Source: Salinicola acroporae (lineage in GTDB: Bacteria; Pseudomonadota; Gammaproteobacteria; Pseudomonadales; Halomonadaceae). Taken from it: DNA of 64,000 nucleotides. The position numbers and the translations under genes are program-made. The notes beneath the pieces are model-generated. The model made no database searches. It was not told where the DNA came from and worked only from the letters and a program-made list of their open reading frames with translations. Below, one piece after another: positions 1 through 64,000 of this stretch (its first letter is position 1; each line of letters starts with the position of its first letter). The DNA lies in contig NZ_PZJW01000002.1 of assembly GCF_003206615.1 (NCBI RefSeq), forward strand, positions 212,018 through 276,017, in the 5' to 3' direction.

Positions 1-36
1 GGGGCCGGTGGCGCTTCGATTCGGCGAATTTGCGCT

Positions 37-477
37 TCAGCGATCCGCAGTGACGCAGGCGCCCCCGTAGACCTCGGCGAAACGCGACGGCATGCGTTTC
101 GGCCGGCAGCTCTCCATATCGATGCAGACGAAGCGGGTATGCGCACGCAGCAACGTGCGGGACGTTTCGACGTGGCGCAACTGGAAGCGCCGCTCCAGCG
201 ACAGACGGCCATCGCAACTGACGATCCAGGTCGAGAGCTGCAAGCGGTCGCCCTCGAAGGCCGGTGCCAGATAGTCCAGTTCATGACGGTGAACGACCAT
301 GCCGCGATTGAGCGCGCGATAGTCCTCCAGCGTCAGCCCCAGCGCGCGCGAGTGCGCCCAGCTGGCACGCTCGACCCAGCGCAGATACTCGGCGTTGTTG
401 ACGTGGCCATAGTGATCGATGCTCGAGCGCTCGACATCGATATCGATCACGAAAGGCGTGGGCAGGTCCCAGTCCAT
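37..477 (-). CDS. acyl-CoA thioesterase, hotdog (4HBT) family
   Basis: A 146-residue single hotdog-fold protein. The segment HYGHVNNAEYLRWVE near residues 17-31 is the 4HBT-type active-site helix region (GHVNN motif), so hydrolysis of an acyl-CoA thioester in the cytoplasm is the likely reaction; the substrate cannot be read from the sequence. I start at the ATG at 477 because an AGGAGG Shine-Dalgarno lies 5 nt before it. A longer in-frame reading up to 711 is rejected: its N-terminus is arginine/glycine-rich shadow sequence overlapping the next gene. Length fits the YbgC/FadM-like family (about 130-150 aa). Confidence 0.85.
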   Translation of the reverse strand: MDWDLPTPFVIDIDVERSSIDHYGHVNNAEYLRWVERASWAHSRALGLTLEDYRALNRGMVVHRHELDYLAPAFEGDRLQLSTWIVSCDGRLSLERRFQLRHVETSRTLLRAHTRFVCIDMESCRPKRMPSRFAEVYGGACVTADR

Positions 478-527
478 GCAAACCTCCTGGCTTGAATCAG
501 ACGACGCCGCAATGGCAGCGACGGGGA

Positions 528-857
528 TCAGTTGCGATCCGGGCGGTCGCGACCGCACTGCCAGCAACGGTCGAAAACGCCCTCGAGCCGTTCCCCGCAG
601 CCCTGGCAGCGCCACTCGGGCATGGCCGTGGCGGGACCCTCGAGAGCCTCTCGAACCAGCTCGATCGCCTGCGCCTCGGCCGAGGCGGCCACCCAGACCT
701 CTGCCTCGCACTGATCGGGCGGCAGCTCGCCCGCCCCGCCGGCCAGGGTCATGTTGCGCAACGTGGCCGCAACGCCGGCGCTCTCGATCACGTTACGAAC
801 ATGACTGACCAACAAGACATTGGCGTGACGAAAGACCCGTACCTGTTCGACGTTCAT
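528..857 (-). CDS. DUF2007 domain protein with C-terminal zinc ribbon
   Basis: 109 residues. The N-terminal two thirds (VRVFRHANVLLVSHVRNVIE onward, with acidic AEVWVAASAEAQAIELV) matches the small ferredoxin-like DUF2007 / putative signal-transducing family. The C-terminus carries CQGC and CWQC pairs about 17 residues apart, a zinc-ribbon-like knuckle. Soluble, no signal peptide. It lies between rlmI and the thioesterase on the same strand with short gaps, so the three may be co-transcribed. The function of the family is unknown and the neighbours do not settle it. Confidence 0.75.
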   Translation of the reverse strand: MNVEQVRVFRHANVLLVSHVRNVIESAGVAATLRNMTLAGGAGELPPDQCEAEVWVAASAEAQAIELVREALEGPATAMPEWRCQGCGERLEGVFDRCWQCGRDRPDRN

Positions 858-884
858 CTCACCGCAACCGGATCGTCGCGATCA

Positions 885-2087
885 TCAATTCCGGAACACC
901 CGCACGCCAAGCGCTTTCAGGTAAGCGGTCTCGGGGATCGACGGATGCACCGGGTGATCACCGGCCTGGCCACCGCGATAGATGATCTGACCGTGACGAT
1001 CCTGGTGGCGAACCGCGCCACGCACGCATTCGACCAGACGCTCCTCGAACAGGTGCATGGAACAGGAGGCCGACATCAACAGGCCATCGCGACCCAGCAG
1101 CCGCATCGCTCCGCGATTGAGACGCGCGTAGGCGCGCTCGCCATTGGCGAGATCCTTGCGCTTCTTGATGAACGCCGGCGGATCGAGCACCACCACATCG
1201 AACTTCTCGCCCTCGGCACGCAGTGCCGTCATGGCCTCGAAAACATCACCGTGGCCGACCGAGACCTGCTCGTGGAGCCCGTTGAGGGCAGCGTTCTCGG
1301 CTACGCGGTCGAGCGCCGTCTGCGACGCATCCACACACAGGACCTCGCTGGCGCCGTGCGCCGCCGCCTGCACGCCCCAGCCGCCGACGTAGCTGAACAG
1401 ATCGAGCACCCGCTTGCCGGCGACCAGACCGTTGAGCCAGGCGCGGTTGGCGCGATGGTCGTAGAACCAGCCGGTCTTCTGACCGTCCAGTACCGGCGCC
1501 AAGAAGCGGACACCGTTCTCTTCCAGCAGCACCTCGTCCGGCAGTTCTCCGTGAACTACCGCCACTTCGGACTCGAGCTGCTCCAGGCGTCGGCCGCTGG
1601 AGTCGTTCTTGAACACGATCGCCCGCGGCGAAAGTACCTTGTCGAGCGCCGCTATCACCTCGTCACGCACCGTCTCCATGCCGAGGGTATTGAGCTGGAC
1701 CACGAGCACGTCGTCGAACCGATCGACGATCAGGCCCGGCAACAGGTCGCCCTCGCCATGGATCAGACGATAGAACGGCTTGGCGAACAGCCGGTCGCGC
1801 AGCGCCAGCGCCTGATTGAAGCGGTGCACCAGCAGCGAGCGATCGAGTCGAACATCGGCATCGCGGGAGACGACACGAGCGCAGATCAGCGAGTTCGGAT
1901 TGACATAGGCAACGCCCAAAGCCTTGCCGTTGGCGGCCTCGATAGTCACCTGCGCCCCCGGTTCCAGGCCCTTGAGCGGTGTGGCCTGAATATCGATCTC
2001 GTTGGAATAGAGCCACAGGTGGCCCGCCTTGAGACGACGATCGGCATTCTTCTTGAGGCGCAGGGTCTGGGTCACGATTGACTCCAT
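885..2087 (-). CDS. rlmI: 23S rRNA m5C1962 methyltransferase RlmI-like
   Basis: 400 residues, the usual RlmI (YccW) length. An N-terminal PUA domain (about residues 1-75, RRLKAGHLWLYSNEI) is followed by a central beta domain and a C-terminal Rossmann methyltransferase with VLDLFSYVGGWGVQAA (SAM-binding motif I), VVLDPPAF (motif IV) and a later SASCS cysteine motif typical of RNA m5C enzymes. It should methylate C1962 of 23S rRNA. A paralogous RlmI-family specificity cannot be fully excluded. The gene is on the minus strand upstream of the DUF2007 gene. Confidence 0.88.
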   Translation of the reverse strand: MESIVTQTLRLKKNADRRLKAGHLWLYSNEIDIQATPLKGLEPGAQVTIEAANGKALGVAYVNPNSLICARVVSRDADVRLDRSLLVHRFNQALALRDRLFAKPFYRLIHGEGDLLPGLIVDRFDDVLVVQLNTLGMETVRDEVIAALDKVLSPRAIVFKNDSSGRRLEQLESEVAVVHGELPDEVLLEENGVRFLAPVLDGQKTGWFYDHRANRAWLNGLVAGKRVLDLFSYVGGWGVQAAAHGASEVLCVDASQTALDRVAENAALNGLHEQVSVGHGDVFEAMTALRAEGEKFDVVVLDPPAFIKKRKDLANGERAYARLNRGAMRLLGRDGLLMSASCSMHLFEERLVECVRGAVRHQDRHGQIIYRGGQAGDHPVHPSIPETAYLKALGVRVFRN

Positions 2088-2304
2088 TGGCGGGGCTCCA
2101 TCGGGAAGGACAACAGCAAAAGAGATAAAAAGCGTTTCGGGCGGCGCGATATCGAACGGAGATGCTGGCGCATTCTAACAACACCCGCGAATTCCCCAAC
2201 CCTCGGAGGCATATATCGGCCAGCCACCGCGCCCGAGTTGGAAAACGAGTGAGCGGCAAGGTTCCCGCTTCATCGGCCAAGATGCCGACGGAGACGGCGA
2301 GCGT

Positions 2305-3120
2305 TCAGGTCTGGCAGATCGCACAGTACACCGTGGCGCGCTGCCCCAGCACGATATGGCGCAGCTCCAGGCCGCAATGGCGGCAGGGCTGCCCCCCACG
2401 CCCATAGACGTTGAGCCGCTGCGCGAAGTAACCCGGTTCGCCACTACCACTGACGAAATCCCGCAGCGTCGTGCCGCCCTGGGTGATCGCCGCCGCCAGC
2501 ACCGTCTTGATCGCGTCGACGAGGCGCTCGAAACGTTCGAGCGAGACGCGCCCGGCGGCTCGACGCGGGTCGATACCGGCCATGAACAGCGCCTCGGTGG
2601 CGTAGATATTGCCCACGCCCACGACCACCGCGTTGTCCATGATGAAGGTCTTCACCGCGGCGCGGCGTCCCCGGGAAAGCCGGTAGAGTCGCTGGCCATC
2701 GAACGCCGGCGACAGCGGTTCCGGCCCCAGCCTCGACAGTCGGGTATCCGATTCGACGCCTCCCGCCAGCCAGTCGACGAAGCCGAAGCGACGGGGATCG
2801 TGATAGCGCAGGATATTGCCACCCTCGAACACCACGTCGACATGATCGTGCTTCTTGGGCTGGTCGCCGACACGAGCGATGCGCAGGCTTCCGGACATGC
2901 CGAGATGCCACAGCAGGGTGCGTTCCGCCAGCGGCAGCAGCAGATACTTGGCGCGCCGGGAAAGCTCGCCGAACCGGGCACCGATCAACGTCGATTCCAG
3001 ATCGCCAGGGATCGGCACGCGCAGGCTGCGTTGGCGCACGATGACCTCGACGATCTCCCACCCCTCGACGTGGGGAGCAATACCGCGGCGGGTGGTCTCG
3101 ACTTCGGGGAGCTCGGGCAT
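2305..3120 (-). CDS. mutM: formamidopyrimidine-DNA glycosylase
   Basis: 271 residues, full family length. It begins [14 protein letters not shown]; after removal of Met, Pro2 and Glu3 are the catalytic pair of the Fpg/Nei family. The middle contains [12 protein letters not shown] and the helix-two-turn-helix with NIYATEALF; the C-terminus is a CxxC...CxxC zinc finger (CRHCG, then YCAICQT). It excises 8-oxoguanine and formamidopyrimidines and nicks the abasic site. It lies just downstream of rpmG on the same strand, separated by a strong hairpin at 3156-3180, so it is probably transcribed mainly from its own promoter or by read-through. Confidence 0.97.
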
Positions 3121-3155
3121 GCGTCTGTTCTCGCGGTTCGGTTACCACAAACGAG

Positions 3156-3180
3156 AAAACCCGGTCGAGGACCGGGTTTT
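3156..3180 (-). terminator. hairpin terminator after rpmB-rpmG
   Basis: A perfect 11-bp inverted repeat, AAAACCCGGTC / GACCGGGTTTT, with a 3-nt loop, in the gap between rpmG and mutM. Read on the minus strand it ends in four T, giving a plausible Rho-independent terminator of the ribosomal protein operon. The A/T arms also make it usable in the other direction. Confidence 0.75.
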
Positions 3181-3229
3181 CCGTACTGTCATTCCAGCGC
3201 TGGCATTTCAGCACTGGCGGAAAGCTAGA

Positions 3230-3385
3230 TCACTTGATCTTGGCTTCCTTGTAGATGACGTGCTTGCGAACGACCGGATCGTACTTCTTGAATTCCAGCT
3301 TGTCCGGGGTGTTACGCTTGTTCTTGGCCGTGGTGTAGAAGTGGCCGGTACCGGCACTGGACACCAACTTGATCTTGTCACGCAT
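3230..3385 (-). CDS. rpmG: 50S ribosomal protein L33
   Basis: 51-residue basic protein translated directly from the reverse strand: it starts [19 protein letters not shown] and ends VIYKEAKIK. This matches the bacterial L33 family in length and sequence. It lacks the CxxC zinc pairs of the zinc-binding L33 type, so this is the zinc-independent form. It is preceded 11 bp upstream by rpmB, the usual rpmB-rpmG operon. It is too short to stand out in ORF calling but is unambiguous. Confidence 0.96.
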
Positions 3386-3396
3386 GTCTCGACTCC

Positions 3397-3633
3397 TTAA
3401 AGGCTGGCGCCACGCTTGCGAATGTCGCTGAGCACCGCATCGATGCCCTTCTTGTCGATGATGCGCATGCCCTTGGAGGACAGACGCAGCTTGACGAAAC
3501 GCTTCTCGGATTCGACCCAGAAACGATGCGTGTGCAAGTTCGGGACGAAACGACGACGTGTCTTGCGCTGTGAGTGCGAGACGTTGTTACCAGTCACCGG
3601 ACGCTTACCGGTAACCTGACAAACTTGGGACAT
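3397..3633 (-). CDS. rpmB: 50S ribosomal protein L28
   Basis: 78 residues starting [17 protein letters not shown], with the conserved core [16 protein letters not shown] and the C-terminal [12 protein letters not shown]. Length and sequence match gammaproteobacterial L28. First gene of the rpmB-rpmG pair; a sigma-70-like promoter (3779-3807) lies upstream on the same strand. Confidence 0.97.
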
Positions 3634-3778
3634 GGAAGCCTCCGACCACTGGCGGGTTGGGTTGTTCGGTTTATCTCGGGCATTCGGTGTCGAGATTGCT
3701 TTTCGCGATTCTTCCTGCCATCTCCAAAACGCTCGAAATGGCGGGCCGTCACCGTATGCCCCGATTCAAAGGGCGTAC

Positions 3779-3807
3779 TTTATACCAGAGCCCCCTGCTC
3801 TTCGCAA
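3779..3807 (-). promoter_or_regulatory. predicted sigma-70 promoter of rpmB-rpmG
   Basis: On the minus strand a -35 element TTGCGA (3807-3802) and a -10 element TATAAA (3784-3779) are separated by exactly 17 bp. The position fits a leader of about 140 nt before rpmB. The -35 box overlaps one arm of the inverted repeat at 3804-3843. Confidence 0.6.
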
Positions 3808-3843
3808 CAGCCGACGCCCTGCGAGCACCGCGTCGGCTGTTGC
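3804..3843. terminator. 13-bp inverted repeat downstream of radC
   Basis: GCAACAGCCGACG and its perfect complement CGTCGGCTGTTGC are separated by 14 nt. It lies about 100 bp past the radC stop codon on the minus strand, where a radC terminator would be expected, but there is no T run after it. It may act as a stem-loop terminator or 3' stabiliser. Confidence 0.45.
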
Positions 3844-3941
3844 CGATACACCGCTGGAGCGGCGACCACCCGAGAACATGGCGCGGCATGTTACCCGAAT
3901 CCGACACGCCTTCCCATCCGAATCTCGAAATCGAGGCTTTT

Positions 3942-4616
3942 CTACAACCATCCCCGTTCGGCGAAGGAGATCACCTCGCCATCGCCGATCACGAAGTGGT
4001 CCAGCACGCGAATGTCGAACAGCGCCAGCGCCTCGCGCAGACGCTCGGTAATCCGCCGGTCGGCGTCGCTGGGTTCGGCCACGCCGGAGGGGTGGTTGTG
4101 GGCGAAGATCACCGCACCGGCATTGTGCGCCAGCGCTCGTCGGGCGACCTCTCGCGGGTAGACGGAGGCGCTGTCCAGCGTGCCCTCGGAGAGGATCTCG
4201 AAGCGGATCACCCGATGCTGGGTGTCCAGAAACAGCGCCGCGAATGCCTCATGGTCAAGATGACGCAGCTGCGCGCTCAGGAAAGTCCGCACCAGCGCCG
4301 GCGAGGTCAGCGCCGCTTCCCGCTCGAGGAGGCTACCCAGATGACGACGGGACAGCTCGAGCGTAGCCTGGAGCTGCACGAACTTCGCTTCGCCCAAGCC
4401 ATGCTCGGCGCAGAATCGCTGGCGATCCGCTTCCAGCAACTGGCGTAGCCCACCAAAACTGCTCAGCAGATCCCGCGCCAGATCCACCGCCGAGCGCCCC
4501 TTGACCCCGACGCGCAGAAAGATCGCCAGCAACTCGGCATCGGACAGTGCCGTCGACCCCAGCATCAGCAGTTTCTCCCGCGGCCGCTCCCCCTCCGGCC
4601 AATCGCGTATGCCCAT
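3942..4616 (-). CDS. radC: RadC family protein (JAB1/MPN domain)
   Basis: 224 residues, matching RadC/YicR (about 222 aa). An N-terminal helix-hairpin-helix-like part ([20 protein letters not shown]) precedes the JAB1/MPN metalloprotease-like core with the [14 protein letters not shown] motif (HxHPSG and D), the predicted metal site. The role is unsettled; the family was once linked to DNA repair. I chose the ATG at 4616 ([10 protein letters not shown]) with a GAGGGAGA ribosome binding site upstream. A longer in-frame start would include the translated heptamer repeat at 4675-4706 and is rejected. Confidence 0.92.
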
Positions 4617-4674
4617 CGCCGCGTTATCTCCCTCGTTCGCGAAGCCGTGGTTCCTTTCATAGTGCCCCGGCGCC

Positions 4675-4706
4675 AGCTCGTAGCTCGTAGCTCGTAGCTC
4701 GTAGCT
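4675..4706. repeat. 7-bp tandem repeat AGCTCGT, 4.6 copies
   Basis: Four exact head-to-tail copies of AGCTCGT plus AGCT lie about 60 bp upstream of the radC start, between radC and the divergent GntR-operon promoter region. The unit resembles the AGCT-containing heptamer near lysS (30691-30752) and the short copy at 29120-29130. Since the unit is 7 bp, copy-number change by slippage is possible. Confidence 0.95.
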
Positions 4707-4807
4707 GATTAAAAGAGACATCGGCAAAACCGGTTGGAACTGTGACGGTGACCACGTTTCCCTGCGCCCAAAGTCGAATCGTCAACGTGCCAGAAGAACT
4801 ACCATAC

Positions 4808-4818
4808 TAGTCAGACAA
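4808..4818 (+). promoter_or_regulatory. possible GntR/FadR-subfamily operator
   Basis: TAGTCAGACAA fits the FadR-subfamily pattern TNGTNNNACNA and lies 30-40 bp before the regulator start. TAGTCAG recurs 13 bp further on as a direct repeat. This would suit autoregulation of the hexuronate operon, but the motif is short and chance is not excluded. Confidence 0.35.
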
Positions 4819-4847
4819 GATAGTCAGCCTTGAACACCGGAGCGCCC

Positions 4848-5552
4848 TTGACCACGACGACCCTGCAGACACTCTGGAACGCCTCGGATGCCGGACACGT
4901 GCGCCAGCGGCTCTACGGCGTGCTGCGTCACGCCATCATCCGGCTGGTACTGGCACCGGGCCAGGCACTCTCCGAAAAGGAGATCGCCGATGCTTTCGAG
5001 GTCAGCCGCCAGCCGGTTCGCGAAGCGTTCATCCGCCTTTCCGAAGCGGGGCTGGTCGAGGTCCGCCCCCAACGCGGCACCTTCGTGGTCAAGATTTCGC
5101 CACAAGCCGTCTACAGCGCGCGTTTCGTGCGTGAGGCGATCGAGGTGGCGGTGGCCAAGTCGGCCGCCGAACAGGGACTCTCCCGACGCGGAATGGACGA
5201 TCTGCTGGAACTGGTCGAGCGCCAGCGCCGAACCATCGACAGTGGCGATTACGAACGTTTCTACGTGCTCGACGAAGCCTTCCACCAGACCCTCTCCCGG
5301 GAAGCGGGGCATGAATCCGCCTGGCGTTTCACCGAGGAGGTCAAGGCGCATTTCGATCGCGTCCGATACATCAGCGTGCCCGACGGCACACCACTGGAGA
5401 CGCTGGTCGACCAGCACGCCAGCATCGTCGCGGCGATCGACGCTCGCGATCCGGAAGCCGCCGAGCGAGCCGTGCAGGCGCACCTGAGAGAGCTTTTGAC
5501 CTCGCTGCCACGCCTGATCGATCGCTTCCCCGACCTGTTCGCCACCCACTGA
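4848..5552 (+). CDS. GntR-family regulator, FadR/FCD subfamily
   Basis: About 234 residues. An N-terminal winged helix-turn-helix ([39 protein letters not shown]) precedes an all-helical FCD ligand domain with conserved acidic/histidine metal-site residues ([14 protein letters not shown] and DQHASIV). First gene of a same-strand run through manD, the dehydrogenase, the TRAP genes, uxuB and uxuA; by context it senses a hexuronate or aldonate, like UxuR/ExuR. There is no ATG: I prefer the TTG at 4848, preceded by GGAG at 5-nt spacing, over the TTG at 4830, which has no ribosome binding site. Confidence 0.85.
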
Positions 5553-5581
5553 GGCTGCCGCCTTCGCCAGCCGGAGATTCC

Positions 5582-6793
5582 ATGAAAATCATCGATGCCC
5601 GCGTCATCGTCACCAGTCCGGGACGCAATTTCGTCACGCTCAAGCTGATCACCGAATCAGGCATTCACGGTATCGGCGACGCCACCCTCAACGGCCGCGA
5701 GATGGCGGTCGCGACTTATCTGGAGGAGCACGTGGTACCGGCGCTGATCGGTCGCGATGCCAGCCGCATCGAGGACACCTGGCAATACCTCTATCGCGGC
5801 GCTTACTGGCGCCGCGGCCCGGTGACCATGAGCGCGATCAGTGCGGTGGATATGGCGCTGTGGGATATCAAGGCCAAGGCGGCCGGCATGCCGCTCTATC
5901 AGTTGCTGGGCGGCAAGAGCCGCGAGCGGGTGATGACCTACGCCCACTGCACCGGCAAAGACATCGACAGCTGCCTGGAGGAGGTCACCCGTCATGTCGA
6001 GCTGGGCTACAAGGCCGTCCGTGTCCAGGCCGGCGTCCCCGGCATCAGGACGATCTACGGTGTCGCCAAGCGTGAAGGCGAGCGCTACGAGCCGGCCGAT
6101 TCCGAACTCCCTGCCGAGCACGTCTGGAGCACCGAGAAATACCTCAACCACGTGCCGCAACTGTTCGCCGCGGTACGCGAGCGCTTCGGCCACGAGCTGC
6201 ACCTACTGCATGACGTCCACCACCGGCTGACGCCCATCGAGGCCGCGCGCCTGGGCAAGGCGGTCGAGCCTTACCACCTGTTCTGGCTCGAGGACTGCGT
6301 GCCCGCCGAAAACCAGGAGAGCCTGCGCCTGATCCGCGAACATACCACCACGCCACTGGCGATCGGCGAGGTGTTCAACTCGATCCACGACTGCCGCGAG
6401 ATGATCCAGAACCAGTGGATCGACTACATCCGCATACCGCTGACCCACGGCGGCGGGATCACCCAGCTGCGCCGGATCGCCGACCTGGCCTCGCTCTATC
6501 ACGTGCGCACCGGCTTCCACGGCCCCACAGACCTTTCGCCGGTGTGTCTCGGCGCCGCGATCCACTTCGATACCTGGGTGCCCAACTTCGGTATCCAGGA
6601 GTACATGCCCCACGACCCGCTGACCGACAGCGTGTTCCCCCACGACTATCGCTTCGAGGACGGCCACTTCCTGGTCGGCGAAACGCCTGGGCATGGCGTC
6701 GACATCGACGAGGAAGCCGCTGCTCGCTATCCGTTCAAGCGTGCCAGCCTGCCGGTCAATCGGCTCGAGGACGGCACCCTGTGGCACTGGTGA
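5582..6793 (+). CDS. manD: D-mannonate dehydratase, enolase superfamily (ManD/RspA)
   Basis: 403 residues, full length for ManD. It converts D-mannonate to 2-keto-3-deoxy-D-gluconate. Metal ligands of the enolase barrel appear as Asp211, Glu237 (WLEDCVP) and Glu263 (AIGEVF). His213 in HDVHHR, His313 in [10 protein letters not shown] and Glu340 in FGIQEYMPH match the ManD active site, as do Arg147 and Tyr159. Known family members range from efficient mannonate dehydratases to slow enzymes acting on mannonate/gluconate, and sequence alone does not decide which. It follows the regulator by 29 bp. A second, unrelated mannonate dehydratase (UxuA) closes the same operon. Confidence 0.92.
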
Positions 6794-6850
6794 ACAGGGC
6801 ACATGTGAGCCCGCGCAAGGGCGATCGCGACACATCCAGGAGCGTCATCG

Positions 6851-7873
6851 ATGCAAGCCTTTGAAGTCAGCGCCCCACACGCATTCGCCATCGGCGACCG
6901 ACCTGCACCGAATGCGGCACCGGGCGAAGTGATCGTCGACGTGGCCTTCGCCGGCATCTGCGGCTCGGACATGCACATCATCCATGGCGACAACGCCTTC
7001 GTGCAGTTCCCGCGGATCACCGGCCACGAGTTCGCCGGGGTCATCCGCGCCGTGGGCGATGGCGTCGACCCCGCCCGTGTCGGCGAGCGTGTCTGTATCG
7101 ACCCGGTCGTCAACTGCGGCCGGTGCTATCCCTGCCGGATCGGTCGTCCCAACGTCTGCAGCGCCATGCAGGTGATCGGCGTGCACAGAAATGGCGGCTT
7201 CGCCGAGCAGGTCAACGTGCCGGCGGCCAACGCCCATCGACTGCCCGACGGTCTCGACCTCGATGCCGCCGCGCTGGTCGAGCCCTACTCCATCGCCGCC
7301 AACGTGCTTTCGCGGATGGACCCTCGGCCCGGCGACCGCCTGCTGGTGATCGGTGCCGGCGTGATCGGCCTGACCGTGCTGCAGATGGCGCGCGCCCTGG
7401 GCCTGGAGCAGGTGATCGTCACCGACATCCTCGACGAGCGCCTCGCCACGGCTCGCGAGCTGGGTGCCAGTCACACCATCAACGGCCGCAGCGAAGATCT
7501 CGAACAGGCCGTGCTGGCCGCTACCGAGGGCGAGGGCATCCCGCTGATTGCCGATGCCGCCTGCGTACCGGCCATGCTGCCCACAATACTGCGCATGGCC
7601 TGTCCCGCCGCGCGCATCGGCCTGCTGGGTTTCAGTCCGACGCCCAGCGACCTGGTTCAGTTGGAGGTGATCAAGAAGGAGCTGACACTGGTCGGCTCCC
7701 GCCTGAACAACCGCAAATTCCCGGAGGTGATCGAGCATATCGCCACGGGTCGTCTCGATCCCAAGGCGCTGATCAGCCATCGCGTCCCCCTGACCGAGAT
7801 GCCCGGTGCCATCGATCTGCTCGAGAACCATCCGGAACAGGCGCGCAAGGTGCTGGTGAAAATCTCGCCTTGA
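6851..7873 (+). CDS. zinc-dependent alcohol dehydrogenase (RspB / L-gulonate 5-dehydrogenase-like)
   Basis: 340-residue medium-chain dehydrogenase. The catalytic zinc site is CGSDMH with GHEF; the structural zinc cluster is CGRCYPCRIGRPNVC; NAD-binding is shown by VIGAGVIGL. RspB-type enzymes next to ManD/RspA have been assigned to L-gulonate or L-idonate 5-oxidation giving D-fructuronate, which UxuB and a mannonate dehydratase would then process; that route fits this operon. The substrate remains inferred. It lies 57 bp after manD with a CAGGAGCG ribosome binding site. Confidence 0.85.
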   Translation: MQAFEVSAPHAFAIGDRPAPNAAPGEVIVDVAFAGICGSDMHIIHGDNAFVQFPRITGHEFAGVIRAVGDGVDPARVGERVCIDPVVNCGRCYPCRIGRPNVCSAMQVIGVHRNGGFAEQVNVPAANAHRLPDGLDLDAAALVEPYSIAANVLSRMDPRPGDRLLVIGAGVIGLTVLQMARALGLEQVIVTDILDERLATARELGASHTINGRSEDLEQAVLAATEGEGIPLIADAACVPAMLPTILRMACPAARIGLLGFSPTPSDLVQLEVIKKELTLVGSRLNNRKFPEVIEHIATGRLDPKALISHRVPLTEMPGAIDLLENHPEQARKVLVKISP

Positions 7874-7973
7874 ACGTCCGCTCGAGTCCGCCACCCATGC
7901 CGGAAGAGATCCGGAACAGCGCTGGCCCGGACAACAACACCGACGCGTATCAACGCGACAGGAGACTCACGCC

Positions 7974-8957
7974 ATGTTGACGACGACAACCCTCAAGCAT
8001 CTGCTGGCCGGCGCGGCCCTCGGGGCCACGCTACTGGGCAGCCAAGCGGCAATGGCTGCGGATTACACACTGAAGTTCGGCCATCTGGCCAACGAGCAGA
8101 ATATCTGGAACAAGGCCGCGCTGAAGTTCAAGGAACGGGTGGAAGCCAACTCCGACGGCCGGATCGAAGTCCAGGTCTTTCCCAACGAGCAGCTCGGCAC
8201 CGAAATGGATGTGATCAACAGCATCCAGCTCGGCACCGCCGACATGACCATCACCGGCGAGAGCCTCCAGAACTGGGCGCCCAAGGCGGCGATGATGGCC
8301 GTGCCCTACCTGTTCCGTGACGCCGACCAGATGCGCAAGGCCGTGGAGGGCGACGTCGGCCAGCAGATCGAGTCGCAGATCACCGAGCGCACCGGCCTGG
8401 TGCCGCTGGCCTGGTTCGAGCGCGGTCCCCGCGAGCTCACCTCCAATCGCCCCATCAAGACCCCGGACGACCTCGACGGCCTGCGCATTCGCGTACCCAA
8501 CGTGCCGCTGTTCGTCGACACCTGGGAAGCGCTGGGCGCCCGCCCGACCCCGATGGCGTTCAGCGAAGTCTTCACCTCGCTGCAGCAGAACACCATCGAG
8601 GCCCAGGAGAATCCGCTGAGCCTGATCGAAAGCGCCAGCTTCAACGAGGTGCAGAAGTACGTCGACATGACCGACCACGTGCGCAGCTGGATCTACGTGG
8701 TGATCGGCAAGCAGAAACTCGAATCGATGCCGGACGATCTGCAGAGCGTGGTGAGAGATGCCGCGAGCGAGATGCAGTCCTACGAGGAGAAGCTGTTCGT
8801 CGAGGACCAGAAGCGTCTCGAACAGGCGCTCAAGGACAAGGGCATGACGTTCGTCGAGGTGGATCAGGCCGCCTTCGCCAAGAAAGCCGAACCTGCCGTG
8901 CTCGACGCCTTGGACGACGAGCAGAAAGCGCTCTACAAGGCCATCCAGGCGCTGTAA
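7974..8957 (+). CDS. TRAP transporter substrate-binding protein (DctP family)
   Basis: 327 residues with a Sec signal peptide (LLAGAALGATLLGSQAAMA, cleavage before ADYTL). The mature protein begins LKFGHLANEQN and contains ITGESLQNW, LRIRVPNVPLF and QNTIEAQENP, the last being the conserved helix region of DctP proteins that includes the substrate arginine-binding fold. Periplasmic receptor for an organic acid; given the operon, a hexuronate or aldonate (gulonate, mannonate, glucuronate) is most likely. The small and large membrane subunits follow directly. Confidence 0.93.
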   Translation: MLTTTTLKHLLAGAALGATLLGSQAAMAADYTLKFGHLANEQNIWNKAALKFKERVEANSDGRIEVQVFPNEQLGTEMDVINSIQLGTADMTITGESLQNWAPKAAMMAVPYLFRDADQMRKAVEGDVGQQIESQITERTGLVPLAWFERGPRELTSNRPIKTPDDLDGLRIRVPNVPLFVDTWEALGARPTPMAFSEVFTSLQQNTIEAQENPLSLIESASFNEVQKYVDMTDHVRSWIYVVIGKQKLESMPDDLQSVVRDAASEMQSYEEKLFVEDQKRLEQALKDKGMTFVEVDQAAFAKKAEPAVLDALDDEQKALYKAIQAL

Positions 8958-9036
8958 TCCCCTGCGGGTTACGAGCCCATGACCTCGGGGGCAGCGCGCT
9001 CGCCGCCCCCGTTTCTCATCTCGTCGGGAGACCGCC

Positions 9037-9612
9037 ATGTCGCAACCACAGACGGAGATTCACCAGGAGATCCAGGAAAACCTCGAGACGCTGACCCGCG
9101 TTCCGCGACTGGGTGGCCCCATCGGCCGACTGGCCAACGCCCTCGACCGCGTTCTGCTGACACTGGCCGTCATCGCGCTGGTGGGCCTGTCGCTGACCGT
9201 GCTGCTGCAGGTCGCCTCGCGTCTGTTCCTGCCGATCACGCTCTCCTGGACCGAAGAGCTGACCCGCTACCTTTTCATCTACATGGTGGCGATGGGTGCC
9301 GGCGTGGTGCAGCACCGTCATCGCCACGTCAACGTGGAGCTGTTCCACGGCCGGCTCGGTTTCCGTGGTCGGGCCGCCTACCTGGCGCTGGTCTCGGCGA
9401 TCACGTGCGCCTTCACGCTGGTGGTGCTGCCCAACGCCTGGCAGTTCGCCCAGATCGGCGCGTTCCAGACCTCGCCGACGCTGCGCATCCCCATGCTCTA
9501 CATCTTCTTCTCATCGGTGGTGCTGTTCGCCACGCTGCTGCTCTACAGCCTGATCGGCCTCGCCGAGGGCATCATCGCCATGGTTCGTGGTGAACGCCAG
9601 GAGGCGCTCTGA
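9037..9612 (+). CDS. TRAP transporter small permease (DctQ family)
   Basis: 191 residues with four hydrophobic segments (about VLLTLAVIALVGLSLTVLL, LTRYLFIYMVAMGAG, LALVSAITCAFTLVV, LYIFFSSVVLFATLL) and the conserved WTEELTRYLF motif of DctQ proteins. It pairs with the large subunit, whose ATG overlaps this stop codon (TGATG), indicating translational coupling. The cytoplasmic N-terminus of about 40 residues is somewhat long for the family. Confidence 0.93.
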   Translation: MSQPQTEIHQEIQENLETLTRVPRLGGPIGRLANALDRVLLTLAVIALVGLSLTVLLQVASRLFLPITLSWTEELTRYLFIYMVAMGAGVVQHRHRHVNVELFHGRLGFRGRAAYLALVSAITCAFTLVVLPNAWQFAQIGAFQTSPTLRIPMLYIFFSSVVLFATLLLYSLIGLAEGIIAMVRGERQEAL

Positions 9613-10892
9613 TGGAAATCGCCGTTCTCTTCACCACCTTTCTGATCCTGCTGCTGATCGGTCTGCCGATCGCCTTCTGTCTCGGCGTGTCGTCACTCGC
9701 CTACCTGATGCTTGGCGGTATCTCGTTGACCATCGTGCCGCAGCGCATGTTTTCCGGCATCGACTCCTTCGTGCTGCTCTGCATTCCCGGCTTCGTGATG
9801 GCCGGTAACCTGATGAACGTGGGCAATATCACCCAGCATATCGTGCGCTTCTCCAACGCCCTGGTCGGCCACATTCGCGGCGGCCTGGGCCTGGCCAACG
9901 TCGGCGGTTCGATGATCTTCAGCGGCATCTCCGGCACCGCGGTGGCGGATGCCGCCAGCATCGGCTCGGTGATGATCCCGGGCATGTCCAAGGCCGGCTA
10001 CGACAAGCCGTTCGCCGCCGCCATCACGGCTGCCTCATCCACCATCGGCCCGATCATTCCGCCCAGCGTGCCGATGATCATCGTTGGCTCGCTCTCCGGC
10101 ATCTCCGTCGGCCGCATGTTCCTCGCCGGCGCGCTGCCCGGCCTGCTGCTGGGCGTGGCGATGATGATCACCGCCTACTGGCTGGCGGTGCGGCGCGGCT
10201 ACCCCAAGGAGAAGCGCGCCACCTTCAGGGAGTTGATCAAGGAAGGCCGCAGCGCGTTCTGGGCGCTGCTGATGACCTTCATCATCCTCTACGGCATCAT
10301 CGGCGGCCTGTTCACCCCGACCGAAGCGTCGATCGTCGCCAGTCTCTACGCACTGCTGGTGGGCACTTTCGTCTACAAGGGCATCAACTGGCGCAACCTG
10401 GGCGGGATCCTGTCCGACACCGTCATCACCTCGGCCTCGCTGATGCTGCTCGTCGGCCTGGCCAACCTGTTCGGCTGGATTCTGACCAGCCAGCAGATCC
10501 CCCAGTTGCTCGCCGACACGATTCTCGGCATCAGCAGCAACCCGATCGTGGTCATCCTGATCCTCAACCTGATCCTGCTGTTCGTCGGCGCATTCATGGA
10601 GACCATCGCTGCGCTGATCATCCTGTTCCCGGCCCTGCTTGGCGTGGCGACGGGGGTCGGCATGGACCCGATCCACTTCGGTGTGATGGCGGTACTGAAC
10701 CTGATGATCGGCCTGACCACGCCACCGGTGGGCGTCTGCCTGTTCGTGGTCTCGAGCATCGGCAAGCTGCCCATGCTACGGGTAGCGAAAGCCATCGTGC
10801 CGTTCCTGATCTGCAACCTGATCGTGCTGATGCTGGTATCGTTCGTGCCGGCGCTATCACTGTGGCTGCCCAACCTGCTGATGGGGAAATAG
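9612..10892 (+). CDS. TRAP transporter large permease (DctM family)
   Basis: 426 residues, the standard length, with about 12 membrane segments. Typical motifs include FSGISGTAVADAASIGS, ITAASSTIGPIIPPSVPM and MNLMIGLTTPPVGVCLFV-like C-terminal text (read as LNLMIGLTTPPVG). It forms the sodium-coupled channel of the TRAP system with the preceding DctQ and DctP proteins. Its start overlaps the dctQ stop by one base and its stop lies 4 bp before uxuB, so transport and catabolism are tightly co-translated. Confidence 0.95.
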   Translation: MEIAVLFTTFLILLLIGLPIAFCLGVSSLAYLMLGGISLTIVPQRMFSGIDSFVLLCIPGFVMAGNLMNVGNITQHIVRFSNALVGHIRGGLGLANVGGSMIFSGISGTAVADAASIGSVMIPGMSKAGYDKPFAAAITAASSTIGPIIPPSVPMIIVGSLSGISVGRMFLAGALPGLLLGVAMMITAYWLAVRRGYPKEKRATFRELIKEGRSAFWALLMTFIILYGIIGGLFTPTEASIVASLYALLVGTFVYKGINWRNLGGILSDTVITSASLMLLVGLANLFGWILTSQQIPQLLADTILGISSNPIVVILILNLILLFVGAFMETIAALIILFPALLGVATGVGMDPIHFGVMAVLNLMIGLTTPPVGVCLFVVSSIGKLPMLRVAKAIVPFLICNLIVLMLVSFVPALSLWLPNLLMGK

Positions 10893-10896
10893 CCTC

Positions 10897-12390
10897 GTGA
10901 TCGCAGCCGACATCAACATCGAGCGCAAGCCGAGCCGGCGGCCCCCGAGCGGGATCGGTATCGTCCACCTGGGCCTGGGCGCCTTTCACCGCGCCCATCA
11001 GGCGGTCTACGTGCAGCGATATATCGATCGGGCCGGTGCGGACGACTGGGGCATCTGCAGCGCCAATATCCGCGCCAATCGCACCCTGGTCGATCAGCTC
11101 CGCGACGGCGACTGCCGCTACCACGTCGCCGAGTACAGCGACGATGAACACGTCACCCTGCGGGAAGTCACCGCCATCCGTGAAGCGCTCTACGCAGGAC
11201 CGGATGGCCCGGACCGGGAGGCACTGCTGGCGCGGATGAGCGACCCTGCGGTTCGCATCGTCACACTGACCGTGACCGAAAAGGGCTATTTCCTCAGCCC
11301 GGGCAGCGGCGAGCTGCTGGCCGACGCGCCACCGATCGTCCACGACATTGCCGAGCCCCGGTCGCCTCATACCGCCCCGGGCATGCTGGTGGAAGCGCTC
11401 GTTCGCCGCCGAGCGGCCGGCGTCGAGCCCTTTACCGTGCTCTGCTGCGACAACATGCCCCACAACGGCCGGCGCACGCGTCGCGCGGTGATTTCGCTGG
11501 CCCGGCATCGCGAGTCGGCACTAGCCGACTGGATCGAGGCCAATGTCGCGTTCCCTTCGAGCATGGTGGATCGCATCGTGCCGGCGATGACCGACGCGGA
11601 CCGCAAGCGCCTGGCCGGATTGGGTATCGACGACCCTGCCGCCGTGGTGTGCGAGACCTTCAGCCAATGGGTCGTCGAGGACCATTTCCCGCTGGGCCGA
11701 CCGGACTGGGAGTTCGATGGCGTCGAGATGGTCGCCGATGTCGCACCGTTCGAAACCATGAAGCTGCGCCTGCTCAACGGCGCCCACTCGCTGCTCGCCT
11801 ATGTTGGCACGCTGGCCGGCATCGAGACGGTCGATGCCGGCGTCGCGCGCCCGGCGTTTCGCGGGTTGCTCCAGTACTACTGGCAGCAGGAAGCGATCCC
11901 GACGCTGTCACTGCCGGCAGGGAGTGATGCCGTCGCCTACACCGACAGCCTGCTGGCCCGCTTCGGCAACGATAGCCTGCGCCATCGGCTGCAGCAGATC
12001 GCCATGGACGGCTCGCAGAAGCTACCCCAGCGCTGGCTGGCCGGCGGTGTCGAAAGCCTGACGGCGAACGACGGTGCGGACCTGCGCGCCACCGCGCTCG
12101 GCATCGCGGCCTGGATTCGCTACACCGCCGGCACTGATCTCAACAACCAGCCGCATCCGGTGGACGACCCCCTGGCCGAGACGTTCGCGACGCTCCACCG
12201 TCGTCACGGCGACGACCCCGCCGCGCTGATCGACGCCTTCCTCGCCCTCGATGCCGTGTTTCCCGCGGCAATGCGCGACGACCGGCTGTTCTCCCGGCAG
12301 ATCCTCGCGGCACTGGCGCGACTGGAAAACGACGGCGTGGAGTCCGCCATTGCCGCCTTGACCCTCAACGCTTCTGATCGGGACGCTTGA
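10897..12390 (+). CDS. uxuB: fructuronate reductase / mannitol dehydrogenase family (UxuB/RspD)
   Basis: 497 residues, the length of the long-chain mannitol dehydrogenase family. The N-terminal Rossmann domain shows [13 protein letters not shown]; the catalytic segment is [14 protein letters not shown] (Lys, Asn and His of the family). It should interconvert D-fructuronate and D-mannonate with NAD(P)H, supplying the substrate of ManD and UxuA. The start is GTG at 10897, with GGGGA in the end of dctM as ribosome binding site. Other polyol dehydrogenases of the family (mannitol, altronate) are possible, but the operon argues for fructuronate. Confidence 0.9.
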
Positions 12391-12392
12391 TC

Positions 12393-13568
12393 ATGGAACA
12401 TACCTGGCGCTGGTTCGGCCCGGCCGACCCCATCACCCTCGACGAAATCCGCCAGGCCGGCGCAACCGGCATCGTCACCGCACTGCATGACATTCCCAAT
12501 GGCGAGGTGTGGCCGGTGGACGCGATCGCCGCGCGCAAGCGAATGATCGAAGCCGCCGGCCTCGTCTGGTCCGTGGTGGAGAGCGTGCCGGTTCATGAAG
12601 CGATCAAGCGAGGGCTGCCGGAAGCCGAGCACTATATCGAGAGCTACCGCCGGACGCTGGCCAATCTCGGCGAATGCGGTATCGACGTGGTCTGCTATAA
12701 CTTCATGCCGATCCTCGACTGGACTCGCACCGACCTCGCCTGGCCGTTGCCGCATGGCGGGACCGCGCTACGTTTCGACCAGACGGCCTTTGCGGCCTTC
12801 GACCTCTTTCTGCTCCGGCGCGAAGGTGCACAGGCGGATTACGGCGACGCCGAGCGGGAAGCTGCCAGAGCCTACCTCGACACGCTCGATGACGCGGCGC
12901 GAACACGCCTGATCGACACCGTCATCGCCGGGCTGCCAGGCACCGAGGAGCACTACACCCTCGATGACTTTCGCCATGCCCTTGCCGCCTATCGTGGCAT
13001 CGATGCCGAACGCTTGCGCGCCAATCTGGCAGCATTCCTGCGGGCCGTCGTCCCCGCGGCAGAGCAAGCCGGGGTGCGCCTGGCGATCCACCCGGACGAT
13101 CCGCCCCGCGAACTGCTGGGACTGCCGCGGGTCGTATCGACCGCCGAGGATGCCCAGTTCGTGCTCGACAGCGCCCCGAGCCCCGCCAACGGCCTGACGT
13201 TCTGCACCGGCTCCTACGGCGTTCGCGAGGACAACGATCTCGTCGCCATGGCCGGACGCTTCGCGCCTTACATCCATTTCGTGCATCTGCGCGCGACCCG
13301 GCGCGAAGCCGATCCGCTCAGTTTCCACGAGGCCGAGCACCTGGACGGCGACGTCGACATGGTCGGGGTGATCGCCGAGCTGGTTCGCGAACAGCGGCGT
13401 CGCCAGCGTGACGGCGGTCCTCGTCTGCCCATGCGCCCCGATCACGGCCACCACCTGCTCGACGATCTCCACCGCGACACTCGCCCCGGCTACCCGCTGA
13501 TCGGCCGGCTCAAGGGGCTGGCCGAACTGCGCGGGGTGGAACTTGCGATAGCGCGGCTCTGTCGATGA
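12393..13568 (+). CDS. uxuA: D-mannonate dehydratase, UxuA type
   Basis: 391 residues, near the E. coli UxuA length (394). It shows [32 protein letters not shown] and, near the C-terminus, [12 protein letters not shown], all hallmarks of the Fe2+/Mn2+-dependent xylose-isomerase-like TIM barrel UxuA. It dehydrates D-mannonate to 2-keto-3-deoxygluconate. The ATG lies 2 bp after the uxuB stop. The same reaction is assigned to the unrelated ManD at the head of the operon. No KDG kinase or aldolase follows, so later steps are encoded elsewhere. Confidence 0.94.
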
Positions 13569-13664
13569 CCCGACGCATCTCCTTCACGCCTTTCCACGTA
13601 AGCTTCTCAGTACGGCAGACTCGTACGACCACCATTCACGCAATAGCGCGGGGGTTCATGAACC

Positions 13665-14060
13665 ATGCCGATCAAGACATCACCGGTCCCTCCCACGGCC
13701 CGAATATTGCCGATCCTCTGGCTGGCTGCCACGCTGGCGGCGCTCGCCTTCGCGGCCACGGCAACCGCCGCCGAGGGCGAACGACTCAGCGGCGACGAGA
13801 TCCAGCAGCAGGTCTGGGGGCATCGCGTGCAGGGCGCCATGGCGGGCGGCCAGCAGTACGACGAAGTCTATCGCCAGGACGGCAAGATCGAGGGCGACGG
13901 CTATACCGGCCAGGCCACGATCGTCGATGATCGCATGTGCTTCGACTACGGCGATGGTCAACCGGCCTGTTATGGCGTTCGCCACGACGGTGACGAGAGC
14001 ATCGAGTGGCTCGACGGCAACGAGGTCGTCGGTGAAGGCGAGCTCAGCAACGCCGAGTGA
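13665..14060 (+). CDS. small exported protein of unknown function
   Basis: 131 residues with a clear signal peptide (hydrophobic ILWLAATLAALAFAATATAA, likely cleaved before EGERL). The mature part of about 95 residues is acidic and beta-rich: RVQGAM, then KIEGDGYTGQATI, MCFDYGDGQPACYGV with two cysteines that could form a disulfide, and IEWLDGNEVVGEGEL. The pattern (a GH/RVxG start, a glycine-rich centre and a C..C pair) is reminiscent of DUF995-like secreted proteins, but I do not claim membership. It lies between the hexuronate operon and coaBC on the same strand. Confidence 0.7.
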   Translation: MPIKTSPVPPTARILPILWLAATLAALAFAATATAAEGERLSGDEIQQQVWGHRVQGAMAGGQQYDEVYRQDGKIEGDGYTGQATIVDDRMCFDYGDGQPACYGVRHDGDESIEWLDGNEVVGEGELSNAE

Positions 14061-14165
14061 TCGCCACGGGTGGCCGCTGCAACGGCGGTCGCCACTTCCA
14101 GCGCACCATTACGCAACCCGCAACCGCAGTGGTATGGTAACGACCGAACCATCAGGACAGATCCC

Positions 14166-15425
14166 ATGTCGCTACCGATTGGTCCGGGATTGGCCGGAAC
14201 CCGAATCCTGCTCGGCATCAGCGCCGGCATTGCCGCCTACAAGAGCGCCCATCTCGCCCGTTTGTTGAAGAAGACGGGGGCCGAAGTCCGCGTGGTCATG
14301 ACCGAGGGCGCGCAGGCTTTCATTACCCCGCTGACGCTGCAGGCATTGACCGGCGAGCCGGTGCGGACGTCGCTGCTGGATCCGGAAGCCGAAGCCGGCA
14401 TGGGCCACATCGAGCTGGCGAAATGGGCGGATATCATCCTGATCGCACCTGCCACCGCCGATGTGATGGCACGGCTGGCCCACGGTCACGCCGACGACCT
14501 GCTGACCACGCTCTGCCTTGCCACCGAAGCCCGCTGCCTGATGGCGCCGGCCATGAACCAGGCAATGTGGCGTCATCCGGCGACCCTGGCCAATGCCGAC
14601 CGGCTGCAGGAACTGGGCTGGACGCTGCTGGGTCCCGACGCCGGCGACCAGGCCTGCGGCGACGTCGGCCTCGGCCGCATGCTGGAGCCAGACACCATTC
14701 TTGCCCGGCTGATGGGCGAGCTCGAACCGGCCCGGGACAAGGCGTCACGGGTGATGCCCGTGCACCGGGATCTGCACGGCAAGCGCGTGGTCATCACCGC
14801 CGGCCCCACCCGCGAAGCGCTGGACCCGGTGCGCTATCTCTCCAACCACAGCTCCGGCAAGATGGGCTACGCCCTGGCCGCGGCCTGCGCCGAGCGTGGC
14901 GCCAGCGTCACGCTGGTCAGCGGCCCGGCGACGCTCTCGACACCGCCCGGTGTCGAACGGATCGACGTGATCTCGGCGGTGGAGATGCTGACTGCGGTCG
15001 AGTCCCGAATGCCTTGCGATCTGTTCATCGGCTGTGCCGCGGTGGCCGACTACCGCGCCGCCGCCGTCAGCGAACACAAGTTGAAGAAAACCGAAGACGC
15101 CGGCGGGCTGACCCTCGAGCTGGTACGCAATCCGGATATCGTCGCCACGATCGCGGCGCGTGCGGACCGCCCGTTCACGGTCGGCTTTGCCGCCGAGACC
15201 CAGTCGTTGGAGACACACGCCGGCAGCAAGCTCGAACGCAAGCGCCTGGACCTGATCGTCGCCAACGATGTCTCCCTCGAGGGGGTCGGCTTCGGCGGCG
15301 ACGACAATGCCGCCACGCTGCTGTGGCGGGAGCGGGAGCGGACCCAGCGCCACGCGTTGCCACGTCAGCCCAAGACGGCACTGGCCAACGCCATCGTCGA
15401 TCACATCGCCGATCGCCTGCGCTAG
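14166..15425 (+). CDS. coaBC: bifunctional CoaBC: phosphopantothenoylcysteine decarboxylase / PPC synthetase
   Basis: 419 residues. The N-terminal flavin-dependent CoaC domain (about 1-190) shows [40 protein letters not shown] and [11 protein letters not shown] with its catalytic cysteine; the C-terminal CoaB domain shows [23 protein letters not shown] and KKT. It makes 4'-phosphopantetheine from phosphopantothenate and cysteine. I start at the ATG at 14166 (MSLPIGPG); upstream in-frame codons lack a ribosome binding site. It is followed by dut, yaeQ, algC and argB on the same strand; coaBC-dut-algC-argB is a familiar gammaproteobacterial order. Confidence 0.96.
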
Positions 15426-15508
15426 CGCATCCGGCCCGCCTCCCAGCGGTGATAAGCTGTGTGGCTTGCTCCCCATCTCACTTCATGCACCCTCAGGAAC
15501 GACGCTTC

Positions 15509-15985
15509 ATGTCACTCAGCACTTCGCCCGCCAGACCCAAGCTCTCGGTCAAGATCGTCGATGAGCGGGTACACGACTACCCGCTGCCTCACTACGCCAC
15601 CACAGGCAGCGCCGGCATGGACCTGCGCGCGTTGCTAGACGAAGCGTTGACGCTGGCGCCCGGCGACACGGCCCTGGTCCGCACCGGCCTGGCCATCCAC
15701 ATCGGTGACCCGGGCCTGGCCGGCGTCGTCCTGCCGCGTTCCGGCCTCGGCCACAAGCACGGTATCGTGCTCGGCAATCTGGTCGGGCTGATCGATTCGG
15801 ACTACCAGGGCGAGCTGATGATCTCGGTCTGGAACCGCGGTCAGGAGACGTTCGTGCTCGAGCCCGGCGAGCGGCTGGCGCAGTACGTGCTGGTGCCGGT
15901 GGTCCAGGCCGAGCTCGACATCGTCGAGGAGTTCGTTGCTACCGAGCGCGCGGGCGGCGGGTTCGGCCACTCCGGCCGGCAGTGA
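15509..15985 (+). CDS. dut: dUTP diphosphatase (dUTPase)
   Basis: 158 residues starting [20 protein letters not shown]. All five trimeric dUTPase motifs are seen: [44 protein letters not shown] and the P-loop-like [11 protein letters not shown] tail. It hydrolyses dUTP to dUMP and pyrophosphate, limiting uracil in DNA and feeding dTMP synthesis. Chosen start: ATG at 15509, with AGGA about 11 nt upstream; an in-frame ATG at 15485 would add 8 residues. Confidence 0.96.
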
Positions 15986-16031
15986 ATCGCACCCCGCCTC
16001 CCTACAGCCGTTCTCTGCAAGGACATCTCAC

Positions 16032-16583
16032 GTGGCGCTAAGCGCAACCATCTATAAAGCGAAACTCAACGTCAGCGATCTGGACCGCCACTACTATGGC
16101 GATCATGCGCTGACCGTGGCCTGCCACCCCTCCGAGACGGCGACGCGACTGATGGTGCGCCTGCTGGCATTCATCGACAATGCGCATGCTATCGGCGCCG
16201 ACAACGATCTCGCCATGACGCGCGGTCTGAGCACCGACGACGAGCCGGATCTCTGGCTCAAGGCACCGGATGGGCGAATCCTCTTGTGGATAGAATTGGG
16301 CGAGCCGTCGCTGAAGCGCATCAAGCAGGGCCTTTCCCGGGCGGAACGAGTAGTGGTCTACCCCTACGCCCCGCGCAGTGCGGCACAGTGGTGGAAGAAG
16401 CTCGAAAGCGATGTTCGGGACCTGCCCCGAGTGGCGGTCTGGAGCCCGCCGGCGGAGCCGCTGGCGGCGCTGACCGCGCTCGTCGAGCGCAACCTGAGCC
16501 TCGACGCCACCCTGATGGAAGGCGAATGGCTGATGACCGACGGCCAGGCTTCTGTGGCACTGGAGTTCGAGCGCTGGGCATGA
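16032..16583 (+). CDS. yaeQ: YaeQ family protein
   Basis: 183 residues matching YaeQ (about 181 aa): MALSATIYKAKLNVSDLDR, TRLMVRLLAFIDNA, TDDEPDLW and the segment LWIELGEPSLKRIKQGLSRA. The family has a PD-(D/E)XK nuclease-like fold; E. coli YaeQ was once linked to RfaH-type antitermination, but its role is uncertain. The start is GTG at 16032 with AAGGA 8 nt upstream. It lies between dut and algC, an insertion into the dut-algC-argB order seen in Pseudomonas. Confidence 0.9.
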   Translation: MALSATIYKAKLNVSDLDRHYYGDHALTVACHPSETATRLMVRLLAFIDNAHAIGADNDLAMTRGLSTDDEPDLWLKAPDGRILLWIELGEPSLKRIKQGLSRAERVVVYPYAPRSAAQWWKKLESDVRDLPRVAVWSPPAEPLAALTALVERNLSLDATLMEGEWLMTDGQASVALEFERWA

Positions 16584-16626
16584 ATCTCGCGTCGAAGCCG
16601 TTCGCGAAACAAAGGAAGATGGGAAC

Positions 16627-18045
16627 ATGACGACGAATGAGCGGCCCGGTACCGACGTACCGGCCTCGATCTTCAGGGCCTACGACATTCGCGGTATCGT
16701 CGACGAGATGTTGACCGAGGAAACCGTGGAATGGATCGGTCGTGCGGTGGGTAGCGAAGCGGAGGCGAGGGGTCAACAGACGGTGATCGTCGCCCGTGAT
16801 GGCCGCCACTCCGGCCCTCGCCTCCAGGCGGCGCTGATCCGCGGACTGCGCGCCGCCGGCAGGGACGTGATCGATATCGGCCGCGTGCCGACCCCGGTCC
16901 TCTATTTCGCCACCGCGACGCTGGACGAGAGCCGTAGCGGCGTGATGGTGACCGGCAGCCACAATCCGCCGGACTATAACGGCTTCAAGATCGTGCTCGA
17001 CGGCGTCGCCATCTCCGGAGAGGCGATCACTGGCCTGCTTGAGCGCATCCGCAGCGGCGAGTTGAGCGAAGGCGAAGGCTCGCTGGAGCAGCGCGATATC
17101 AGCGAGGCTTACCTTCAGCGCATCCTGGGTGACGTCTCGCTCGACCAGTCCCGCACCGGGCGTCCGCTCAAGGTGGTAGTGGATTGCGGCAACGGCGTCG
17201 CCGGCGAACTGGGGCCCAGGCTGATCGAGGCGCTGGGGGCGGAGACCGTCCCGCTGTTTGCCGAGATCGACGGCGACTTCCCCAACCACCACCCCGACCC
17301 CGGCAAGCCGGAGAACCTTGTCGACCTGATCGCCAAGGTCCGGGAGACCGGAGCCGATGTGGGGCTGGCTTTCGACGGCGATGGCGATCGCCTGGGCGTG
17401 GTCACGCCGGCCGGCGAGATGATCTACCCGGACCGGCTGATGATGGCATTCGCCACCGACCTGCTCGAGCGGGATCCTGGCGCGCGTATCGTCTTCGACG
17501 TCAAGTGCACCGGCAATCTGGCCCAGATCATCGAGCGGGCCGGCGGCGAGCCCGAGATGTGGCGCACCGGCCACTCGCTGATCAAGGCACGCATGAAGGA
17601 GACCGGCGCGCAGTTGGGCGGCGAGATGAGCGGCCACATCTTCTTCGCCGAACGCTGGTACGGCTTTGACGACGGCCTCTATGCCGCTGCCCGGCTGCTG
17701 GAAATTCTGTCGCGCCAGACGGTGGATGCCGATCGCTACTTCAGCGCGTTTCCGCAGGACGTCAGCACCCCGGAACTGAACGCCCCGGTGACCGACGAGG
17801 AGAAGTTCGCGATCGTCGAGCGACTGGCCGAGAATGGCGACTTCGGTCAGGATGGCATCAAGACGACGCTGGACGGCATCCGCGTCGACTATCCCGATGG
17901 CTGGGGGCTCTGCCGGGCCTCCAACACCACGCCGATGCTGGTCCTGCGATTCGAGGGCAAGGACCGGGCGGCACTGGCGCGTATCCAACGGCGGTTCGGC
18001 GCCGCGGTGCTCGCGGTAGCACCGCACGTCGAACTGCCGTTCTGA
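16627..18045 (+). CDS. algC: phosphomannomutase / phosphoglucomutase
   Basis: 472 residues, four-domain alpha-D-phosphohexomutase. It shows FRAYDIRGIV at the N-terminus, the phosphoserine loop VMVTGSHNPPDYNG (catalytic Ser in SHNP), the Mg2+ loop FDGDGDRLG, the sugar-binding loop GGEMSGHIFF and the C-terminal phosphate loop RASNTTPMLVLRFEG. It interconverts mannose/glucose 6-phosphate and 1-phosphate for LPS and exopolysaccharide precursors. AlgC is the Pseudomonas name for this ortholog and neighbour of argB; ManB would be an equal label. Confidence 0.94.
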   Translation: MTTNERPGTDVPASIFRAYDIRGIVDEMLTEETVEWIGRAVGSEAEARGQQTVIVARDGRHSGPRLQAALIRGLRAAGRDVIDIGRVPTPVLYFATATLDESRSGVMVTGSHNPPDYNGFKIVLDGVAISGEAITGLLERIRSGELSEGEGSLEQRDISEAYLQRILGDVSLDQSRTGRPLKVVVDCGNGVAGELGPRLIEALGAETVPLFAEIDGDFPNHHPDPGKPENLVDLIAKVRETGADVGLAFDGDGDRLGVVTPAGEMIYPDRLMMAFATDLLERDPGARIVFDVKCTGNLAQIIERAGGEPEMWRTGHSLIKARMKETGAQLGGEMSGHIFFAERWYGFDDGLYAAARLLEILSRQTVDADRYFSAFPQDVSTPELNAPVTDEEKFAIVERLAENGDFGQDGIKTTLDGIRVDYPDGWGLCRASNTTPMLVLRFEGKDRAALARIQRRFGAAVLAVAPHVELPF

Positions 18046-18131
18046 GATCGCAGCGCACGAGACATCTGCAACAACAGGGAACGCGCCGCCGGTTCCGGTA
18101 GGCTCACGGCGCACAGACATTGGAGAGATAA

Positions 18132-19040
<909 letters not shown>

Positions 19041-19163
19041 ACCCGACAAGAGCCTCTTTTCATACATCGCGGGCGTGGAAGGCCCTCCCGGGTGCCAGAC
19101 AATCGACGCGCACCCGGGACGCTCCAGGAAGGAGCCTCGACGAGACAACCGATAAGAATCGCC

Positions 19164-19784
19164 ATGACGCAGGCAACCCCCCAACTCTCCCGCCGTGAGC
19201 AGATCCTCCAGGCACTGGCACTGATGCTCGAGGAGGACAGCGGCAAGCGTATCACCACCGCCGCCCTGGCCCGCCAGGTCGGCGTCAGCGAGGCGGCGCT
19301 GTACCGCCACTTCCCGAGCAAGGCGCGCATGTTCGAGGGGCTGATCGAGTTCATCGAAGCCAGCCTGTTCGAGCGTATCCGCCGCATCCTCGACGACGAG
19401 CCGTCGGCTCTCGTCCGCTGCGAGACGATCGTTCAGCTCGTGCTGGCCTTCGCCGAGAAGAACCCGGGTCTCAGCCGGCTGATGGACGGCGATGTGCTGA
19501 CGGGCGAAACCGCCCGGCTGCGCACCCGCATGTCGCAACTGTTCGAGCGGCTCGAAACCCAGTTGAAGCAGATCCTGCGCGAGGCCGAACTGCGCGAGGG
19601 GCTGCGCCCGCAACTGCCGGTCTCCGCCGCCGCCAACCTGCTCTCGGCCTTCGTCGAGGGCCGCATCAGCCAGTACGTGCGCAGCGATTTCCGTTACCGA
19701 CCCACCGCCCACTGGGAGGACCAGTGGCGTCTGCTGGGCGGTGGGCTGCTGACCACGACGACCCACCAGACGACGTCCGTCTAG
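19164..19784 (+). CDS. slmA: nucleoid occlusion factor SlmA
   Basis: 206-residue TetR-family protein. The HTH is [24 protein letters not shown]; the FtsZ-interacting all-helical domain contains [10 protein letters not shown] and [17 protein letters not shown], both typical of SlmA rather than general TetR repressors. It binds SlmA sites on the chromosome and blocks FtsZ assembly over the nucleoid. Its position after the coaBC-dut-algC-argB run parallels other gammaproteobacteria (dfp-dut-slmA in E. coli). The start codon is taken as the ATG at 19164 with a weak ribosome binding site. Confidence 0.94.
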
Positions 19785-19811
19785 CGGCGAGTCCGGAGTG
19801 CCCGAACGCAA

Positions 19812-19835
19812 AAAGCCCGGCGATTGCCGGGCTTT
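19812..19835. terminator. bidirectional terminator between slmA and rpoH
   Basis: A perfect 10-bp stem AAAGCCCGGC / GCCGGGCTTT with a 4-nt loop sits between the convergent slmA and rpoH genes. A-rich and T-rich flanks on the two sides suit termination from both directions. Confidence 0.85.
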
Positions 19836-19904
19836 ATGCGTCTCTGCCTGAAGCGATGGCCTGCCTGGAGCTTGCCGCCCCCGATTCATCAGCCCCGGGG
19901 TTGC

Positions 19905-20771
19905 CTACGCCGCGATGGTGTCGCCGAGCTGCTGCTTGATCTTCTTCATCGCATTCTTCTCGAGCTGGCGAATACGCTCGGCGGAAACGCCGTAGACATC
20001 CGCCAGGTCGTGCAGCGTGGACTTGTGCTCCGAGAGCCAGCGTCGCTGCAGGATATCGCGAGAGCGGTCATCCAGCTCGCTCAGCGCTTCCCGCAGGCGA
20101 CGCGTATAGTCGGCTTCCCAGTCGTCCGCCTCAAGCTGCGCCGCCGGATCGAAGCTGTGATCCTCGAGGTACTGGGCCGGCGCCTGATAGCTCTGCTCGT
20201 CGTCCTCGCCCGGCGAAGCGTCGAAGCCGGCGTCATAGGAAGCCAGCCGGCCCTCCATCTCGCGCACCACCTTGGGCTTGACGTCGAGGTCCTTGGCGAT
20301 GGCATCGACCTCGTCGTTATTCAACCAGGCCAGACGCTTCTTGGCACTGCGCAGGTTGAAGAACAGCTTGCGCTGGGCCTTGGTAGTGGCGATCTTGACG
20401 ATCCGCCAGTTGCGCAGTACATACTCGTGGATCTCCGCCTTGATCCAGTGCACCGCGAACGACACCAGACGAACGCCTTGATACGGATCGAACCGCTTGA
20501 CCGCCTTCATCAGGCCGACGTTGCCTTCCTGGATCAGGTCCGCCTGGGGCAGACCGTAGCCTGAATAGCTGCGGGCGATGTGAACGACGAAGCGGAGGTG
20601 AGACATGATCAGACGACGAGCCGACTCGAGGTCATCCTCCTCGTGCAGCCGCACGGCAAGGTCATGCTCCTCGTCCGCCGTCAGTATGGGAATGCCGTTG
20701 ACGGCCTGAATGTAGCCGTTGAGATCGTGCCCCGGGGAAAGATTCCCGATGGATTGAAGACTGGTGCTCAT
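19905..20771 (-). CDS. rpoH: RNA polymerase sigma-32 (heat shock sigma factor)
   Basis: 288 residues, near E. coli RpoH (284). Region 2 contains [20 protein letters not shown] and [20 protein letters not shown]; the RpoH box [15 protein letters not shown], specific to sigma-32, follows; region 4 has the [23 protein letters not shown]. It directs heat-shock transcription. I start at MSTSLQS (20771), with GGAGA 8 nt upstream; earlier in-frame starts lack support. Downstream of ftsYEX on the same strand, as in E. coli, but separated by 258 bp, so a separate promoter is likely. Confidence 0.97.
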
Positions 20772-21029
20772 GTGCGTTGTCTCCATGGTTGACGACGTGT
20801 CAATGGGGAGAGCCAGTCGGCTCGATCCACCGGAAACACGCCGCAACAGGTTGTTCTGCCTGTTTGCGAGGATACCTGATGAGACCCTCAATCTAGACAA
20901 AAGTTCAAGAAGTTCGCCAGCCTCGATGACTCGAAAACCCGGCGTCGCCTGGTGGTGGCCCAGCATCCTGGGTGACCTTCTTACCGTATTTCGCCCACCT
21001 TGACCAGTTTTCGGGCCGCTGCTGCCAAC

Positions 21030-22010
21030 CTAGCGCGGCTTGATGTCCGCCAGATGACGCCCGACGGCCAGCCACGCGCCCAGCCAGCCCAATAGTGTAC
21101 TAAAAAGCAGCAGAAAAGCCGAATGAGTGGTGCCCAGGGAGGGCAGCGCGAACTGGGCGCCGTAGCTCTCCGCCAGCGCCGCGACGGGTGATGCCAGCCA
21201 ATTGCCCCCGACGACCAGCATGACCAGCGCCAGGACCCCGCCACCCAGCCCGTACCAAGCGCCGCTATAGAGGAATGGGCGTCGCACGAACGCGTGGGTG
21301 GCACCGATCAAGGTCACTACCTCGATCTCCTGACGCCGACTCTCCACCGCCAGCCTGACCGTGTTGCCAACCACCAGCAGGACGCCCAGGCCGAACAACA
21401 GCGCCAGTGCCAGCGCGACACGTTGGCCGACCGCCGCCAGTTGCTGAAGCCGATCCAGCCACGCCAGGTCGAGGCGAACCTCGTCGACGCCATCGAGCGT
21501 CTGCAGACGCTGGCTCAGCGACTGCACGGCGGCGGGGTCGGTATTGTAGGGGGTCACCACGACGCTCGCCGGCAGCGGATTGGTGTCGAGCTGGGAGAGC
21601 GCATCCTCGACCCCCAGCGTCTGCTGGAACTCCGCCAGCCCCTCAGCCGCCGTCACCAGGCGAGTCCCCGCAACGCCGCTCTGCTCGCCGACTTCGGTCG
21701 CCAGGCTCATGGCCCGGGATTCATCGACATCGGCGTCGAAATAGACTGTCAGCGTGGCGCTCTCGTCCAGTTCGGCATCGACCAGGCGCGCGCTATCCAG
21801 CGCCAGCCACAAACCCGCGGGCAGGATCAACGCAATGGCGATCGCGAGCATGGTCAGCAATGTCGATATCGGGCGCCTGACCAGGCGCAGGGCGCTGTCG
21901 CTCATCATGGCCCGATGATGCCGCAGCCAGGCCCGGCCGCCGCCGGACGACCGACGCGTGGGCTTTTGGGCACCGCGCCGGGAGGCGCCGGTGGACTGGC
22001 GCTCGCTCAT
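21030..22010 (-). CDS. ftsX: cell division protein FtsX
   Basis: 326 residues with four membrane segments (one near residues 50-75, three in the C-terminal third) and a periplasmic domain between the first two, containing DVDESRAMSLATEVGEQ and LDTNPLPASVVV. It is the permease-like partner of FtsE, which activates septal murein hydrolases through EnvC. The basic N-terminus (RRGAQKPTRRSS) is a long cytoplasmic tail. The ATG overlaps the ftsE stop as ATGA. Confidence 0.95.
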   Translation of the reverse strand: MSERQSTGASRRGAQKPTRRSSGGGRAWLRHHRAMMSDSALRLVRRPISTLLTMLAIAIALILPAGLWLALDSARLVDAELDESATLTVYFDADVDESRAMSLATEVGEQSGVAGTRLVTAAEGLAEFQQTLGVEDALSQLDTNPLPASVVVTPYNTDPAAVQSLSQRLQTLDGVDEVRLDLAWLDRLQQLAAVGQRVALALALLFGLGVLLVVGNTVRLAVESRRQEIEVVTLIGATHAFVRRPFLYSGAWYGLGGGVLALVMLVVGGNWLASPVAALAESYGAQFALPSLGTTHSAFLLLFSTLLGWLGAWLAVGRHLADIKPR

Positions 22011-22671
22011 GCCGCCTCCCCATCGCCGACGAGACGGCCGTCCCGCAACTTCAGCACCCGGTGGCGCAACCGGGCGATGAGGGCGAGATCGTGGCTCGCC
22101 ACCAGTACCGTCGTACCGATGCGATTGAAATCCTCGAACAGCCGCATGATATCGGCGGAGAGCTGGGGGTCGAGATTACCGGTCGGCTCGTCGGCCAGCA
22201 GTAACGCCGGCTTATTGACCACCGCGCGTGCGATGCCCACGCGCTGCTGCTCGCCGGTGGAGAGTTCGATCGGTAGCGCTCGCTCGCGATGCAGCAGCCC
22301 GACCTTGTCCAGCGCGGCCCGCACGCGCCTGCCGGCATCGATGGGCTCGACGCCCTGAATGGTCAACGGCAGCGCGACGTTGGCAAAGATATCGCGATCG
22401 AACAGCAACTGATGATCCTGGAAGACGACGCCGATCTGACGCCGGTAGTAGGGAACCTGACTGATATGCAACCGATCCAGATCGTGGCCGGCGACCAGCA
22501 CCCGGCCTCGCGAGGGACGCTCGAGCCGCATGATCAGCCGCAGCAGCGAGCTCTTGCCAGCACCGGAGTGACCGGTGAGGAAGAGCATCTCGCCGCGCTC
22601 GACCCGGAAATTGATATCGGCCAACGCCTCGAAACGACCACCGTAGCGCTTGCCGACGTGCTCGAACGCGA

Positions 22672-22675
<4 letters not shown>
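22007..22675 (-). CDS. ftsE: cell division ATP-binding protein FtsE
   Basis: 222 residues, a single ABC ATPase domain: Walker A GHSGAGKSSLL, Q-loop FQDHQLL, signature LSTGEQQRVGIARA (the LSxGEQQR form typical of FtsE), Walker B LLLADEPTGNLDP and switch ASHDLALI. With FtsX it regulates peptidoglycan hydrolysis at the septum. Both ends are coupled: its ATG overlaps the ftsY stop (ATGA) and its stop overlaps the ftsX start. Confidence 0.97.
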
Positions 22676-24153
<1,478 letters not shown>

Positions 24154-24281
24154 GGATGGCTTCACTGCTGAAAAGCCGTGCTCGCGCCACTCATCAGTGT
24201 CGATCGTCACGGCTTCGGAGAATATCGTTATCGAGAGCTCATCCTATCACCGCGAGTGTTGCGGGGGTACAATTGCGCGCC

Positions 24282-24914
24282 ATGAATCGACGCCGCCCAC
24301 GCCGGGTTTCCGACAGCGCTCGCTCGCGCCAGCCCTCTCAAGCCACCGCTCGCGGTGGCCGTGGCCAGTTGCGCCTGATAGGCGGCGAATTTCGTCGCCG
24401 CAAGCTGTCGATACCGGATAGCCCCGGCCTGCGCCCGACACCGGACCGGGTGCGCGAGACCCTGTTCAACTGGCTGGCTTTCGATATTGCCGGACGGCAG
24501 GTGCTGGATCTCTACGCGGGCACCGGCGCACTCGGCCTGGAAGCGTTGTCGCGAGGGGCGGCCCAGACCACGTTCGTCGAATCCACCGCCCCGGTGGCCA
24601 AGGCGCTGGAAGCGAATATCGCCATGCTGGGCGCCGCCGGAGACGTCGTCGGAATCCCCGTCGAACGGTTCCTGGCGACGACGCCCAACCGGTTCGATCT
24701 CGTCTTTCTCGACCCCCCTTTCCGCCAGGGGCTTGCCACGAAGACCTGCCTCGACCTCGAACTGGGCGGTTGGCTGGCGTCCGACGCGGTCGTCTATGTC
24801 GAGACGGAACACGAGCTCGTCTGGTCCCCGCCGACGCCTTGGCAACTACATCGCGAAATCGTGGCGGGAGACAGTCATGGGCGGCTTTTCAGACGTCAAC
24901 CCGATGCCGGCTGA
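24282..24914 (+). CDS. rsmD: 16S rRNA m2G966 methyltransferase
   Basis: 210 residues. RLIGGEFRRRKLSIPD, LRPTPDRVRETLFNWL, VLDLYAGTGALGLEALSRGA (SAM motif I) and FLDPPFRQG (DPPF catalytic motif IV) are diagnostic of RsmD. It methylates G966 of 16S rRNA. Divergent from ftsY, the same arrangement as in E. coli. The ATG at 24282 lies only about 10 bp after a TACAAT -10-like box, so a very short leader is possible. Confidence 0.95.
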   Translation: MNRRRPRRVSDSARSRQPSQATARGGRGQLRLIGGEFRRRKLSIPDSPGLRPTPDRVRETLFNWLAFDIAGRQVLDLYAGTGALGLEALSRGAAQTTFVESTAPVAKALEANIAMLGAAGDVVGIPVERFLATTPNRFDLVFLDPPFRQGLATKTCLDLELGGWLASDAVVYVETEHELVWSPPTPWQLHREIVAGDSHGRLFRRQPDAG

Positions 24915-25024
24915 CGTCGCCACTTCGAGACGCTTGTCGCCGGCCTCGGCGCCACGTAGGCTGCGGCCATCGAACCAGCGGCCATGCCTCGGGAACGAGT
25001 CACGAACTTTCAAGGAGAGTAGAG

Positions 25025-25228
25025 ATGAATGGTGAAATCTTCGCCAAACTGGAACAGAAGATTCAGGATGCCGTCGACAGCATCGAGATGCTGAAGATGG
25101 AGAATGAAGAACTCAAGGCGGAGAATGCGCGCTTCCAGCAGGAGCGCGAGGAGTGGGAACAGCGCCTCGGAGGGTTGCTCGACAAGCTGCAATCGCTTGA
25201 CAGCGCCTCCACCAGCGACAACGGCTGA
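25025..25228 (+). CDS. zapB: cell division protein ZapB-like coiled coil
   Basis: 67 residues, almost wholly a parallel coiled coil: FAKLEQKIQDAVDSIEMLKM, then ENEELKAENARFQQEREEWE and LGGLLDKLQSLD. This matches ZapB in size and pattern (E. coli 81 aa, starting with LEKLE..VQQAIDTI). ZapB bundles with ZapA at the Z ring. AAGGAGAG lies 7 nt before the ATG. A coiled coil this short limits certainty about the exact family. Confidence 0.75.
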   Translation: MNGEIFAKLEQKIQDAVDSIEMLKMENEELKAENARFQQEREEWEQRLGGLLDKLQSLDSASTSDNG

Positions 25229-25352
25229 GACGGCGGCACGGGGCGACCGGCACAGGCCGTCCCGCGCAGCAACCCGTCCACCGCTGCCTCTCCATCCGGG
25301 GCACCCTGCCAAGTTGCCCTCGCGTCCGACCGGGCATCCTCGATCGATCGCG

Positions 25353-25847
25353 TCAGACCAGATCCCGCGACATCAGCAGCGCATCCTCTCCACGTCCATC
25401 GTCACGGCGGTAGTAACCGCGACGCTGGCCATCGATCCTGAAGCCGGCACGCTCATACAGTCTCCGCGCCGCCAGGTTCGATTCCCGCAGTTCCAGCAGC
25501 AGGCGCTCGGCCCCCCGGGTACGGGCGCATCGCATCACCCACTCTAGCATTTTCCATGCCAGGCCTTGGCGTCGCGCATCGGGCAGCACGCAGATCGACT
25601 GCAGTTCGGCGTCAAAAGGCAGATAGGCCAGGATGGCGACGGCCCACAGCGTGCTGTCGTCGGCCGATCGAATGCCCCAGACCGAATACCCGTCGTCCCT
25701 CAACGCCGCTTCCAGCAGCGCTTCCGACCAGGCGTCATCGTTGGCCCGACGCTCGAACGCCATCAACGCCGGCAGGTCGTCGGCGCCGAGCCGGACCGGA
25801 GTGGCTCCGCCAGGGGAGGCCTCGGAAGGAAAAGCGTCGATAGGCAT
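25353..25847 (-). CDS. rimI: ribosomal protein S18-alanine N-acetyltransferase RimI
   Basis: 164-residue GNAT acetyltransferase. It shows AFERRANDDAWSEALLEAAL, then the acetyl-CoA-binding LQSICVLPDARRQGLAWKMLE (R-x-x-G-x-A) and LELRESNLAARRLYERAGF, followed by RRGYYR, typical of RimI. It acetylates the N-terminal alanine of S18. Start MPIDAFPSEA at 25847; a longer in-frame start would overlap the upstream holD-like gene. holD-rimI adjacency is conserved in enterobacteria and pseudomonads. Confidence 0.92.
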   Translation of the reverse strand: MPIDAFPSEASPGGATPVRLGADDLPALMAFERRANDDAWSEALLEAALRDDGYSVWGIRSADDSTLWAVAILAYLPFDAELQSICVLPDARRQGLAWKMLEWVMRCARTRGAERLLLELRESNLAARRLYERAGFRIDGQRRGYYRRDDGRGEDALLMSRDLV

Positions 25848-25902
25848 GGGCGTGACTCGAGGAGGATCGTTCCAGCTCTCCGGTTCCGGCAGGCGGGAGC
25901 TG

Positions 25903-26769
25903 CTATTCGGGGGAGGCCAAGCCCTGGCGCCAGGCGCTTCCCGCCGCCTGCAGCAAGGGCCAGCACTCACGCTTGGCATTGGCCGAACCCAGCATGTCGT
26001 CGGGGTGCGGCAGGCGATGGCAGGTCCAATCGCTCTCGTCCGCCGAATCGCTCAGCAGCGACGACCAGATCTCGTCGCCGACGGCGATGGCGCCGTCGAT
26101 TTTCATGCCGTGGCGATGCGCCTGCCCGGCGCAGAAGACCTGGATACCTTCACGCGCCTCATCGGTGGGATCGCTGGCCGGCAGGTCCATCAACGGCCAG
26201 GTCAGACGCGACAGCGGCGTTCCACCGGCGGGCATGCCGGCACTCTGCAGCATCTGCCCCAGCAGCGCCTGCCCCGCGGCGGAGATCGGCCGCTCGCCGG
26301 GAAGCAGCAGCCACCAACGCTCACCGATGACCGCGAGCGACAAGGTGAACCGAAGCGGTTCGGCAGCGGGCACGACATTCTTGGCAACGTCCACGGGGGG
26401 CTGCCCGTCCCCGGAGACCGTTGGCGCCGAGAAGACCGCCGTGTCGGGATCGGCAGTGCGGTCGGGAGACGGCCGCGGCGATTCGATCCGGGGCGCGTCT
26501 TCGCCGAGCAGGGCCCTGGCGCGCGACAGCGGCGCCGCGGCCTGTTGCGTCGGCGACGCATCGGCGACGGGCCGGTCGCGCTCGACCGGTCGTGCCGGCG
26601 TCTCCAGCAACGCCTGCAGCCGCTGTCCCGGCGCCGGTTTTTCCGGCTCGGTAGCAACTTCCCATTCGACCTGCTCGGTCGGTTTGGCATTGACGAAGCG
26701 ATACCGCGAGGCCCAGGTGGCGATCCCCATGGCCTCGAGATACTGCAGCCGCTGCGGATCGCCGATCAC
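25903..26769 (-). CDS. holD: DNA polymerase III psi subunit-like protein (HolD)
   Basis: About 288 residues. The N-terminus RLQYLEAMGIATWASRYRF parallels the E. coli psi motif (LQQLGITQW), and the gene sits directly upstream of rimI, where holD lies in E. coli and where the divergent psi of pseudomonads was found. The middle (about 45-150) is a proline/alanine/aspartate-rich, probably disordered linker; the C-terminal half contains LAVIGERWWLLLPGERPIS. Psi bridges the clamp loader and chi. The start is GTG at 26769, which overlaps the upstream stop as GTGA. It is twice the size of E. coli HolD, so the call rests on synteny plus the N-terminal motif. Confidence 0.7.
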   Translation of the reverse strand: MIGDPQRLQYLEAMGIATWASRYRFVNAKPTEQVEWEVATEPEKPAPGQRLQALLETPARPVERDRPVADASPTQQAAAPLSRARALLGEDAPRIESPRPSPDRTADPDTAVFSAPTVSGDGQPPVDVAKNVVPAAEPLRFTLSLAVIGERWWLLLPGERPISAAGQALLGQMLQSAGMPAGGTPLSRLTWPLMDLPASDPTDEAREGIQVFCAGQAHRHGMKIDGAIAVGDEIWSSLLSDSADESDWTCHRLPHPDDMLGSANAKRECWPLLQAAGSAWRQGLASPE

Positions 26770-27077
26770 TGGCCGCCCCCGCCGCGACAGTGGGGCGAAT
26801 CCGGGCGTACGCCGCCACGGGTCGACCACTGTTGCGGCGTGTAGAGATGCAGTGCCAGCGCATGGACAGGGCCGGCGAGTTCATCGGCGAGCAGGCTGTA
26901 GATCAACTGGTGGCGCTTGACCGGCATCAGCCCGGCGAATCGATCCGACACCAGCGTCACCTTGAAGTGGGTTTCTGAATCCGGTGGCACATGATGCATG
27001 TGGCTCTCGTTCTCGACCGTCATCTCGACCGGCTCGAGCGTCGCGAGTTTCTCTTCGATACGTGCCTGAACACTCAT
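26766..27077 (-). CDS. bolA: BolA family protein
   Basis: 103 residues starting MSVQARIEEKLATLEPVEM. ENESHMHHVPPDSETHFKV and FAGLMPVKRHQLIYSLLADEL with the conserved GPVHALALHLYTPQQW tail identify a BolA/IbaG-type class II KH fold protein. The conserved His of the RHQLIY loop, used with glutaredoxins for Fe-S binding, is present. GGAGGAACTGTC before the ATG gives a strong ribosome binding site. Its TGA overlaps the holD GTG start. Confidence 0.93.
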   Translation of the reverse strand: MSVQARIEEKLATLEPVEMTVENESHMHHVPPDSETHFKVTLVSDRFAGLMPVKRHQLIYSLLADELAGPVHALALHLYTPQQWSTRGGVRPDSPHCRGGGGQ

Positions 27078-27112
27078 GACAGTTCCTCCTGAACCAACCG
27101 GATCATTGTAAC

Positions 27113-27148
27113 GCCTTGCTCGGGGATTGGGTGAGCCTCGAGCAAGGC
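27113..27148. terminator. nested inverted repeats abutting the MFS stop codon
   Basis: GCCTTGCTCG (27113-27122) and CGAGCAAGGC (27139-27148) form a perfect 10-bp stem. A second, overlapping stem GAGCCT/AGGCTC (27133-27138 with 27145-27150) competes with it. Placed right after the MFS gene, this is a probable terminator without a T tract. Confidence 0.45.
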
Positions 27149-28537
27149 TCAGCGCCGAAGGCCCTTGGCGGCCATCGGCGTGCGATAGAGGCTCAATGCC
27201 AGTGCGATCGACACCGATGCGCATCCTACCCACAGCGACAGCGTGAGCGAACCGAACGAGAGACCGAGGATCAGCCCGACCAAGGCCGTACCCAGCGACT
27301 GCCCGAAGGTGCGTACCGAGGCCAGCACGCCGGAGGCGTTGGCGCTGAGATCAACCGACACGCTACCGATCATCTCGCGATTGTTGGGCGCCTGGAACAG
27401 GCCGTAACCCACCCCGCAGAGCGCGGTGCGCCAGATCACGTCGAGGTAGCTCGAGTCGGCGTCAAGGCCGGTCAACGCCAGCATGCCGAGCAGGAACAAC
27501 CCCAGACCGGTCGAGCTGATCAGCGCCGGGTTGCCCTTGTCAGCCAGGCGCCCTGCCAGCGGCCCGATGATCATGATCACCAGCGGCCAGGGCGTAAACA
27601 GCACCGCCGACATGATTGGCGAGACGCCCATGACGGTCTGGTAGAGAAAGGGCAGCCCCACGAACGCCACGCCCTGGGCCAGGAAGGCGAACATCGACAC
27701 CACCGCAGCGAACGAGAAGCGCGGCTCGACGAACAATGCCAGCGGCACCAGCGGCCTGGCGACATGACGCTGGCGATAAACGAATCCCACCAGACAGATC
27801 ACGCTGAGTGCCAGCGTCGCCAGGGCCAGCACACCGCCCTCCCCGTGGCCGAACTGATCCAGCGCAAAGACGCTGCCGCTGAGCATGACGATCGACATCA
27901 GCGCGCCCCAGATATCGATCCGCCCCGGAATCGCCTTCTCCCGCGGCAAGGCGCGAACCCCGAGCGTCAGCGCCAGCAGCCCGATCGGCACGTTGATCGC
28001 GAATAGCCACGGCCAGCTCGCCAGGTGCAGGATCAGCCCCCCCAGCGATGGCCCGGCGGCGATGCCGAACGCCACCGTCAGCGCACTCAGCCCGATGGCC
28101 GACCCCAGCAGACGGGTAGGAAAGATGATGCGATAGAGCGATGGTCCGATGCTCAGCATCGCAGCGGCGCCGATCGCCTGCAGCCCCCGCATCACCAGCA
28201 AAAATTCGAACGAACGGGCCAGCGCACAGCCCAGCGACGCCACGGTGAAGACCGCCAGCCCGCCGATATAGAGCCGATGACGCCCGACGCGTCGACTCAC
28301 CGCGGCGAAGGTCAACAGGAGCGCCGCCGTCACCAGTTGATAGACGTTGGCGATCCAGATCGATTCGGCGCCGCTGATCGCCAGCTCCTTGGCCAGCGTG
28401 GGAAGGGCAATGTTGACGATGCCGTTGTCCAGCACGGCCATCTGGGTGCCGGTGATCATCGCCAGCAGCGCCAGCTTGCGTTCACGTCCGGGGAGACCGT
28501 CGTCCCCCGGCCGCTCCTCGAATAGTCGCTTCAGCAT
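27149..28537 (-). CDS. MFS transporter, DHA2 (14-TM) drug exporter family
   Basis: 462 residues, about 14 hydrophobic segments. MITGTQMAVLDNGIVNIALPTLA is the motif D1 signature of DHA2 exporters (LDxTIVNxALP form), and VSRRVGRHRLYIGGL is the loop 2-3 motif A; AGPSLGGLI in TM5 is the antiporter motif C. A proton-driven efflux pump of the inner membrane is expected; the substrate is unknown. There is no membrane-fusion or outer-membrane partner nearby. Same strand as, but loosely spaced from, bolA and the acidic protein gene. Confidence 0.88.
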   Translation of the reverse strand: MLKRLFEERPGDDGLPGRERKLALLAMITGTQMAVLDNGIVNIALPTLAKELAISGAESIWIANVYQLVTAALLLTFAAVSRRVGRHRLYIGGLAVFTVASLGCALARSFEFLLVMRGLQAIGAAAMLSIGPSLYRIIFPTRLLGSAIGLSALTVAFGIAAGPSLGGLILHLASWPWLFAINVPIGLLALTLGVRALPREKAIPGRIDIWGALMSIVMLSGSVFALDQFGHGEGGVLALATLALSVICLVGFVYRQRHVARPLVPLALFVEPRFSFAAVVSMFAFLAQGVAFVGLPFLYQTVMGVSPIMSAVLFTPWPLVIMIIGPLAGRLADKGNPALISSTGLGLFLLGMLALTGLDADSSYLDVIWRTALCGVGYGLFQAPNNREMIGSVSVDLSANASGVLASVRTFGQSLGTALVGLILGLSFGSLTLSLWVGCASVSIALALSLYRTPMAAKGLRR

Positions 28538-28583
28538 GGGCTGAAGAAGCGCTGAGCATCGCCCTCGAGTGACATCCGCAACC

Positions 28584-28970
28584 TCACTCCTCGTCGGTCT
28601 CCATCAGCAGTTCGTCGTCGACTTCGGAGGTTTCCAGCTCGGCTTCGTCATCGAGGTCCACCGCCAGATAGCTGTGTTCCAGGGTGAGAAACGTCTCGAA
28701 CAGCGCCCAGTCCAGGCTCTCCGGCCACTGGCGTTCATCCTCCTCCCACGCTCGCAGCTCGGTCTCGAGGATGTCGTAGTAGCGCTCTCCGACATAGGCC
28801 TGCAGGGCTTCCGGCGTATCCATCTCGGGGATGAGATAGACGGTATTCTCGCCAGCGATGTCGTCGAGCGTCAGGTCGTCTTCACCGACTGTCGGCTCCA
28901 ACGAGTTGACCCAGTCGACGAACGCCTGGGTCGGCTTGACGCTCAGCGCGGAACGGTTGAGCAGCTTCAT
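28584..28970 (-). CDS. conserved acidic hypothetical protein
   Basis: 128 residues, start MKLLNRSALSVKPTQAF at 28970 with AAGAGGTGACACCG upstream. No signal peptide or membrane segment. It is strongly acidic, with a tail of DLDDEAELETSEVDDELL type, and has aromatic/Trp residues in its middle (FVDWVNSLEP, LRAWEEDERQWPESLDWALFE). The MKLLNRSAL..KP..F.DW start is a pattern I associate with conserved hypotheticals of Pseudomonas and Halomonas, but no function is known. It lies just downstream of lysS. Confidence 0.75.
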   Translation of the reverse strand: MKLLNRSALSVKPTQAFVDWVNSLEPTVGEDDLTLDDIAGENTVYLIPEMDTPEALQAYVGERYYDILETELRAWEEDERQWPESLDWALFETFLTLEHSYLAVDLDDEAELETSEVDDELLMETDEE

Positions 28971-29119
28971 CGGTGTCACCTCTTCTTGGGAACCGCACGG
29001 GGTCGGCGGAATTCGAACCGCAGCCATTATGGGCGCTCGCTGCGCCCCTGACCAATAACTCTTGTCCGGCTGCACCGCGAGCCGCGACTGCAAGCCTCAA
29101 CAGAAACGCAACGTTCGCA

Positions 29120-29130
29120 AGCTCGTAGCT
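29120..29130. repeat. short AGCTCGT-type repeat downstream of lysS
   Basis: AGCTCGTAGCT, one and a half copies of the same heptamer as at 4675-4706, lies 6 bp past the lysS stop codon, followed by CCGT. It may be a collapsed or seed copy of the tandem repeat. Confidence 0.6.
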
Positions 29131-29135
29131 CCGTA

Positions 29136-30665
29136 TTATTCCGGGCGCATCGCCGGGAACAGCAGCACATCGCGGATCGACGGGCTGTCGGTCAGCAGCA
29201 TCACCAGCCGGTCGATGCCGATACCCTCGCCTGCAGTGGGCGGCATGCCGTACTCCAGCGCGCGCACGTAGTCGGCATCGTAGTACATCGCCTCGAGATC
29301 GCCGGCATCCTTCTCGGCGGCCTGGGCGGCGAAGCGCTCGGCCTGGTCCTCGGCATCATTGAGCTCGGAGAAGCCGTTGGCGATCTCGCGCCCACCGACG
29401 AAGAACTCGAACCGGTCGGTGACATGGGGATTGGTATCGTTGCGTCGCGCCAGCGGACTGACCTCGGCCGGATACTCGGTGATGAAGGTCGGCTGATCGA
29501 GCCTGGCTTCGGCGACCTCCTCGAATATCTCGGTCTGCAGCTTGCCCAGCCCCCAGCTTGGCTTGGTCGCGATGCCCAGGCGCTCGCAGGTCGCCCTGGC
29601 GGCGTCGAGGGTATCGATATCCGCTTCGCCCAGCCCGTCGCCATGCTCCAGTATCGACTGGCGCAGGGTCAGGCGGCGGAACGGCTGGCCCAGGTCGTAG
29701 TCAGTGCCCTGGTAGGTGACGGTGGTCGTGCCCAGCACCTGCTCGGCCGCGTCGCGGATCATCGCCTCGGTCAAGTCGAGCAGGTCGCGATAGTCGGCGT
29801 AGGCCCAGTAGAACTCGAGCATGGTGAATTCGGGATTGTGCCGCGTCGACAGGCCTTCGTTGCGGAAGTTGCGGTTGATCTCGAACACCCGCTCGAAGCC
29901 GCCGACGACCAGGCGCTTGAGGTAGAGCTCCGGTGCGATGCGCAGGTACATGTCGATATCCAGCGCATTGTGGTGCGTGGTGAACGGTCGCGCCGTGGCA
30001 CCGCCGGGGATCGGCTGCAGCATCGGCGTCTCGACCTCCATGAAACCCCGCTCGACCATGAACCGGCGGATCGCGGCGATGACGCCGGAGCGCACCTCGA
30101 ATACCCGCCGCGACTGCGGGTTCATGATCAGGTCGACGTAGCGCTGGCGGTAGCGCGCCTCGAGATCGGTCAGGCCGTGAAACTTGTCCGGCAGCGGACG
30201 CAGGCTCTTGGTCAGCAGCTTCGCCTCGACCAGCATCACGTAGAGATCGCCCTTGCCGGACTTGTGCACCGGGCCGCGGCCGGCAACGATATCGCCGATA
30301 TCCCAGCTCTGGATGTCTTCCAGCAACTCGGCGGGGAGTCCCTTCTTGTCGACGTAGAACTGGATCTGGCCGGAAGCGTCCTGGATCACCACGAACGGCC
30401 CGCGCTTGCGCATGATGCGGCCGGCAACGGCAGCCTGGCGGTCGAGCGCCTCGAGCTCGGGCTTCTCCTTGTCGCCCAGCTCCGCCTGCAGGTCCGCCGC
30501 CAGACTGTCGCGTCGGAAATCGTTGGGGAAAGCGCTGCCGCCCTGCTCCGCCGCACGTTCGCGGCGGGCCGCCAGCTTGCCACGGCGCTCCGCGATCAGC
30601 CGATTTTCTTCCTGGGCTTCATGCTGTGCATCGGAAGGAGATTGCGGGTTGTCCTGGTTCGCCAT
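29136..30665 (-). CDS. lysS: lysyl-tRNA synthetase, class II
   Basis: 509 residues. The N-terminal OB-fold anticodon domain includes [20 protein letters not shown]; the catalytic domain shows [13 protein letters not shown] (motif 1), [25 protein letters not shown] (motif 2, FRNE and H-PEFT) and [22 protein letters not shown] (motif 3). It charges tRNA-Lys. Downstream of prfB on the same strand, as in many proteobacteria. The ribosome binding site is weak (CAGG), and a 62-bp heptamer repeat begins 25 bp before the start codon. Confidence 0.97.
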
Positions 30666-30690
30666 GTCGTCGCCTGTCGAAAAGAAAATT

Positions 30691-30752
30691 AAGCTAGAAG
30701 CTAGAAGCTAGAAGCTAGAAGCTAGAAGCTAGAAGCTAGAAGCTAGAAGCTA
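30691..30752. repeat. 7-bp tandem repeat AAGCTAG, 8.9 copies
   Basis: Eight exact head-to-tail copies of AAGCTAG plus AAGCTA occupy 30691-30752, in the gap between prfB and lysS, so they should lie in the lysS 5' leader or prfB-lysS transcript. AT-rich against a GC-rich background. It shares the AGCT core and 7-bp period with the repeats at 4675 and 29120. Confidence 0.97.
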
Positions 30753-30860
30753 AGATCAGACCACCTTGCCAAAGCCTTTCAATGGCTTGGTAATGTCTTG
30801 CCCTTGTTCTTTCTTACTTCTTCCAGCTTCCAGGCACGAAGTGCCGCTCTTCGGGCTTTC

Positions 30861-31959
30861 TCAAAGCCCTTGCTTCAAACTCGCTTCGATGAACTGATCC
30901 AGATCGCCATCGAGCACCTTGTCGCAGTTGCTGCTCTGCACGCCGGTGCGCAGGTCCTTGATCCGCTGGTCATCCAGGACGTAGGAGCGAATCTGGCTGC
31001 CCCAGCCGATGTCGGCCTTGCTCTCCTCGGCCTGCTGCTTGGCGGCGTTGCGCTTCTGCATCTCATGCTCCCACAGCTTCGCCTTCAACTGCTTCATGGC
31101 AAAGTCGCGGTTGGCGTGCTGGCTGCGCTGGCTCTGGCAGGCCACCACGATACCCGTCGGCTCGTGGGTGATTCGCACCGCCGAATCGGTGGTGTTGACG
31201 TGCTGGCCGCCGGCGCCGGAGGAGCGATAGGTGTCGGTGCGCAGATCGGCCGGGTTGATCTCGACCTCGAAGCTGTCGTCCACCTCCGGAGAGAGGAACA
31301 CCGACGCGAAAGAGGTGTGCCGCCGGCCGCCGGAGTCGAACGGACTCTTGCGAACCAGCCGATGGACACCGGTCTCGGTCCTGAGCCAGCCGAACGCGTA
31401 CTCGCCCTGGACATGGATGGTGGCGGACTTGATGCCCGCGACCTCGCCGGCGGAGACCTCGGTCAGCTCGGCCTTGAAGCCGTGGTGCTCGGCCCAGCGC
31501 AGGTACATGCGCAGCAGCATGTTGGCCCAGTCCTGAGCCTCGGTGCCGCCGGAGCCGGCCTGGATGTCGAGATAGGCGTTGTTCTCGTCCATCTCGCCGG
31601 AAAACATGCGCCGGAACTCCAGCTTGTCGAGCTGTCCCTCGAGATACGACAGTTCCTTGCGCACCTCGTCGATGGTGGCGTCGTCCTCCTCCATCACCGC
31701 CAGCTCGAGCAGCTCGCGGTTGTCGGCCAGGCCACTGTCGAGGGTATCGATGGTCTCGACCACGGCTTCCAGCGACGCCCGCTCCTTGCCCAGTTTCTGG
31801 GCGTAGTCGGGATCGTTCCAGACGTCCGGGTTTTCCAGCTCTCGGGAGACTTCTTCTAGCCGGTCTTTCTTCTCGGCATAGTCAAAGATACCCCCTCAGG
31901 ACGTCTGTCCGTTCGGACAGGTCCTTGATGAGGTTGTTGATCGGATTGATCTCTTGCAT
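30861..31959 (-). CDS. prfB: peptide chain release factor 2, programmed +1 frameshift
   Basis: The gene starts [14 protein letters not shown] at 31959 and runs 25 codons to an in-frame TGA (31884-31882); skipping the T at 31884 resumes [12 protein letters not shown] and the rest of RF2, 365 residues in all. The tripeptide anticodon region reads SPFDSG, the RF2 stop-codon selector, and [13 protein letters not shown] carries the GGQ peptidyl-hydrolysis motif. It releases chains at UGA and UAA and regulates itself through the shift. lysS follows on the same strand. Confidence 0.97.
31881..31896 (-). promoter_or_regulatory. prfB programmed +1 frameshift site
   Basis: On the minus strand AGGGGG (internal Shine-Dalgarno-like), TAT, CTT, TGA, C: the canonical autoregulatory RF2 frameshift element. 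Slow decoding of TGA when RF2 is scarce lets the ribosome slip from CTT to TTT and continue. Confidence 0.95.
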
Positions 31960-32041
31960 GGGGCTCCTGCCAACGTCGCCACCGGCGCGTCGAGCCTTCC
32001 CGGAAAACGGGGGTGATCGACTCGCCGAAAAAAGGACGCCT

Positions 32042-32070
32042 ATTGTAGCCAAACCCCGCCATAGCGTCAT
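32042..32070 (-). promoter_or_regulatory. predicted promoter of prfB
   Basis: Minus strand -35 ATGACG (32070-32065) and -10 TACAAT (32047-32042) with exactly 17 bp between them, about 80 bp upstream of the prfB start. The -10 matches consensus in five of six positions; the -35 is moderate. Confidence 0.5.
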
Positions 32071-32169
32071 CCCGCCGTCGACCGTCTCACGCTGTGCGAA
32101 TCGAGACGATGCGCTAAGGTGGAAAGAATAAAAAACCTGATCATCCATCACCGTTCGAGGGATCCCACT

Positions 32170-33750
32170 TTGATATCACCGACTCGCCTGGCAGCCACCA
32201 TCGGTTTCGCAGCCACCCTGAGCGCCCTGCCCATCCAGGCAGCCACGCTGCACATGGGCATCTCCGGCGATCCTGCGTCACTGAGCCCGGCCAAGATCAC
32301 TGGCGGCGTATGGGAAGAGGATGTCCTGCGGGACATCTTCGAGGGCCCGATCGCCATCGATGTCGACGGCCAGATCATCCCCGGCGCCGCCGAAAGCTGG
32401 GAGATCTCCGACGATGGCAAGACCTACACCTTCCACCTTCGCGATGGCCTCGAATGGTCCGACGGCGAGCCGCTGACCGCCGACGACTTCGTCTACGCCT
32501 ACCGTCATCAGGTCGACCCCAAGACCGCGTCCAACTACGCCCATCGCCTCTATCCGGTGGTCAATGCTCAGGCGATCAACGCTGGCAGCAAGCCGCTCGA
32601 TTCGCTGGGCGTCGAATCCCTGGACGACGGCAAGACGCTCCAGATCACCCTCAACGCCCCCACTGTCTATTTCCTCAAGACACTGGTGCTGCCGTTCGCC
32701 TACCCGATCCCCAAGCATGTGGTGGACGAGTTCGGCGACGACTGGAGCGACCCCTCCCACATTGCGGTCAACGGCGCGTTCAAGCCGGTGAAGTGGGTCT
32801 CTAACACCGAGCTCGAGACGGTCAAGAACGATCATTTCCATGATGCCGACAACGTCAGCCTGGATGGCGTCGACTACTACCCGCTGGAGGACAAGAACGC
32901 CGGCATCCAGCGCTTTCGTGCCGGAGAACTGGATATCTTGCGTGACTATCCGGCGGCGCAGTATCCGCGCCTCTCCGAAAACCTGCCCGATGCCACCCAT
33001 CTGTTCCCCTCGCTGGGCACCTACTATTACGTGTTCAACCTGCGCGACGGCTCGCCGGTGGCGGACAAGCGCGTCCGCGAGGCGCTGAGCCTGGCGATTC
33101 GCCGCGACGTCATCGCCAAGCAACTGCTGAAAGGCGGCGTCGAGCCGGCCACCTCGCTGGTACCGCCGGGAACCAGCGACTACGACGCCCAGTCCCAGCC
33201 CGGGCTCGATGACGACATGGACAGCCGTCTGGCCAAGGCCAAATCGCTGATGGAAGAGGCCGGCTACGGCCCGGACAAGCCCCTCGAGCTGACCCTGCGG
33301 TTCAACAGTGGCGACGAGCACCGTCAGATCGCCGTGGCCGTCGCCGCGATGTGGAAGCCGTTGGGCGTCGATGTCGAACTCAGAAACACCGAAGCCAACG
33401 TCCACTACGCCGACCTCATGGAGGGCGATTTCCAGGTTGCCCGCGCCGCCTGGATCTCCAGCTACGACGACGCCCAGAACTTCCTCCAACTGCTGTCGGC
33501 GGAGACCAACAACTACGGCGCCTACCAGAACGATGACTACAATCAGCTGGTCAGCCAATCGGACGCCGAGCAGGACCCGGGCAAGCGGGCGCAGCTGATG
33601 CAGCAGGCCGAAGCGCTAGCGCTGGCCGACTACCCGCTGACGCCAATCTATACCTATAGCTCGCGCAACCTGGTCAATCCCGAAATCGAGGGATGGAACG
33701 ACAACGCGCTGGACATGCACGCCTCGCGCTGGATCGAGCTGCCGGAGTGA
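32170..33750 (+). CDS. oligopeptide ABC transporter substrate-binding protein (OppA family), copy 1
   Basis: About 526 residues with a signal peptide (LAATIGFAATLSALPIQA, cleaved before ATLHMG). SBP family 5: SWEISDDGKTYTFHLR, LEWSDGEPLTADDFVYAY, RFRAGELDILRDYP and the NLVNPEIEGW end are typical of OppA/MppA. It binds peptides in the periplasm. First of four paralogs. There is no ATG; I take TTG at 32170 with GAGGGA 7 nt before it. The alternative GTG at 32119 would add 17 residues and an over-long charged N-region. Confidence 0.9.
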   Translation: MISPTRLAATIGFAATLSALPIQAATLHMGISGDPASLSPAKITGGVWEEDVLRDIFEGPIAIDVDGQIIPGAAESWEISDDGKTYTFHLRDGLEWSDGEPLTADDFVYAYRHQVDPKTASNYAHRLYPVVNAQAINAGSKPLDSLGVESLDDGKTLQITLNAPTVYFLKTLVLPFAYPIPKHVVDEFGDDWSDPSHIAVNGAFKPVKWVSNTELETVKNDHFHDADNVSLDGVDYYPLEDKNAGIQRFRAGELDILRDYPAAQYPRLSENLPDATHLFPSLGTYYYVFNLRDGSPVADKRVREALSLAIRRDVIAKQLLKGGVEPATSLVPPGTSDYDAQSQPGLDDDMDSRLAKAKSLMEEAGYGPDKPLELTLRFNSGDEHRQIAVAVAAMWKPLGVDVELRNTEANVHYADLMEGDFQVARAAWISSYDDAQNFLQLLSAETNNYGAYQNDDYNQLVSQSDAEQDPGKRAQLMQQAEALALADYPLTPIYTYSSRNLVNPEIEGWNDNALDMHASRWIELPE

Positions 33751-33788
33751 CGAGACCAACGTCTAACTGTGACCGAAATCACAACGGG

Positions 33789-33806
33789 GGCGGCGTCACT
33801 GCCGCC
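33789..33806. terminator. stem-loop between oppA copies 1 and 2
   Basis: GGCGGC-GTCACT-GCCGCC, a 6-bp GC stem with 6-nt loop, lies 40 bp after the first oppA stop codon in the 253-bp gap before the second copy. No T tract. It could be a weak terminator or an mRNA 3'-end stabiliser that uncouples expression of the first binding protein. Confidence 0.35.
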
Positions 33807-34003
33807 TTCGCGCACCTATATGCATGAGATGAAACGGACTATCGAGCATTTGAATTAGACGGATCATGAGGTTCGCGCGAAGGTGTCGCATCGATCCCCG
33901 GGCTGATCATTAGCCGGTTCACTGATGGCACGCTCGTGGCGATCGCCCTACAACGAGCCTTTCACAACGGATTTTCACAACAACAAGTCGGAGCTTTTCA
34001 AAG

Positions 34004-35602
34004 ATGTCGAAGCTGCAACTCCCCCGCACCCTGTTTCCCCTGAGTGCCCTGGCGCTGGCCACCTCGCTGATGGCATCGCCGGCGCTGGCCGAGACCCTCA
34101 GTATCGGTGTCCAGGGCGAGCTCGCCTCCTTCGACACCTCCCAGGTCTCCGGCGGCGTGTGGGAATCCCAGGTGCTGATGGACGTCTATGAGGGCCTCAT
34201 AAAGCAGTCACCCGATGGTGAGTTGCTGCCGGGCATGGCAACGAAGTGGGAGGTCTCCGACGACGGCAAGACCTATACTTTCCACATGCGGGAAGGTGCG
34301 AAATGGTCGGACGGCGAGCCGGTCACCGCCGAGGACTTCGTGTTCGGCTGGCAGCATCTACTGGCGCCGGAGAACGCCTCCAAGTACGCCTACATGCTCT
34401 ATCCGATCGTCAATGCGGAAGCCATCAACACCGGCGACAAGGCCGCCGATACGCTGGGGGCGGAATCTCTCGATGACGGCAAGACGCTCAAGGTCACCCT
34501 CAACCACCCAACGCCCTACTTTCTACAACTGTTGACCCACTACACGGCCTATCCAACGCCCAAGCATCTGGTCGACGAGTACGGCAAGGACTGGGTCAAG
34601 CTGGACCATATCGCCACCAACGGCGCGTTCAAGCCGGTTGACTGGATCTCTCAGTCGAAGATCAGCGTCGAGAAAAGCCCGACCTACTACGATGCCGACG
34701 ATGTCTCCCTGGATGGCGTCAACTACTTCACCGTCGAAGATCGCAACGCCGGCATCTCGCGCTTCCGTGCCGGCGAACTGGACGTGTTGAGCGACTACCC
34801 CTCCAGTCGCTATCAGTGGCTGACCGAGAACCTGCCGGACGCCACCCACATGAGTCCGATGCTGGGTTCCTACTACTACGTGCTCAACCAGCGCGACGGG
34901 CACCCGACGAACGATAAGCGCGTGCGTGAAGCGCTCAATCTTGCCGTGCGTCGCAACGTGCTCTCCGAGCAGATCATGGCCGGCAGCTTCAAGGCGTCCA
35001 CCGCCATGGTTCCACCGGGCACCAGTCACTACGAAGCCCAGCATATGGACCTGGGCAGCGACGATATGAACGCGCGCATGGCCAAGGCCAAGAAACTGCT
35101 GCAGGAAGCGGGCTATGGCCCCGATCATCCGCTGAATCTGAGCCTGCGCTACAACACCAGCGACGAGCACAAGAAGATCGCCATCGCCGTGGCCGCGATG
35201 TGGAAGCCGCTGGGCGTCAACGTGCAGATGGTCAACTCCGAGGCCACCGTCCACTACCAGACCATCCAGCAGGGGGATTTCGATGTCGCCCGTGCCGGCT
35301 GGATCGCCGACTACAACGACGCCGAGAACTTCCTCACCCTGCTGCACACCGGCGTCGGCAACAATTACGGTGCCTACTCCAATCCGGAGTATGACAAGCT
35401 GATGGATCAGGCCGCCCAGACCCAGGATCTGGATGCCCGCGAGAAGCTGCTCGAAAAGGCGGAGAACGTGGCGCTGGACGACTACGCGTTCATCCCCATG
35501 CTGACCTACGTCACCCGCAACCTGGTGAATCCGAAGCTCGAGGGCTGGGAGGACAACGTCGAGGACGATCATCCGTCCCGCTGGGTTCACTTCACCGAGT
35601 AA
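34004..35602 (+). CDS. oligopeptide ABC transporter substrate-binding protein (OppA family), copy 2
   Basis: 532 residues with a signal peptide (LFPLSALALATSLMASPALA, before ETLSIG). Family 5 SBP motifs: KWEVSDDGKTYTFHMREG, KWSDGEPVTAEDFVFGW, RFRAGELDVLSDYPSSRYQW, NLVNPKLEGWEDN. Very similar to copies 1 and 3. Directly followed by the YkfC-like endopeptidase gene (53 bp gap), which suggests that this receptor may bind murein peptides as MppA does in E. coli. No lipobox, so a soluble periplasmic protein. Confidence 0.93.
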   Translation: MSKLQLPRTLFPLSALALATSLMASPALAETLSIGVQGELASFDTSQVSGGVWESQVLMDVYEGLIKQSPDGELLPGMATKWEVSDDGKTYTFHMREGAKWSDGEPVTAEDFVFGWQHLLAPENASKYAYMLYPIVNAEAINTGDKAADTLGAESLDDGKTLKVTLNHPTPYFLQLLTHYTAYPTPKHLVDEYGKDWVKLDHIATNGAFKPVDWISQSKISVEKSPTYYDADDVSLDGVNYFTVEDRNAGISRFRAGELDVLSDYPSSRYQWLTENLPDATHMSPMLGSYYYVLNQRDGHPTNDKRVREALNLAVRRNVLSEQIMAGSFKASTAMVPPGTSHYEAQHMDLGSDDMNARMAKAKKLLQEAGYGPDHPLNLSLRYNTSDEHKKIAIAVAAMWKPLGVNVQMVNSEATVHYQTIQQGDFDVARAGWIADYNDAENFLTLLHTGVGNNYGAYSNPEYDKLMDQAAQTQDLDAREKLLEKAENVALDDYAFIPMLTYVTRNLVNPKLEGWEDNVEDDHPSRWVHFTE

Positions 35603-35655
35603 CGGCTTGAGCTGTCTTGCAGGGGCGCCGACATGAGTCATCCAGGAGCATCGAC

Positions 35656-36639
35656 ATGACTTGTGTCGCCGTCGCCGTGGCGGGATTGTGGACCTCCCCC
35701 GAAGCGCCGCGGGCCATCGATGCCCCGGCGCTGGGCAACCCGGCACTGCTCGAGCGCTGGCTCTCCCGTCTGGACGACGAGACTCGCCTGGCACTGTGCA
35801 AGGAGAAGCGGCTCGCCACCCAGGTGCTGCTGGACACGCCGGTCGAGATACTCGAGCGCCATCGTGATGGCCACGGCAATGACTGGTGTCGCGTCGTGGT
35901 CCCGAGCCAGCGGTCCTCGCTGGACGAGCGCGGCTACCCCGGCTGGATTCCGGCGACACAGCTCGTCGAGGCAGCGGGCTGCCCGGCCGATGCCGAGTCG
36001 GTGGTAGTGATCGCTCCCATCGCTTGGCTGCAGGGTCTGCCCCAGGGACGCTCGCTGAAACTGAGTTTTCTGACTCGGCTGAAACTGGCCGAACCGGTGA
36101 CGGACGTCGCTGACCGGAGAGCGTCCCGCGTCTGGGTGGAGACATCGCTGGGACGCGGCTGGCTGCCACGCGACGGTGCCCAGTTGCCGGGCGAGGGCCT
36201 GCCGGCGACTGCCGCGACGCTGGAAACGCTGGGTCGGCGCTTCGACGGTCTGCGCTATCTGTGGGCCGGCAACTCGAGCTTCGGCTACGACTGCTCGGGG
36301 CTGGTTCACAGCCTGTTCGCTGCCATCGGCATCACACTGCCTCGGGACGCCCACGATCAGGTCGAGACAGGGCATCCCATCGAGCTGAACGAACGCCAGG
36401 CCGGCGATCTGCTGTTCTTCGAGAAGCCCAACGACGCAGGCCGGCTGGTGGTCGACCACGTGGCGCTCTACCTCGGCGATGACCGCATGCTGCACGCGCC
36501 GACCAACAACGCCCGAATCGAATGTCGTCGACTGCTGGGCAGTCGATACGAAACGCAGCTCTGCGCCGTGCGTCGCTATCTCGACCTGGGCGATCCGGGA
36601 ACGGCGATTCCAGCGGGAACTATTCCAGCAGGAACCTGA
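35656..36639 (+). CDS. NlpC/P60 family gamma-D-glutamyl-L-diamino acid endopeptidase, YkfC-like
   Basis: 327 residues. The N-terminus VAVAVAGLWTSPEAPRAID, the DAPALGNP motif and GYPGWIPATQLV match the SH3b domains of YkfC; the C-terminal NlpC/P60 domain has Cys213 in YDCSG, His268 in DHVALYLG and His280 in MLHAP as the catalytic set. YkfC cleaves between gamma-D-Glu and the diamino acid in free murein peptides with N-terminal L-Ala. No signal peptide is evident, which implies action on imported peptides in the cytoplasm. Start ATG at 35656 with AGGAG 7 nt upstream. It sits inside the oppA array, linking transport to cell-wall peptide recycling. Confidence 0.85.
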   Translation: MTCVAVAVAGLWTSPEAPRAIDAPALGNPALLERWLSRLDDETRLALCKEKRLATQVLLDTPVEILERHRDGHGNDWCRVVVPSQRSSLDERGYPGWIPATQLVEAAGCPADAESVVVIAPIAWLQGLPQGRSLKLSFLTRLKLAEPVTDVADRRASRVWVETSLGRGWLPRDGAQLPGEGLPATAATLETLGRRFDGLRYLWAGNSSFGYDCSGLVHSLFAAIGITLPRDAHDQVETGHPIELNERQAGDLLFFEKPNDAGRLVVDHVALYLGDDRMLHAPTNNARIECRRLLGSRYETQLCAVRRYLDLGDPGTAIPAGTIPAGT

Positions 36640-36728
36640 AGACTTAAGATCGAGACGGGGTGCCAAAAACGGCGAATGCACCAACAGCCCCGGCAATAAC
36701 AAACGCTCAACAACGGATGGACTCGATC

Positions 36729-38354
36729 ATGCGCACACAGCCCAGATACGGCTCACATCGAAGAACCGCCAGGCTCGTTCTTCCCCTGCTCGCGGCCGTG
36801 AGCCTGGCGACAGCCCTGTCCGTCGACACCGCCCGGGCCGCCACGCTGAGTATTGGCATCCAGGGTGAACCGGCCTCGCTGGATACCGCCCGGATCGGGG
36901 GTACCACCTGGGAGAACGACGTCCTCGGCGACCTGTTCGAGGGCCTGGTCACGCTGGACCCGGCCGGCGAGTACATCCCCGGCGCCGCCAGCCGTTGGGA
37001 CATCAGTGACGACGGCACCGTCTATACCTTCAAGCTGCGCGACGACGCCAACTGGTCGGATGGTGAACCCGTGGTCGCCAAGGACTTCGTGCTCGCCTTC
37101 CAGCGTCTGTTCGATCCGGCCAATGGTGCCGTCTACGCCAGCCTGTTCTATCCGATTCGCGGCGCCGAAGCGCATACCAAGGGCGAGCAGGACGCCCCCG
37201 AACTCGGCGTCGAGGCGGTCGATGCCAAGACCTTGAAGATCACCCTGAACCAGCCCACGCCCTACTTCCCGACGCTGCTGGCACATATCGCCGCGTCGCC
37301 GGTGCCTTCCCACCTGGTCGAGCGGTTCGGTAACGACTGGACCCAGATGGATCATATCGCGACCAACGGCGCCTTCACCCCGACAAGCTGGACCTCTCAC
37401 GATCACATCGCGGCGCGCAAGAACCCCGAATTCCACGACGCCGACGACGTCGCCCTCGATGGCGTCGACTACTATCCGGTCGAGGATCGCAGCGCCGGTC
37501 TGCAACGCTTCCGCGCCGGCGGTCTCGACATCGTTCGTGATTTCTCGCCGGACCGATACCAGTGGCTGCAGGAGAACCTGCCCGACGCCGTGCATCTCGC
37601 GCCCCAGCTGGCCAACTACTACTTCGCGCTCAACCAGCGCGATGGCCATCCGACGGCCGACAAGCGCGTGCGCGAAGCGCTCAATCTGGCAATCCGCCGG
37701 GACGTGATCGCCGCCAAGATCATGGGCGGTGTCGTCTCCCCGGCCAGCGGCTTCGTCCCCGGCGGCGTCAGCCACTACGATGCCCAGACCATGCCTGGCC
37801 TGGATCGGCCGATGGATGAGCGGATTGCCGAGGCCAGGAGTCTGCTCGCGGACGCCGGCTACGGCCCCGATCATCCGCTCGAACTGACGCTGCGCTACTC
37901 CACCACCGAAGCCAACAAGCGCATCGCCGTGGCACTGGCCGAGATGTGGCAGCCACTCGGGGTCGAGACGCAACTGATCAATGCCGAGGGCGCGGTCCAC
38001 TACGCCGAGCTCGCCAATGGCAACTTCGATGTCGGTCGCGGCAGTTGGGTCGCGGACTTCGACGACGCCAGCAACTTCCTCGGCATCCTGCAGAGCGACT
38101 CGCCCAAGAACTACGGCGGCTATCGCAGCCAGGCGTTCGACGATCTGATGGCCAAAGCCAGCCGCGAGACCGACGAAGACGCCCGCCAGCAGCTGCTGCA
38201 GCAGGCAGAGCGGCAGGCGCTGTCCGACTATGCGGTGGCACCGATCTACGTCGACGTCTCGCGCAACCTGGTCAACCCCAAGCTGGATGGCTGGGAAGAC
38301 AACGCGCTCAACCGGCACCTTTCTCGGTGGCTTTCGCTGCCGCAGGGGAACTGA
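36729..38354 (+). CDS. oligopeptide ABC transporter substrate-binding protein (OppA family), copy 3
   Basis: About 541 residues. The long signal peptide has a twin-arginine-like basic N-region (SHRRTARLV) before VLPLLAAVSLATALSV and likely cleavage at ARA-ATLSIG. SBP family 5 motifs: RWDISDDGTVYTFKLRDD, NWSDGEPVVAKDFVLAF, RFRAGGLDIVRDFSPDRYQW, NLVNPKLDGWEDN. The RR pair lacks the full Tat consensus, so Sec export is assumed. An ATG 12 nt earlier (36717) is possible. It follows the YkfC-like gene by 89 bp. Confidence 0.92.
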   Translation: MRTQPRYGSHRRTARLVLPLLAAVSLATALSVDTARAATLSIGIQGEPASLDTARIGGTTWENDVLGDLFEGLVTLDPAGEYIPGAASRWDISDDGTVYTFKLRDDANWSDGEPVVAKDFVLAFQRLFDPANGAVYASLFYPIRGAEAHTKGEQDAPELGVEAVDAKTLKITLNQPTPYFPTLLAHIAASPVPSHLVERFGNDWTQMDHIATNGAFTPTSWTSHDHIAARKNPEFHDADDVALDGVDYYPVEDRSAGLQRFRAGGLDIVRDFSPDRYQWLQENLPDAVHLAPQLANYYFALNQRDGHPTADKRVREALNLAIRRDVIAAKIMGGVVSPASGFVPGGVSHYDAQTMPGLDRPMDERIAEARSLLADAGYGPDHPLELTLRYSTTEANKRIAVALAEMWQPLGVETQLINAEGAVHYAELANGNFDVGRGSWVADFDDASNFLGILQSDSPKNYGGYRSQAFDDLMAKASRETDEDARQQLLQQAERQALSDYAVAPIYVDVSRNLVNPKLDGWEDNALNRHLSRWLSLPQGN

Positions 38355-38434
38355 GGCCCATCTCGAGGGGCGTTGGCAGAGATGCACTCATGACAACAAC
38401 AAGAGACACCGCTGGAGCGAGGGCGGAATCAGGC

Positions 38435-40045
38435 ATGACGAAAACAACAATCAGAAAACTGCTCATTATCGCGAGCTGCGCGATGTTCACACTGATGCCG
38501 CCGATGGCAGTGGCTGATATCGAAGGGGGCAAGCAGGTTCTGCGTCGCGCCAATGGGGCCGAACCCTCGTCATTGGACCCGCAACTGATGACCGGGACCT
38601 GGGAGTCGGCCATCATCTCGGATCTGTTCGAGGGATTGCTCACGCGAGATGCCGACGGCGGCTCGATCCCGGGCGTCGCCGAGTCCTGGGACATCTCCGA
38701 CGACGGGCTGAACTACACCTTCTATTTGCGTGGCGATGCAAAATGGTCGGACGGAACGCCGCTGACCGCCGACGACTTCGTCTATGCCTGGCGTCGAATC
38801 CTCAGCCCGGAACTCGCCGCCCCCTACGCCTACATGCTCTATCCAATCCTCAACGCCCGTGCCTATAACCAGGGCGAACAACCAGCCGATGTGCTTGGCG
38901 TCGAGGCCAGCGATGACCACACGCTGAGTGTCACGCTGGCCCGCCCCACGGGCTATTTCCTGGAGATGCTGAGCCACGCATCGACCTACCCGGTTCCACG
39001 CGTCGCCATCGAGCAGTACGGCAGCGACTGGACCAAGCCCGGTCACATGATCTCCAACGGCGCCTTCGAACTGACCGAGTGGGTCTCCCACGACCACATC
39101 GCCGCAGTGAAGAACCCCGACTTCCACGACGCCGCCAATGTCGCGCTCGACGAGGTCCGGTTTCTGCCCATCGACGACGGTCGCGCCGCCCTCAATCGCT
39201 TTCGTGCCGGCGAGGTCGACATGACCAGCAGTGTGCCGACCGATCGCATCGAGTGGGCACGCGAGAATCTGCCCGACGCGCTGCATGAAACGCCGACGCT
39301 GGCGACCTTCTATTTCGCGTTCAACCAGCGCCCGGGCAGTGTTCTCAACGATCCCCGTGTTCGCGAGGCGCTCAACCTTGCCGTTCGTCGTGACATCATC
39401 ACGACGCAAATCACCAAACTCAATCAGCCCCTCGCCTACAGCCTGGTGCCCACCGCAATCAGCCATTATGACGGCCCCAAGTTCGACTTCGCTCACGAAC
39501 CGATGGATGAGCGGTTTGCCAAGGCGAAAGCGCTGATGAAAGAGGCCGGCTACGGCCCTGAGAATCCGCTGCATCTGACGATCGACTACATCACCAACCA
39601 GGACACCAAGCGCATCCCGGTGGCCATGGCCGCAATGTGGAAACCGCTCGGGGTCGAGGTCACGCTCACCAACAGTGACGCCGCCGTCTACTACTCGAAA
39701 TTGCGCCAGGGCGACTTCCAGATCGGCATGGCGCCGTGGAACGCCGACTACAACGACGCCAGTAACTTTCTGGATCTGTTCCGCACCGGCGTGCCCAACA
39801 ATCACTCCGGCTATAGCAACGCCGACTACGACGCCATGATGGAGCGCGCCTCGAACGAGTTGGATCTGGACAAGCGCGCGCGGCTCATGGCCGACGCGGA
39901 GGGCATTCTGCTGGACGACTACGCCATGTTGCCACTCTATTTCTACATTCGACCGGCACTGGTCTCGCCGTCGCTCTTCGGCTGGAGAGAGAGCCCAATG
40001 GACGATCACCTGAGCCGCTGGATGCACTTCGAAGATCCCGAATGA
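38435..40045 (+). CDS. oligopeptide ABC transporter substrate-binding protein (OppA family), copy 4
   Basis: About 536 residues; start MTKTTIRKLLIIASC at 38435 gives a compact signal peptide ending PPMAVA before DIEGGKQVL (an upstream ATG at 38390 adds 15 residues). It shows SWDISDDGLNYTFYLRGD, KWSDGTPLTADDFVYAW, RFRAGEVDMTSSVPTDRIEW and GWRESPMDDHLSRW. It is the most divergent copy: the mature start GGKQVLRRANGAEPSSLDPQ resembles classical OppA of enterobacteria. It is adjacent to oppB (71 bp), so it may be the main receptor of the permease. Confidence 0.93.
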   Translation: MTKTTIRKLLIIASCAMFTLMPPMAVADIEGGKQVLRRANGAEPSSLDPQLMTGTWESAIISDLFEGLLTRDADGGSIPGVAESWDISDDGLNYTFYLRGDAKWSDGTPLTADDFVYAWRRILSPELAAPYAYMLYPILNARAYNQGEQPADVLGVEASDDHTLSVTLARPTGYFLEMLSHASTYPVPRVAIEQYGSDWTKPGHMISNGAFELTEWVSHDHIAAVKNPDFHDAANVALDEVRFLPIDDGRAALNRFRAGEVDMTSSVPTDRIEWARENLPDALHETPTLATFYFAFNQRPGSVLNDPRVREALNLAVRRDIITTQITKLNQPLAYSLVPTAISHYDGPKFDFAHEPMDERFAKAKALMKEAGYGPENPLHLTIDYITNQDTKRIPVAMAAMWKPLGVEVTLTNSDAAVYYSKLRQGDFQIGMAPWNADYNDASNFLDLFRTGVPNNHSGYSNADYDAMMERASNELDLDKRARLMADAEGILLDDYAMLPLYFYIRPALVSPSLFGWRESPMDDHLSRWMHFEDPE

Positions 40046-40116
40046 CCCCTCTGAATGACGATGCCGATGAGTGAATTACGCATGACCGCAGCCAAGCCGA
40101 GAAGAGACCGCAACAC

Positions 40117-41043
40117 ATGCTGATCTACACCCTCAAGCGCCTGCTGCAGGCGATTCCCACGCTGCTGATCGTGATCACGATCTCGTTCTTCCTGATGCGT
40201 GTGGCGCCCGGCGGCCCGTTCGACGGCGAGCGCCAGCTCCCGCCGGAGATCGAGGCCAACCTGATGGCCGCCTACCATCTCGACGAGCCGCTGCCGATGC
40301 AGTACCTGCGCTACATGGGCAACCTGCTTCAGGGCGATTTCGGACCGTCGTTCAAGTACAAGGACTTCTCGGTCACCGAGCTGATCATGCAGGGGTTCCC
40401 GGTCAGCCTTGAGATCGGCGGGCTGGCCATTCTACTCGCCCTGATCATCGGGTTGCCGCTGGGGATCGCGGCAGCGATCAAGCGCAACTCCACCGTGGAT
40501 TACCTGGTCATGGGTACCGCGCTGACCGGTATCGCCGTTCCCAACTTCGTGATCGCACCGATCTTCGCACTGGTGTTCGGCGTGCTGCTGGGCTGGCTGC
40601 CGGCCGGGGGCTGGAACGGTGGCGCCCTGCCCAACCTGGTCCTGCCGGTGGTGGCGCTGTCGATCCAGCAGATCGCCTATATCGCGCGGATGATGCGCGC
40701 CAGCATGATCGAGGTTCTGGGCAGCCACTTCATTCGCACTGCGCGGGCCAAGGGTCTCAACGAGGGCGAAGTGATCTGGCGCCACGCGATTCGCCCCGCC
40801 CTGCTGCCGGTGATGTCCTACCTCGGCCCGGCCATCGCCGGGATCATCACCGGTTCGGTGGTGATCGAGCAGATCTTCGGCATCCCGGGGATCGGCCGCT
40901 ACTTCGTCCAGGGCGCGCTCAACCGCGACTACACCCTGGTGATGGGCACCGTGGTCTTCTACGGCGTGCTGATCGTGCTGATGAACCTGATCGTCGACCT
41001 GCTCTACTCCGCACTCGACCCTCAAATTCGTTACGACGACTGA
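40117..41043 (+). CDS. oppB: oligopeptide ABC transporter permease OppB
   Basis: 308 residues with six membrane segments. It begins MLIYTLKRLLQAIPTLLIV, the standard OppB/DppB start, and contains the EAA loop RTARAKGLNEGEVIWRHAIRP (read in two halves) that contacts the ATPase, and a GSVVIEQIFGIPGIG segment. It forms the channel with OppC. Given four upstream receptors, this permease probably serves several of them. Confidence 0.96.
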   Translation: MLIYTLKRLLQAIPTLLIVITISFFLMRVAPGGPFDGERQLPPEIEANLMAAYHLDEPLPMQYLRYMGNLLQGDFGPSFKYKDFSVTELIMQGFPVSLEIGGLAILLALIIGLPLGIAAAIKRNSTVDYLVMGTALTGIAVPNFVIAPIFALVFGVLLGWLPAGGWNGGALPNLVLPVVALSIQQIAYIARMMRASMIEVLGSHFIRTARAKGLNEGEVIWRHAIRPALLPVMSYLGPAIAGIITGSVVIEQIFGIPGIGRYFVQGALNRDYTLVMGTVVFYGVLIVLMNLIVDLLYSALDPQIRYDD

Positions 41044-41119
41044 CTCATGAACAATGACCCACTCATGAAAAACGACCGAGCCTCAACGCCATTCATTCGT
41101 GCCACCGGGGAGGCCGCCA

Positions 41120-42079
41120 ATGACGTCTGATTCCAAGCCCTACAGCGGCGACCAGCGGGATGGCGCCCCGCTGCCCGCTGGCGGCCCCAACCCGCCACGA
41201 GCTCCGGAACCGGAAGCCGCCGCGGCTCCCGTGGGTGAAAGCCTGGCCAAGGATGCCTGGCGGCGCCTAACCCAGAACCGTGCCGCCATGGCCAGCCTGG
41301 GCCTGCTGATCGCCATCATCGTGGTCTGCGTCGCCGGTCCGTGGCTACTGCCCTGGGGGCTGGCCGAGGTCGACTGGAACGCCTTCGGCACCGGACCGAC
41401 GCTGGAAGGTGCCCACTATCTGGGCACCGATGCCAACGGCCGCGACCTGCTCACCCGGGTGCTCTATGGCGGCCGTGTCTCGCTCTCGGTCGCACTGGTC
41501 GCCTCCTTCGTCAGCCTGGTGATCGGCGTGCTCTACGGCGCCATCTCGGGCTATCTGGGCGGCCGCGTCGACAACCTCATGATGCGCTTCGTTGACATCA
41601 TGTACTCGCTGCCGTTCATGTTCCTGGTGATCCTGTTGATGGTGGTGTTCGGCCGCAACATCTTCCTGATCTACGCCGCCATTGGCGCGGTGGAGTGGCT
41701 CGACATGGCCCGCATCGTGCGCGGCCAGACCCTGGCGCTGAAGCGTCGCGAATTCATCGAGGCCGCCCATGCGCTGGGCGTGCGGGATACCAAGATCGTC
41801 ACCCGCCACCTGATTCCCAACGCCATTGGCCCGGTGATCATCTACGTCACCCTGACCGTGCCCAAGGTGATCCTGCTGGAGAGCTTCCTGTCGTTCCTGG
41901 GGCTCGGCGTGCAGGAGCCGCTGACCAGCTGGGGCGTGCTGATCTCCGAGGGCGTCGACATGATGGAGAGCGCCCCGTGGATGCTGCTGGTGCCGTCGTT
42001 CTTCCTCGCCGCCACGCTGTTCTGTCTCAACTTCCTGGGTGATGGGTTGAGAGACGCCCTTGACCCGCGCACACGCTGA
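41120..42079 (+). CDS. oppC: oligopeptide ABC transporter permease OppC
   Basis: 319 residues. A proline-rich cytoplasmic tail of about 40 residues precedes KDAWRRLTQNRAAMASLGLL, the DppC/OppC N-terminal signature; then six membrane segments, LGTDANGRDLLTRVLYGGRVS, and the EAA loop EAAHALGVRDTKIVTRHLIP. The start is ATG at 41120, with GGGGAGG 7 nt before it; a GTG at 41099 has no such site. Confidence 0.95.
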   Translation: MTSDSKPYSGDQRDGAPLPAGGPNPPRAPEPEAAAAPVGESLAKDAWRRLTQNRAAMASLGLLIAIIVVCVAGPWLLPWGLAEVDWNAFGTGPTLEGAHYLGTDANGRDLLTRVLYGGRVSLSVALVASFVSLVIGVLYGAISGYLGGRVDNLMMRFVDIMYSLPFMFLVILLMVVFGRNIFLIYAAIGAVEWLDMARIVRGQTLALKRREFIEAAHALGVRDTKIVTRHLIPNAIGPVIIYVTLTVPKVILLESFLSFLGLGVQEPLTSWGVLISEGVDMMESAPWMLLVPSFFLAATLFCLNFLGDGLRDALDPRTR

Positions 42080-42089
42080 GGATAACTCG

Positions 42090-43694
<1,605 letters not shown>

Positions 43695-43755
43695 GGTTAC
43701 CTCCCTGCGGACGAAGAAAGACGATCAACAACAACAATCGACTCAAGAGGGTATC

Positions 43756-45651
43756 GTGGTTTCCAGCAGATTCATCCCCAACAAGACAGTCTCGTCATTG
43801 ATCCTTGGCACACTCCTGACCAGCGCATCGATCATGGCTTCCACGGGCGCGTTGGCGCAGTCACAGCCGCCGTCCGCCGAAAATGGGGAGTGGGATCTCA
43901 CCGATCTCTTCGCCTCGCTCGACGACTGGCAGCATGCAATAAAGGAGGTGGATAGCCGTATCCAGACCCTCCATGACTATCAGACGACATTGACCGACAG
44001 CCCGGAGGCGCTGGCCAAGGCACTGGATGCCATTCGCTCGGTGGAAAAATCCGCCAACCGCGTCCAGACCTATGCGTCCCTCCAGGCCGACGAGGATCTA
44101 CGTGACGGCCAGGCGCAGGAGCGTCAGGGACAAGCCGAGCAACTGATGGCGCGGTTCGACTCAGCCATCGGCTATCTGCGTCCGACGCTGATCGCAATGG
44201 ACCGAAGCACCCTCTCGAGCTGGCTCTCCAACCCGCAACTTCAGGATCACCGCCGCTTTCTGGAAAACGTGATTCGTGAAGCGCCACACACGCTCTCCGA
44301 GCAGACCGAAACCGCACTGGCCGCCCTCGGCCCGGTAATGAGCCACGAGACGCCCTATTCGTTGCTGGCGAATTCCGATATCGAGTGGCCCACCATCGAG
44401 ATCGGCGGCAAGGGTGTGCGCCTCGACGCGGCGGGTTACGGCCAGTGGCGAGAATCCAAGGGTCGCGATGTGCGTCAGCGGGTGTTCGAGGCCTACTGGC
44501 CAGCCTGGCAACAGTACACCTCCACATTTGGCTCACTGCTCAATGCCCAGGTCCAGCAGCATGTCACCGAAGCAAAGCTGCGCCATTACGACAGCGCGAT
44601 GGCCGCCGCGGTGTCTCGCGATGACATTCCACCAGCGGTCTACCAGCAACTGATCGACTCGACCAACGCCCACCTGGACACGCTGCACCGCTATCTCAGA
44701 TTGCGCCAGCGCATTCTCGGCGTTGATCAGTTGCACTACTACGATATCTACCCGCCACTGGCCGAACTCGACAGAACATTCGATCTCGATGATGCACGCG
44801 AGTTGACCCGGGAAGCGACGACGCCGCTTGGCCCGCATTACGCCGAGCTAATCGGACAGGCCACCAACTCCGCCTGGACCAGCGCCTATCCGAGTCAAGG
44901 CAAACGCTCCGGCGCCTACATGAACGGCTCGGCCTACGACGTTCATCCCTACGTGCTGATGAACTTCAATGGCAGTTACGGCGATGTATCGACCTACGCT
45001 CACGAGTGGGGCCATGGTGTACATAGCATGCTGACCACGGAGAGCCAGCCGTATGCAACGTCGGACTACCCGATCTTCACCGCCGAAGTCGCGTCCACGA
45101 CCAACGAGCAGCTACTGGTCGATCGCATGATTCAGCAGGCCAAGACCCCACAGGAGAAGCTCTTCTACATCGGGCAGGCACTCGAAGCCATTCGCGGAAC
45201 CTACTTCCGTCAGGCCCAGTTTGCCGAGTTCGAACTGGCCATTCACCAGGCAGCCGAGAACGGTGAACAGCTATCCGGTGATCGCCTGACGAAAATGTAC
45301 GGTGAGATTCTGCGCAAGTACTACGGCGTCGACCAGGGTATTACCGACATCGACGAGGCGGACTACGCCGAGTGGGCTTACATCCCGCATTTCTACTACG
45401 ACTTCTACGTTTACCAATACGCCACCTCTATCACGGCGGCACAGGTGTTTGCCCAAGGTCTCGAGGAAAATCCCCAGACGTGGCGAGACAGATATCTCAA
45501 CGTGCTCTCCCAGGGCGGCGCGCAAAGCGGTTATCAGTTATTGAAGAACGCGGGATTGGACCTTGCAACGCCGGCACCCTACGACAAACTCGATGACACG
45601 ATGAACAAGCTAATCGATGAAGCCGAAGCCGCTCTCGACAAGGTCGGCTGA
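43756..45651 (+). CDS. exported M3 family oligoendopeptidase (PepF-like)
   Basis: 631 residues. A signal peptide (SLILGTLLTSASIMASTGALA, cleaved near AQSQPP) precedes an M3B peptidase: ENGEWDLTDLFASLDDW start, central HEWGHGVHSML with His416, Glu417 and His420 binding zinc, and a C-terminal YGVDQGITDIDEADYAEWAYIPHF region (read in parts). Unlike the usual cytoplasmic PepF it should act in the periplasm or outside, shortening peptides for the Opp receptors. GTG start at 43756 with AGAGGG upstream, 61 bp after the ATPase gene. A strong terminator follows at 45717. Confidence 0.92.
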   Translation: MVSSRFIPNKTVSSLILGTLLTSASIMASTGALAQSQPPSAENGEWDLTDLFASLDDWQHAIKEVDSRIQTLHDYQTTLTDSPEALAKALDAIRSVEKSANRVQTYASLQADEDLRDGQAQERQGQAEQLMARFDSAIGYLRPTLIAMDRSTLSSWLSNPQLQDHRRFLENVIREAPHTLSEQTETALAALGPVMSHETPYSLLANSDIEWPTIEIGGKGVRLDAAGYGQWRESKGRDVRQRVFEAYWPAWQQYTSTFGSLLNAQVQQHVTEAKLRHYDSAMAAAVSRDDIPPAVYQQLIDSTNAHLDTLHRYLRLRQRILGVDQLHYYDIYPPLAELDRTFDLDDARELTREATTPLGPHYAELIGQATNSAWTSAYPSQGKRSGAYMNGSAYDVHPYVLMNFNGSYGDVSTYAHEWGHGVHSMLTTESQPYATSDYPIFTAEVASTTNEQLLVDRMIQQAKTPQEKLFYIGQALEAIRGTYFRQAQFAEFELAIHQAAENGEQLSGDRLTKMYGEILRKYYGVDQGITDIDEADYAEWAYIPHFYYDFYVYQYATSITAAQVFAQGLEENPQTWRDRYLNVLSQGGAQSGYQLLKNAGLDLATPAPYDKLDDTMNKLIDEAEAALDKVG

Positions 45652-45716
45652 CGAGCGGGTAGAAGACGCTCGGATTGAGAGTTCCAGCCAGGATGATGAC
45701 ACCGCCGCTACGCATC

Positions 45717-45744
45717 AACGCCCTCATATCGAGGGCGTTTTTTT
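45717..45744 (+). terminator. Rho-independent terminator of the opp-pepF operon
   Basis: AACGCCCTC and GAGGGCGTT form a perfect 9-bp stem with a 5-nt loop followed by an unbroken run of seven T. Placed 65 bp after the PepF-like stop codon. Confidence 0.93.
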
Positions 45745-45791
45745 GCTTACATCCATCGAAGCTGGCAACCGTATCTACTTTAGATACCGGG

Positions 45792-45854
45792 TATAATGAC
45801 CATGATCGGCATGCGTTTTTTCTATCACATTATTCACGAAACGCATGTTTTTTT
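45792..45854 (+). ncRNA. candidate very short RNA: TATAAT box plus terminator
   Basis: A perfect -10 box TATAAT (45792-45797) is followed by CATGCGTTT (45810-45818) and its complement AAACGCATG (45839-45847), then seven T. A transcript starting about 7 nt after the -10 box would be only about 50 nt and consist largely of the hairpin. No good -35 element is seen at 17 bp, so this is tentative; it may equally be a second terminator. Confidence 0.3.
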
Positions 45855-46271
45855 GCAGTGCGAATCGCCAGAATTCGCACTTATCGAGTGCAAGAAAACA
45901 CACACAATCGGCCGGCAATAGCCCTGTTGGTAGAAAGCCGTAAAAACCTCTTCGACATCACTCGCCGCAGCATAACAGGTGTTAAGGAATCTACGACGCC
46001 GCCCCGCGGCTCTTCAACCAAGATGACTACTCTCCTTTGAGGTTTCCAACGTCATTTCGCCAATAAAACAATCGTTTACTTGAGCCAAAACTGAAACCAT
46101 CGGTTTTGTATAAAATATTCAGTGCCGCCGCCACCGCCCAGCGGCAATATTGCTTTCCACCTCAGCCATATTCGCACCGATTGGCACATATATTGCTGCA
46201 ACTTCCAACAAGGGATTGTGGCTCCTGTCGCGGAGTCACCAACAAGCAGTCACTAGAACAATCGAGACAAT

Positions 46272-47135
46272 ATGACCGCGATTGACAACGCGCTTCCCGC
46301 TGGGGAAGTGACGCCGAAACACAGACACTCGATATCTCGGCCTGAAGTCTTGGTCCTGATAGCGATCTCGGTGCTTATCCATGGATTGATCTGGTGGTCA
46401 TTGAATCGCCAACCCCTGGTTGCCGCTGAAGTGTTGCCGAATCAGGCATCCCAGGCATCGGAGGTGACCGTCTCATTGACCAGCGCGCCGCCACCCGAGC
46501 CGCCGCCGCCGCCGCCGCCGCCCGTTCAGGAGACGCCGCCCGTTCAGGAGACGCCGGTCGTGGATGACGTTGCCGTCACGCCCGCTGAAGAGGAAGTGGC
46601 ACCGGAGCCTGAGCCGGAACCGGAACCTCAGCCTGAGCCACAACCCGAGCCCGAACCGCAGCCTCAGCCCGAACCGCAACCCGAACCCGAGCCGGAACCG
46701 GAACCGGAACCTCAGCCAGAGCCGGAACCTCAGCCCGTGCCCGAGCCACCACCGAAACCCGCGCCCAAGCCAGCGCCCCAGAAGCCTGCATCGACACCGA
46801 GCCAGCCTTCTCCGCCGACTGAAAGCGCAAGCGCAGCGTCCAGCAATGAGGTCACACCTGCCGTATCCGGCATGCAGAGCCTGGGCAACCCGCCGCCACG
46901 CTATCCGTCACTCGCACTGCGCCGCGGCTACGAGGGCAACGTGCAATTGAAGATCCTGGTCATGCCCGATGGCACGGCGGGTCAGGTACAGGTCATTCAA
47001 TCCAGTGGTCATAGGGAACTGGACGAAGCCGCCGTCGAGACGGTTCGCGGCTGGACGTTCAAGCCAGCCAAACGGGGCGATACACCGATCAAGGGCTGGG
47101 CGCTGCAGACTATCGCGTTTCAGTTGCCCAATTGA
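46272..47135 (+). CDS. tonB: energy transducer TonB
   Basis: 287 residues. A membrane anchor ([19 protein letters not shown]) with the conserved SxxxH-type helix precedes a very long Pro-rich periplasmic spacer (about residues 75-195, mostly PE and PQ dipeptides), and a C-terminal TonB domain: [37 protein letters not shown]. It transfers proton-motive energy to outer-membrane receptors. Followed at once by exbB, exbD and a TonB-dependent receptor, making a self-contained system. Confidence 0.95.
46599..46762 (+). repeat. Pro-Glu/Pro-Gln dipeptide repeat within tonB
   Basis: About 160 bp of imperfect 6- and 12-bp repeats (GAGCCT, GAACCG, CAGCCC type units) encode alternating PE and PQ. Synonymous variation among units suggests long-term selection for the rigid spacer rather than recent slippage. 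Confidence 0.85.
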
Positions 47136-47176
47136 CGAACAACAACGATGCAACACTTTCAGCAAGGAAAAACACC

Positions 47177-47893
47177 ATGATGGAATCCAATGACATCACC
47201 GCCATGATCGTACCCGGCGTGCTCTGGACGCTGATCGTCTTCTCTATCGCGACCTGGGCGATTCTGCTGATCAAGGGCCTGCAGTTCGCTCGTAATCGGG
47301 TCGAAAACAAGCGTTTTCAGAAAGCTTTCTGGGAGGCCAAGAGCATGGAGGAGGGCGAGTCGATCAGCGAAAAACGTCCGGGTACCATGGCATCGATCGC
47401 CCGTGCAGGATTCGACGTCATCACCGGGCGCGACATTTCTCCCCGTAATCAGGACCTGGCCCAGAAGATCAACCGATCCGATCGCCTGGAACGCACGTTG
47501 AGACAACAGATCCAGCGCGAACGCCGCTCTCTGGAGGGCGGGCTGGCGATCCTCGCCAGTATCGGCAGCACCTCACCGTTCATCGGTCTGTTCGGTACGG
47601 TGTGGGGCATCATGGAAGCCCTGATCACCATCGGCGAAACCGGCGAGGCGGGGCTAGATACCGTGGCCGGCCCCATCGGCCATGCGCTGATCGCGACGGG
47701 GGTCGGTATCGCCGCCGCAGTGCCGGCAGTGCTCGTTTACAACTACTTCACACGCCGGCTGAAACTCAACGTATCGCTGATGGATGATTTCGCTCACGAC
47801 TTCTACAGCCTGGCCCAGCAGCACGCCTTTCAAAGCCACACGTCCAGGCCTGTCGCCCCCGAAATACCGTCGCCTTCCCCAGCAATGGGTTGA
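47177..47893 (+). CDS. exbB: biopolymer transport protein ExbB (MotA/TolQ/ExbB family)
   Basis: 238 residues, three membrane segments. VPGVLWTLIVFSIATWAILLIKG is the first; LASIGSTSPFIGLFGTVWGIM and the following AGPIGHALIATGVGIAAAVPAV are the conserved channel helices. It builds the proton channel with ExbD that energises TonB. ATG at 47177 with AAGGA 8 nt upstream; the longer reading that overlaps tonB is rejected. Confidence 0.95.
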   Translation: MMESNDITAMIVPGVLWTLIVFSIATWAILLIKGLQFARNRVENKRFQKAFWEAKSMEEGESISEKRPGTMASIARAGFDVITGRDISPRNQDLAQKINRSDRLERTLRQQIQRERRSLEGGLAILASIGSTSPFIGLFGTVWGIMEALITIGETGEAGLDTVAGPIGHALIATGVGIAAAVPAVLVYNYFTRRLKLNVSLMDDFAHDFYSLAQQHAFQSHTSRPVAPEIPSPSPAMG

Positions 47894-47944
47894 TCTCGAG
47901 TTATCGGTATCAGCCTCAATCCGTTCATGAAAAGGTAATGTGAA

Positions 47945-48346
47945 ATGGCTTTTTCCAGTCACGACGACGATGAAGTTCTCAGCGAGATGAATGTCACCCC
48001 ACTGGTCGATGTGATGCTCGTTCTACTGGTGGTTTTCATCGTCACCGCACCGCTCATGACCAATGCCGTACACGTCAACCTGCCCAAGACAGGGGCGGTC
48101 GCGCCCCCCGAGGCCAGGGAGCCAATGGTCGTGAGCGTCGATGCCGATGGCGCTTATTTCATTGGCAAAAAGGAGTACAGCTTCGAAGACCTGGAGCAGG
48201 CGCTCGTCCAGGCCCATGACGACAATCCCGATCAGGCTGTACAGCTACAGGCGGATGAAGGAGTGGAGTACGGCACCGTCGCCAAGGCCATGGCGGCGCT
48301 GGAGCGTTCTGGTATCCAGAAGGTTGCCGTTCTCACCCAGCAGTGA
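47945..48346 (+). CDS. exbD: biopolymer transport protein ExbD
   Basis: 133 residues. One N-terminal membrane helix (NVTPLVDVMLVLLVVFIVTAPLM in two parts) carries the conserved Asp of the LVDVMLVLL motif, the proton-carrying residue. The periplasmic domain is VNLPKTGAVAPPE to VEYGTVAKAMAALERSGI. It works with ExbB and TonB. 51 bp after exbB. Confidence 0.95.
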   Translation: MAFSSHDDDEVLSEMNVTPLVDVMLVLLVVFIVTAPLMTNAVHVNLPKTGAVAPPEAREPMVVSVDADGAYFIGKKEYSFEDLEQALVQAHDDNPDQAVQLQADEGVEYGTVAKAMAALERSGIQKVAVLTQQ

Positions 48347-48522
48347 TCTCCAAAGATTGCCTGGGATACACCGCCTCGCGACGCTCGGGACGCCTGCCTG
48401 GCGTGATTCGTTTCACTGAAAAGGGAGAATAGACACTCAACGACAACAATCGCGTAGAGCCCCCGAATAACAGCCATTGAACGTCGAATACCAACAACTG
48501 CTATTCAAGGAACACCCTGATA

Positions 48523-51345
48523 ATGACAACGCCAAAAATTTGGGATGCCAAGCATCCCAGGGAATCTCTTTGCTCAAAATCCGGCTGGCGACTCTCGATG
48601 ATGCGACCGGCCCTGTGGCAAAGGTCTTCACTACTGGTGTCGACCTGCCTGATTCTTGCCGCGGCGGCACCACTGGCCATGGCACAGAGCAGTGACGATG
48701 ACTATGTCGCCCCGCCGGCCGGTGCATCCGACGAGATTGCCGAGCCGGCAGCGGCAGCGCCTGCCGAAGCGGGACCCGCTGCGGCTGCCGCCCCTGCCGC
48801 GGCCGTCGCGGCGCCCGCAGCGGCACCGACTCAGGATCTCGGCCGGATGGAAGTGACCGGTTCGGCAATTGCCCGGACCGATGCCGAGACTGCCGTCCCG
48901 GTAACGATCATCGAGGCTGAAGAGATGCGGCAGCAGGGCATTACTTCAACCGCACAACTGCTTTCGCAAATTTCGGCCAACGACACGAGCTACGGGCCTG
49001 GGTTTGGTACAGGCACGGCCATTACCGGCGGAGCCAGTTTCGCCAACCTGCGCGGTATCGGCACGGACAAGACACTGGTGCTGCTGAACGGTCGCCGACT
49101 GGCCAACAACTCGCTGGACGGCAGTGCCGTCGACCTCAACTCGATTCCTTTCGGTGCCATCGAGCGCGTCGAGGTCCTGCGTGATGGCGCCTCGGCAATC
49201 TACGGAACCGATGCCATTGGCGGGGTCATCAACTTCATCACCAAGAAAAATCTTACTGGTGGAAATGTTGAACTCGGCTATGACGCGCCCACCCATAGTG
49301 GTGGTGGCGATAGCGGCGACATCAGCGCGACCTGGGGTAACGGCGATCTCGAGAAAGACGGTTTCAACATCATGGGATCGATGCGATACCGCAAGCAGGA
49401 TGACGTCGACTACACCGACCGTGGCAGTATCCGCCAGATCTATGATCCTGCGCGCGGTATCAACGGCACGTCCTCTTTCGCTTATCCTGGTAATTATTAT
49501 CAGGGCGGCGTGGCGGGCAACCCGCTTGCCGGAGAGGGGTGTGACGGAGAAGGATTGGTCGATACCGGCGGCGGCACCTGTACCTATGACTACGGTCGGT
49601 ACGGGCAAATCCAGCAGAAGACGGAGAACACCTCGCTTTACACTCGAGCCGCTGCCAAGCTGGCAGAGAACCACACGGCCTCCCTCTCCTACCTGTGGTC
49701 ACGAAATAAAAACACCTCACTGAGCGCGCCATCACCGACTTCCGGTGGTCCGGTCATTCAGCCCGGAACCCCATTCTATCCGAACGATCCCGCGCTCGAT
49801 CCAACCCAACCGATCGACGTACGGTGGCGTGGCATCCCCGCTGGCCCCCGTGTGACCGACAACACCATCGACGCCCAGCGTCTGGTACTGGATTTCACCG
49901 GCGATTTCTCCGGGTTCAACTACGATAGCGCCGTTTCCTGGAACCGCAGTGATACTGACCTGAACTATCGCAGCGGCTATCTCGACGACAATGACCTACA
50001 AGACGCTTTCAATAATGGACTGATCGATCCGTTCTCCACCGACCCGCTGACTGCTGCCGGCCGACAGGCCCTGGCGGATGCCGAGGCCAGTGGACTGGTA
50101 TGGACCGCCCAGAACGATGTCTACGCCTGGGACGGTAAACTCAGTCGTGAGATCGGCGACTGGTTCGGGGCCGGCTCCTCGGCCATCGCCGTCGGCGCCG
50201 ACTACCGCCACGAGCGACTGAAGCTCGAGACCGATCCCGACGTAGCCTCTCGTGCGACCAGTGGCGGACTCTCGCCAGATGCATCGATCAACGAGAGCCG
50301 TGACGTCAAAGGTATCTACACTGAACTGAACGTGCCCATCATCGACGGGCTCGAGGTCACGGCGGCAGTGCGCTATGACGATTACAGCGATGTGGGCGAT
50401 ACCACCAATCCCAAGATCTCCTTCCGCTGGCAACCCTTCCAGCAACTGCTGGTTCGAGGGGCCTATAGCGAAGGCTTTCGCGCACCGTCGCTCTACGAGC
50501 TCTATGATCCCGCCGCGCAAACGTTCTCGCCAGGCGGCCTCAATGATCCAAGACTTTGCCCCGGGGGCTCGCCCGCCAACGGCGGCGTCGCCAGTCGTGA
50601 CTGTAACACCCAGTTCCTGGAGGAGCAGGGTGGCAATGAGGACCTGAAACCGGAAGAGGCCAAGAACTGGACTCTCGGCTTCGTCTATCAGCCGTTTCAG
50701 AGCTTCTCGGCGGGTCTGGACTTCTGGTGGGTCGAGATCGAGAACGAGGTTGCCCTGCCGACTTCCGATTACGTTATCGCCAACGAGCCTGACACCATCA
50801 TTCGTAACGACGATGGGTCAATCGACTACATCCCGGTTCGCTATCAAAACCTTGGCACCACCAAGACCAACGGTGTCGACGTGTCGGCGAACTACCGACT
50901 GCCGACAAGCTACGGCTTCTTTACGGTGGGCTACACCGGCACCTACGTCGATCGCTATGACTTCCAGGAAACGCCAGATGGCGATTACGTCAGCCGCGTC
51001 GGACACTACCGCGCCGGCTACGGCACGATCTTTCGCTGGAAGCACAAGCTTTCCGTCAACTGGAACAAGGGCCACTGGGGGGCCGGTGTAATCAACCACT
51101 ACATGACGGGTTATGACGACTACGATACCTCCACTAACAGTGAAGTCGGTTCCTACACGACTTGGGACGCACTGGGTTCGTATGCTTTCACCGCCGGCCC
51201 GACAGTTACCGTTGGTGTGCGTAACCTGTTCGACCGCGACCCGCCGTTCTCCAACCAGCCGGAAGTTGGCCAGCTCGGCTACGATGCCCGCTATGCCGAC
51301 GCGCTGGGTCGTACCGTCTACGCCCGTTTCAATTACGCTTTCTGA
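48523..51345 (+). CDS. TonB-dependent outer membrane receptor
   Basis: 940 residues. After a long N-region and signal peptide (LLVSTCLILAAAAPLAMA, before QSSDDD) comes an Ala/Pro-rich spacer of about 55 residues, then the plug (MEVTGSAIARTDAETAVPVT, LLNGRRLANNS, IERVEVLRDGASAIYGTDAIGGVINF) and a 22-strand beta barrel ending in aromatic Phe (YARFNYAF). The class is that of receptors with large ligands such as peptides or glycans rather than a recognisable siderophore receptor. An ATG ATG pair at 48598 gives a more canonical signal peptide. Directly after tonB-exbB-exbD and before an M13 peptidase. Confidence 0.93.
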   Translation: MTTPKIWDAKHPRESLCSKSGWRLSMMRPALWQRSSLLVSTCLILAAAAPLAMAQSSDDDYVAPPAGASDEIAEPAAAAPAEAGPAAAAAPAAAVAAPAAAPTQDLGRMEVTGSAIARTDAETAVPVTIIEAEEMRQQGITSTAQLLSQISANDTSYGPGFGTGTAITGGASFANLRGIGTDKTLVLLNGRRLANNSLDGSAVDLNSIPFGAIERVEVLRDGASAIYGTDAIGGVINFITKKNLTGGNVELGYDAPTHSGGGDSGDISATWGNGDLEKDGFNIMGSMRYRKQDDVDYTDRGSIRQIYDPARGINGTSSFAYPGNYYQGGVAGNPLAGEGCDGEGLVDTGGGTCTYDYGRYGQIQQKTENTSLYTRAAAKLAENHTASLSYLWSRNKNTSLSAPSPTSGGPVIQPGTPFYPNDPALDPTQPIDVRWRGIPAGPRVTDNTIDAQRLVLDFTGDFSGFNYDSAVSWNRSDTDLNYRSGYLDDNDLQDAFNNGLIDPFSTDPLTAAGRQALADAEASGLVWTAQNDVYAWDGKLSREIGDWFGAGSSAIAVGADYRHERLKLETDPDVASRATSGGLSPDASINESRDVKGIYTELNVPIIDGLEVTAAVRYDDYSDVGDTTNPKISFRWQPFQQLLVRGAYSEGFRAPSLYELYDPAAQTFSPGGLNDPRLCPGGSPANGGVASRDCNTQFLEEQGGNEDLKPEEAKNWTLGFVYQPFQSFSAGLDFWWVEIENEVALPTSDYVIANEPDTIIRNDDGSIDYIPVRYQNLGTTKTNGVDVSANYRLPTSYGFFTVGYTGTYVDRYDFQETPDGDYVSRVGHYRAGYGTIFRWKHKLSVNWNKGHWGAGVINHYMTGYDDYDTSTNSEVGSYTTWDALGSYAFTAGPTVTVGVRNLFDRDPPFSNQPEVGQLGYDARYADALGRTVYARFNYAF

Positions 51346-51373
51346 CGGGCAACGCGTTCCTTAACGATCGATT

Positions 51374-51401
51374 GCCGCTGCCTCATGCAGCGGCTTTTTT
51401 T
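51374..51401 (+). terminator. strong terminator between the receptor and M13 peptidase genes
   Basis: GCCGCTGC-CTCAT-GCAGCGGC, an 8-bp perfect stem followed by seven T. It lies 28 bp after the receptor stop and only 21 bp before the M13 peptidase start codon, leaving no room for an ordinary promoter between them. Confidence 0.92.
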
Positions 51402-51422
51402 CACCCGAACTACCGAGACGTC

Positions 51423-53558
51423 ATGACTGATAGAGACTTCCTGCCACCGTCGGCGATCCGCTGCGCCATCATGCTTCTGATGATCGCCGGCACCTCCGGT
51501 TCGAGCGTCTTCGCCGTTGGCAATCCGGGCGAATCAACAGCCTCGACAGCGCCGAGCACATCTGCGCCTTCCCACGCGTCGGCATCGGCCACCGCCTCTG
51601 CCGCGCTAGGAAGCTGGGGCGTCGACCTGAGCGCCCGCGACACCAGCGTCGCCCCTGGCGACGACTTCTACCACTACGTCAACGGGGGGTGGCTGGCGCG
51701 CACGCCGATCCCGGCCGATCGCACCAACTACGGCGCCTTTACCGCGCTGGCAGACCGGGCCGAGCAGCAGGTGCATGACATCCTCCGCCAGCTCGACGAT
51801 GCCAATACGCCGCCGAATTCACCCCAGCAGCGCCTCGGCGATCTCTACCACGCCTGGATGGACGAGGGCGCCATCGAGGCCAAGGGCCTCTCGCCGATGA
51901 TGCCGGACCTGACACGCCTGGCGGCAATCGAGAGCAAGGCGGGTCTGGCTCGGTTCAGCGCCGACAGTCGTCTTGGCGTGCCGACCATCGCCACCCTGGG
52001 CGTCGATATCGACGTGAAGGCGCCGGATCGCTATATCGCCTATCTCTCGCAGATCCCGCTGGCTCTCCCCACGCGGGACTACTACCTCGGCGACGATCCG
52101 CGCTTCGACGCGATTCGCCAGGCCTATCTCGGCTACATCGGCAGGCTGCTCACACTGGCGAGGCAGCCCCATCCCCGGCAGAGCGCACAGCGCATCCTCG
52201 AACTGGAAACCGCCATGGCGGAGATCGAGTGGGCGCCGGCGAAACAACGGGATCGCGACCTGACCTACAATCCGTTGCCGTTGGATCGACTCGACGACTA
52301 TGCTCCCGGTTTTCCCTGGCAGGCATGGCTCTCGGCCAGCGGTCTTGCCGGTCAGCCCCAGGTCGTGCTCGCGGAGAATACCGCCATTCGCGGCCTGGCA
52401 CGGCTCTACGACGAAACGCCGCTGTCGACGCTCAAGACCTATGCGACGTTCCGACTGCTGGATGCCAACAGCCCGTATCTCTCCAGCGACTTCAGCCAGA
52501 CGCATTTCGATTTCCACGGCCAGCGTCTCTCCGGCCAGCCGGAGCAGCGCGAGCGCTGGAAGCGCGGCGTATCGCTGATCAACGACTTCCTGGGCCAGGC
52601 TGCCGGCAAGCTCTACGTGATGCTGCACTTCCCGCCCCAGTCCAAGCGCGAAATGGAGACACTGGTCGCCAATCTCGAAGACGCCTATCGCGATCGTCTG
52701 CAACACCAGGCGAGCTGGATGACCGACCGGACCCGTCAGCGGGCTCTGGAGAAGCTCGACGCCTTCACCGCCAAGATCGCCTATCCCGATCGATGGGAGA
52801 GCTTCGCCGGGATGACCATTCGTGCCGACGATCTCTACGGCGACGTCGGAGCGGCACGCCAGTGGCACTGGCAGGATGATCTGGCCAAGCTCGGCGGTCC
52901 GGTGGACCGGGACGAGTGGTTCATGACCCCGCAGACCGTCAACGCTTACTATGCACCGTCACGCAACGAGATCGTCTTTCCGGCGGCGATCCTGCAACCG
53001 CCCTTCTTCGATCCCAACGCCGATCCGGCGGTGAACTACGGCGGCATCGGCGCGGTGATCGGTCATGAGATGAGCCACGGTTTCGACGACCAGGGCCGCA
53101 AGTCGGACGGTACCGGCATGCTGACCGACTGGTGGACGCCGACCGACGCCGCGCATTTCGACCAACTGGCCGAGCGCCTCGGGCAACAGTATGCGGAGTA
53201 CCAACCGATACCGGGTTATTCGCTCAATCCGCAGTTGACGATGGGGGAGAACATCGGCGATCTCGGAGGCGTGAACATCGCCCTGAGCGCCTATCATCGC
53301 TCGCTCGATGGCGAAACCGCACCAGTCATTGACGGCTTCACCGGCGACCAGCGCTTCTTCCTGGCCTGGGGCCAGGTCTGGCGGCGCCTGATGCGCGAGG
53401 AGGAGATGATCAATCGGGTCCAGAGCGATCCCCACTCGCCGTCGCAGTTCCGGGTCAACGGCATCGTGCGCAACATGGATGCGTGGTACGACGCCTTCGA
53501 TGTCGTGCCCGGCAACGACCTCTACCTGCCGACCGAAAAGCGGGTGGTGATCTGGTAG
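51423..53558 (+). CDS. exported M13 family metalloendopeptidase (PepO/neprilysin-like)
   Basis: 711 residues. A signal region (CAIMLLMIAGTSGSSVFA) is followed by a Ser/Thr/Ala linker and WGVDLSARDTSVAPGDDFYHYVNGGW, the M13 N-terminal signature (in two parts). The zinc site is GHEMSHGFDD with His548, Glu549, His552 and the third ligand Glu609 in GENIGDLGG. NAYYAPSRNEIVFPAAILQPPFF is the substrate cleft motif. It degrades oligopeptides outside the cytoplasm. The terminator just before it implies read-through expression from the TonB operon. Many M13 enzymes end in a CxxW motif; here the end is KRVVIW without the Cys. Confidence 0.94.
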   Translation: MTDRDFLPPSAIRCAIMLLMIAGTSGSSVFAVGNPGESTASTAPSTSAPSHASASATASAALGSWGVDLSARDTSVAPGDDFYHYVNGGWLARTPIPADRTNYGAFTALADRAEQQVHDILRQLDDANTPPNSPQQRLGDLYHAWMDEGAIEAKGLSPMMPDLTRLAAIESKAGLARFSADSRLGVPTIATLGVDIDVKAPDRYIAYLSQIPLALPTRDYYLGDDPRFDAIRQAYLGYIGRLLTLARQPHPRQSAQRILELETAMAEIEWAPAKQRDRDLTYNPLPLDRLDDYAPGFPWQAWLSASGLAGQPQVVLAENTAIRGLARLYDETPLSTLKTYATFRLLDANSPYLSSDFSQTHFDFHGQRLSGQPEQRERWKRGVSLINDFLGQAAGKLYVMLHFPPQSKREMETLVANLEDAYRDRLQHQASWMTDRTRQRALEKLDAFTAKIAYPDRWESFAGMTIRADDLYGDVGAARQWHWQDDLAKLGGPVDRDEWFMTPQTVNAYYAPSRNEIVFPAAILQPPFFDPNADPAVNYGGIGAVIGHEMSHGFDDQGRKSDGTGMLTDWWTPTDAAHFDQLAERLGQQYAEYQPIPGYSLNPQLTMGENIGDLGGVNIALSAYHRSLDGETAPVIDGFTGDQRFFLAWGQVWRRLMREEEMINRVQSDPHSPSQFRVNGIVRNMDAWYDAFDVVPGNDLYLPTEKRVVIW

Positions 53559-53593
53559 CCTCGGTTCGGATGGAAGAAAAGCAGCCCGAGCGA

Positions 53594-53621
53594 CACCTCC
53601 CGGCCAGATGGCCGGGAGGTG
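53594..53621. terminator. 12-bp hairpin between convergent M13 peptidase and HrpK-like genes
   Basis: CACCTCCCGGCC and GGCCGGGAGGTG, a perfect 12-bp stem with AGAT loop. It lies between two convergent genes and may terminate both, although neither side has a T run. Confidence 0.6.
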
Positions 53622-53655
53622 AGTCCGTCAGCTTGCGTCGAGTGGCTGCCCGATC

Positions 53656-56600
53656 TCAGGCGCGCCGCTCGACGCCGATCGTCTCGAGCCAAGCGTTGAG
53701 ATCCTTGGTACTGATCTTGCCGTCGCTGCCATCGCTTTTCTTGAAGGTATCGAGCACCGCGAACAGCCCCTGGTCCTCGGATAGCAGTGTCGCCGCTTCC
53801 TGTTCGCTTTCGTCGCGATCCTTGTCGTCGGCGAACTTCTCGAGATCATCGCGGCTGACGATATCGTCCTTGCCGTTCCAGTCGTCCCAACTGTTGATCG
53901 CCACTGTCAGCGCCTCCTCGTTGTCACGATAGAAATCGATGTCGTAATCTCCCACGACCGAGGCCTGACGATAGCCATCCAGGTCACCTTCACCAATGGT
54001 GGCAAACCAGTCGTCGAAATCTTTCGTACTGATCTTGCCGTCGCCGTTGCCGCCTTTCTGAAAGGTGTCCAGGGCGTTGAAGAATCCCTCGTTCTCGAGC
54101 AGGAAACGCGCCGCATCATGCTCGGCATCGCTCCTGCCGCCATCGTCGACGATCTTCTGAAGATTCGTCCGACTGACGATATCGTCCTTGCCGTTCCAGT
54201 CATTCCAGCGCTCGGCGATCGTCTGGAGTTCAGCCGAGTGATCCTGCAAGAACGCGGAACCATAATCGTTGGCCGCCGCTGTCTGTCGATACTCCTCCAC
54301 GCTGTCCTTGCCGAGCTCTCCCAGCCAGGTGTCGAGATCGTTGGTGCTGATCTTGGCGTCACCGTCTCCGCCGTGTTTCAACGAGTCCAACCCGTCGTAG
54401 AAGCCGTTCTCGTCAAGCAGGAACTGTGCAGCGTCCTGCTCCTCCTGACTCTTTCCCTCGTCCGCCACGATATCCCGAAGATCATCTCGGCTGACGATGG
54501 CATCGCTGCCGTTCCAGTCGTCCCACACGGCGGCGATGGTGTCGATTTCTGCTTTATGGGCATCAAAGAAATCCTTGCCATAGAGCGTCATCATCGCGTC
54601 CATGCGGGAGTTTCGCCGCAGCTCGTCGGTGCCCAAGCCCTCGTCGCCCGCCTCCATATCGGTGTCGCTCCAGGGGCGCCAGTCGTCGGTCTTGCTGATA
54701 TGGTCCTTGCCGGTCTGCCGCGTGGTGCCACCGGTGAGATGTTTCTCCCACAGATTTTCGGTGCCAGGATCGCCGTCCTTGTGCAGATGGGGCGCCAGCC
54801 GGGAGAGCGAGCTGCCGTGTTCGCCCTCGGTATCCTGAAAGTGCTGCCACTCCTTCGACTGATAGTCGAAGATCGACTGGTCGTCGGGCGAGTCCCGCCC
54901 GCCGTACATGTAGGACTCGTAGCGGGCGAACTCGAGCTTGTCGCCCCAATCCTCCTCGGTCACGCCGTACTCGGAGAGATCCTTGAAGAACTCTCCCTGG
55001 GAGTCGGTCAGCTTCTGCATTTTCTGATGATTGATCGCTTCGGCGATCAGCGTTCCGGCGACGCCGAAGATGGTGCCGACGACGCCCAGGATGGGACCAG
55101 CCACGCGCGCCCCCATGAAGATCCCGCTCATCACGCGGGTACCGATACCACCGAGATTGGCGGCGAGATTGCTGCCGCTGGGCGCAAACATCGACACCGT
55201 GTTGGCAAGCGCCATGCCGGTGGTCGAGGAACCCAGCCCGATCTGAATACCGGCGCCAGCCTTTTCCAAGGCCGTATCGGCATCCTTGAGCTTCTTGACG
55301 CCGGTGACGAGATCCATGACGCCACCGGTGATGTCCAGCCCCGCCCCCCCCATGAAGCGCAGATACGAGCGCCCGACCTTCTTCGCAATATCGGTGCCAG
55401 AGGACCTGGTACCGGTGTCGATCATCTGGTTGCCCAGGTTTTCCGCCAGCTTGTCGAAGTTTCTTCGCCCGTTCTCATCGAGATCGTCGAGTGGAATGCC
55501 CTGATTGCCGAGACTCCGAGACCCGTTATCCACGCGCAGGCTGATGTTTTCGGCGAAGAGATCGGCTTTGACATCGGCACCGGATTTCCAGATATCCGGG
55601 AAGTTGTCACCCAGCAGCCCAAGCCAGGCGGTCGCATTGGCGCGCGGCATGCCACCTTCGATGCCGGGCACCTCGCGCTTCCCGCCCAGCGTCTCGATGA
55701 GATTCGAACCGAACTTGGCAAAATCGTTGCCGAAACTGAGCGCGCCCACCAGATCGCGGACGGCGCCTACCCGCTCATCGGTGGTCATCTCGTCCCAACC
55801 GCCGTTGGATATCTGCATGCCACCGCTGATCAGGCTCATCATCCCGCTCATGGCACCCAGCGTACCGCTGGAGCTGGCCGAATCGAGAACCTTCTTGAAA
55901 GTTCCTTTTTCCGCCTCCGGCAGCGCGGTCAGGTTGTCATTGACGATCTTCTGGAACAGCTTGTTCTTTTCCGCCTGGCTAATACCCGGCCGGTTGGTGA
56001 CCTCAGTCGCCAGGCGCAGGGATTCGGCGAGTTTCTTGTGCTCGCCCGCCGACAGATTGGATAGGGAAGACTTGAACGATTCCAGGTCGCGATTCAGGGT
56101 CTGATAGGCATTGTAGGACTTGTCGGTCTTGTCCAGGTGCTGAAGCGCGCTGTTGATACCCCCCTGCACGATATCGATGGTGTCACGCAGTCCCGTGCTG
56201 ACATTTTCGGCATCCACCGAGTCGGGATTTTCCATGTAGCCATCGAGCTGATGGGTCATCATGTTCTGGTCGAAGGTCTGCTTCCGGTCCTTGTAGCGAT
56301 CCGGCTCCAGCGCCTGCAGGGCTTCGAAGTAGTTGTCGACTTCAGCCTGAATCCCGTCCGAAAGCGCCTCGTCGTCCGTCGCTTCCGCCTTCTCCTTCAT
56401 CGCAATGACGTAATCCTCGAAATCGAGGTTGGCCTTGCCGTCGGCGTCGAACAGCGCTTCGTTGACCTTGTCGCTGATCGCCTCACGCTTGTCGTCGGGG
56501 ACGCTCTCGATAGCCCCCTGCAGCGAATCGTCATAGCGCTTGCTGATACTCTCCTTCTGCATCAGCTCGGATATCTGCTTGGCCAGTTCGTCCTCGTCGA

Positions 56601-57123
56601 TGATCGCCTTGGCATCGTCACCGGTGAGATGTGTCGGCTCCGTCTGTGTCTGCCGATAGGTCGAACCGCCGGACTCGATCAGCTCGACGTAGCCGTAGAG
56701 ATCGTAGCCATGATCGGTGGCCCCCTGAGCATCGATCAGATCGACCAGCTTCGCTTCGTCCGAGTCTTCGCCAAGTTTGCCGCTCTTGACGTCATCGCGG
56801 ATCCCCTGGATGAAATCCTCGGCGGCTTTCTGCCCCACCGTCTTGTGGTTGCCGTCATCGTCCGTGTCATCGACCTCGGCCTCCATCAGGCCGTCGCCGG
56901 TGAAATCCGGGATATCGTGCTTGTCGCGTATCTGCTCGGCGCTCAGTGAGGTATCGGAGGCCTGCTCGGGCTTATCCGCATCGCCGGTCTCTGTTGCCTC
57001 GCCGTTGGTCTTGTCCGAGGCGATGGCGCTGACCAGCGTCGACAGCCACCGCGGAGAGCCGGCCGCTGCGCCAGTGGTATCTGGTGTCTCGATTTCGCGA
57101 TCTGAGTTAACGGCGGGGGCCAT
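53656..57123 (-). CDS. large HrpK-like (type III translocator/effector-related) protein with EF-hand-like repeats
   Basis: 1155 residues, acidic, no Sec signal peptide. The N-terminal 500 residues are helical and charged; around 620-700 lie small hydrophobic stretches (GPILGVVGTIFGVAGTLIAEA), as in translocon proteins. From residue 848 come three repeats of exactly 106 residues, each with DWNGxDxIVSRxxL and GxGDGKISTxDL calcium-loop-like motifs. The layout matches the HrpK family of Hrp type III systems as I know it, but this window has no secretion genes. ATG at 57123 with AGGAGA 7 nt upstream. Alternative: a calcium-binding toxin or surface protein exported by another route. Confidence 0.6.
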   Translation of the reverse strand: MAPAVNSDREIETPDTTGAAAGSPRWLSTLVSAIASDKTNGEATETGDADKPEQASDTSLSAEQIRDKHDIPDFTGDGLMEAEVDDTDDDGNHKTVGQKAAEDFIQGIRDDVKSGKLGEDSDEAKLVDLIDAQGATDHGYDLYGYVELIESGGSTYRQTQTEPTHLTGDDAKAIIDEDELAKQISELMQKESISKRYDDSLQGAIESVPDDKREAISDKVNEALFDADGKANLDFEDYVIAMKEKAEATDDEALSDGIQAEVDNYFEALQALEPDRYKDRKQTFDQNMMTHQLDGYMENPDSVDAENVSTGLRDTIDIVQGGINSALQHLDKTDKSYNAYQTLNRDLESFKSSLSNLSAGEHKKLAESLRLATEVTNRPGISQAEKNKLFQKIVNDNLTALPEAEKGTFKKVLDSASSSGTLGAMSGMMSLISGGMQISNGGWDEMTTDERVGAVRDLVGALSFGNDFAKFGSNLIETLGGKREVPGIEGGMPRANATAWLGLLGDNFPDIWKSGADVKADLFAENISLRVDNGSRSLGNQGIPLDDLDENGRRNFDKLAENLGNQMIDTGTRSSGTDIAKKVGRSYLRFMGGAGLDITGGVMDLVTGVKKLKDADTALEKAGAGIQIGLGSSTTGMALANTVSMFAPSGSNLAANLGGIGTRVMSGIFMGARVAGPILGVVGTIFGVAGTLIAEAINHQKMQKLTDSQGEFFKDLSEYGVTEEDWGDKLEFARYESYMYGGRDSPDDQSIFDYQSKEWQHFQDTEGEHGSSLSRLAPHLHKDGDPGTENLWEKHLTGGTTRQTGKDHISKTDDWRPWSDTDMEAGDEGLGTDELRRNSRMDAMMTLYGKDFFDAHKAEIDTIAAVWDDWNGSDAIVSRDDLRDIVADEGKSQEEQDAAQFLLDENGFYDGLDSLKHGGDGDAKISTNDLDTWLGELGKDSVEEYRQTAAANDYGSAFLQDHSAELQTIAERWNDWNGKDDIVSRTNLQKIVDDGGRSDAEHDAARFLLENEGFFNALDTFQKGGNGDGKISTKDFDDWFATIGEGDLDGYRQASVVGDYDIDFYRDNEEALTVAINSWDDWNGKDDIVSRDDLEKFADDKDRDESEQEAATLLSEDQGLFAVLDTFKKSDGSDGKISTKDLNAWLETIGVERRA
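53659..54582 (-). repeat. three 318-bp internal repeats in the HrpK-like gene
   Basis: Repeats begin at 54582, 54264 and 53946 (minus-strand reading), the first two exactly 318 bp long and the third truncated at the C-terminus. Each encodes a helix, a DWNG loop, a helix rich in acidic residues, FLL/ENxGF and a DGKIS loop. Short blocks such as GACGATATCGTCCTTGCCG are identical between copies, consistent with tandem duplication. Confidence 0.85.
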
Positions 57124-57342
57124 CGATAGTCTCCTGAACGGGAAGGGAAGCCTGAATCGGCCGACTGGACACCATTCAGTATCTCGCCTCCCCATGGCCC
57201 AGACAGGGTGAATGAGTGACTAATTTTTTTATTGTGTAACGATTCGGAAACGACTGACGACAGTTGTGCATCTCCAAGGACTCGAGTGACCGATTGCCGA
57301 CGTCGATACGCCGCCAGACGGTCACGCCCCCCATCACGCGAA

Positions 57343-57364
57343 GACCCCGGCCAAGGCCGGGGTC
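57343..57364. terminator. GC-rich hairpin downstream of fadL-like gene
   Basis: GACCCCGGC and GCCGGGGTC form a perfect 9-bp stem with a CAAG loop, 43 bp past the fadL-like stop codon. The T tract is missing (TTCG on the minus strand), so termination strength is uncertain. Confidence 0.55.
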
Positions 57365-57406
57365 GCATTGTGGTAGAACGGGAGCGTCGACAGACGAACC
57401 TGGGTC

Positions 57407-58714
57407 CTAGAAGCGATAGGTCGCCTGCACGCCGAACAGGTTGAGCGAGTTGTCGTATTCGGCCTGATAGGAGGTGCCGTTCTCGTCCTGAAGGTCGACG
57501 TCGGCGCGATCTTCCCAGATGTAGCTGTAGGCGGCGTCGATGGTCAGGTCGGGGATCGGCGTCCAGCCGGCGCCGATCGAGACCAGGGTCCGGTCAGCCG
57601 TGGGTACGCGTGGGCTGCGGTGGGCATCCTTGACCGGCGACTGGTCGTAGGCGATACCGCCACGCAGGGTCCAGGCCGAATTGAGCTGGTAGGCGAGGCC
57701 GGCGGCGTACTGCCAGGTATCGCGGTAGTCCTGCTGCTCGTTGATATCCAGCCCCAATTCATTGTCGACCACCAACTGGTCAAAGCGGCTCCAGCGGATA
57801 TAGGTCGCCCCGGCCATCACCGTCCAGCGATCGTCGAGCTGGTGGGTCACCGAGAAGTCGATGGTCTCGGGCAGGGTGATGTTGAGCGAGGCGTCGCCGT
57901 CGGCGTTGAGGAAGACCGGGCCACCTGCACCGACCCCGCCGAAGACGTTGGAGGCATCGACGTCGCCGGTGAGATGGTATTCGACCTTGGAGCGATAGGT
58001 GAGACCCAGGGTGGTGGACGCCACCGGGCGGTAGATCATGCCGATATTGTAGCCCCAGGCGTCGTCGTTCCCCTTGACGTTGACGGTACCGTCACCGCCG
58101 GCGGTCGGGTTGAGCGGGTTGGGCGTCTTGCTCTCCAGCTCCCCCTTGATGTGGTTGTAGGTCACGCCGACCCCGATGGCGAACTTGTCGTTGAAGCGAT
58201 ACGACAGCGTGGGTTGGGCGGTGATGACCTCCAGGTCGCTGTAGTTGCCGAAGTAGCGCCCCTTGAAGTCGTCGCTGTAGTCGGTAACCAGGCCGAACGG
58301 GGCATAGACGCCGAGACCGAAGCTCCAGCGGTCGTTGATCGGCTGTACGTAGTAGCCGAATGGCACCGCCTTGTGCGGGATCATGTCACCGTCGCTGCTG
58401 CCCCCGGTGTCGACCGCGGCGACACCACCCGGCGTAAGCGCCGGCTGCGTGCCGCTGTCATTGCTGATGTCCGAGCTGGCATCGATGTAGTGGGTACCCG
58501 CGGTGACCTGGGCGCGGTCGAGGAACGACATGCCAGCCGGGTTGCCGAAGACGATGGAGCCATCCTGAACGTTGGAGGTGCGTCCGGCCCAGGAGGTACC
58601 CTGGCCGCTGACGCTCTGTTCCTGGAGCTGGAAGGCGCCGGCCATGACCTGACCGGAGGCGGCGGCGCTCACCAAGGCGATGGCCAGCGATAGACGACGA
58701 TAGCGAATGATCAT
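57407..58714 (-). CDS. fadL: FadL-family outer membrane long-chain fatty acid / hydrocarbon transporter
   Basis: 435 residues with a signal peptide (LSLAIALVSAAASGQVMA, cleaved before GAFQLQEQ). GAFQLQEQSVSGQGTSWAGR and GSIVFGNPAGMSFL are the FadL hatch and NPA signatures; the 14-strand barrel ends in a terminal Phe (VQATYRF). It admits hydrophobic compounds such as fatty acids through the outer membrane. I start at MIIRYRRLSL (58714), with AGGGGA 7 nt upstream. A PsrA-like palindrome lies about 155 bp upstream, suggesting control by fatty-acid status. Confidence 0.92.
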   Translation of the reverse strand: MIIRYRRLSLAIALVSAAASGQVMAGAFQLQEQSVSGQGTSWAGRTSNVQDGSIVFGNPAGMSFLDRAQVTAGTHYIDASSDISNDSGTQPALTPGGVAAVDTGGSSDGDMIPHKAVPFGYYVQPINDRWSFGLGVYAPFGLVTDYSDDFKGRYFGNYSDLEVITAQPTLSYRFNDKFAIGVGVTYNHIKGELESKTPNPLNPTAGGDGTVNVKGNDDAWGYNIGMIYRPVASTTLGLTYRSKVEYHLTGDVDASNVFGGVGAGGPVFLNADGDASLNITLPETIDFSVTHQLDDRWTVMAGATYIRWSRFDQLVVDNELGLDINEQQDYRDTWQYAAGLAYQLNSAWTLRGGIAYDQSPVKDAHRSPRVPTADRTLVSIGAGWTPIPDLTIDAAYSYIWEDRADVDLQDENGTSYQAEYDNSLNLFGVQATYRF

Positions 58715-58868
58715 GATTGGTTCCCCTGGACCCAGGAAGCCGCCGCAGCGTCTTGCTCGCCTGTCATGCGGTCGGTGATTCCGTTGTTCTCCAAGCCAAT
58801 TCCCGGCGAGGGAAAGGCTCGACTTGTCGCTTCCCGTTGTGACGGAATGGCGGTTTAGCGTCAATTAG

Positions 58869-58882
58869 CAAACGGTCGTTTT
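58869..58882 (-). promoter_or_regulatory. PsrA-like operator upstream of fadL-like gene
   Basis: CAAAC-GGTC-GTTTT agrees with the PsrA consensus (G/C)AAAC-N2-4-GTTT(G/C) at all but the last position. PsrA is a TetR-type fatty-acid sensor in pseudomonads and relatives. The position upstream of a FadL-type transporter gives biological sense. Confidence 0.4.
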
Positions 58883-58903
58883 AATCGAGTTTTGGGGATT
58901 TCT

Positions 58904-58931
58904 TTGGTCGTAAGACCAACGGCTATAGCCG
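58904..58931. repeat. two adjacent palindromes, possible operators
   Basis: TTGGTC-GTAA-GACCAA (6-bp perfect arms) is followed at once by CGGCTATAGCCG, a perfect 12-bp palindrome. They lie between the PsrA-like site and the merR promoter and could be regulator binding sites for either gene. Confidence 0.4.
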
Positions 58932-58965
58932 TTCGACAGTGATGACAAACGCCTGCTGTGATGCC

Positions 58966-58997
58966 TTGACCCACGGGTAACACCCAGGTTTTAGACT
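58966..58997 (+). promoter_or_regulatory. MerR-type metal-responsive promoter of merR-copA
   Basis: -35 TTGACC (58966-58971) and -10 TAGACT (58992-58997) are 20 bp apart, the over-long spacer typical of MerR-activated promoters. The inverted repeat GGGT-AAC-ACCC (58975-58985) sits in the spacer where MerR dimers bind and twist the DNA. It precedes merR by about 30 bp. Confidence 0.7.
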
Positions 58998-59028
58998 CAT
59001 GTTCATGACAGCCCCTCGAGGATATCCA

Positions 59029-59472
59029 ATGAAAGTCACCGAACTGGCCCGGGCGGCAGGCGTCACTCCCGAGACGGTGCGCCACTACGCGCGCCAATCT
59101 CTGCTGAATCCACGCCGCGACCCTGACAATGGTTACCAGCTGTTCGATCAGCGGGATCTCGAGCGGCTACGGTTCATCCAGCGGGCGCGGACCCTGGGCT
59201 TCAGCCTCAAGGAGATCGCCGACATTCTGGAACAGGCGGATCAGGGCGACTCCCCTTGTCCGCTGGTGCGCGACCTGCTGGCCGCCCGTCTGCCCCAGAT
59301 CCACGCCCGGATTCAGGCACTTCAGGCCCTGGCGGATCGCATGGAGCGGGCCATGGAGGAGTGGGCGAACCTGCCGGACGGCACACCCGACGGCCACAGC
59401 ATCTGCCGCCTGATCGAGCAGTCGCCCGCAACCGGGGGTGAGTGCCCTGCCACCGCGAGGAGACATCCATGA
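59029..59472 (+). CDS. MerR-family heavy-metal regulator
   Basis: 147 residues. Winged [26 protein letters not shown] (in two parts), then a dimerisation helix and metal-loop cysteines Cys77 ([11 protein letters not shown]), Cys126 (HSICRLIE) and Cys139 (GGECPAT). CueR-type regulators have Cys112/Cys120 and Ser77, while ZntR/CadR/PbrR types carry a Cys near 77-79; here the pattern is mixed. ATG at 59029 with GAGGAT 7 nt upstream. The stop overlaps the pump gene as ATGA. It should activate its own operon from the 20-bp-spacer promoter. Confidence 0.88.
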
Positions 59473-61994
59473 GCCGCTACTCGTATCGCATCGAGGCCAT
59501 GCACTGCCAGGGATGCGTCGGCCGGATGCGCAGCGCCGTCCAGGCCGAGGACAAAGATGCCGGCATCAGCGGCGAACCCGACAACAAGCGTCTCGAGGTC
59601 GCCAGCAAGCTGCCGCGGGACCGAATCGCCCGAATACTGGCCGAGGCCGGCTACCCTCCGGACGAGGAGATCCCCGGGGAAGCCGATCTCCCGACCTCGT
59701 CCGCGGTGGCCAACGAAACGGAGTCGATGTCGGAGGTCGGGCGACAACAACGCCTGTCGATCAGTGGAATGACCTGCGCCGGCTGCGTCAACGCGGTTCA
59801 AAAAGCGCTGTCCAGGACGCCGGGCGTGCAGCATGCCCAGGTCAACTTTGCCAGCGAGACGGCCCAGGTCAGCGGCCAGGCCACCACCGCCGACCTGATC
59901 GCGGCGGTCGAGCAGGTCGGCTACGGCGCATCACCGATCGAGGACCTCCGCCAGGCTGCCATCAAGCGTCAGCAGAATGCAGACCGTCAGGCACGTCGCC
60001 ATGCCATCGAATCCGCCGTCAGCCTGGCGCTGGGCGTGCCGATGATGCTGGCGATGTTCGCCCATACCCCGCAACTCGTCGGTGGCGAGCGCTGGATATG
60101 GCTAGCGCTGGGGCTTGTCACACTGGGCGTCATGGCGACGGCCGGGCGGCGCTTCTTCGACGGGGCGTGGAAGGCGTTTCGCCATCATCAGGCCAACATG
60201 GATACCTTGATCGCCCTGGGCAGCGCGGCGGCCTGGCTCTACTCGATGGCCGTGATCCTGGCCCCCGGCGCCATCCCCGAAGGGTCGCGTCATCTCTATT
60301 TCGAGGCCTCGCTGATGATCATTGGCCTGATCGGCGTCGGGCAGACGCTGGAGCTGCGTGCCCGTGGACGCACCAGCCAGGCGCTCTCTCGCCTGCTCGA
60401 TCTGCAGAGCAAGACGGCCCGGGTGATTCGAGGTGGAGAGGAGCACGACGTCGAGATCGACCAAGTGCAGGTCGACGATCGAATTCGGGTACGCCCCGGC
60501 GAGCGCCTCCCGGTCGATGGCAAGGTCGAGGATGGCGAGAGCTTTATCGACGAATCGATGCTCACCGGGGAGCCGGCGCCGGTTCGCAAGGCCCCGGGAG
60601 ATCTGGTCAGCGCCGGCACCGTCAACGGCAAGGGCGGCTTGATCTACCGCACGACCCACGTCGGTAAAGACACCCGGCTGGGCCGCATCGTCGACCAGGT
60701 CTCCCGTGCCCAGGAGTCGCGGCCGCCGATCGGCGCACTGGCAGACAAGGTCTCGGCGATCTTCGTGCCCTGCGTGATGATCATCGCCGTGACCTCGGCG
60801 ATGATCTGGCTCAATGTCGGTCCACCACCGCAATTCGTGCACATGCTGGTGGCGGCGACCACCGTGCTGATCATTGCCTGCCCCTGCGCACTGGGCCTGG
60901 CAACGCCGATCTCGACCATGATCGGGATCGGCAAGGCCGCCGAGTACGGTGTGCTGATTCGCGACGGCGAGGCGCTGCAGACGGCCAGCCACCTGACCAC
61001 GCTGGTCGTCGACAAGACCGGGACACTGACCGTCGGCAAGCCGAGCGTCACCGACAGTCGCTACTGGCAGGATGAATCCCGCAGCAAGGCCGTGGTAGGT
61101 GCCCTGGAGCGCGGCTCGGAGCATCCGCTGGCCGATGCCCTGATGGCCCATGTCGGAGATACCACGGCTGGCCCGGCGCTTCACGACTTCCAGAGCCTGA
61201 CCGGCCGCGGCGTTGTCGCCACGCTGGACGATGGCAGCCGAGTCTTGCTGGGCAACGCAGCGCTGATGCGGAAGCACGACATCGACCTCGCCGCCGCCGC
61301 AGCCGAGGTCGAGAGGTGGCAAGCCGAGGCGACCAACGTGGTCTATCTCGCCGTTGGCGGCCAATTGGCGGCGCTGTTCGCGGTTCGCGATGCGCTGCGT
61401 CCTGACAGCCGCCCGGCGATCGCCCGGCTGCAGAAGGAGGGGCTGAAAGTGGTGATGCTCAGTGGTGATAATCGAGCGGCTGCAGAAGCCATCGGCCGCG
61501 AAGCGGGGATCGATGACGTGCGCGCCGAGCTGATGCCCGAAGACAAGCAGCGAGTGATCGCCGAGCTACAGCAGGCAGGCGAGCGTGTCGGCATGGTCGG
61601 AGATGGTGTCAACGATGCCCCGGCACTGGCCCAGGCCGACGTGGGATTTGCCATCGGCCAGGGCACCGATATCGCCATCGAGAGCGCCGGCATGACGCTG
61701 ATGCGAAACTCGCTCCACGGCGTCGGTGACGCCATCGCCATCAGCCGCGCAACGCTCTCCAACATCAAGCAGAACCTGTGGGGCGCGTTCGGCTACAACG
61801 CATTGGGTATCCCGATCGCCGCCGGTATACTCTACCCGCTCACCGGGCTGCTGCTGTCGCCGATGATCGCGGCACTGGCAATGTCGCTGTCGTCGGTGAC
61901 GGTGGTCAGCAACGCCAACCGACTACGGCGGTTGCGACCCGGTGGCGCTGAACGCCACCCAAACGAGATCGACGCCAAGGAAGCGACAGCATGA
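59469..61994 (+). CDS. copA: copper-translocating P1B-type ATPase
   Basis: 841 residues. Two N-terminal HMA domains (AMHCQGC near 14-20, and SGMTCAGC near 98), the intramembrane CPC at 471-473 ([13 protein letters not shown]), phosphorylation motif DKTGTLT with Asp515, SEHPLADAL (HP motif), [14 protein letters not shown] hinge, and TM7-8 motifs [12 protein letters not shown] and [12 protein letters not shown] typical of the P1B-1 Cu+ group. It exports Cu+ from the cytoplasm. The first HMA has His instead of Thr in its metal loop. ATG overlaps the merR stop, and its own stop overlaps a 24-codon gene. Confidence 0.95.
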
Positions 61995-62065
61995 CACTTC
62001 TGCTCAACACCCTGGGCATTGCGGTGATTCTGTTCATCGTCTGGTGGTTCTGGCTGCGCGGCTGA
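61991..62065 (+). CDS. 24-residue single-span membrane peptide coupled to copA
   Basis: The ORF reads [16 protein letters not shown] followed by VWWFWLRG and stop. It is almost wholly one membrane helix with a WWFW aromatic belt and a terminal Arg. Its ATG overlaps the copA TGA as ATGA, the same coupling as merR-copA, which argues that it is translated. The sequence resembles the N-terminal anchor seen on some cupredoxin-like proteins next to copper pumps, without the copper domain. Possible roles: pump regulator or remnant anchor. Confidence 0.6.
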
Positions 62066-62104
62066 TCGCAGCCAGCCAAGGGCGAAGCCAGCAAGGAGAA
62101 AGCG

Positions 62105-62539
62105 ATGACCTCACCCCACCACGCGCCACCGCTGGGCGGCGTCATCGAAAGCGTTCTCTACACGGCCGACATGAAGCGGGCCCGGCACTTCTTCACCCAC
62201 GTGCTCGGGCTCGAATCTCATCTCGAGGACGAGCGCTTCACGGCCTACCCCACCGGCAACACCATGCTGCTGGTGTTCCAGCAGGGCGAGACCGGCGAGA
62301 CAGTCCAGCTGCCGGATGACATGGGCACCATCCCGCCTCACGACGGCGAGGGTCGCCAACACCTGGCGCTGGCGATTCCGGCCGAAAGTCTCGACGCCTG
62401 GGAGGTGCATCTCGCCGCGCACGGCATTGCGATCGAAGGCCAAACACGCTGGCCGAAAGGAAGCGTGAGTCTCTATTTTCGCGATCCTGACGACCACCTG
62501 CTCGAGCTGGTCACACCGGGATTGTGGCCCAACTATTGA
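62105..62539 (+). CDS. VOC superfamily (glyoxalase/bleomycin resistance-like) protein
   Basis: 144 residues with two beta-alpha-beta-beta-beta modules: VIESVLYTADMKRARHFFTHVLG and HLALAIPAESLDAWEVHLAAHGI, ending LYFRDPDDHLLELVTPGLW with the typical Glu metal ligand (HLLEL). It is cytoplasmic; the substrate is unknown. AAGGAGAAAGCG lies before the ATG. 39 bp after the small peptide gene, so probably part of the merR-copA transcript, though a link to copper is not evident. Confidence 0.85.
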   Translation: MTSPHHAPPLGGVIESVLYTADMKRARHFFTHVLGLESHLEDERFTAYPTGNTMLLVFQQGETGETVQLPDDMGTIPPHDGEGRQHLALAIPAESLDAWEVHLAAHGIAIEGQTRWPKGSVSLYFRDPDDHLLELVTPGLWPNY

Positions 62540-62578
62540 ACGCCATCGCCGGTCGAGGCGTCTTCCGCACCCGGCCCT

Positions 62579-63190
62579 TCAACTCTGACTGACCCCGGTG
62601 TAGAGCCCCGGGCGGTGGTTGATGGTGAGAATCGCGCCCAGCACCACGGTGCCGACGACCGAGTAGAGCACGTTGGTGACCGGCAGTACGAAGAACGCAG
62701 CCAGCATGATCAGGCCGTCCAGCCCCATCTGGACCTTTCCCGCCGGCCAGCCGTAGCGATCCTGCAGATAGACCGCGAGGATGTTGAAGCCGCCGAGACT
62801 CCCGCGATGCCGAAACAGGAACAGCACGCCCAGGCCGATCAGGCTTCCCCCCGCCAGCGCCGCGAACAAGGGCTCGACCGCGCCGATCTCCATCCAGCCC
62901 GGCAGCATCCAGGATATCCATGACAGCAGCGCCACCGCGCCGAAGGTCTTGAACGTGAAATGGTGACCGATGCGCCGCCAGGCCAGCCAGTAGAACGGCA
63001 GGTTGACGAAGAAGAAGACCGGCCCGAAGTTCCATCCGGTGACGTAGGTCACCAGCAGCGCGATCCCCGCGGTACTGCCGATCAGGATGTGAGCATGATG
63101 ATACAGCGCCAAGCCGAGGGCAGCGCAGGACGCCCCCAGCAGAATGGCCAGCACGTCCTCGTGGGGACGGTGGCGATAGACCCGTTCCAT
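62579..63190 (-). CDS. YitT family membrane protein
   Basis: 203 residues, about five to six membrane segments: VLAILLGASCAALGLALYHHA, GSTAGIALLVTYVTGW, GPVFFFVNLPFYWLAWRRIG, FAALAGGSLIGLGVLFLF and LIMLAAFFVLPVTNVLYSVVG. The GSTAGIALL and GSLIGLGVLFLFRHRGSLGG motifs fit the YitT/DUF161 family, of unknown transport function. The typical C-terminal DUF2179 domain of Bacillus relatives is absent, so this is the short proteobacterial form. Convergent with the VOC gene. Confidence 0.88.
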   Translation of the reverse strand: MERVYRHRPHEDVLAILLGASCAALGLALYHHAHILIGSTAGIALLVTYVTGWNFGPVFFFVNLPFYWLAWRRIGHHFTFKTFGAVALLSWISWMLPGWMEIGAVEPLFAALAGGSLIGLGVLFLFRHRGSLGGFNILAVYLQDRYGWPAGKVQMGLDGLIMLAAFFVLPVTNVLYSVVGTVVLGAILTINHRPGLYTGVSQS

Positions 63191-63565
63191 GCGGAACCCC
63201 TTGTTGTCGTTTTGCCGCCGGATAGGCAGCCGAATTTAGCGTCGGCGCTTGTGGCGCCTCCGGGGGATTATAACGGCAAGTCTATGAAACGGACGGCAAG
63301 AAGTCAGCGGGCATCCCTTGCCCCGGTAAGCCGAGGACACGCGGGACAAATCGGCGAGCGGAGGAACCGGGGGCGGCGAGAAACCACGGGTTTCGAGTCA
63401 ACCGGAGCCTGTGGGATATCGGTGAGGATCCCGATCGGACCGGCGCCCCGGCACCGCACGACGCAGTGATCCACCGGGGACGCCGAGTTCGCGCAGCCGT
63501 TTAGTCAATATTTTCCTAGGCTTTGTACGGAAACTGCCTACGCTCGGTGACTTTTCGTGCAAACC
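63191..63565. other. intergenic region between YitT-family gene and recJ
   Basis: About 375 bp. A TATAAC box on the plus strand (GGGGGATTATAACGG near 63270) and the AT-rich stretch around 63506-63525 are the only promoter-like features, neither with a convincing partner element. Open frames crossing it are arginine-rich shadows. I see no RNA gene. Confidence 0.6.
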
Positions 63566-64000
63566 CTAAAGGCGCTCGGCGTGCTCGACCATTAGTTGCA
63601 ACGACTCGCGCCCCTTCCAGCGGTTGCGGGAAAGCTTGAAGGCGCAGCGCACCCTGTCGCCCAGCGAGATCGGCGCGGCCTCGCCGGGGTTGAGCGCGCG
63701 GAACCAGATCGCGCGGCAGACGACCGCGTCGCAGGAGAGTTCGAGCATCAGATGATTGCCCTCGGCGCCCACCGCGCGCAGCTGCTCGACGAAAAATTCA
63801 CCCTCGAACAGCGGCGCGTCGAACTCACGCCCGTATGGCGCCAGCGCTTCGAGCTCCTCCAACGTCGCAAGGCCCATTTGCGAGGCTGCCAACGGGCCAT
63901 CGGTCCAGACTACCGGGAACAGCTCCCGTTCGCCGAGCTGTTCCCGCACCGCCTGTAGGAATGCGCGCTGGAACGCGTCCCTCTCGGCCAGAGGTACGCC
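63566..64000 (-). CDS. recJ: single-stranded-DNA exonuclease RecJ, C-terminal part (cut by window edge)
   Basis: The last 144 codons of a gene whose start lies beyond the right edge; the frame stays open to base 64000. DGPLAASQMGLATLEELEALAP, then FEGEFFVEQLRAVGAEGNHLML and IWFRALNPG match the C-terminal OB-fold domain of RecJ (tDGeL, F..P.F.g.F, HLKL, AIWF patterns). RecJ degrades single-stranded DNA 5' to 3' in recombination and repair. The catalytic DHH domain is outside the window, so its integrity cannot be judged. Confidence 0.85.
   Translation of the reverse strand, partial: GVPLAERDAFQRAFLQAVREQLGERELFPVVWTDGPLAASQMGLATLEELEALAPYGREFDAPLFEGEFFVEQLRAVGAEGNHLMLELSCDAVVCRAIWFRALNPGEAAPISLGDRVRCAFKLSRNRWKGRESLQLMVEHAERL

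Follow-up and report, generated by a model that had tools for sequence, protein, structure and literature searches.

An exchangeable outer-membrane stage at the oligopeptide permease locus of Salinicola acroporae and its relatives

Results

The window, that is the whole 64-kb stretch of Salinicola acroporae DNA that was analysed, carries one locus at which OppB, OppC, two ABC ATPases and a family-5 binding protein occur together, and in which a receptor with plug and barrel domains is encoded next to its own TonB, ExbB and ExbD (Table 1). The genome has three TonB_C matches, this TonB among them. The genes and their order are as the preliminary description had given them, with every named gene on the plus strand. 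The start of OppA4 was corrected to near 38444, and the ATG at 51423 is most likely the start of the M13 peptidase.

Table 1. Genes and sequence features of the locus, with positions counted within the window
Feature	Position	Strand	Basis
oppA1, family-5 (SBP_bac_5) binding protein, Ser at the OppA Asp419 clamp position	32119..33750	+	family match, alignment
oppA2, OppA-like SBP_bac_5 binding protein, Asp419 and Arg413 kept	34004..35602	+	
SH3 and NlpC/P60 protein, 3h41-like, probably cytoplasmic, older locus	35617..36639	+	
oppA3, SBP_bac_5 binding protein, Asp419/Arg413 kept	36660..38354	+	
oppA4 type I, SBP_bac_5 binding protein, Asp419 kept, Met replaces Arg413	38444..40045	+	
oppB permease	40117..41043	+	NCBIfam OppB equivalog, 442 bits vs cut-off 388
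oppC permease	41099..42079	+	380 bits, under 433 cut-off
oppDF, two fused ABC ATPases	42060..43694	+	family match
pepF, M3 oligoendopeptidase F, export signal	43756..45651	+	TIGR00181, 526 bits vs cut-off 491
intrinsic terminator 3' of pepF	45717..45739	+	
NtrC-like palindrome CGCAC-N7-GTGCA, candidate enhancer	45876..45892	+	
sigma-54 promoter (sequence match) TGGCACATATATTGCT, 90 bp 5' of tonB ATG	46182..46197	+	
tonB, Pro/Glu-rich linker	46272..47135	+	
exbB	47132..47893	+	
exbD	47945..48346	+	
TonB-dependent receptor, 940 aa	48523..51345	+	
intrinsic terminator between receptor and M13	51374..51394	+	
M13 peptidase, export signal	51423..53558	+	

Relatives were compared in a sample of 121 Halomonadaceae genomes, nine of which have the TonB-dependent receptor and are referred to here as receptor genomes. 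The terminator after pepF, from which at least two transcripts had been deduced, is real and recurs in 8 of the 9 receptor genomes under a strict scan, that of S. acroporae included, with only an imperfect one in the ninth (G077). A second terminator, between the receptor and M13 genes, had been missed; it is present in 8/9 receptor genomes and raises the number of transcription units to at least three, and the position of the M13 gene 3' of it counts against the reading proposed below.

Active-site motifs were judged by eye to be intact in the M3 (HEWGH), M13 (HEMSH with NAYY) and NlpC (Cys/His/His) proteins. PepF has an export-type N-terminus in S. acroporae and, by hydropathy, in 12 of the 13 genomes that encode it, and in the thirteenth (G090) one was recognized by eye in a longer frame; the M13 export signals of relatives were judged by eye only. 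The closest solved structures to the M13 peptidase are Zmp1-type 7k1v (E 1e-181), PepO and neprilysin. Another M13 protein (in genome G017, 40% identity) was dropped from the pattern, as no other queried gene was found nearby. The NlpC/P60 protein resembles 3h41, of the YkfC type. The similarity to 3h41 starts at residue 16 and no clear export signal was seen, so the protein is probably cytoplasmic. It belongs to the older opp locus in 14 Salinicola genomes and was not found in the receptor-bearing Kushneria locus, which places the wall-peptide branch, originally described as part of the system, outside the receptor module.

OppB was detected in 70 of the 121 genomes, and the receptor genomes fall into three genera, namely Salinicola (7/14), Phytohalomonas tamaricis and Kushneria sinocarnis. 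In all nine, the receptor block lies directly behind oppDF in the same order and on the same strand, and both PepF (13/121 genomes) and M13 (10/121) are present, with Fisher p values for co-occurrence of 6e-11 and 9e-13, respectively, uncorrected for kinship. An in-frame M13 query matched 9/9 receptor regions and 0/29 other opp regions. Linkage of the Opp and TonB blocks in relatives, which the preliminary description had put forward as a check, thus held in every receptor genome (oppDF-pepF, TonB block, M13) as well as in two outside the sample that share the layout (L112, L114). The proposal of a single integrated 21-kb island did not survive the same comparison and was rejected, as 61 of the 70 OppB genomes are without the receptor and OppA1-A3, OppBCDF and NlpC form an older locus. 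Judged by its distribution, oppABCDF is the old family locus and pepF-tonB-exbB-exbD-receptor-M13 is an add-on. Independent-pairs tests gave 3-4 of 5 pairs in the expected direction and none in the opposite one (best p 0.125), and the receptor label clustered on the rpoB tree no more than shuffled labels did.

A porin-like gene is present in 25/121 genomes and in 0/9 receptor genomes, and in 24 of the 25 it lies 3.8-4.4 kb downstream of the oppB start, the remaining one (G006) having no OppB match at cut-off. Family matches of the 17 porin alignment members were weak, with Porin_1 in seven (best 7e-8) and Porin_4 in four (best 2e-16) at E up to 1. Across the full sample of 121, the mutual exclusion of porin and receptor fell short of significance (p 0.20); it reached p 0.023 among the 70 OppB genomes and 0.005 within the genus. 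At the level of gene content, the outer-membrane stage of the old Opp importer is exchangeable: the place behind oppDF holds a porin gene in a good share of the relatives and pepF-tonB-exbBD-receptor-M13 in the receptor genomes, the latter usually together with a special OppA4.

Four SBP_bac_5 proteins are present as described, and their reading as four peptide-binding proteins holds less well for OppA1. The best solved relative of OppA2 is the OppA structure 1b05 (E 1.6e-106), and Asp419, which clamps the peptide amino end, is kept in OppA2 (33/33), OppA3 (29/29) and OppA4 type I (7/7); in OppA1 the position is Ser in 27/27, so that OppA1, which lacks this Asp, is perhaps not a simple peptide binder. 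OppA4, the binding protein next to oppB, comes in two types, of which type II has Thr at this position in 24/24. Type I was seen only in receptor genomes, that is in seven of the nine and in none of the 22 others having OppA4 (Fisher p 1.4e-5, kinship uncorrected; seven of the 29 receptor-less opp regions are without a full OppA4 and were left out), and forms a clade with support 100 whose seven rows all come from receptor genomes (three of the 129 binding-protein pieces, each below 300 aa, were left out of the tree). OppA1-A3 of K. sinocarnis group with those of its porin-bearing congener G090, and its OppA4 groups with Salinicola type I. Type I is not required, as type II occurs in G027 and G009, both of them receptor genomes, and in L112, one of the two genomes outside the sample.

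The block moves between species, since its identities are out of step with rpoB: DNA identity between the genomes G000 and G027 is 96.5% for PepF and 94.1% for the receptor compared with 91.8% for rpoB and 91.1% for oppB, and the closer pair G000-G003 has 83.3 and 83.9% compared with 95.3% for rpoB. Such values would also suit a recombination hotspot, at which the cassette is exchanged over the opp flanks by homologous recombination with no functional tie to Opp. We regard this as very unlikely, however. OppA4 is encoded upstream of oppBCDF, which stay constant, and varies together with the receptor gene downstream of them, Kushneria included; no genome was found to have both porin and receptor; and each receptor genome has a single receptor match, located at opp (in a search at E up to 1e-60 that scored no more than seven candidates in each genome).

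Upstream of tonB we found a match to the sigma-54 consensus TGGCAY-N5-TTGCW at -24/-12, and RpoN, NtrC, GlrR and a PAS-type activator are encoded in the genome. Under strict scanning, exactly one such site occurs per receptor region, 5' of tonB, in 9/9 receptor genomes and 2/2 further ones, whereas the 29 receptor-less opp regions have no such site. The candidate enhancer palindrome is the sole match with at most one mismatch in the window, and a GCAC-N7-GTGC site recurs in 6/9 receptor genomes and 2/2 further ones, its inner positions being poor. In a described NtrC/RpoN regulon (PMC8743547), the RpoN motif TGGCACnnTTnTTGC agrees with the promoter here in spacing and conserved ends, and the 17-bp NtrC box has the same GCAC-N7-GTGC ends; the predicted target here is instead the tonB-exbBD-receptor operon. 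In Flavobacteriia, control of TonB by sigma-54 has been predicted in a 2025 survey, which terms it unconfirmed (PMC12316311). As no sigma-54 site was found at opp, the two blocks may answer to different signals, and the gate may be regulated separately from opp; a response to different signals had been named beforehand as an argument against cooperation, and on promoter sequence that argument may apply.

The family of the receptor leaves room for another ligand, namely a metal chelate, heme, cobalamin or a small metallophore, which Opp-type importers also carry, with the peptidases as bystanders or metal releasers. Its profile matches, which all stay below cut-off, point to receptors for heme, siderophores and B12, and its best match to solved structures lies over the plug and includes Cir, ferric enterobactin receptors and BtuB. 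Nevertheless, such a ligand seems unlikely, given that a sigma-54 promoter precedes the block in 9/9 genomes, that two peptidases accompany the receptor in all nine, that the peptide-amino clamp is kept in OppA4 type I, and that a sequence scan of the nine upstream regions found nothing Fur-like that exceeded the shuffled background; on this sequence evidence iron control was dropped. A distant relative (G398) has the same quartet of genes adjoining a POT peptide symporter and an M3 peptidase. Among five strong distant receptor loci, one has peptide genes alongside, four do not and none has M13, in a family scan that covered only part of the neighbouring frames; as only one of the five fits, these loci were rejected as general proof of a peptide function.

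Discussion

Peptide uptake across the proteobacterial outer membrane is usually credited to porins, and to our knowledge the ligands of most TonB-dependent receptors are unknown. Here we propose, with reasonable confidence, that a TonB-energised gate under nitrogen control stands in for a porin and supplies Opp with longer peptides that PepF and M13 have trimmed. In the porin version, small peptides would diffuse through the general porin behind oppDF. In the receptor version, the receptor would bind peptides too long for the porin and its own TonB motor would pull them in, and M13 and PepF might cut them into smaller pieces in the periplasm. OppA4 type I, in which the amino-end clamp is kept and the Arg for holding the third residue is gone, could take up the products, and OppBC-DF would import them, the gate being turned on under nitrogen shortage by sigma-54, perhaps with NtrC. 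More tentatively, the locus might alternate as a whole between two states, one for small peptides with a passive porin and an OppA4 that lacks the clamp, the other with a sigma-54/NtrC-controlled powered receptor with endopeptidases and a matched OppA4 for longer ones.

If true, the locus would represent, within Gammaproteobacteria, a complete route from outer membrane to cytoplasm for peptide foraging that is driven by nitrogen and depends on TonB, and the cassette may allow the scavenging of peptides too big for a simple pore. A sigma-54 promoter on the tonB-exbB-exbD-receptor operon would add nitrogen to the signals governing TonB uptake. Sister species with the same Opp importer, and either a porin or a powered receptor with proteases alongside, represent a natural paired design, in which the receptor ligand, the size limit and the control by nitrogen can be tested directly.

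TonB-energised uptake of oligopeptides across the outer membrane is known from RagAB of Porphyromonas, which is of the SusCD type. The present locus differs in that it lacks the pairing of a SusC-class receptor with a SusD-like lipoprotein (the SusC signature scored 22.7 bits, under the 46.2 cut-off, and no SusD-family match was found among the scanned genes of the locus), in that it belongs to Gammaproteobacteria and in that it is coupled to Opp. Fus of Pectobacterium has, like the block here, its own TonB-type protein, and we know of no ExbB-ExbD of its own in that system. PepF-type enzymes act on short peptides, which speaks against a Fus-like function in which the receptor takes a whole small protein or protein-bound nutrient that M13 and PepF digest in the periplasm. 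Such protein import would match the shared architecture, as in Fus and in Ydd/PqqL of E. coli, too, the receptor gene is accompanied by genes for a periplasmic metalloprotease and for a transporter of the inner membrane, but it appears quite unlikely, given that clusters of this type commonly have M16 proteases, in place of which we found M13 and M3, and that PqqL expression is iron-dependent, in contrast to the sigma-54 site here (PMC6793856). The locus further differs from Fus/PqqL in its own ExbB-ExbD, in the Opp importer, in a predicted control by sigma-54 instead of iron, and in being attached to an older opp locus where it alternates with a porin.

Some marine receptors have been assigned to a group whose substrates include amino acids and products of protein degradation (PMC3400609), and in the parts of the open-access literature covered by our searches we found no report of this receptor-Opp arrangement. 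The enterobacterial Opp importer consists of the same OppA/B/C/D/F families, whereas the locus described here has four OppA paralogues, a fused OppDF and an exchangeable outer-membrane stage encoded alongside.

Results

Gene content and linkage of the receptor block to opp

Gene calls and family scans recovered, all on one strand, the genes that the preliminary description had assigned to a peptide-scavenging island reaching from the outer membrane to the cytoplasm. OppB (442 bits, NCBIfam cut-off 388) and PepF (526 bits, TIGR00181 cut-off 491) pass their family limits, and OppC, at 380 bits, lies under its cut-off of 433. Solved relatives are enterobacterial OppA for OppA2, 3h41 for the NlpC protein, 2qr4 for PepF, Zmp1, PepO and neprilysin for the M13 endopeptidase, and Cir, enterobactin receptors and BtuB for the TonB-dependent receptor, whose plug is the best-matching stretch. 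The terminator thought to split the island into at least two transcripts is present, but a second one was also found, and together they separate three units, opp-pepF, tonB-exbB-exbD-receptor and M13; each terminator is kept in 8/9 receptor genomes, our own included (strict scan).

Features with coordinates (window positions unless a contig or locus is named)
Feature	Position	Strand	Remark
Genes of the proposed island	32119-53558	+	
Terminator 1	45717		
Sigma-54 motif	46182-46197		
Receptor	48523-51345	+	940 aa
Terminator 2	51374		
NolX/HrpF-like gene	53656-57195	-	1179 aa; weak Pfam match (type III translocon-like)
Heavy-metal P-type ATPase gene	59442-61994	+	downstream of block
Opp-pepF interval, G031	L052 14960-19075		glutamine-synthetase-domain gene
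Tandem receptors, G565	L150-L151, C22:171900-182148		three copies
Sigma-54 site at rpoN, own genome	L187, C6:23892-23907		strict match
PAS-type activator, own genome	L199, C4:8445		

Among 121 family genomes, counting our own of 4.37 Mb, searches detected the receptor in 9 (E <= 1e-60), PepF in 13, M13 in 10 and OppB in 70 (E <= 1e-90). All nine receptor genomes, from Salinicola, Phytohalomonas tamaricis and Kushneria sinocarnis, have PepF, M13 and OppB, with the block (pepF-tonB-exbB-exbD-receptor-M13) in a common order and strand behind oppDF, and the proposed association thus holds in relatives. An in-frame M13 query matched in 9/9 receptor regions and in 0/29 other fetched opp regions. Searching the named collection for the receptor yielded 12 loci, of which ten are closely related across most of its length. 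PepF occurs without the receptor in four genomes (G007, G031, G046 and G090), 1.9-4.7 kb downstream of oppDF, and extra genes separate the two in the three with frames listed. In G031 these include a glutamine-synthetase-domain gene and, by eye, an oxidoreductase gene, a hint of amine or peptide nitrogen use; G007 looks similar by eye. Downstream of the block, the NolX/HrpF-like gene varies across the compared Salinicola regions, and in the Kushneria and Phytohalomonas loci a frame resembling, by eye, a heavy-metal P-type ATPase adjoins the block.

A porin-like gene in place of the block

In several block-less genomes, G055 and G095 among them, two genes come after oppDF, one for a small protein (in G055 an EF-hand lipoprotein) and the next for an outer-membrane protein of ~371 aa; the latter occurs in 25/121 genomes and in none of the nine with the receptor. 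In 24 of the 25 it lies 3.8-4.4 kb past the start of oppB; in the remaining one (G006) no OppB match reaches the cut-off. Members of the alignment of this outer-membrane protein match, at E up to 1, the general-porin families Porin_1 (7/17) and Porin_4 (4/17); one matches a chance-like family, and the first has no Pfam match. Seven Salinicola genomes carry the receptor, six the porin and one (G120) neither. Without correction for kinship, exclusion gave p = 0.20 over 121 genomes, 0.023 over the 70 with OppB and 0.005 within the genus. Mapped onto an rpoB tree of 30 genomes, the receptor label requires seven changes, at least five of them forced by well supported branches, and does not cluster above shuffled labels (139/500 as low), so that the trait has been repeatedly gained and lost.

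DNA identity suggests horizontal exchange. Our genome and G027 share 96.5% in PepF and 94.1% in the receptor, above rpoB (91.8%) and oppB (91.1%), whereas the nearer relative G003 (rpoB 95.3%) shares 83.3% and 83.9%; the block therefore seems, from these identities, to move between Salinicola species.

Matching of OppA4 to the receptor

A tree built from 126 binding proteins of 38 opp regions splits the OppA4 beside oppB into two well supported clades, type I (7 rows, exclusively receptor genomes) and type II (24 rows, 22 without the receptor and two with it, G027 and G009). G027, with type II retained, looks like a recent recipient of the block. In K. sinocarnis OppA1-OppA3 are near those of its porin-bearing congener G090, and in G077 near those of G120, yet both have type I OppA4. 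The association has Fisher p = 1.4e-5, uncorrected for kinship; in five independent pairs, 3-4 went as expected and none opposite, 0.05 being unreachable with five. In a docking and simulation study (PMC6305025), OppA Asp419 bonds the first ligand residue and Arg413 the third. The Asp419 column holds Asp in 7/7 type I and Thr in 24/24 type II proteins, and the Arg413 column Met in 7/7 type I and Arg in all remaining rows. In two receptor genomes beyond the 121, L112 and L114, the tonB block with its sigma-54 site is present together with pepF and M13; their OppA4 is of type II and type I, respectively.

A predicted sigma-54 promoter

TGGCAY-N5-TTGCW occurs once in the window (0.12 expected), 90 bp upstream of tonB; opp has none there, even with one mismatch allowed. 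Since it occurs six times genome-wide, against five for a reversed control, one isolated match carries little weight, and it is conservation that bears the weight for this predicted site: exactly one per receptor region, upstream of tonB, in 9/9, and absent from 29/29 opp regions without the receptor. Our genome encodes RpoN and six sigma-54 activator matches, three strong: NtrC and GlrR, both above cut-off, and a PAS-type protein (by eye), under every NCBIfam equivalog cut-off, which is an alternative candidate for activating the tonB promoter. A further site, between rpoN and an ABC ATPase gene that we take to be lptB, points to possible rpoN autoregulation. A palindrome, CGCAC-N7-GTGCA, lies 306-328 bp upstream of the tonB site in 6/9 receptor genomes, and upstream also in L112 and L114 (chance ~0.00-0.03 per region at <=1 mismatch). 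Its ends are those of the NtrC box (PMC8743547), but at the inner positions it departs from that box. A scan of receptor-block upstream regions gave no Fur-like sites above shuffled background.

Distant receptor relatives

When 369 genomes of its class were searched, the receptor had its strongest relative outside the family in G398. There the tonB-exbB-exbD-receptor quartet (67, 63, 63 and 46% identity) is preceded, on the opposite strand, by genes for a POT peptide symporter and for an M3 peptidase; the order to which G398 belongs has strong receptor matches in 4/85 genomes. The other four loci fetched from these (two in G565, one each in G557 and G564) have no match to PepF, M13 or the G398 POT and M3 proteins, and none of eight Pfam-scanned neighbouring frames is a peptide gene. 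Seven weaker loci (~300-360 bits) have no PepF or M13 match. Across 12 distant receptor regions, the sigma-54 site lies immediately upstream of tonB in G398, G565 and G557, each with the whole quartet, upstream of the receptor in G133, and in neither place in the other eight; the G398 and G564 regions hold two additional matches at other places. In G565 the tandem receptors follow one tonB-exbB-exbD with its sigma-54 site.

Discussion

The receptor block could be a chance neighbour of opp; the observations, taken together, make a functional add-on to Opp more likely, one that, judged from sequence, alternates with a porin and carries its own predicted nitrogen-type promoter. Most simply, the receptor would power uptake of peptides exceeding porin size, M13 and PepF would trim them in the periplasm, and OppA4/OppBCDF would import the products, with a putative activator driving the promoter. 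The nearest known architecture is the protease-associated import of Fus/PqqL; protease family, importer and control set the present block apart from it.
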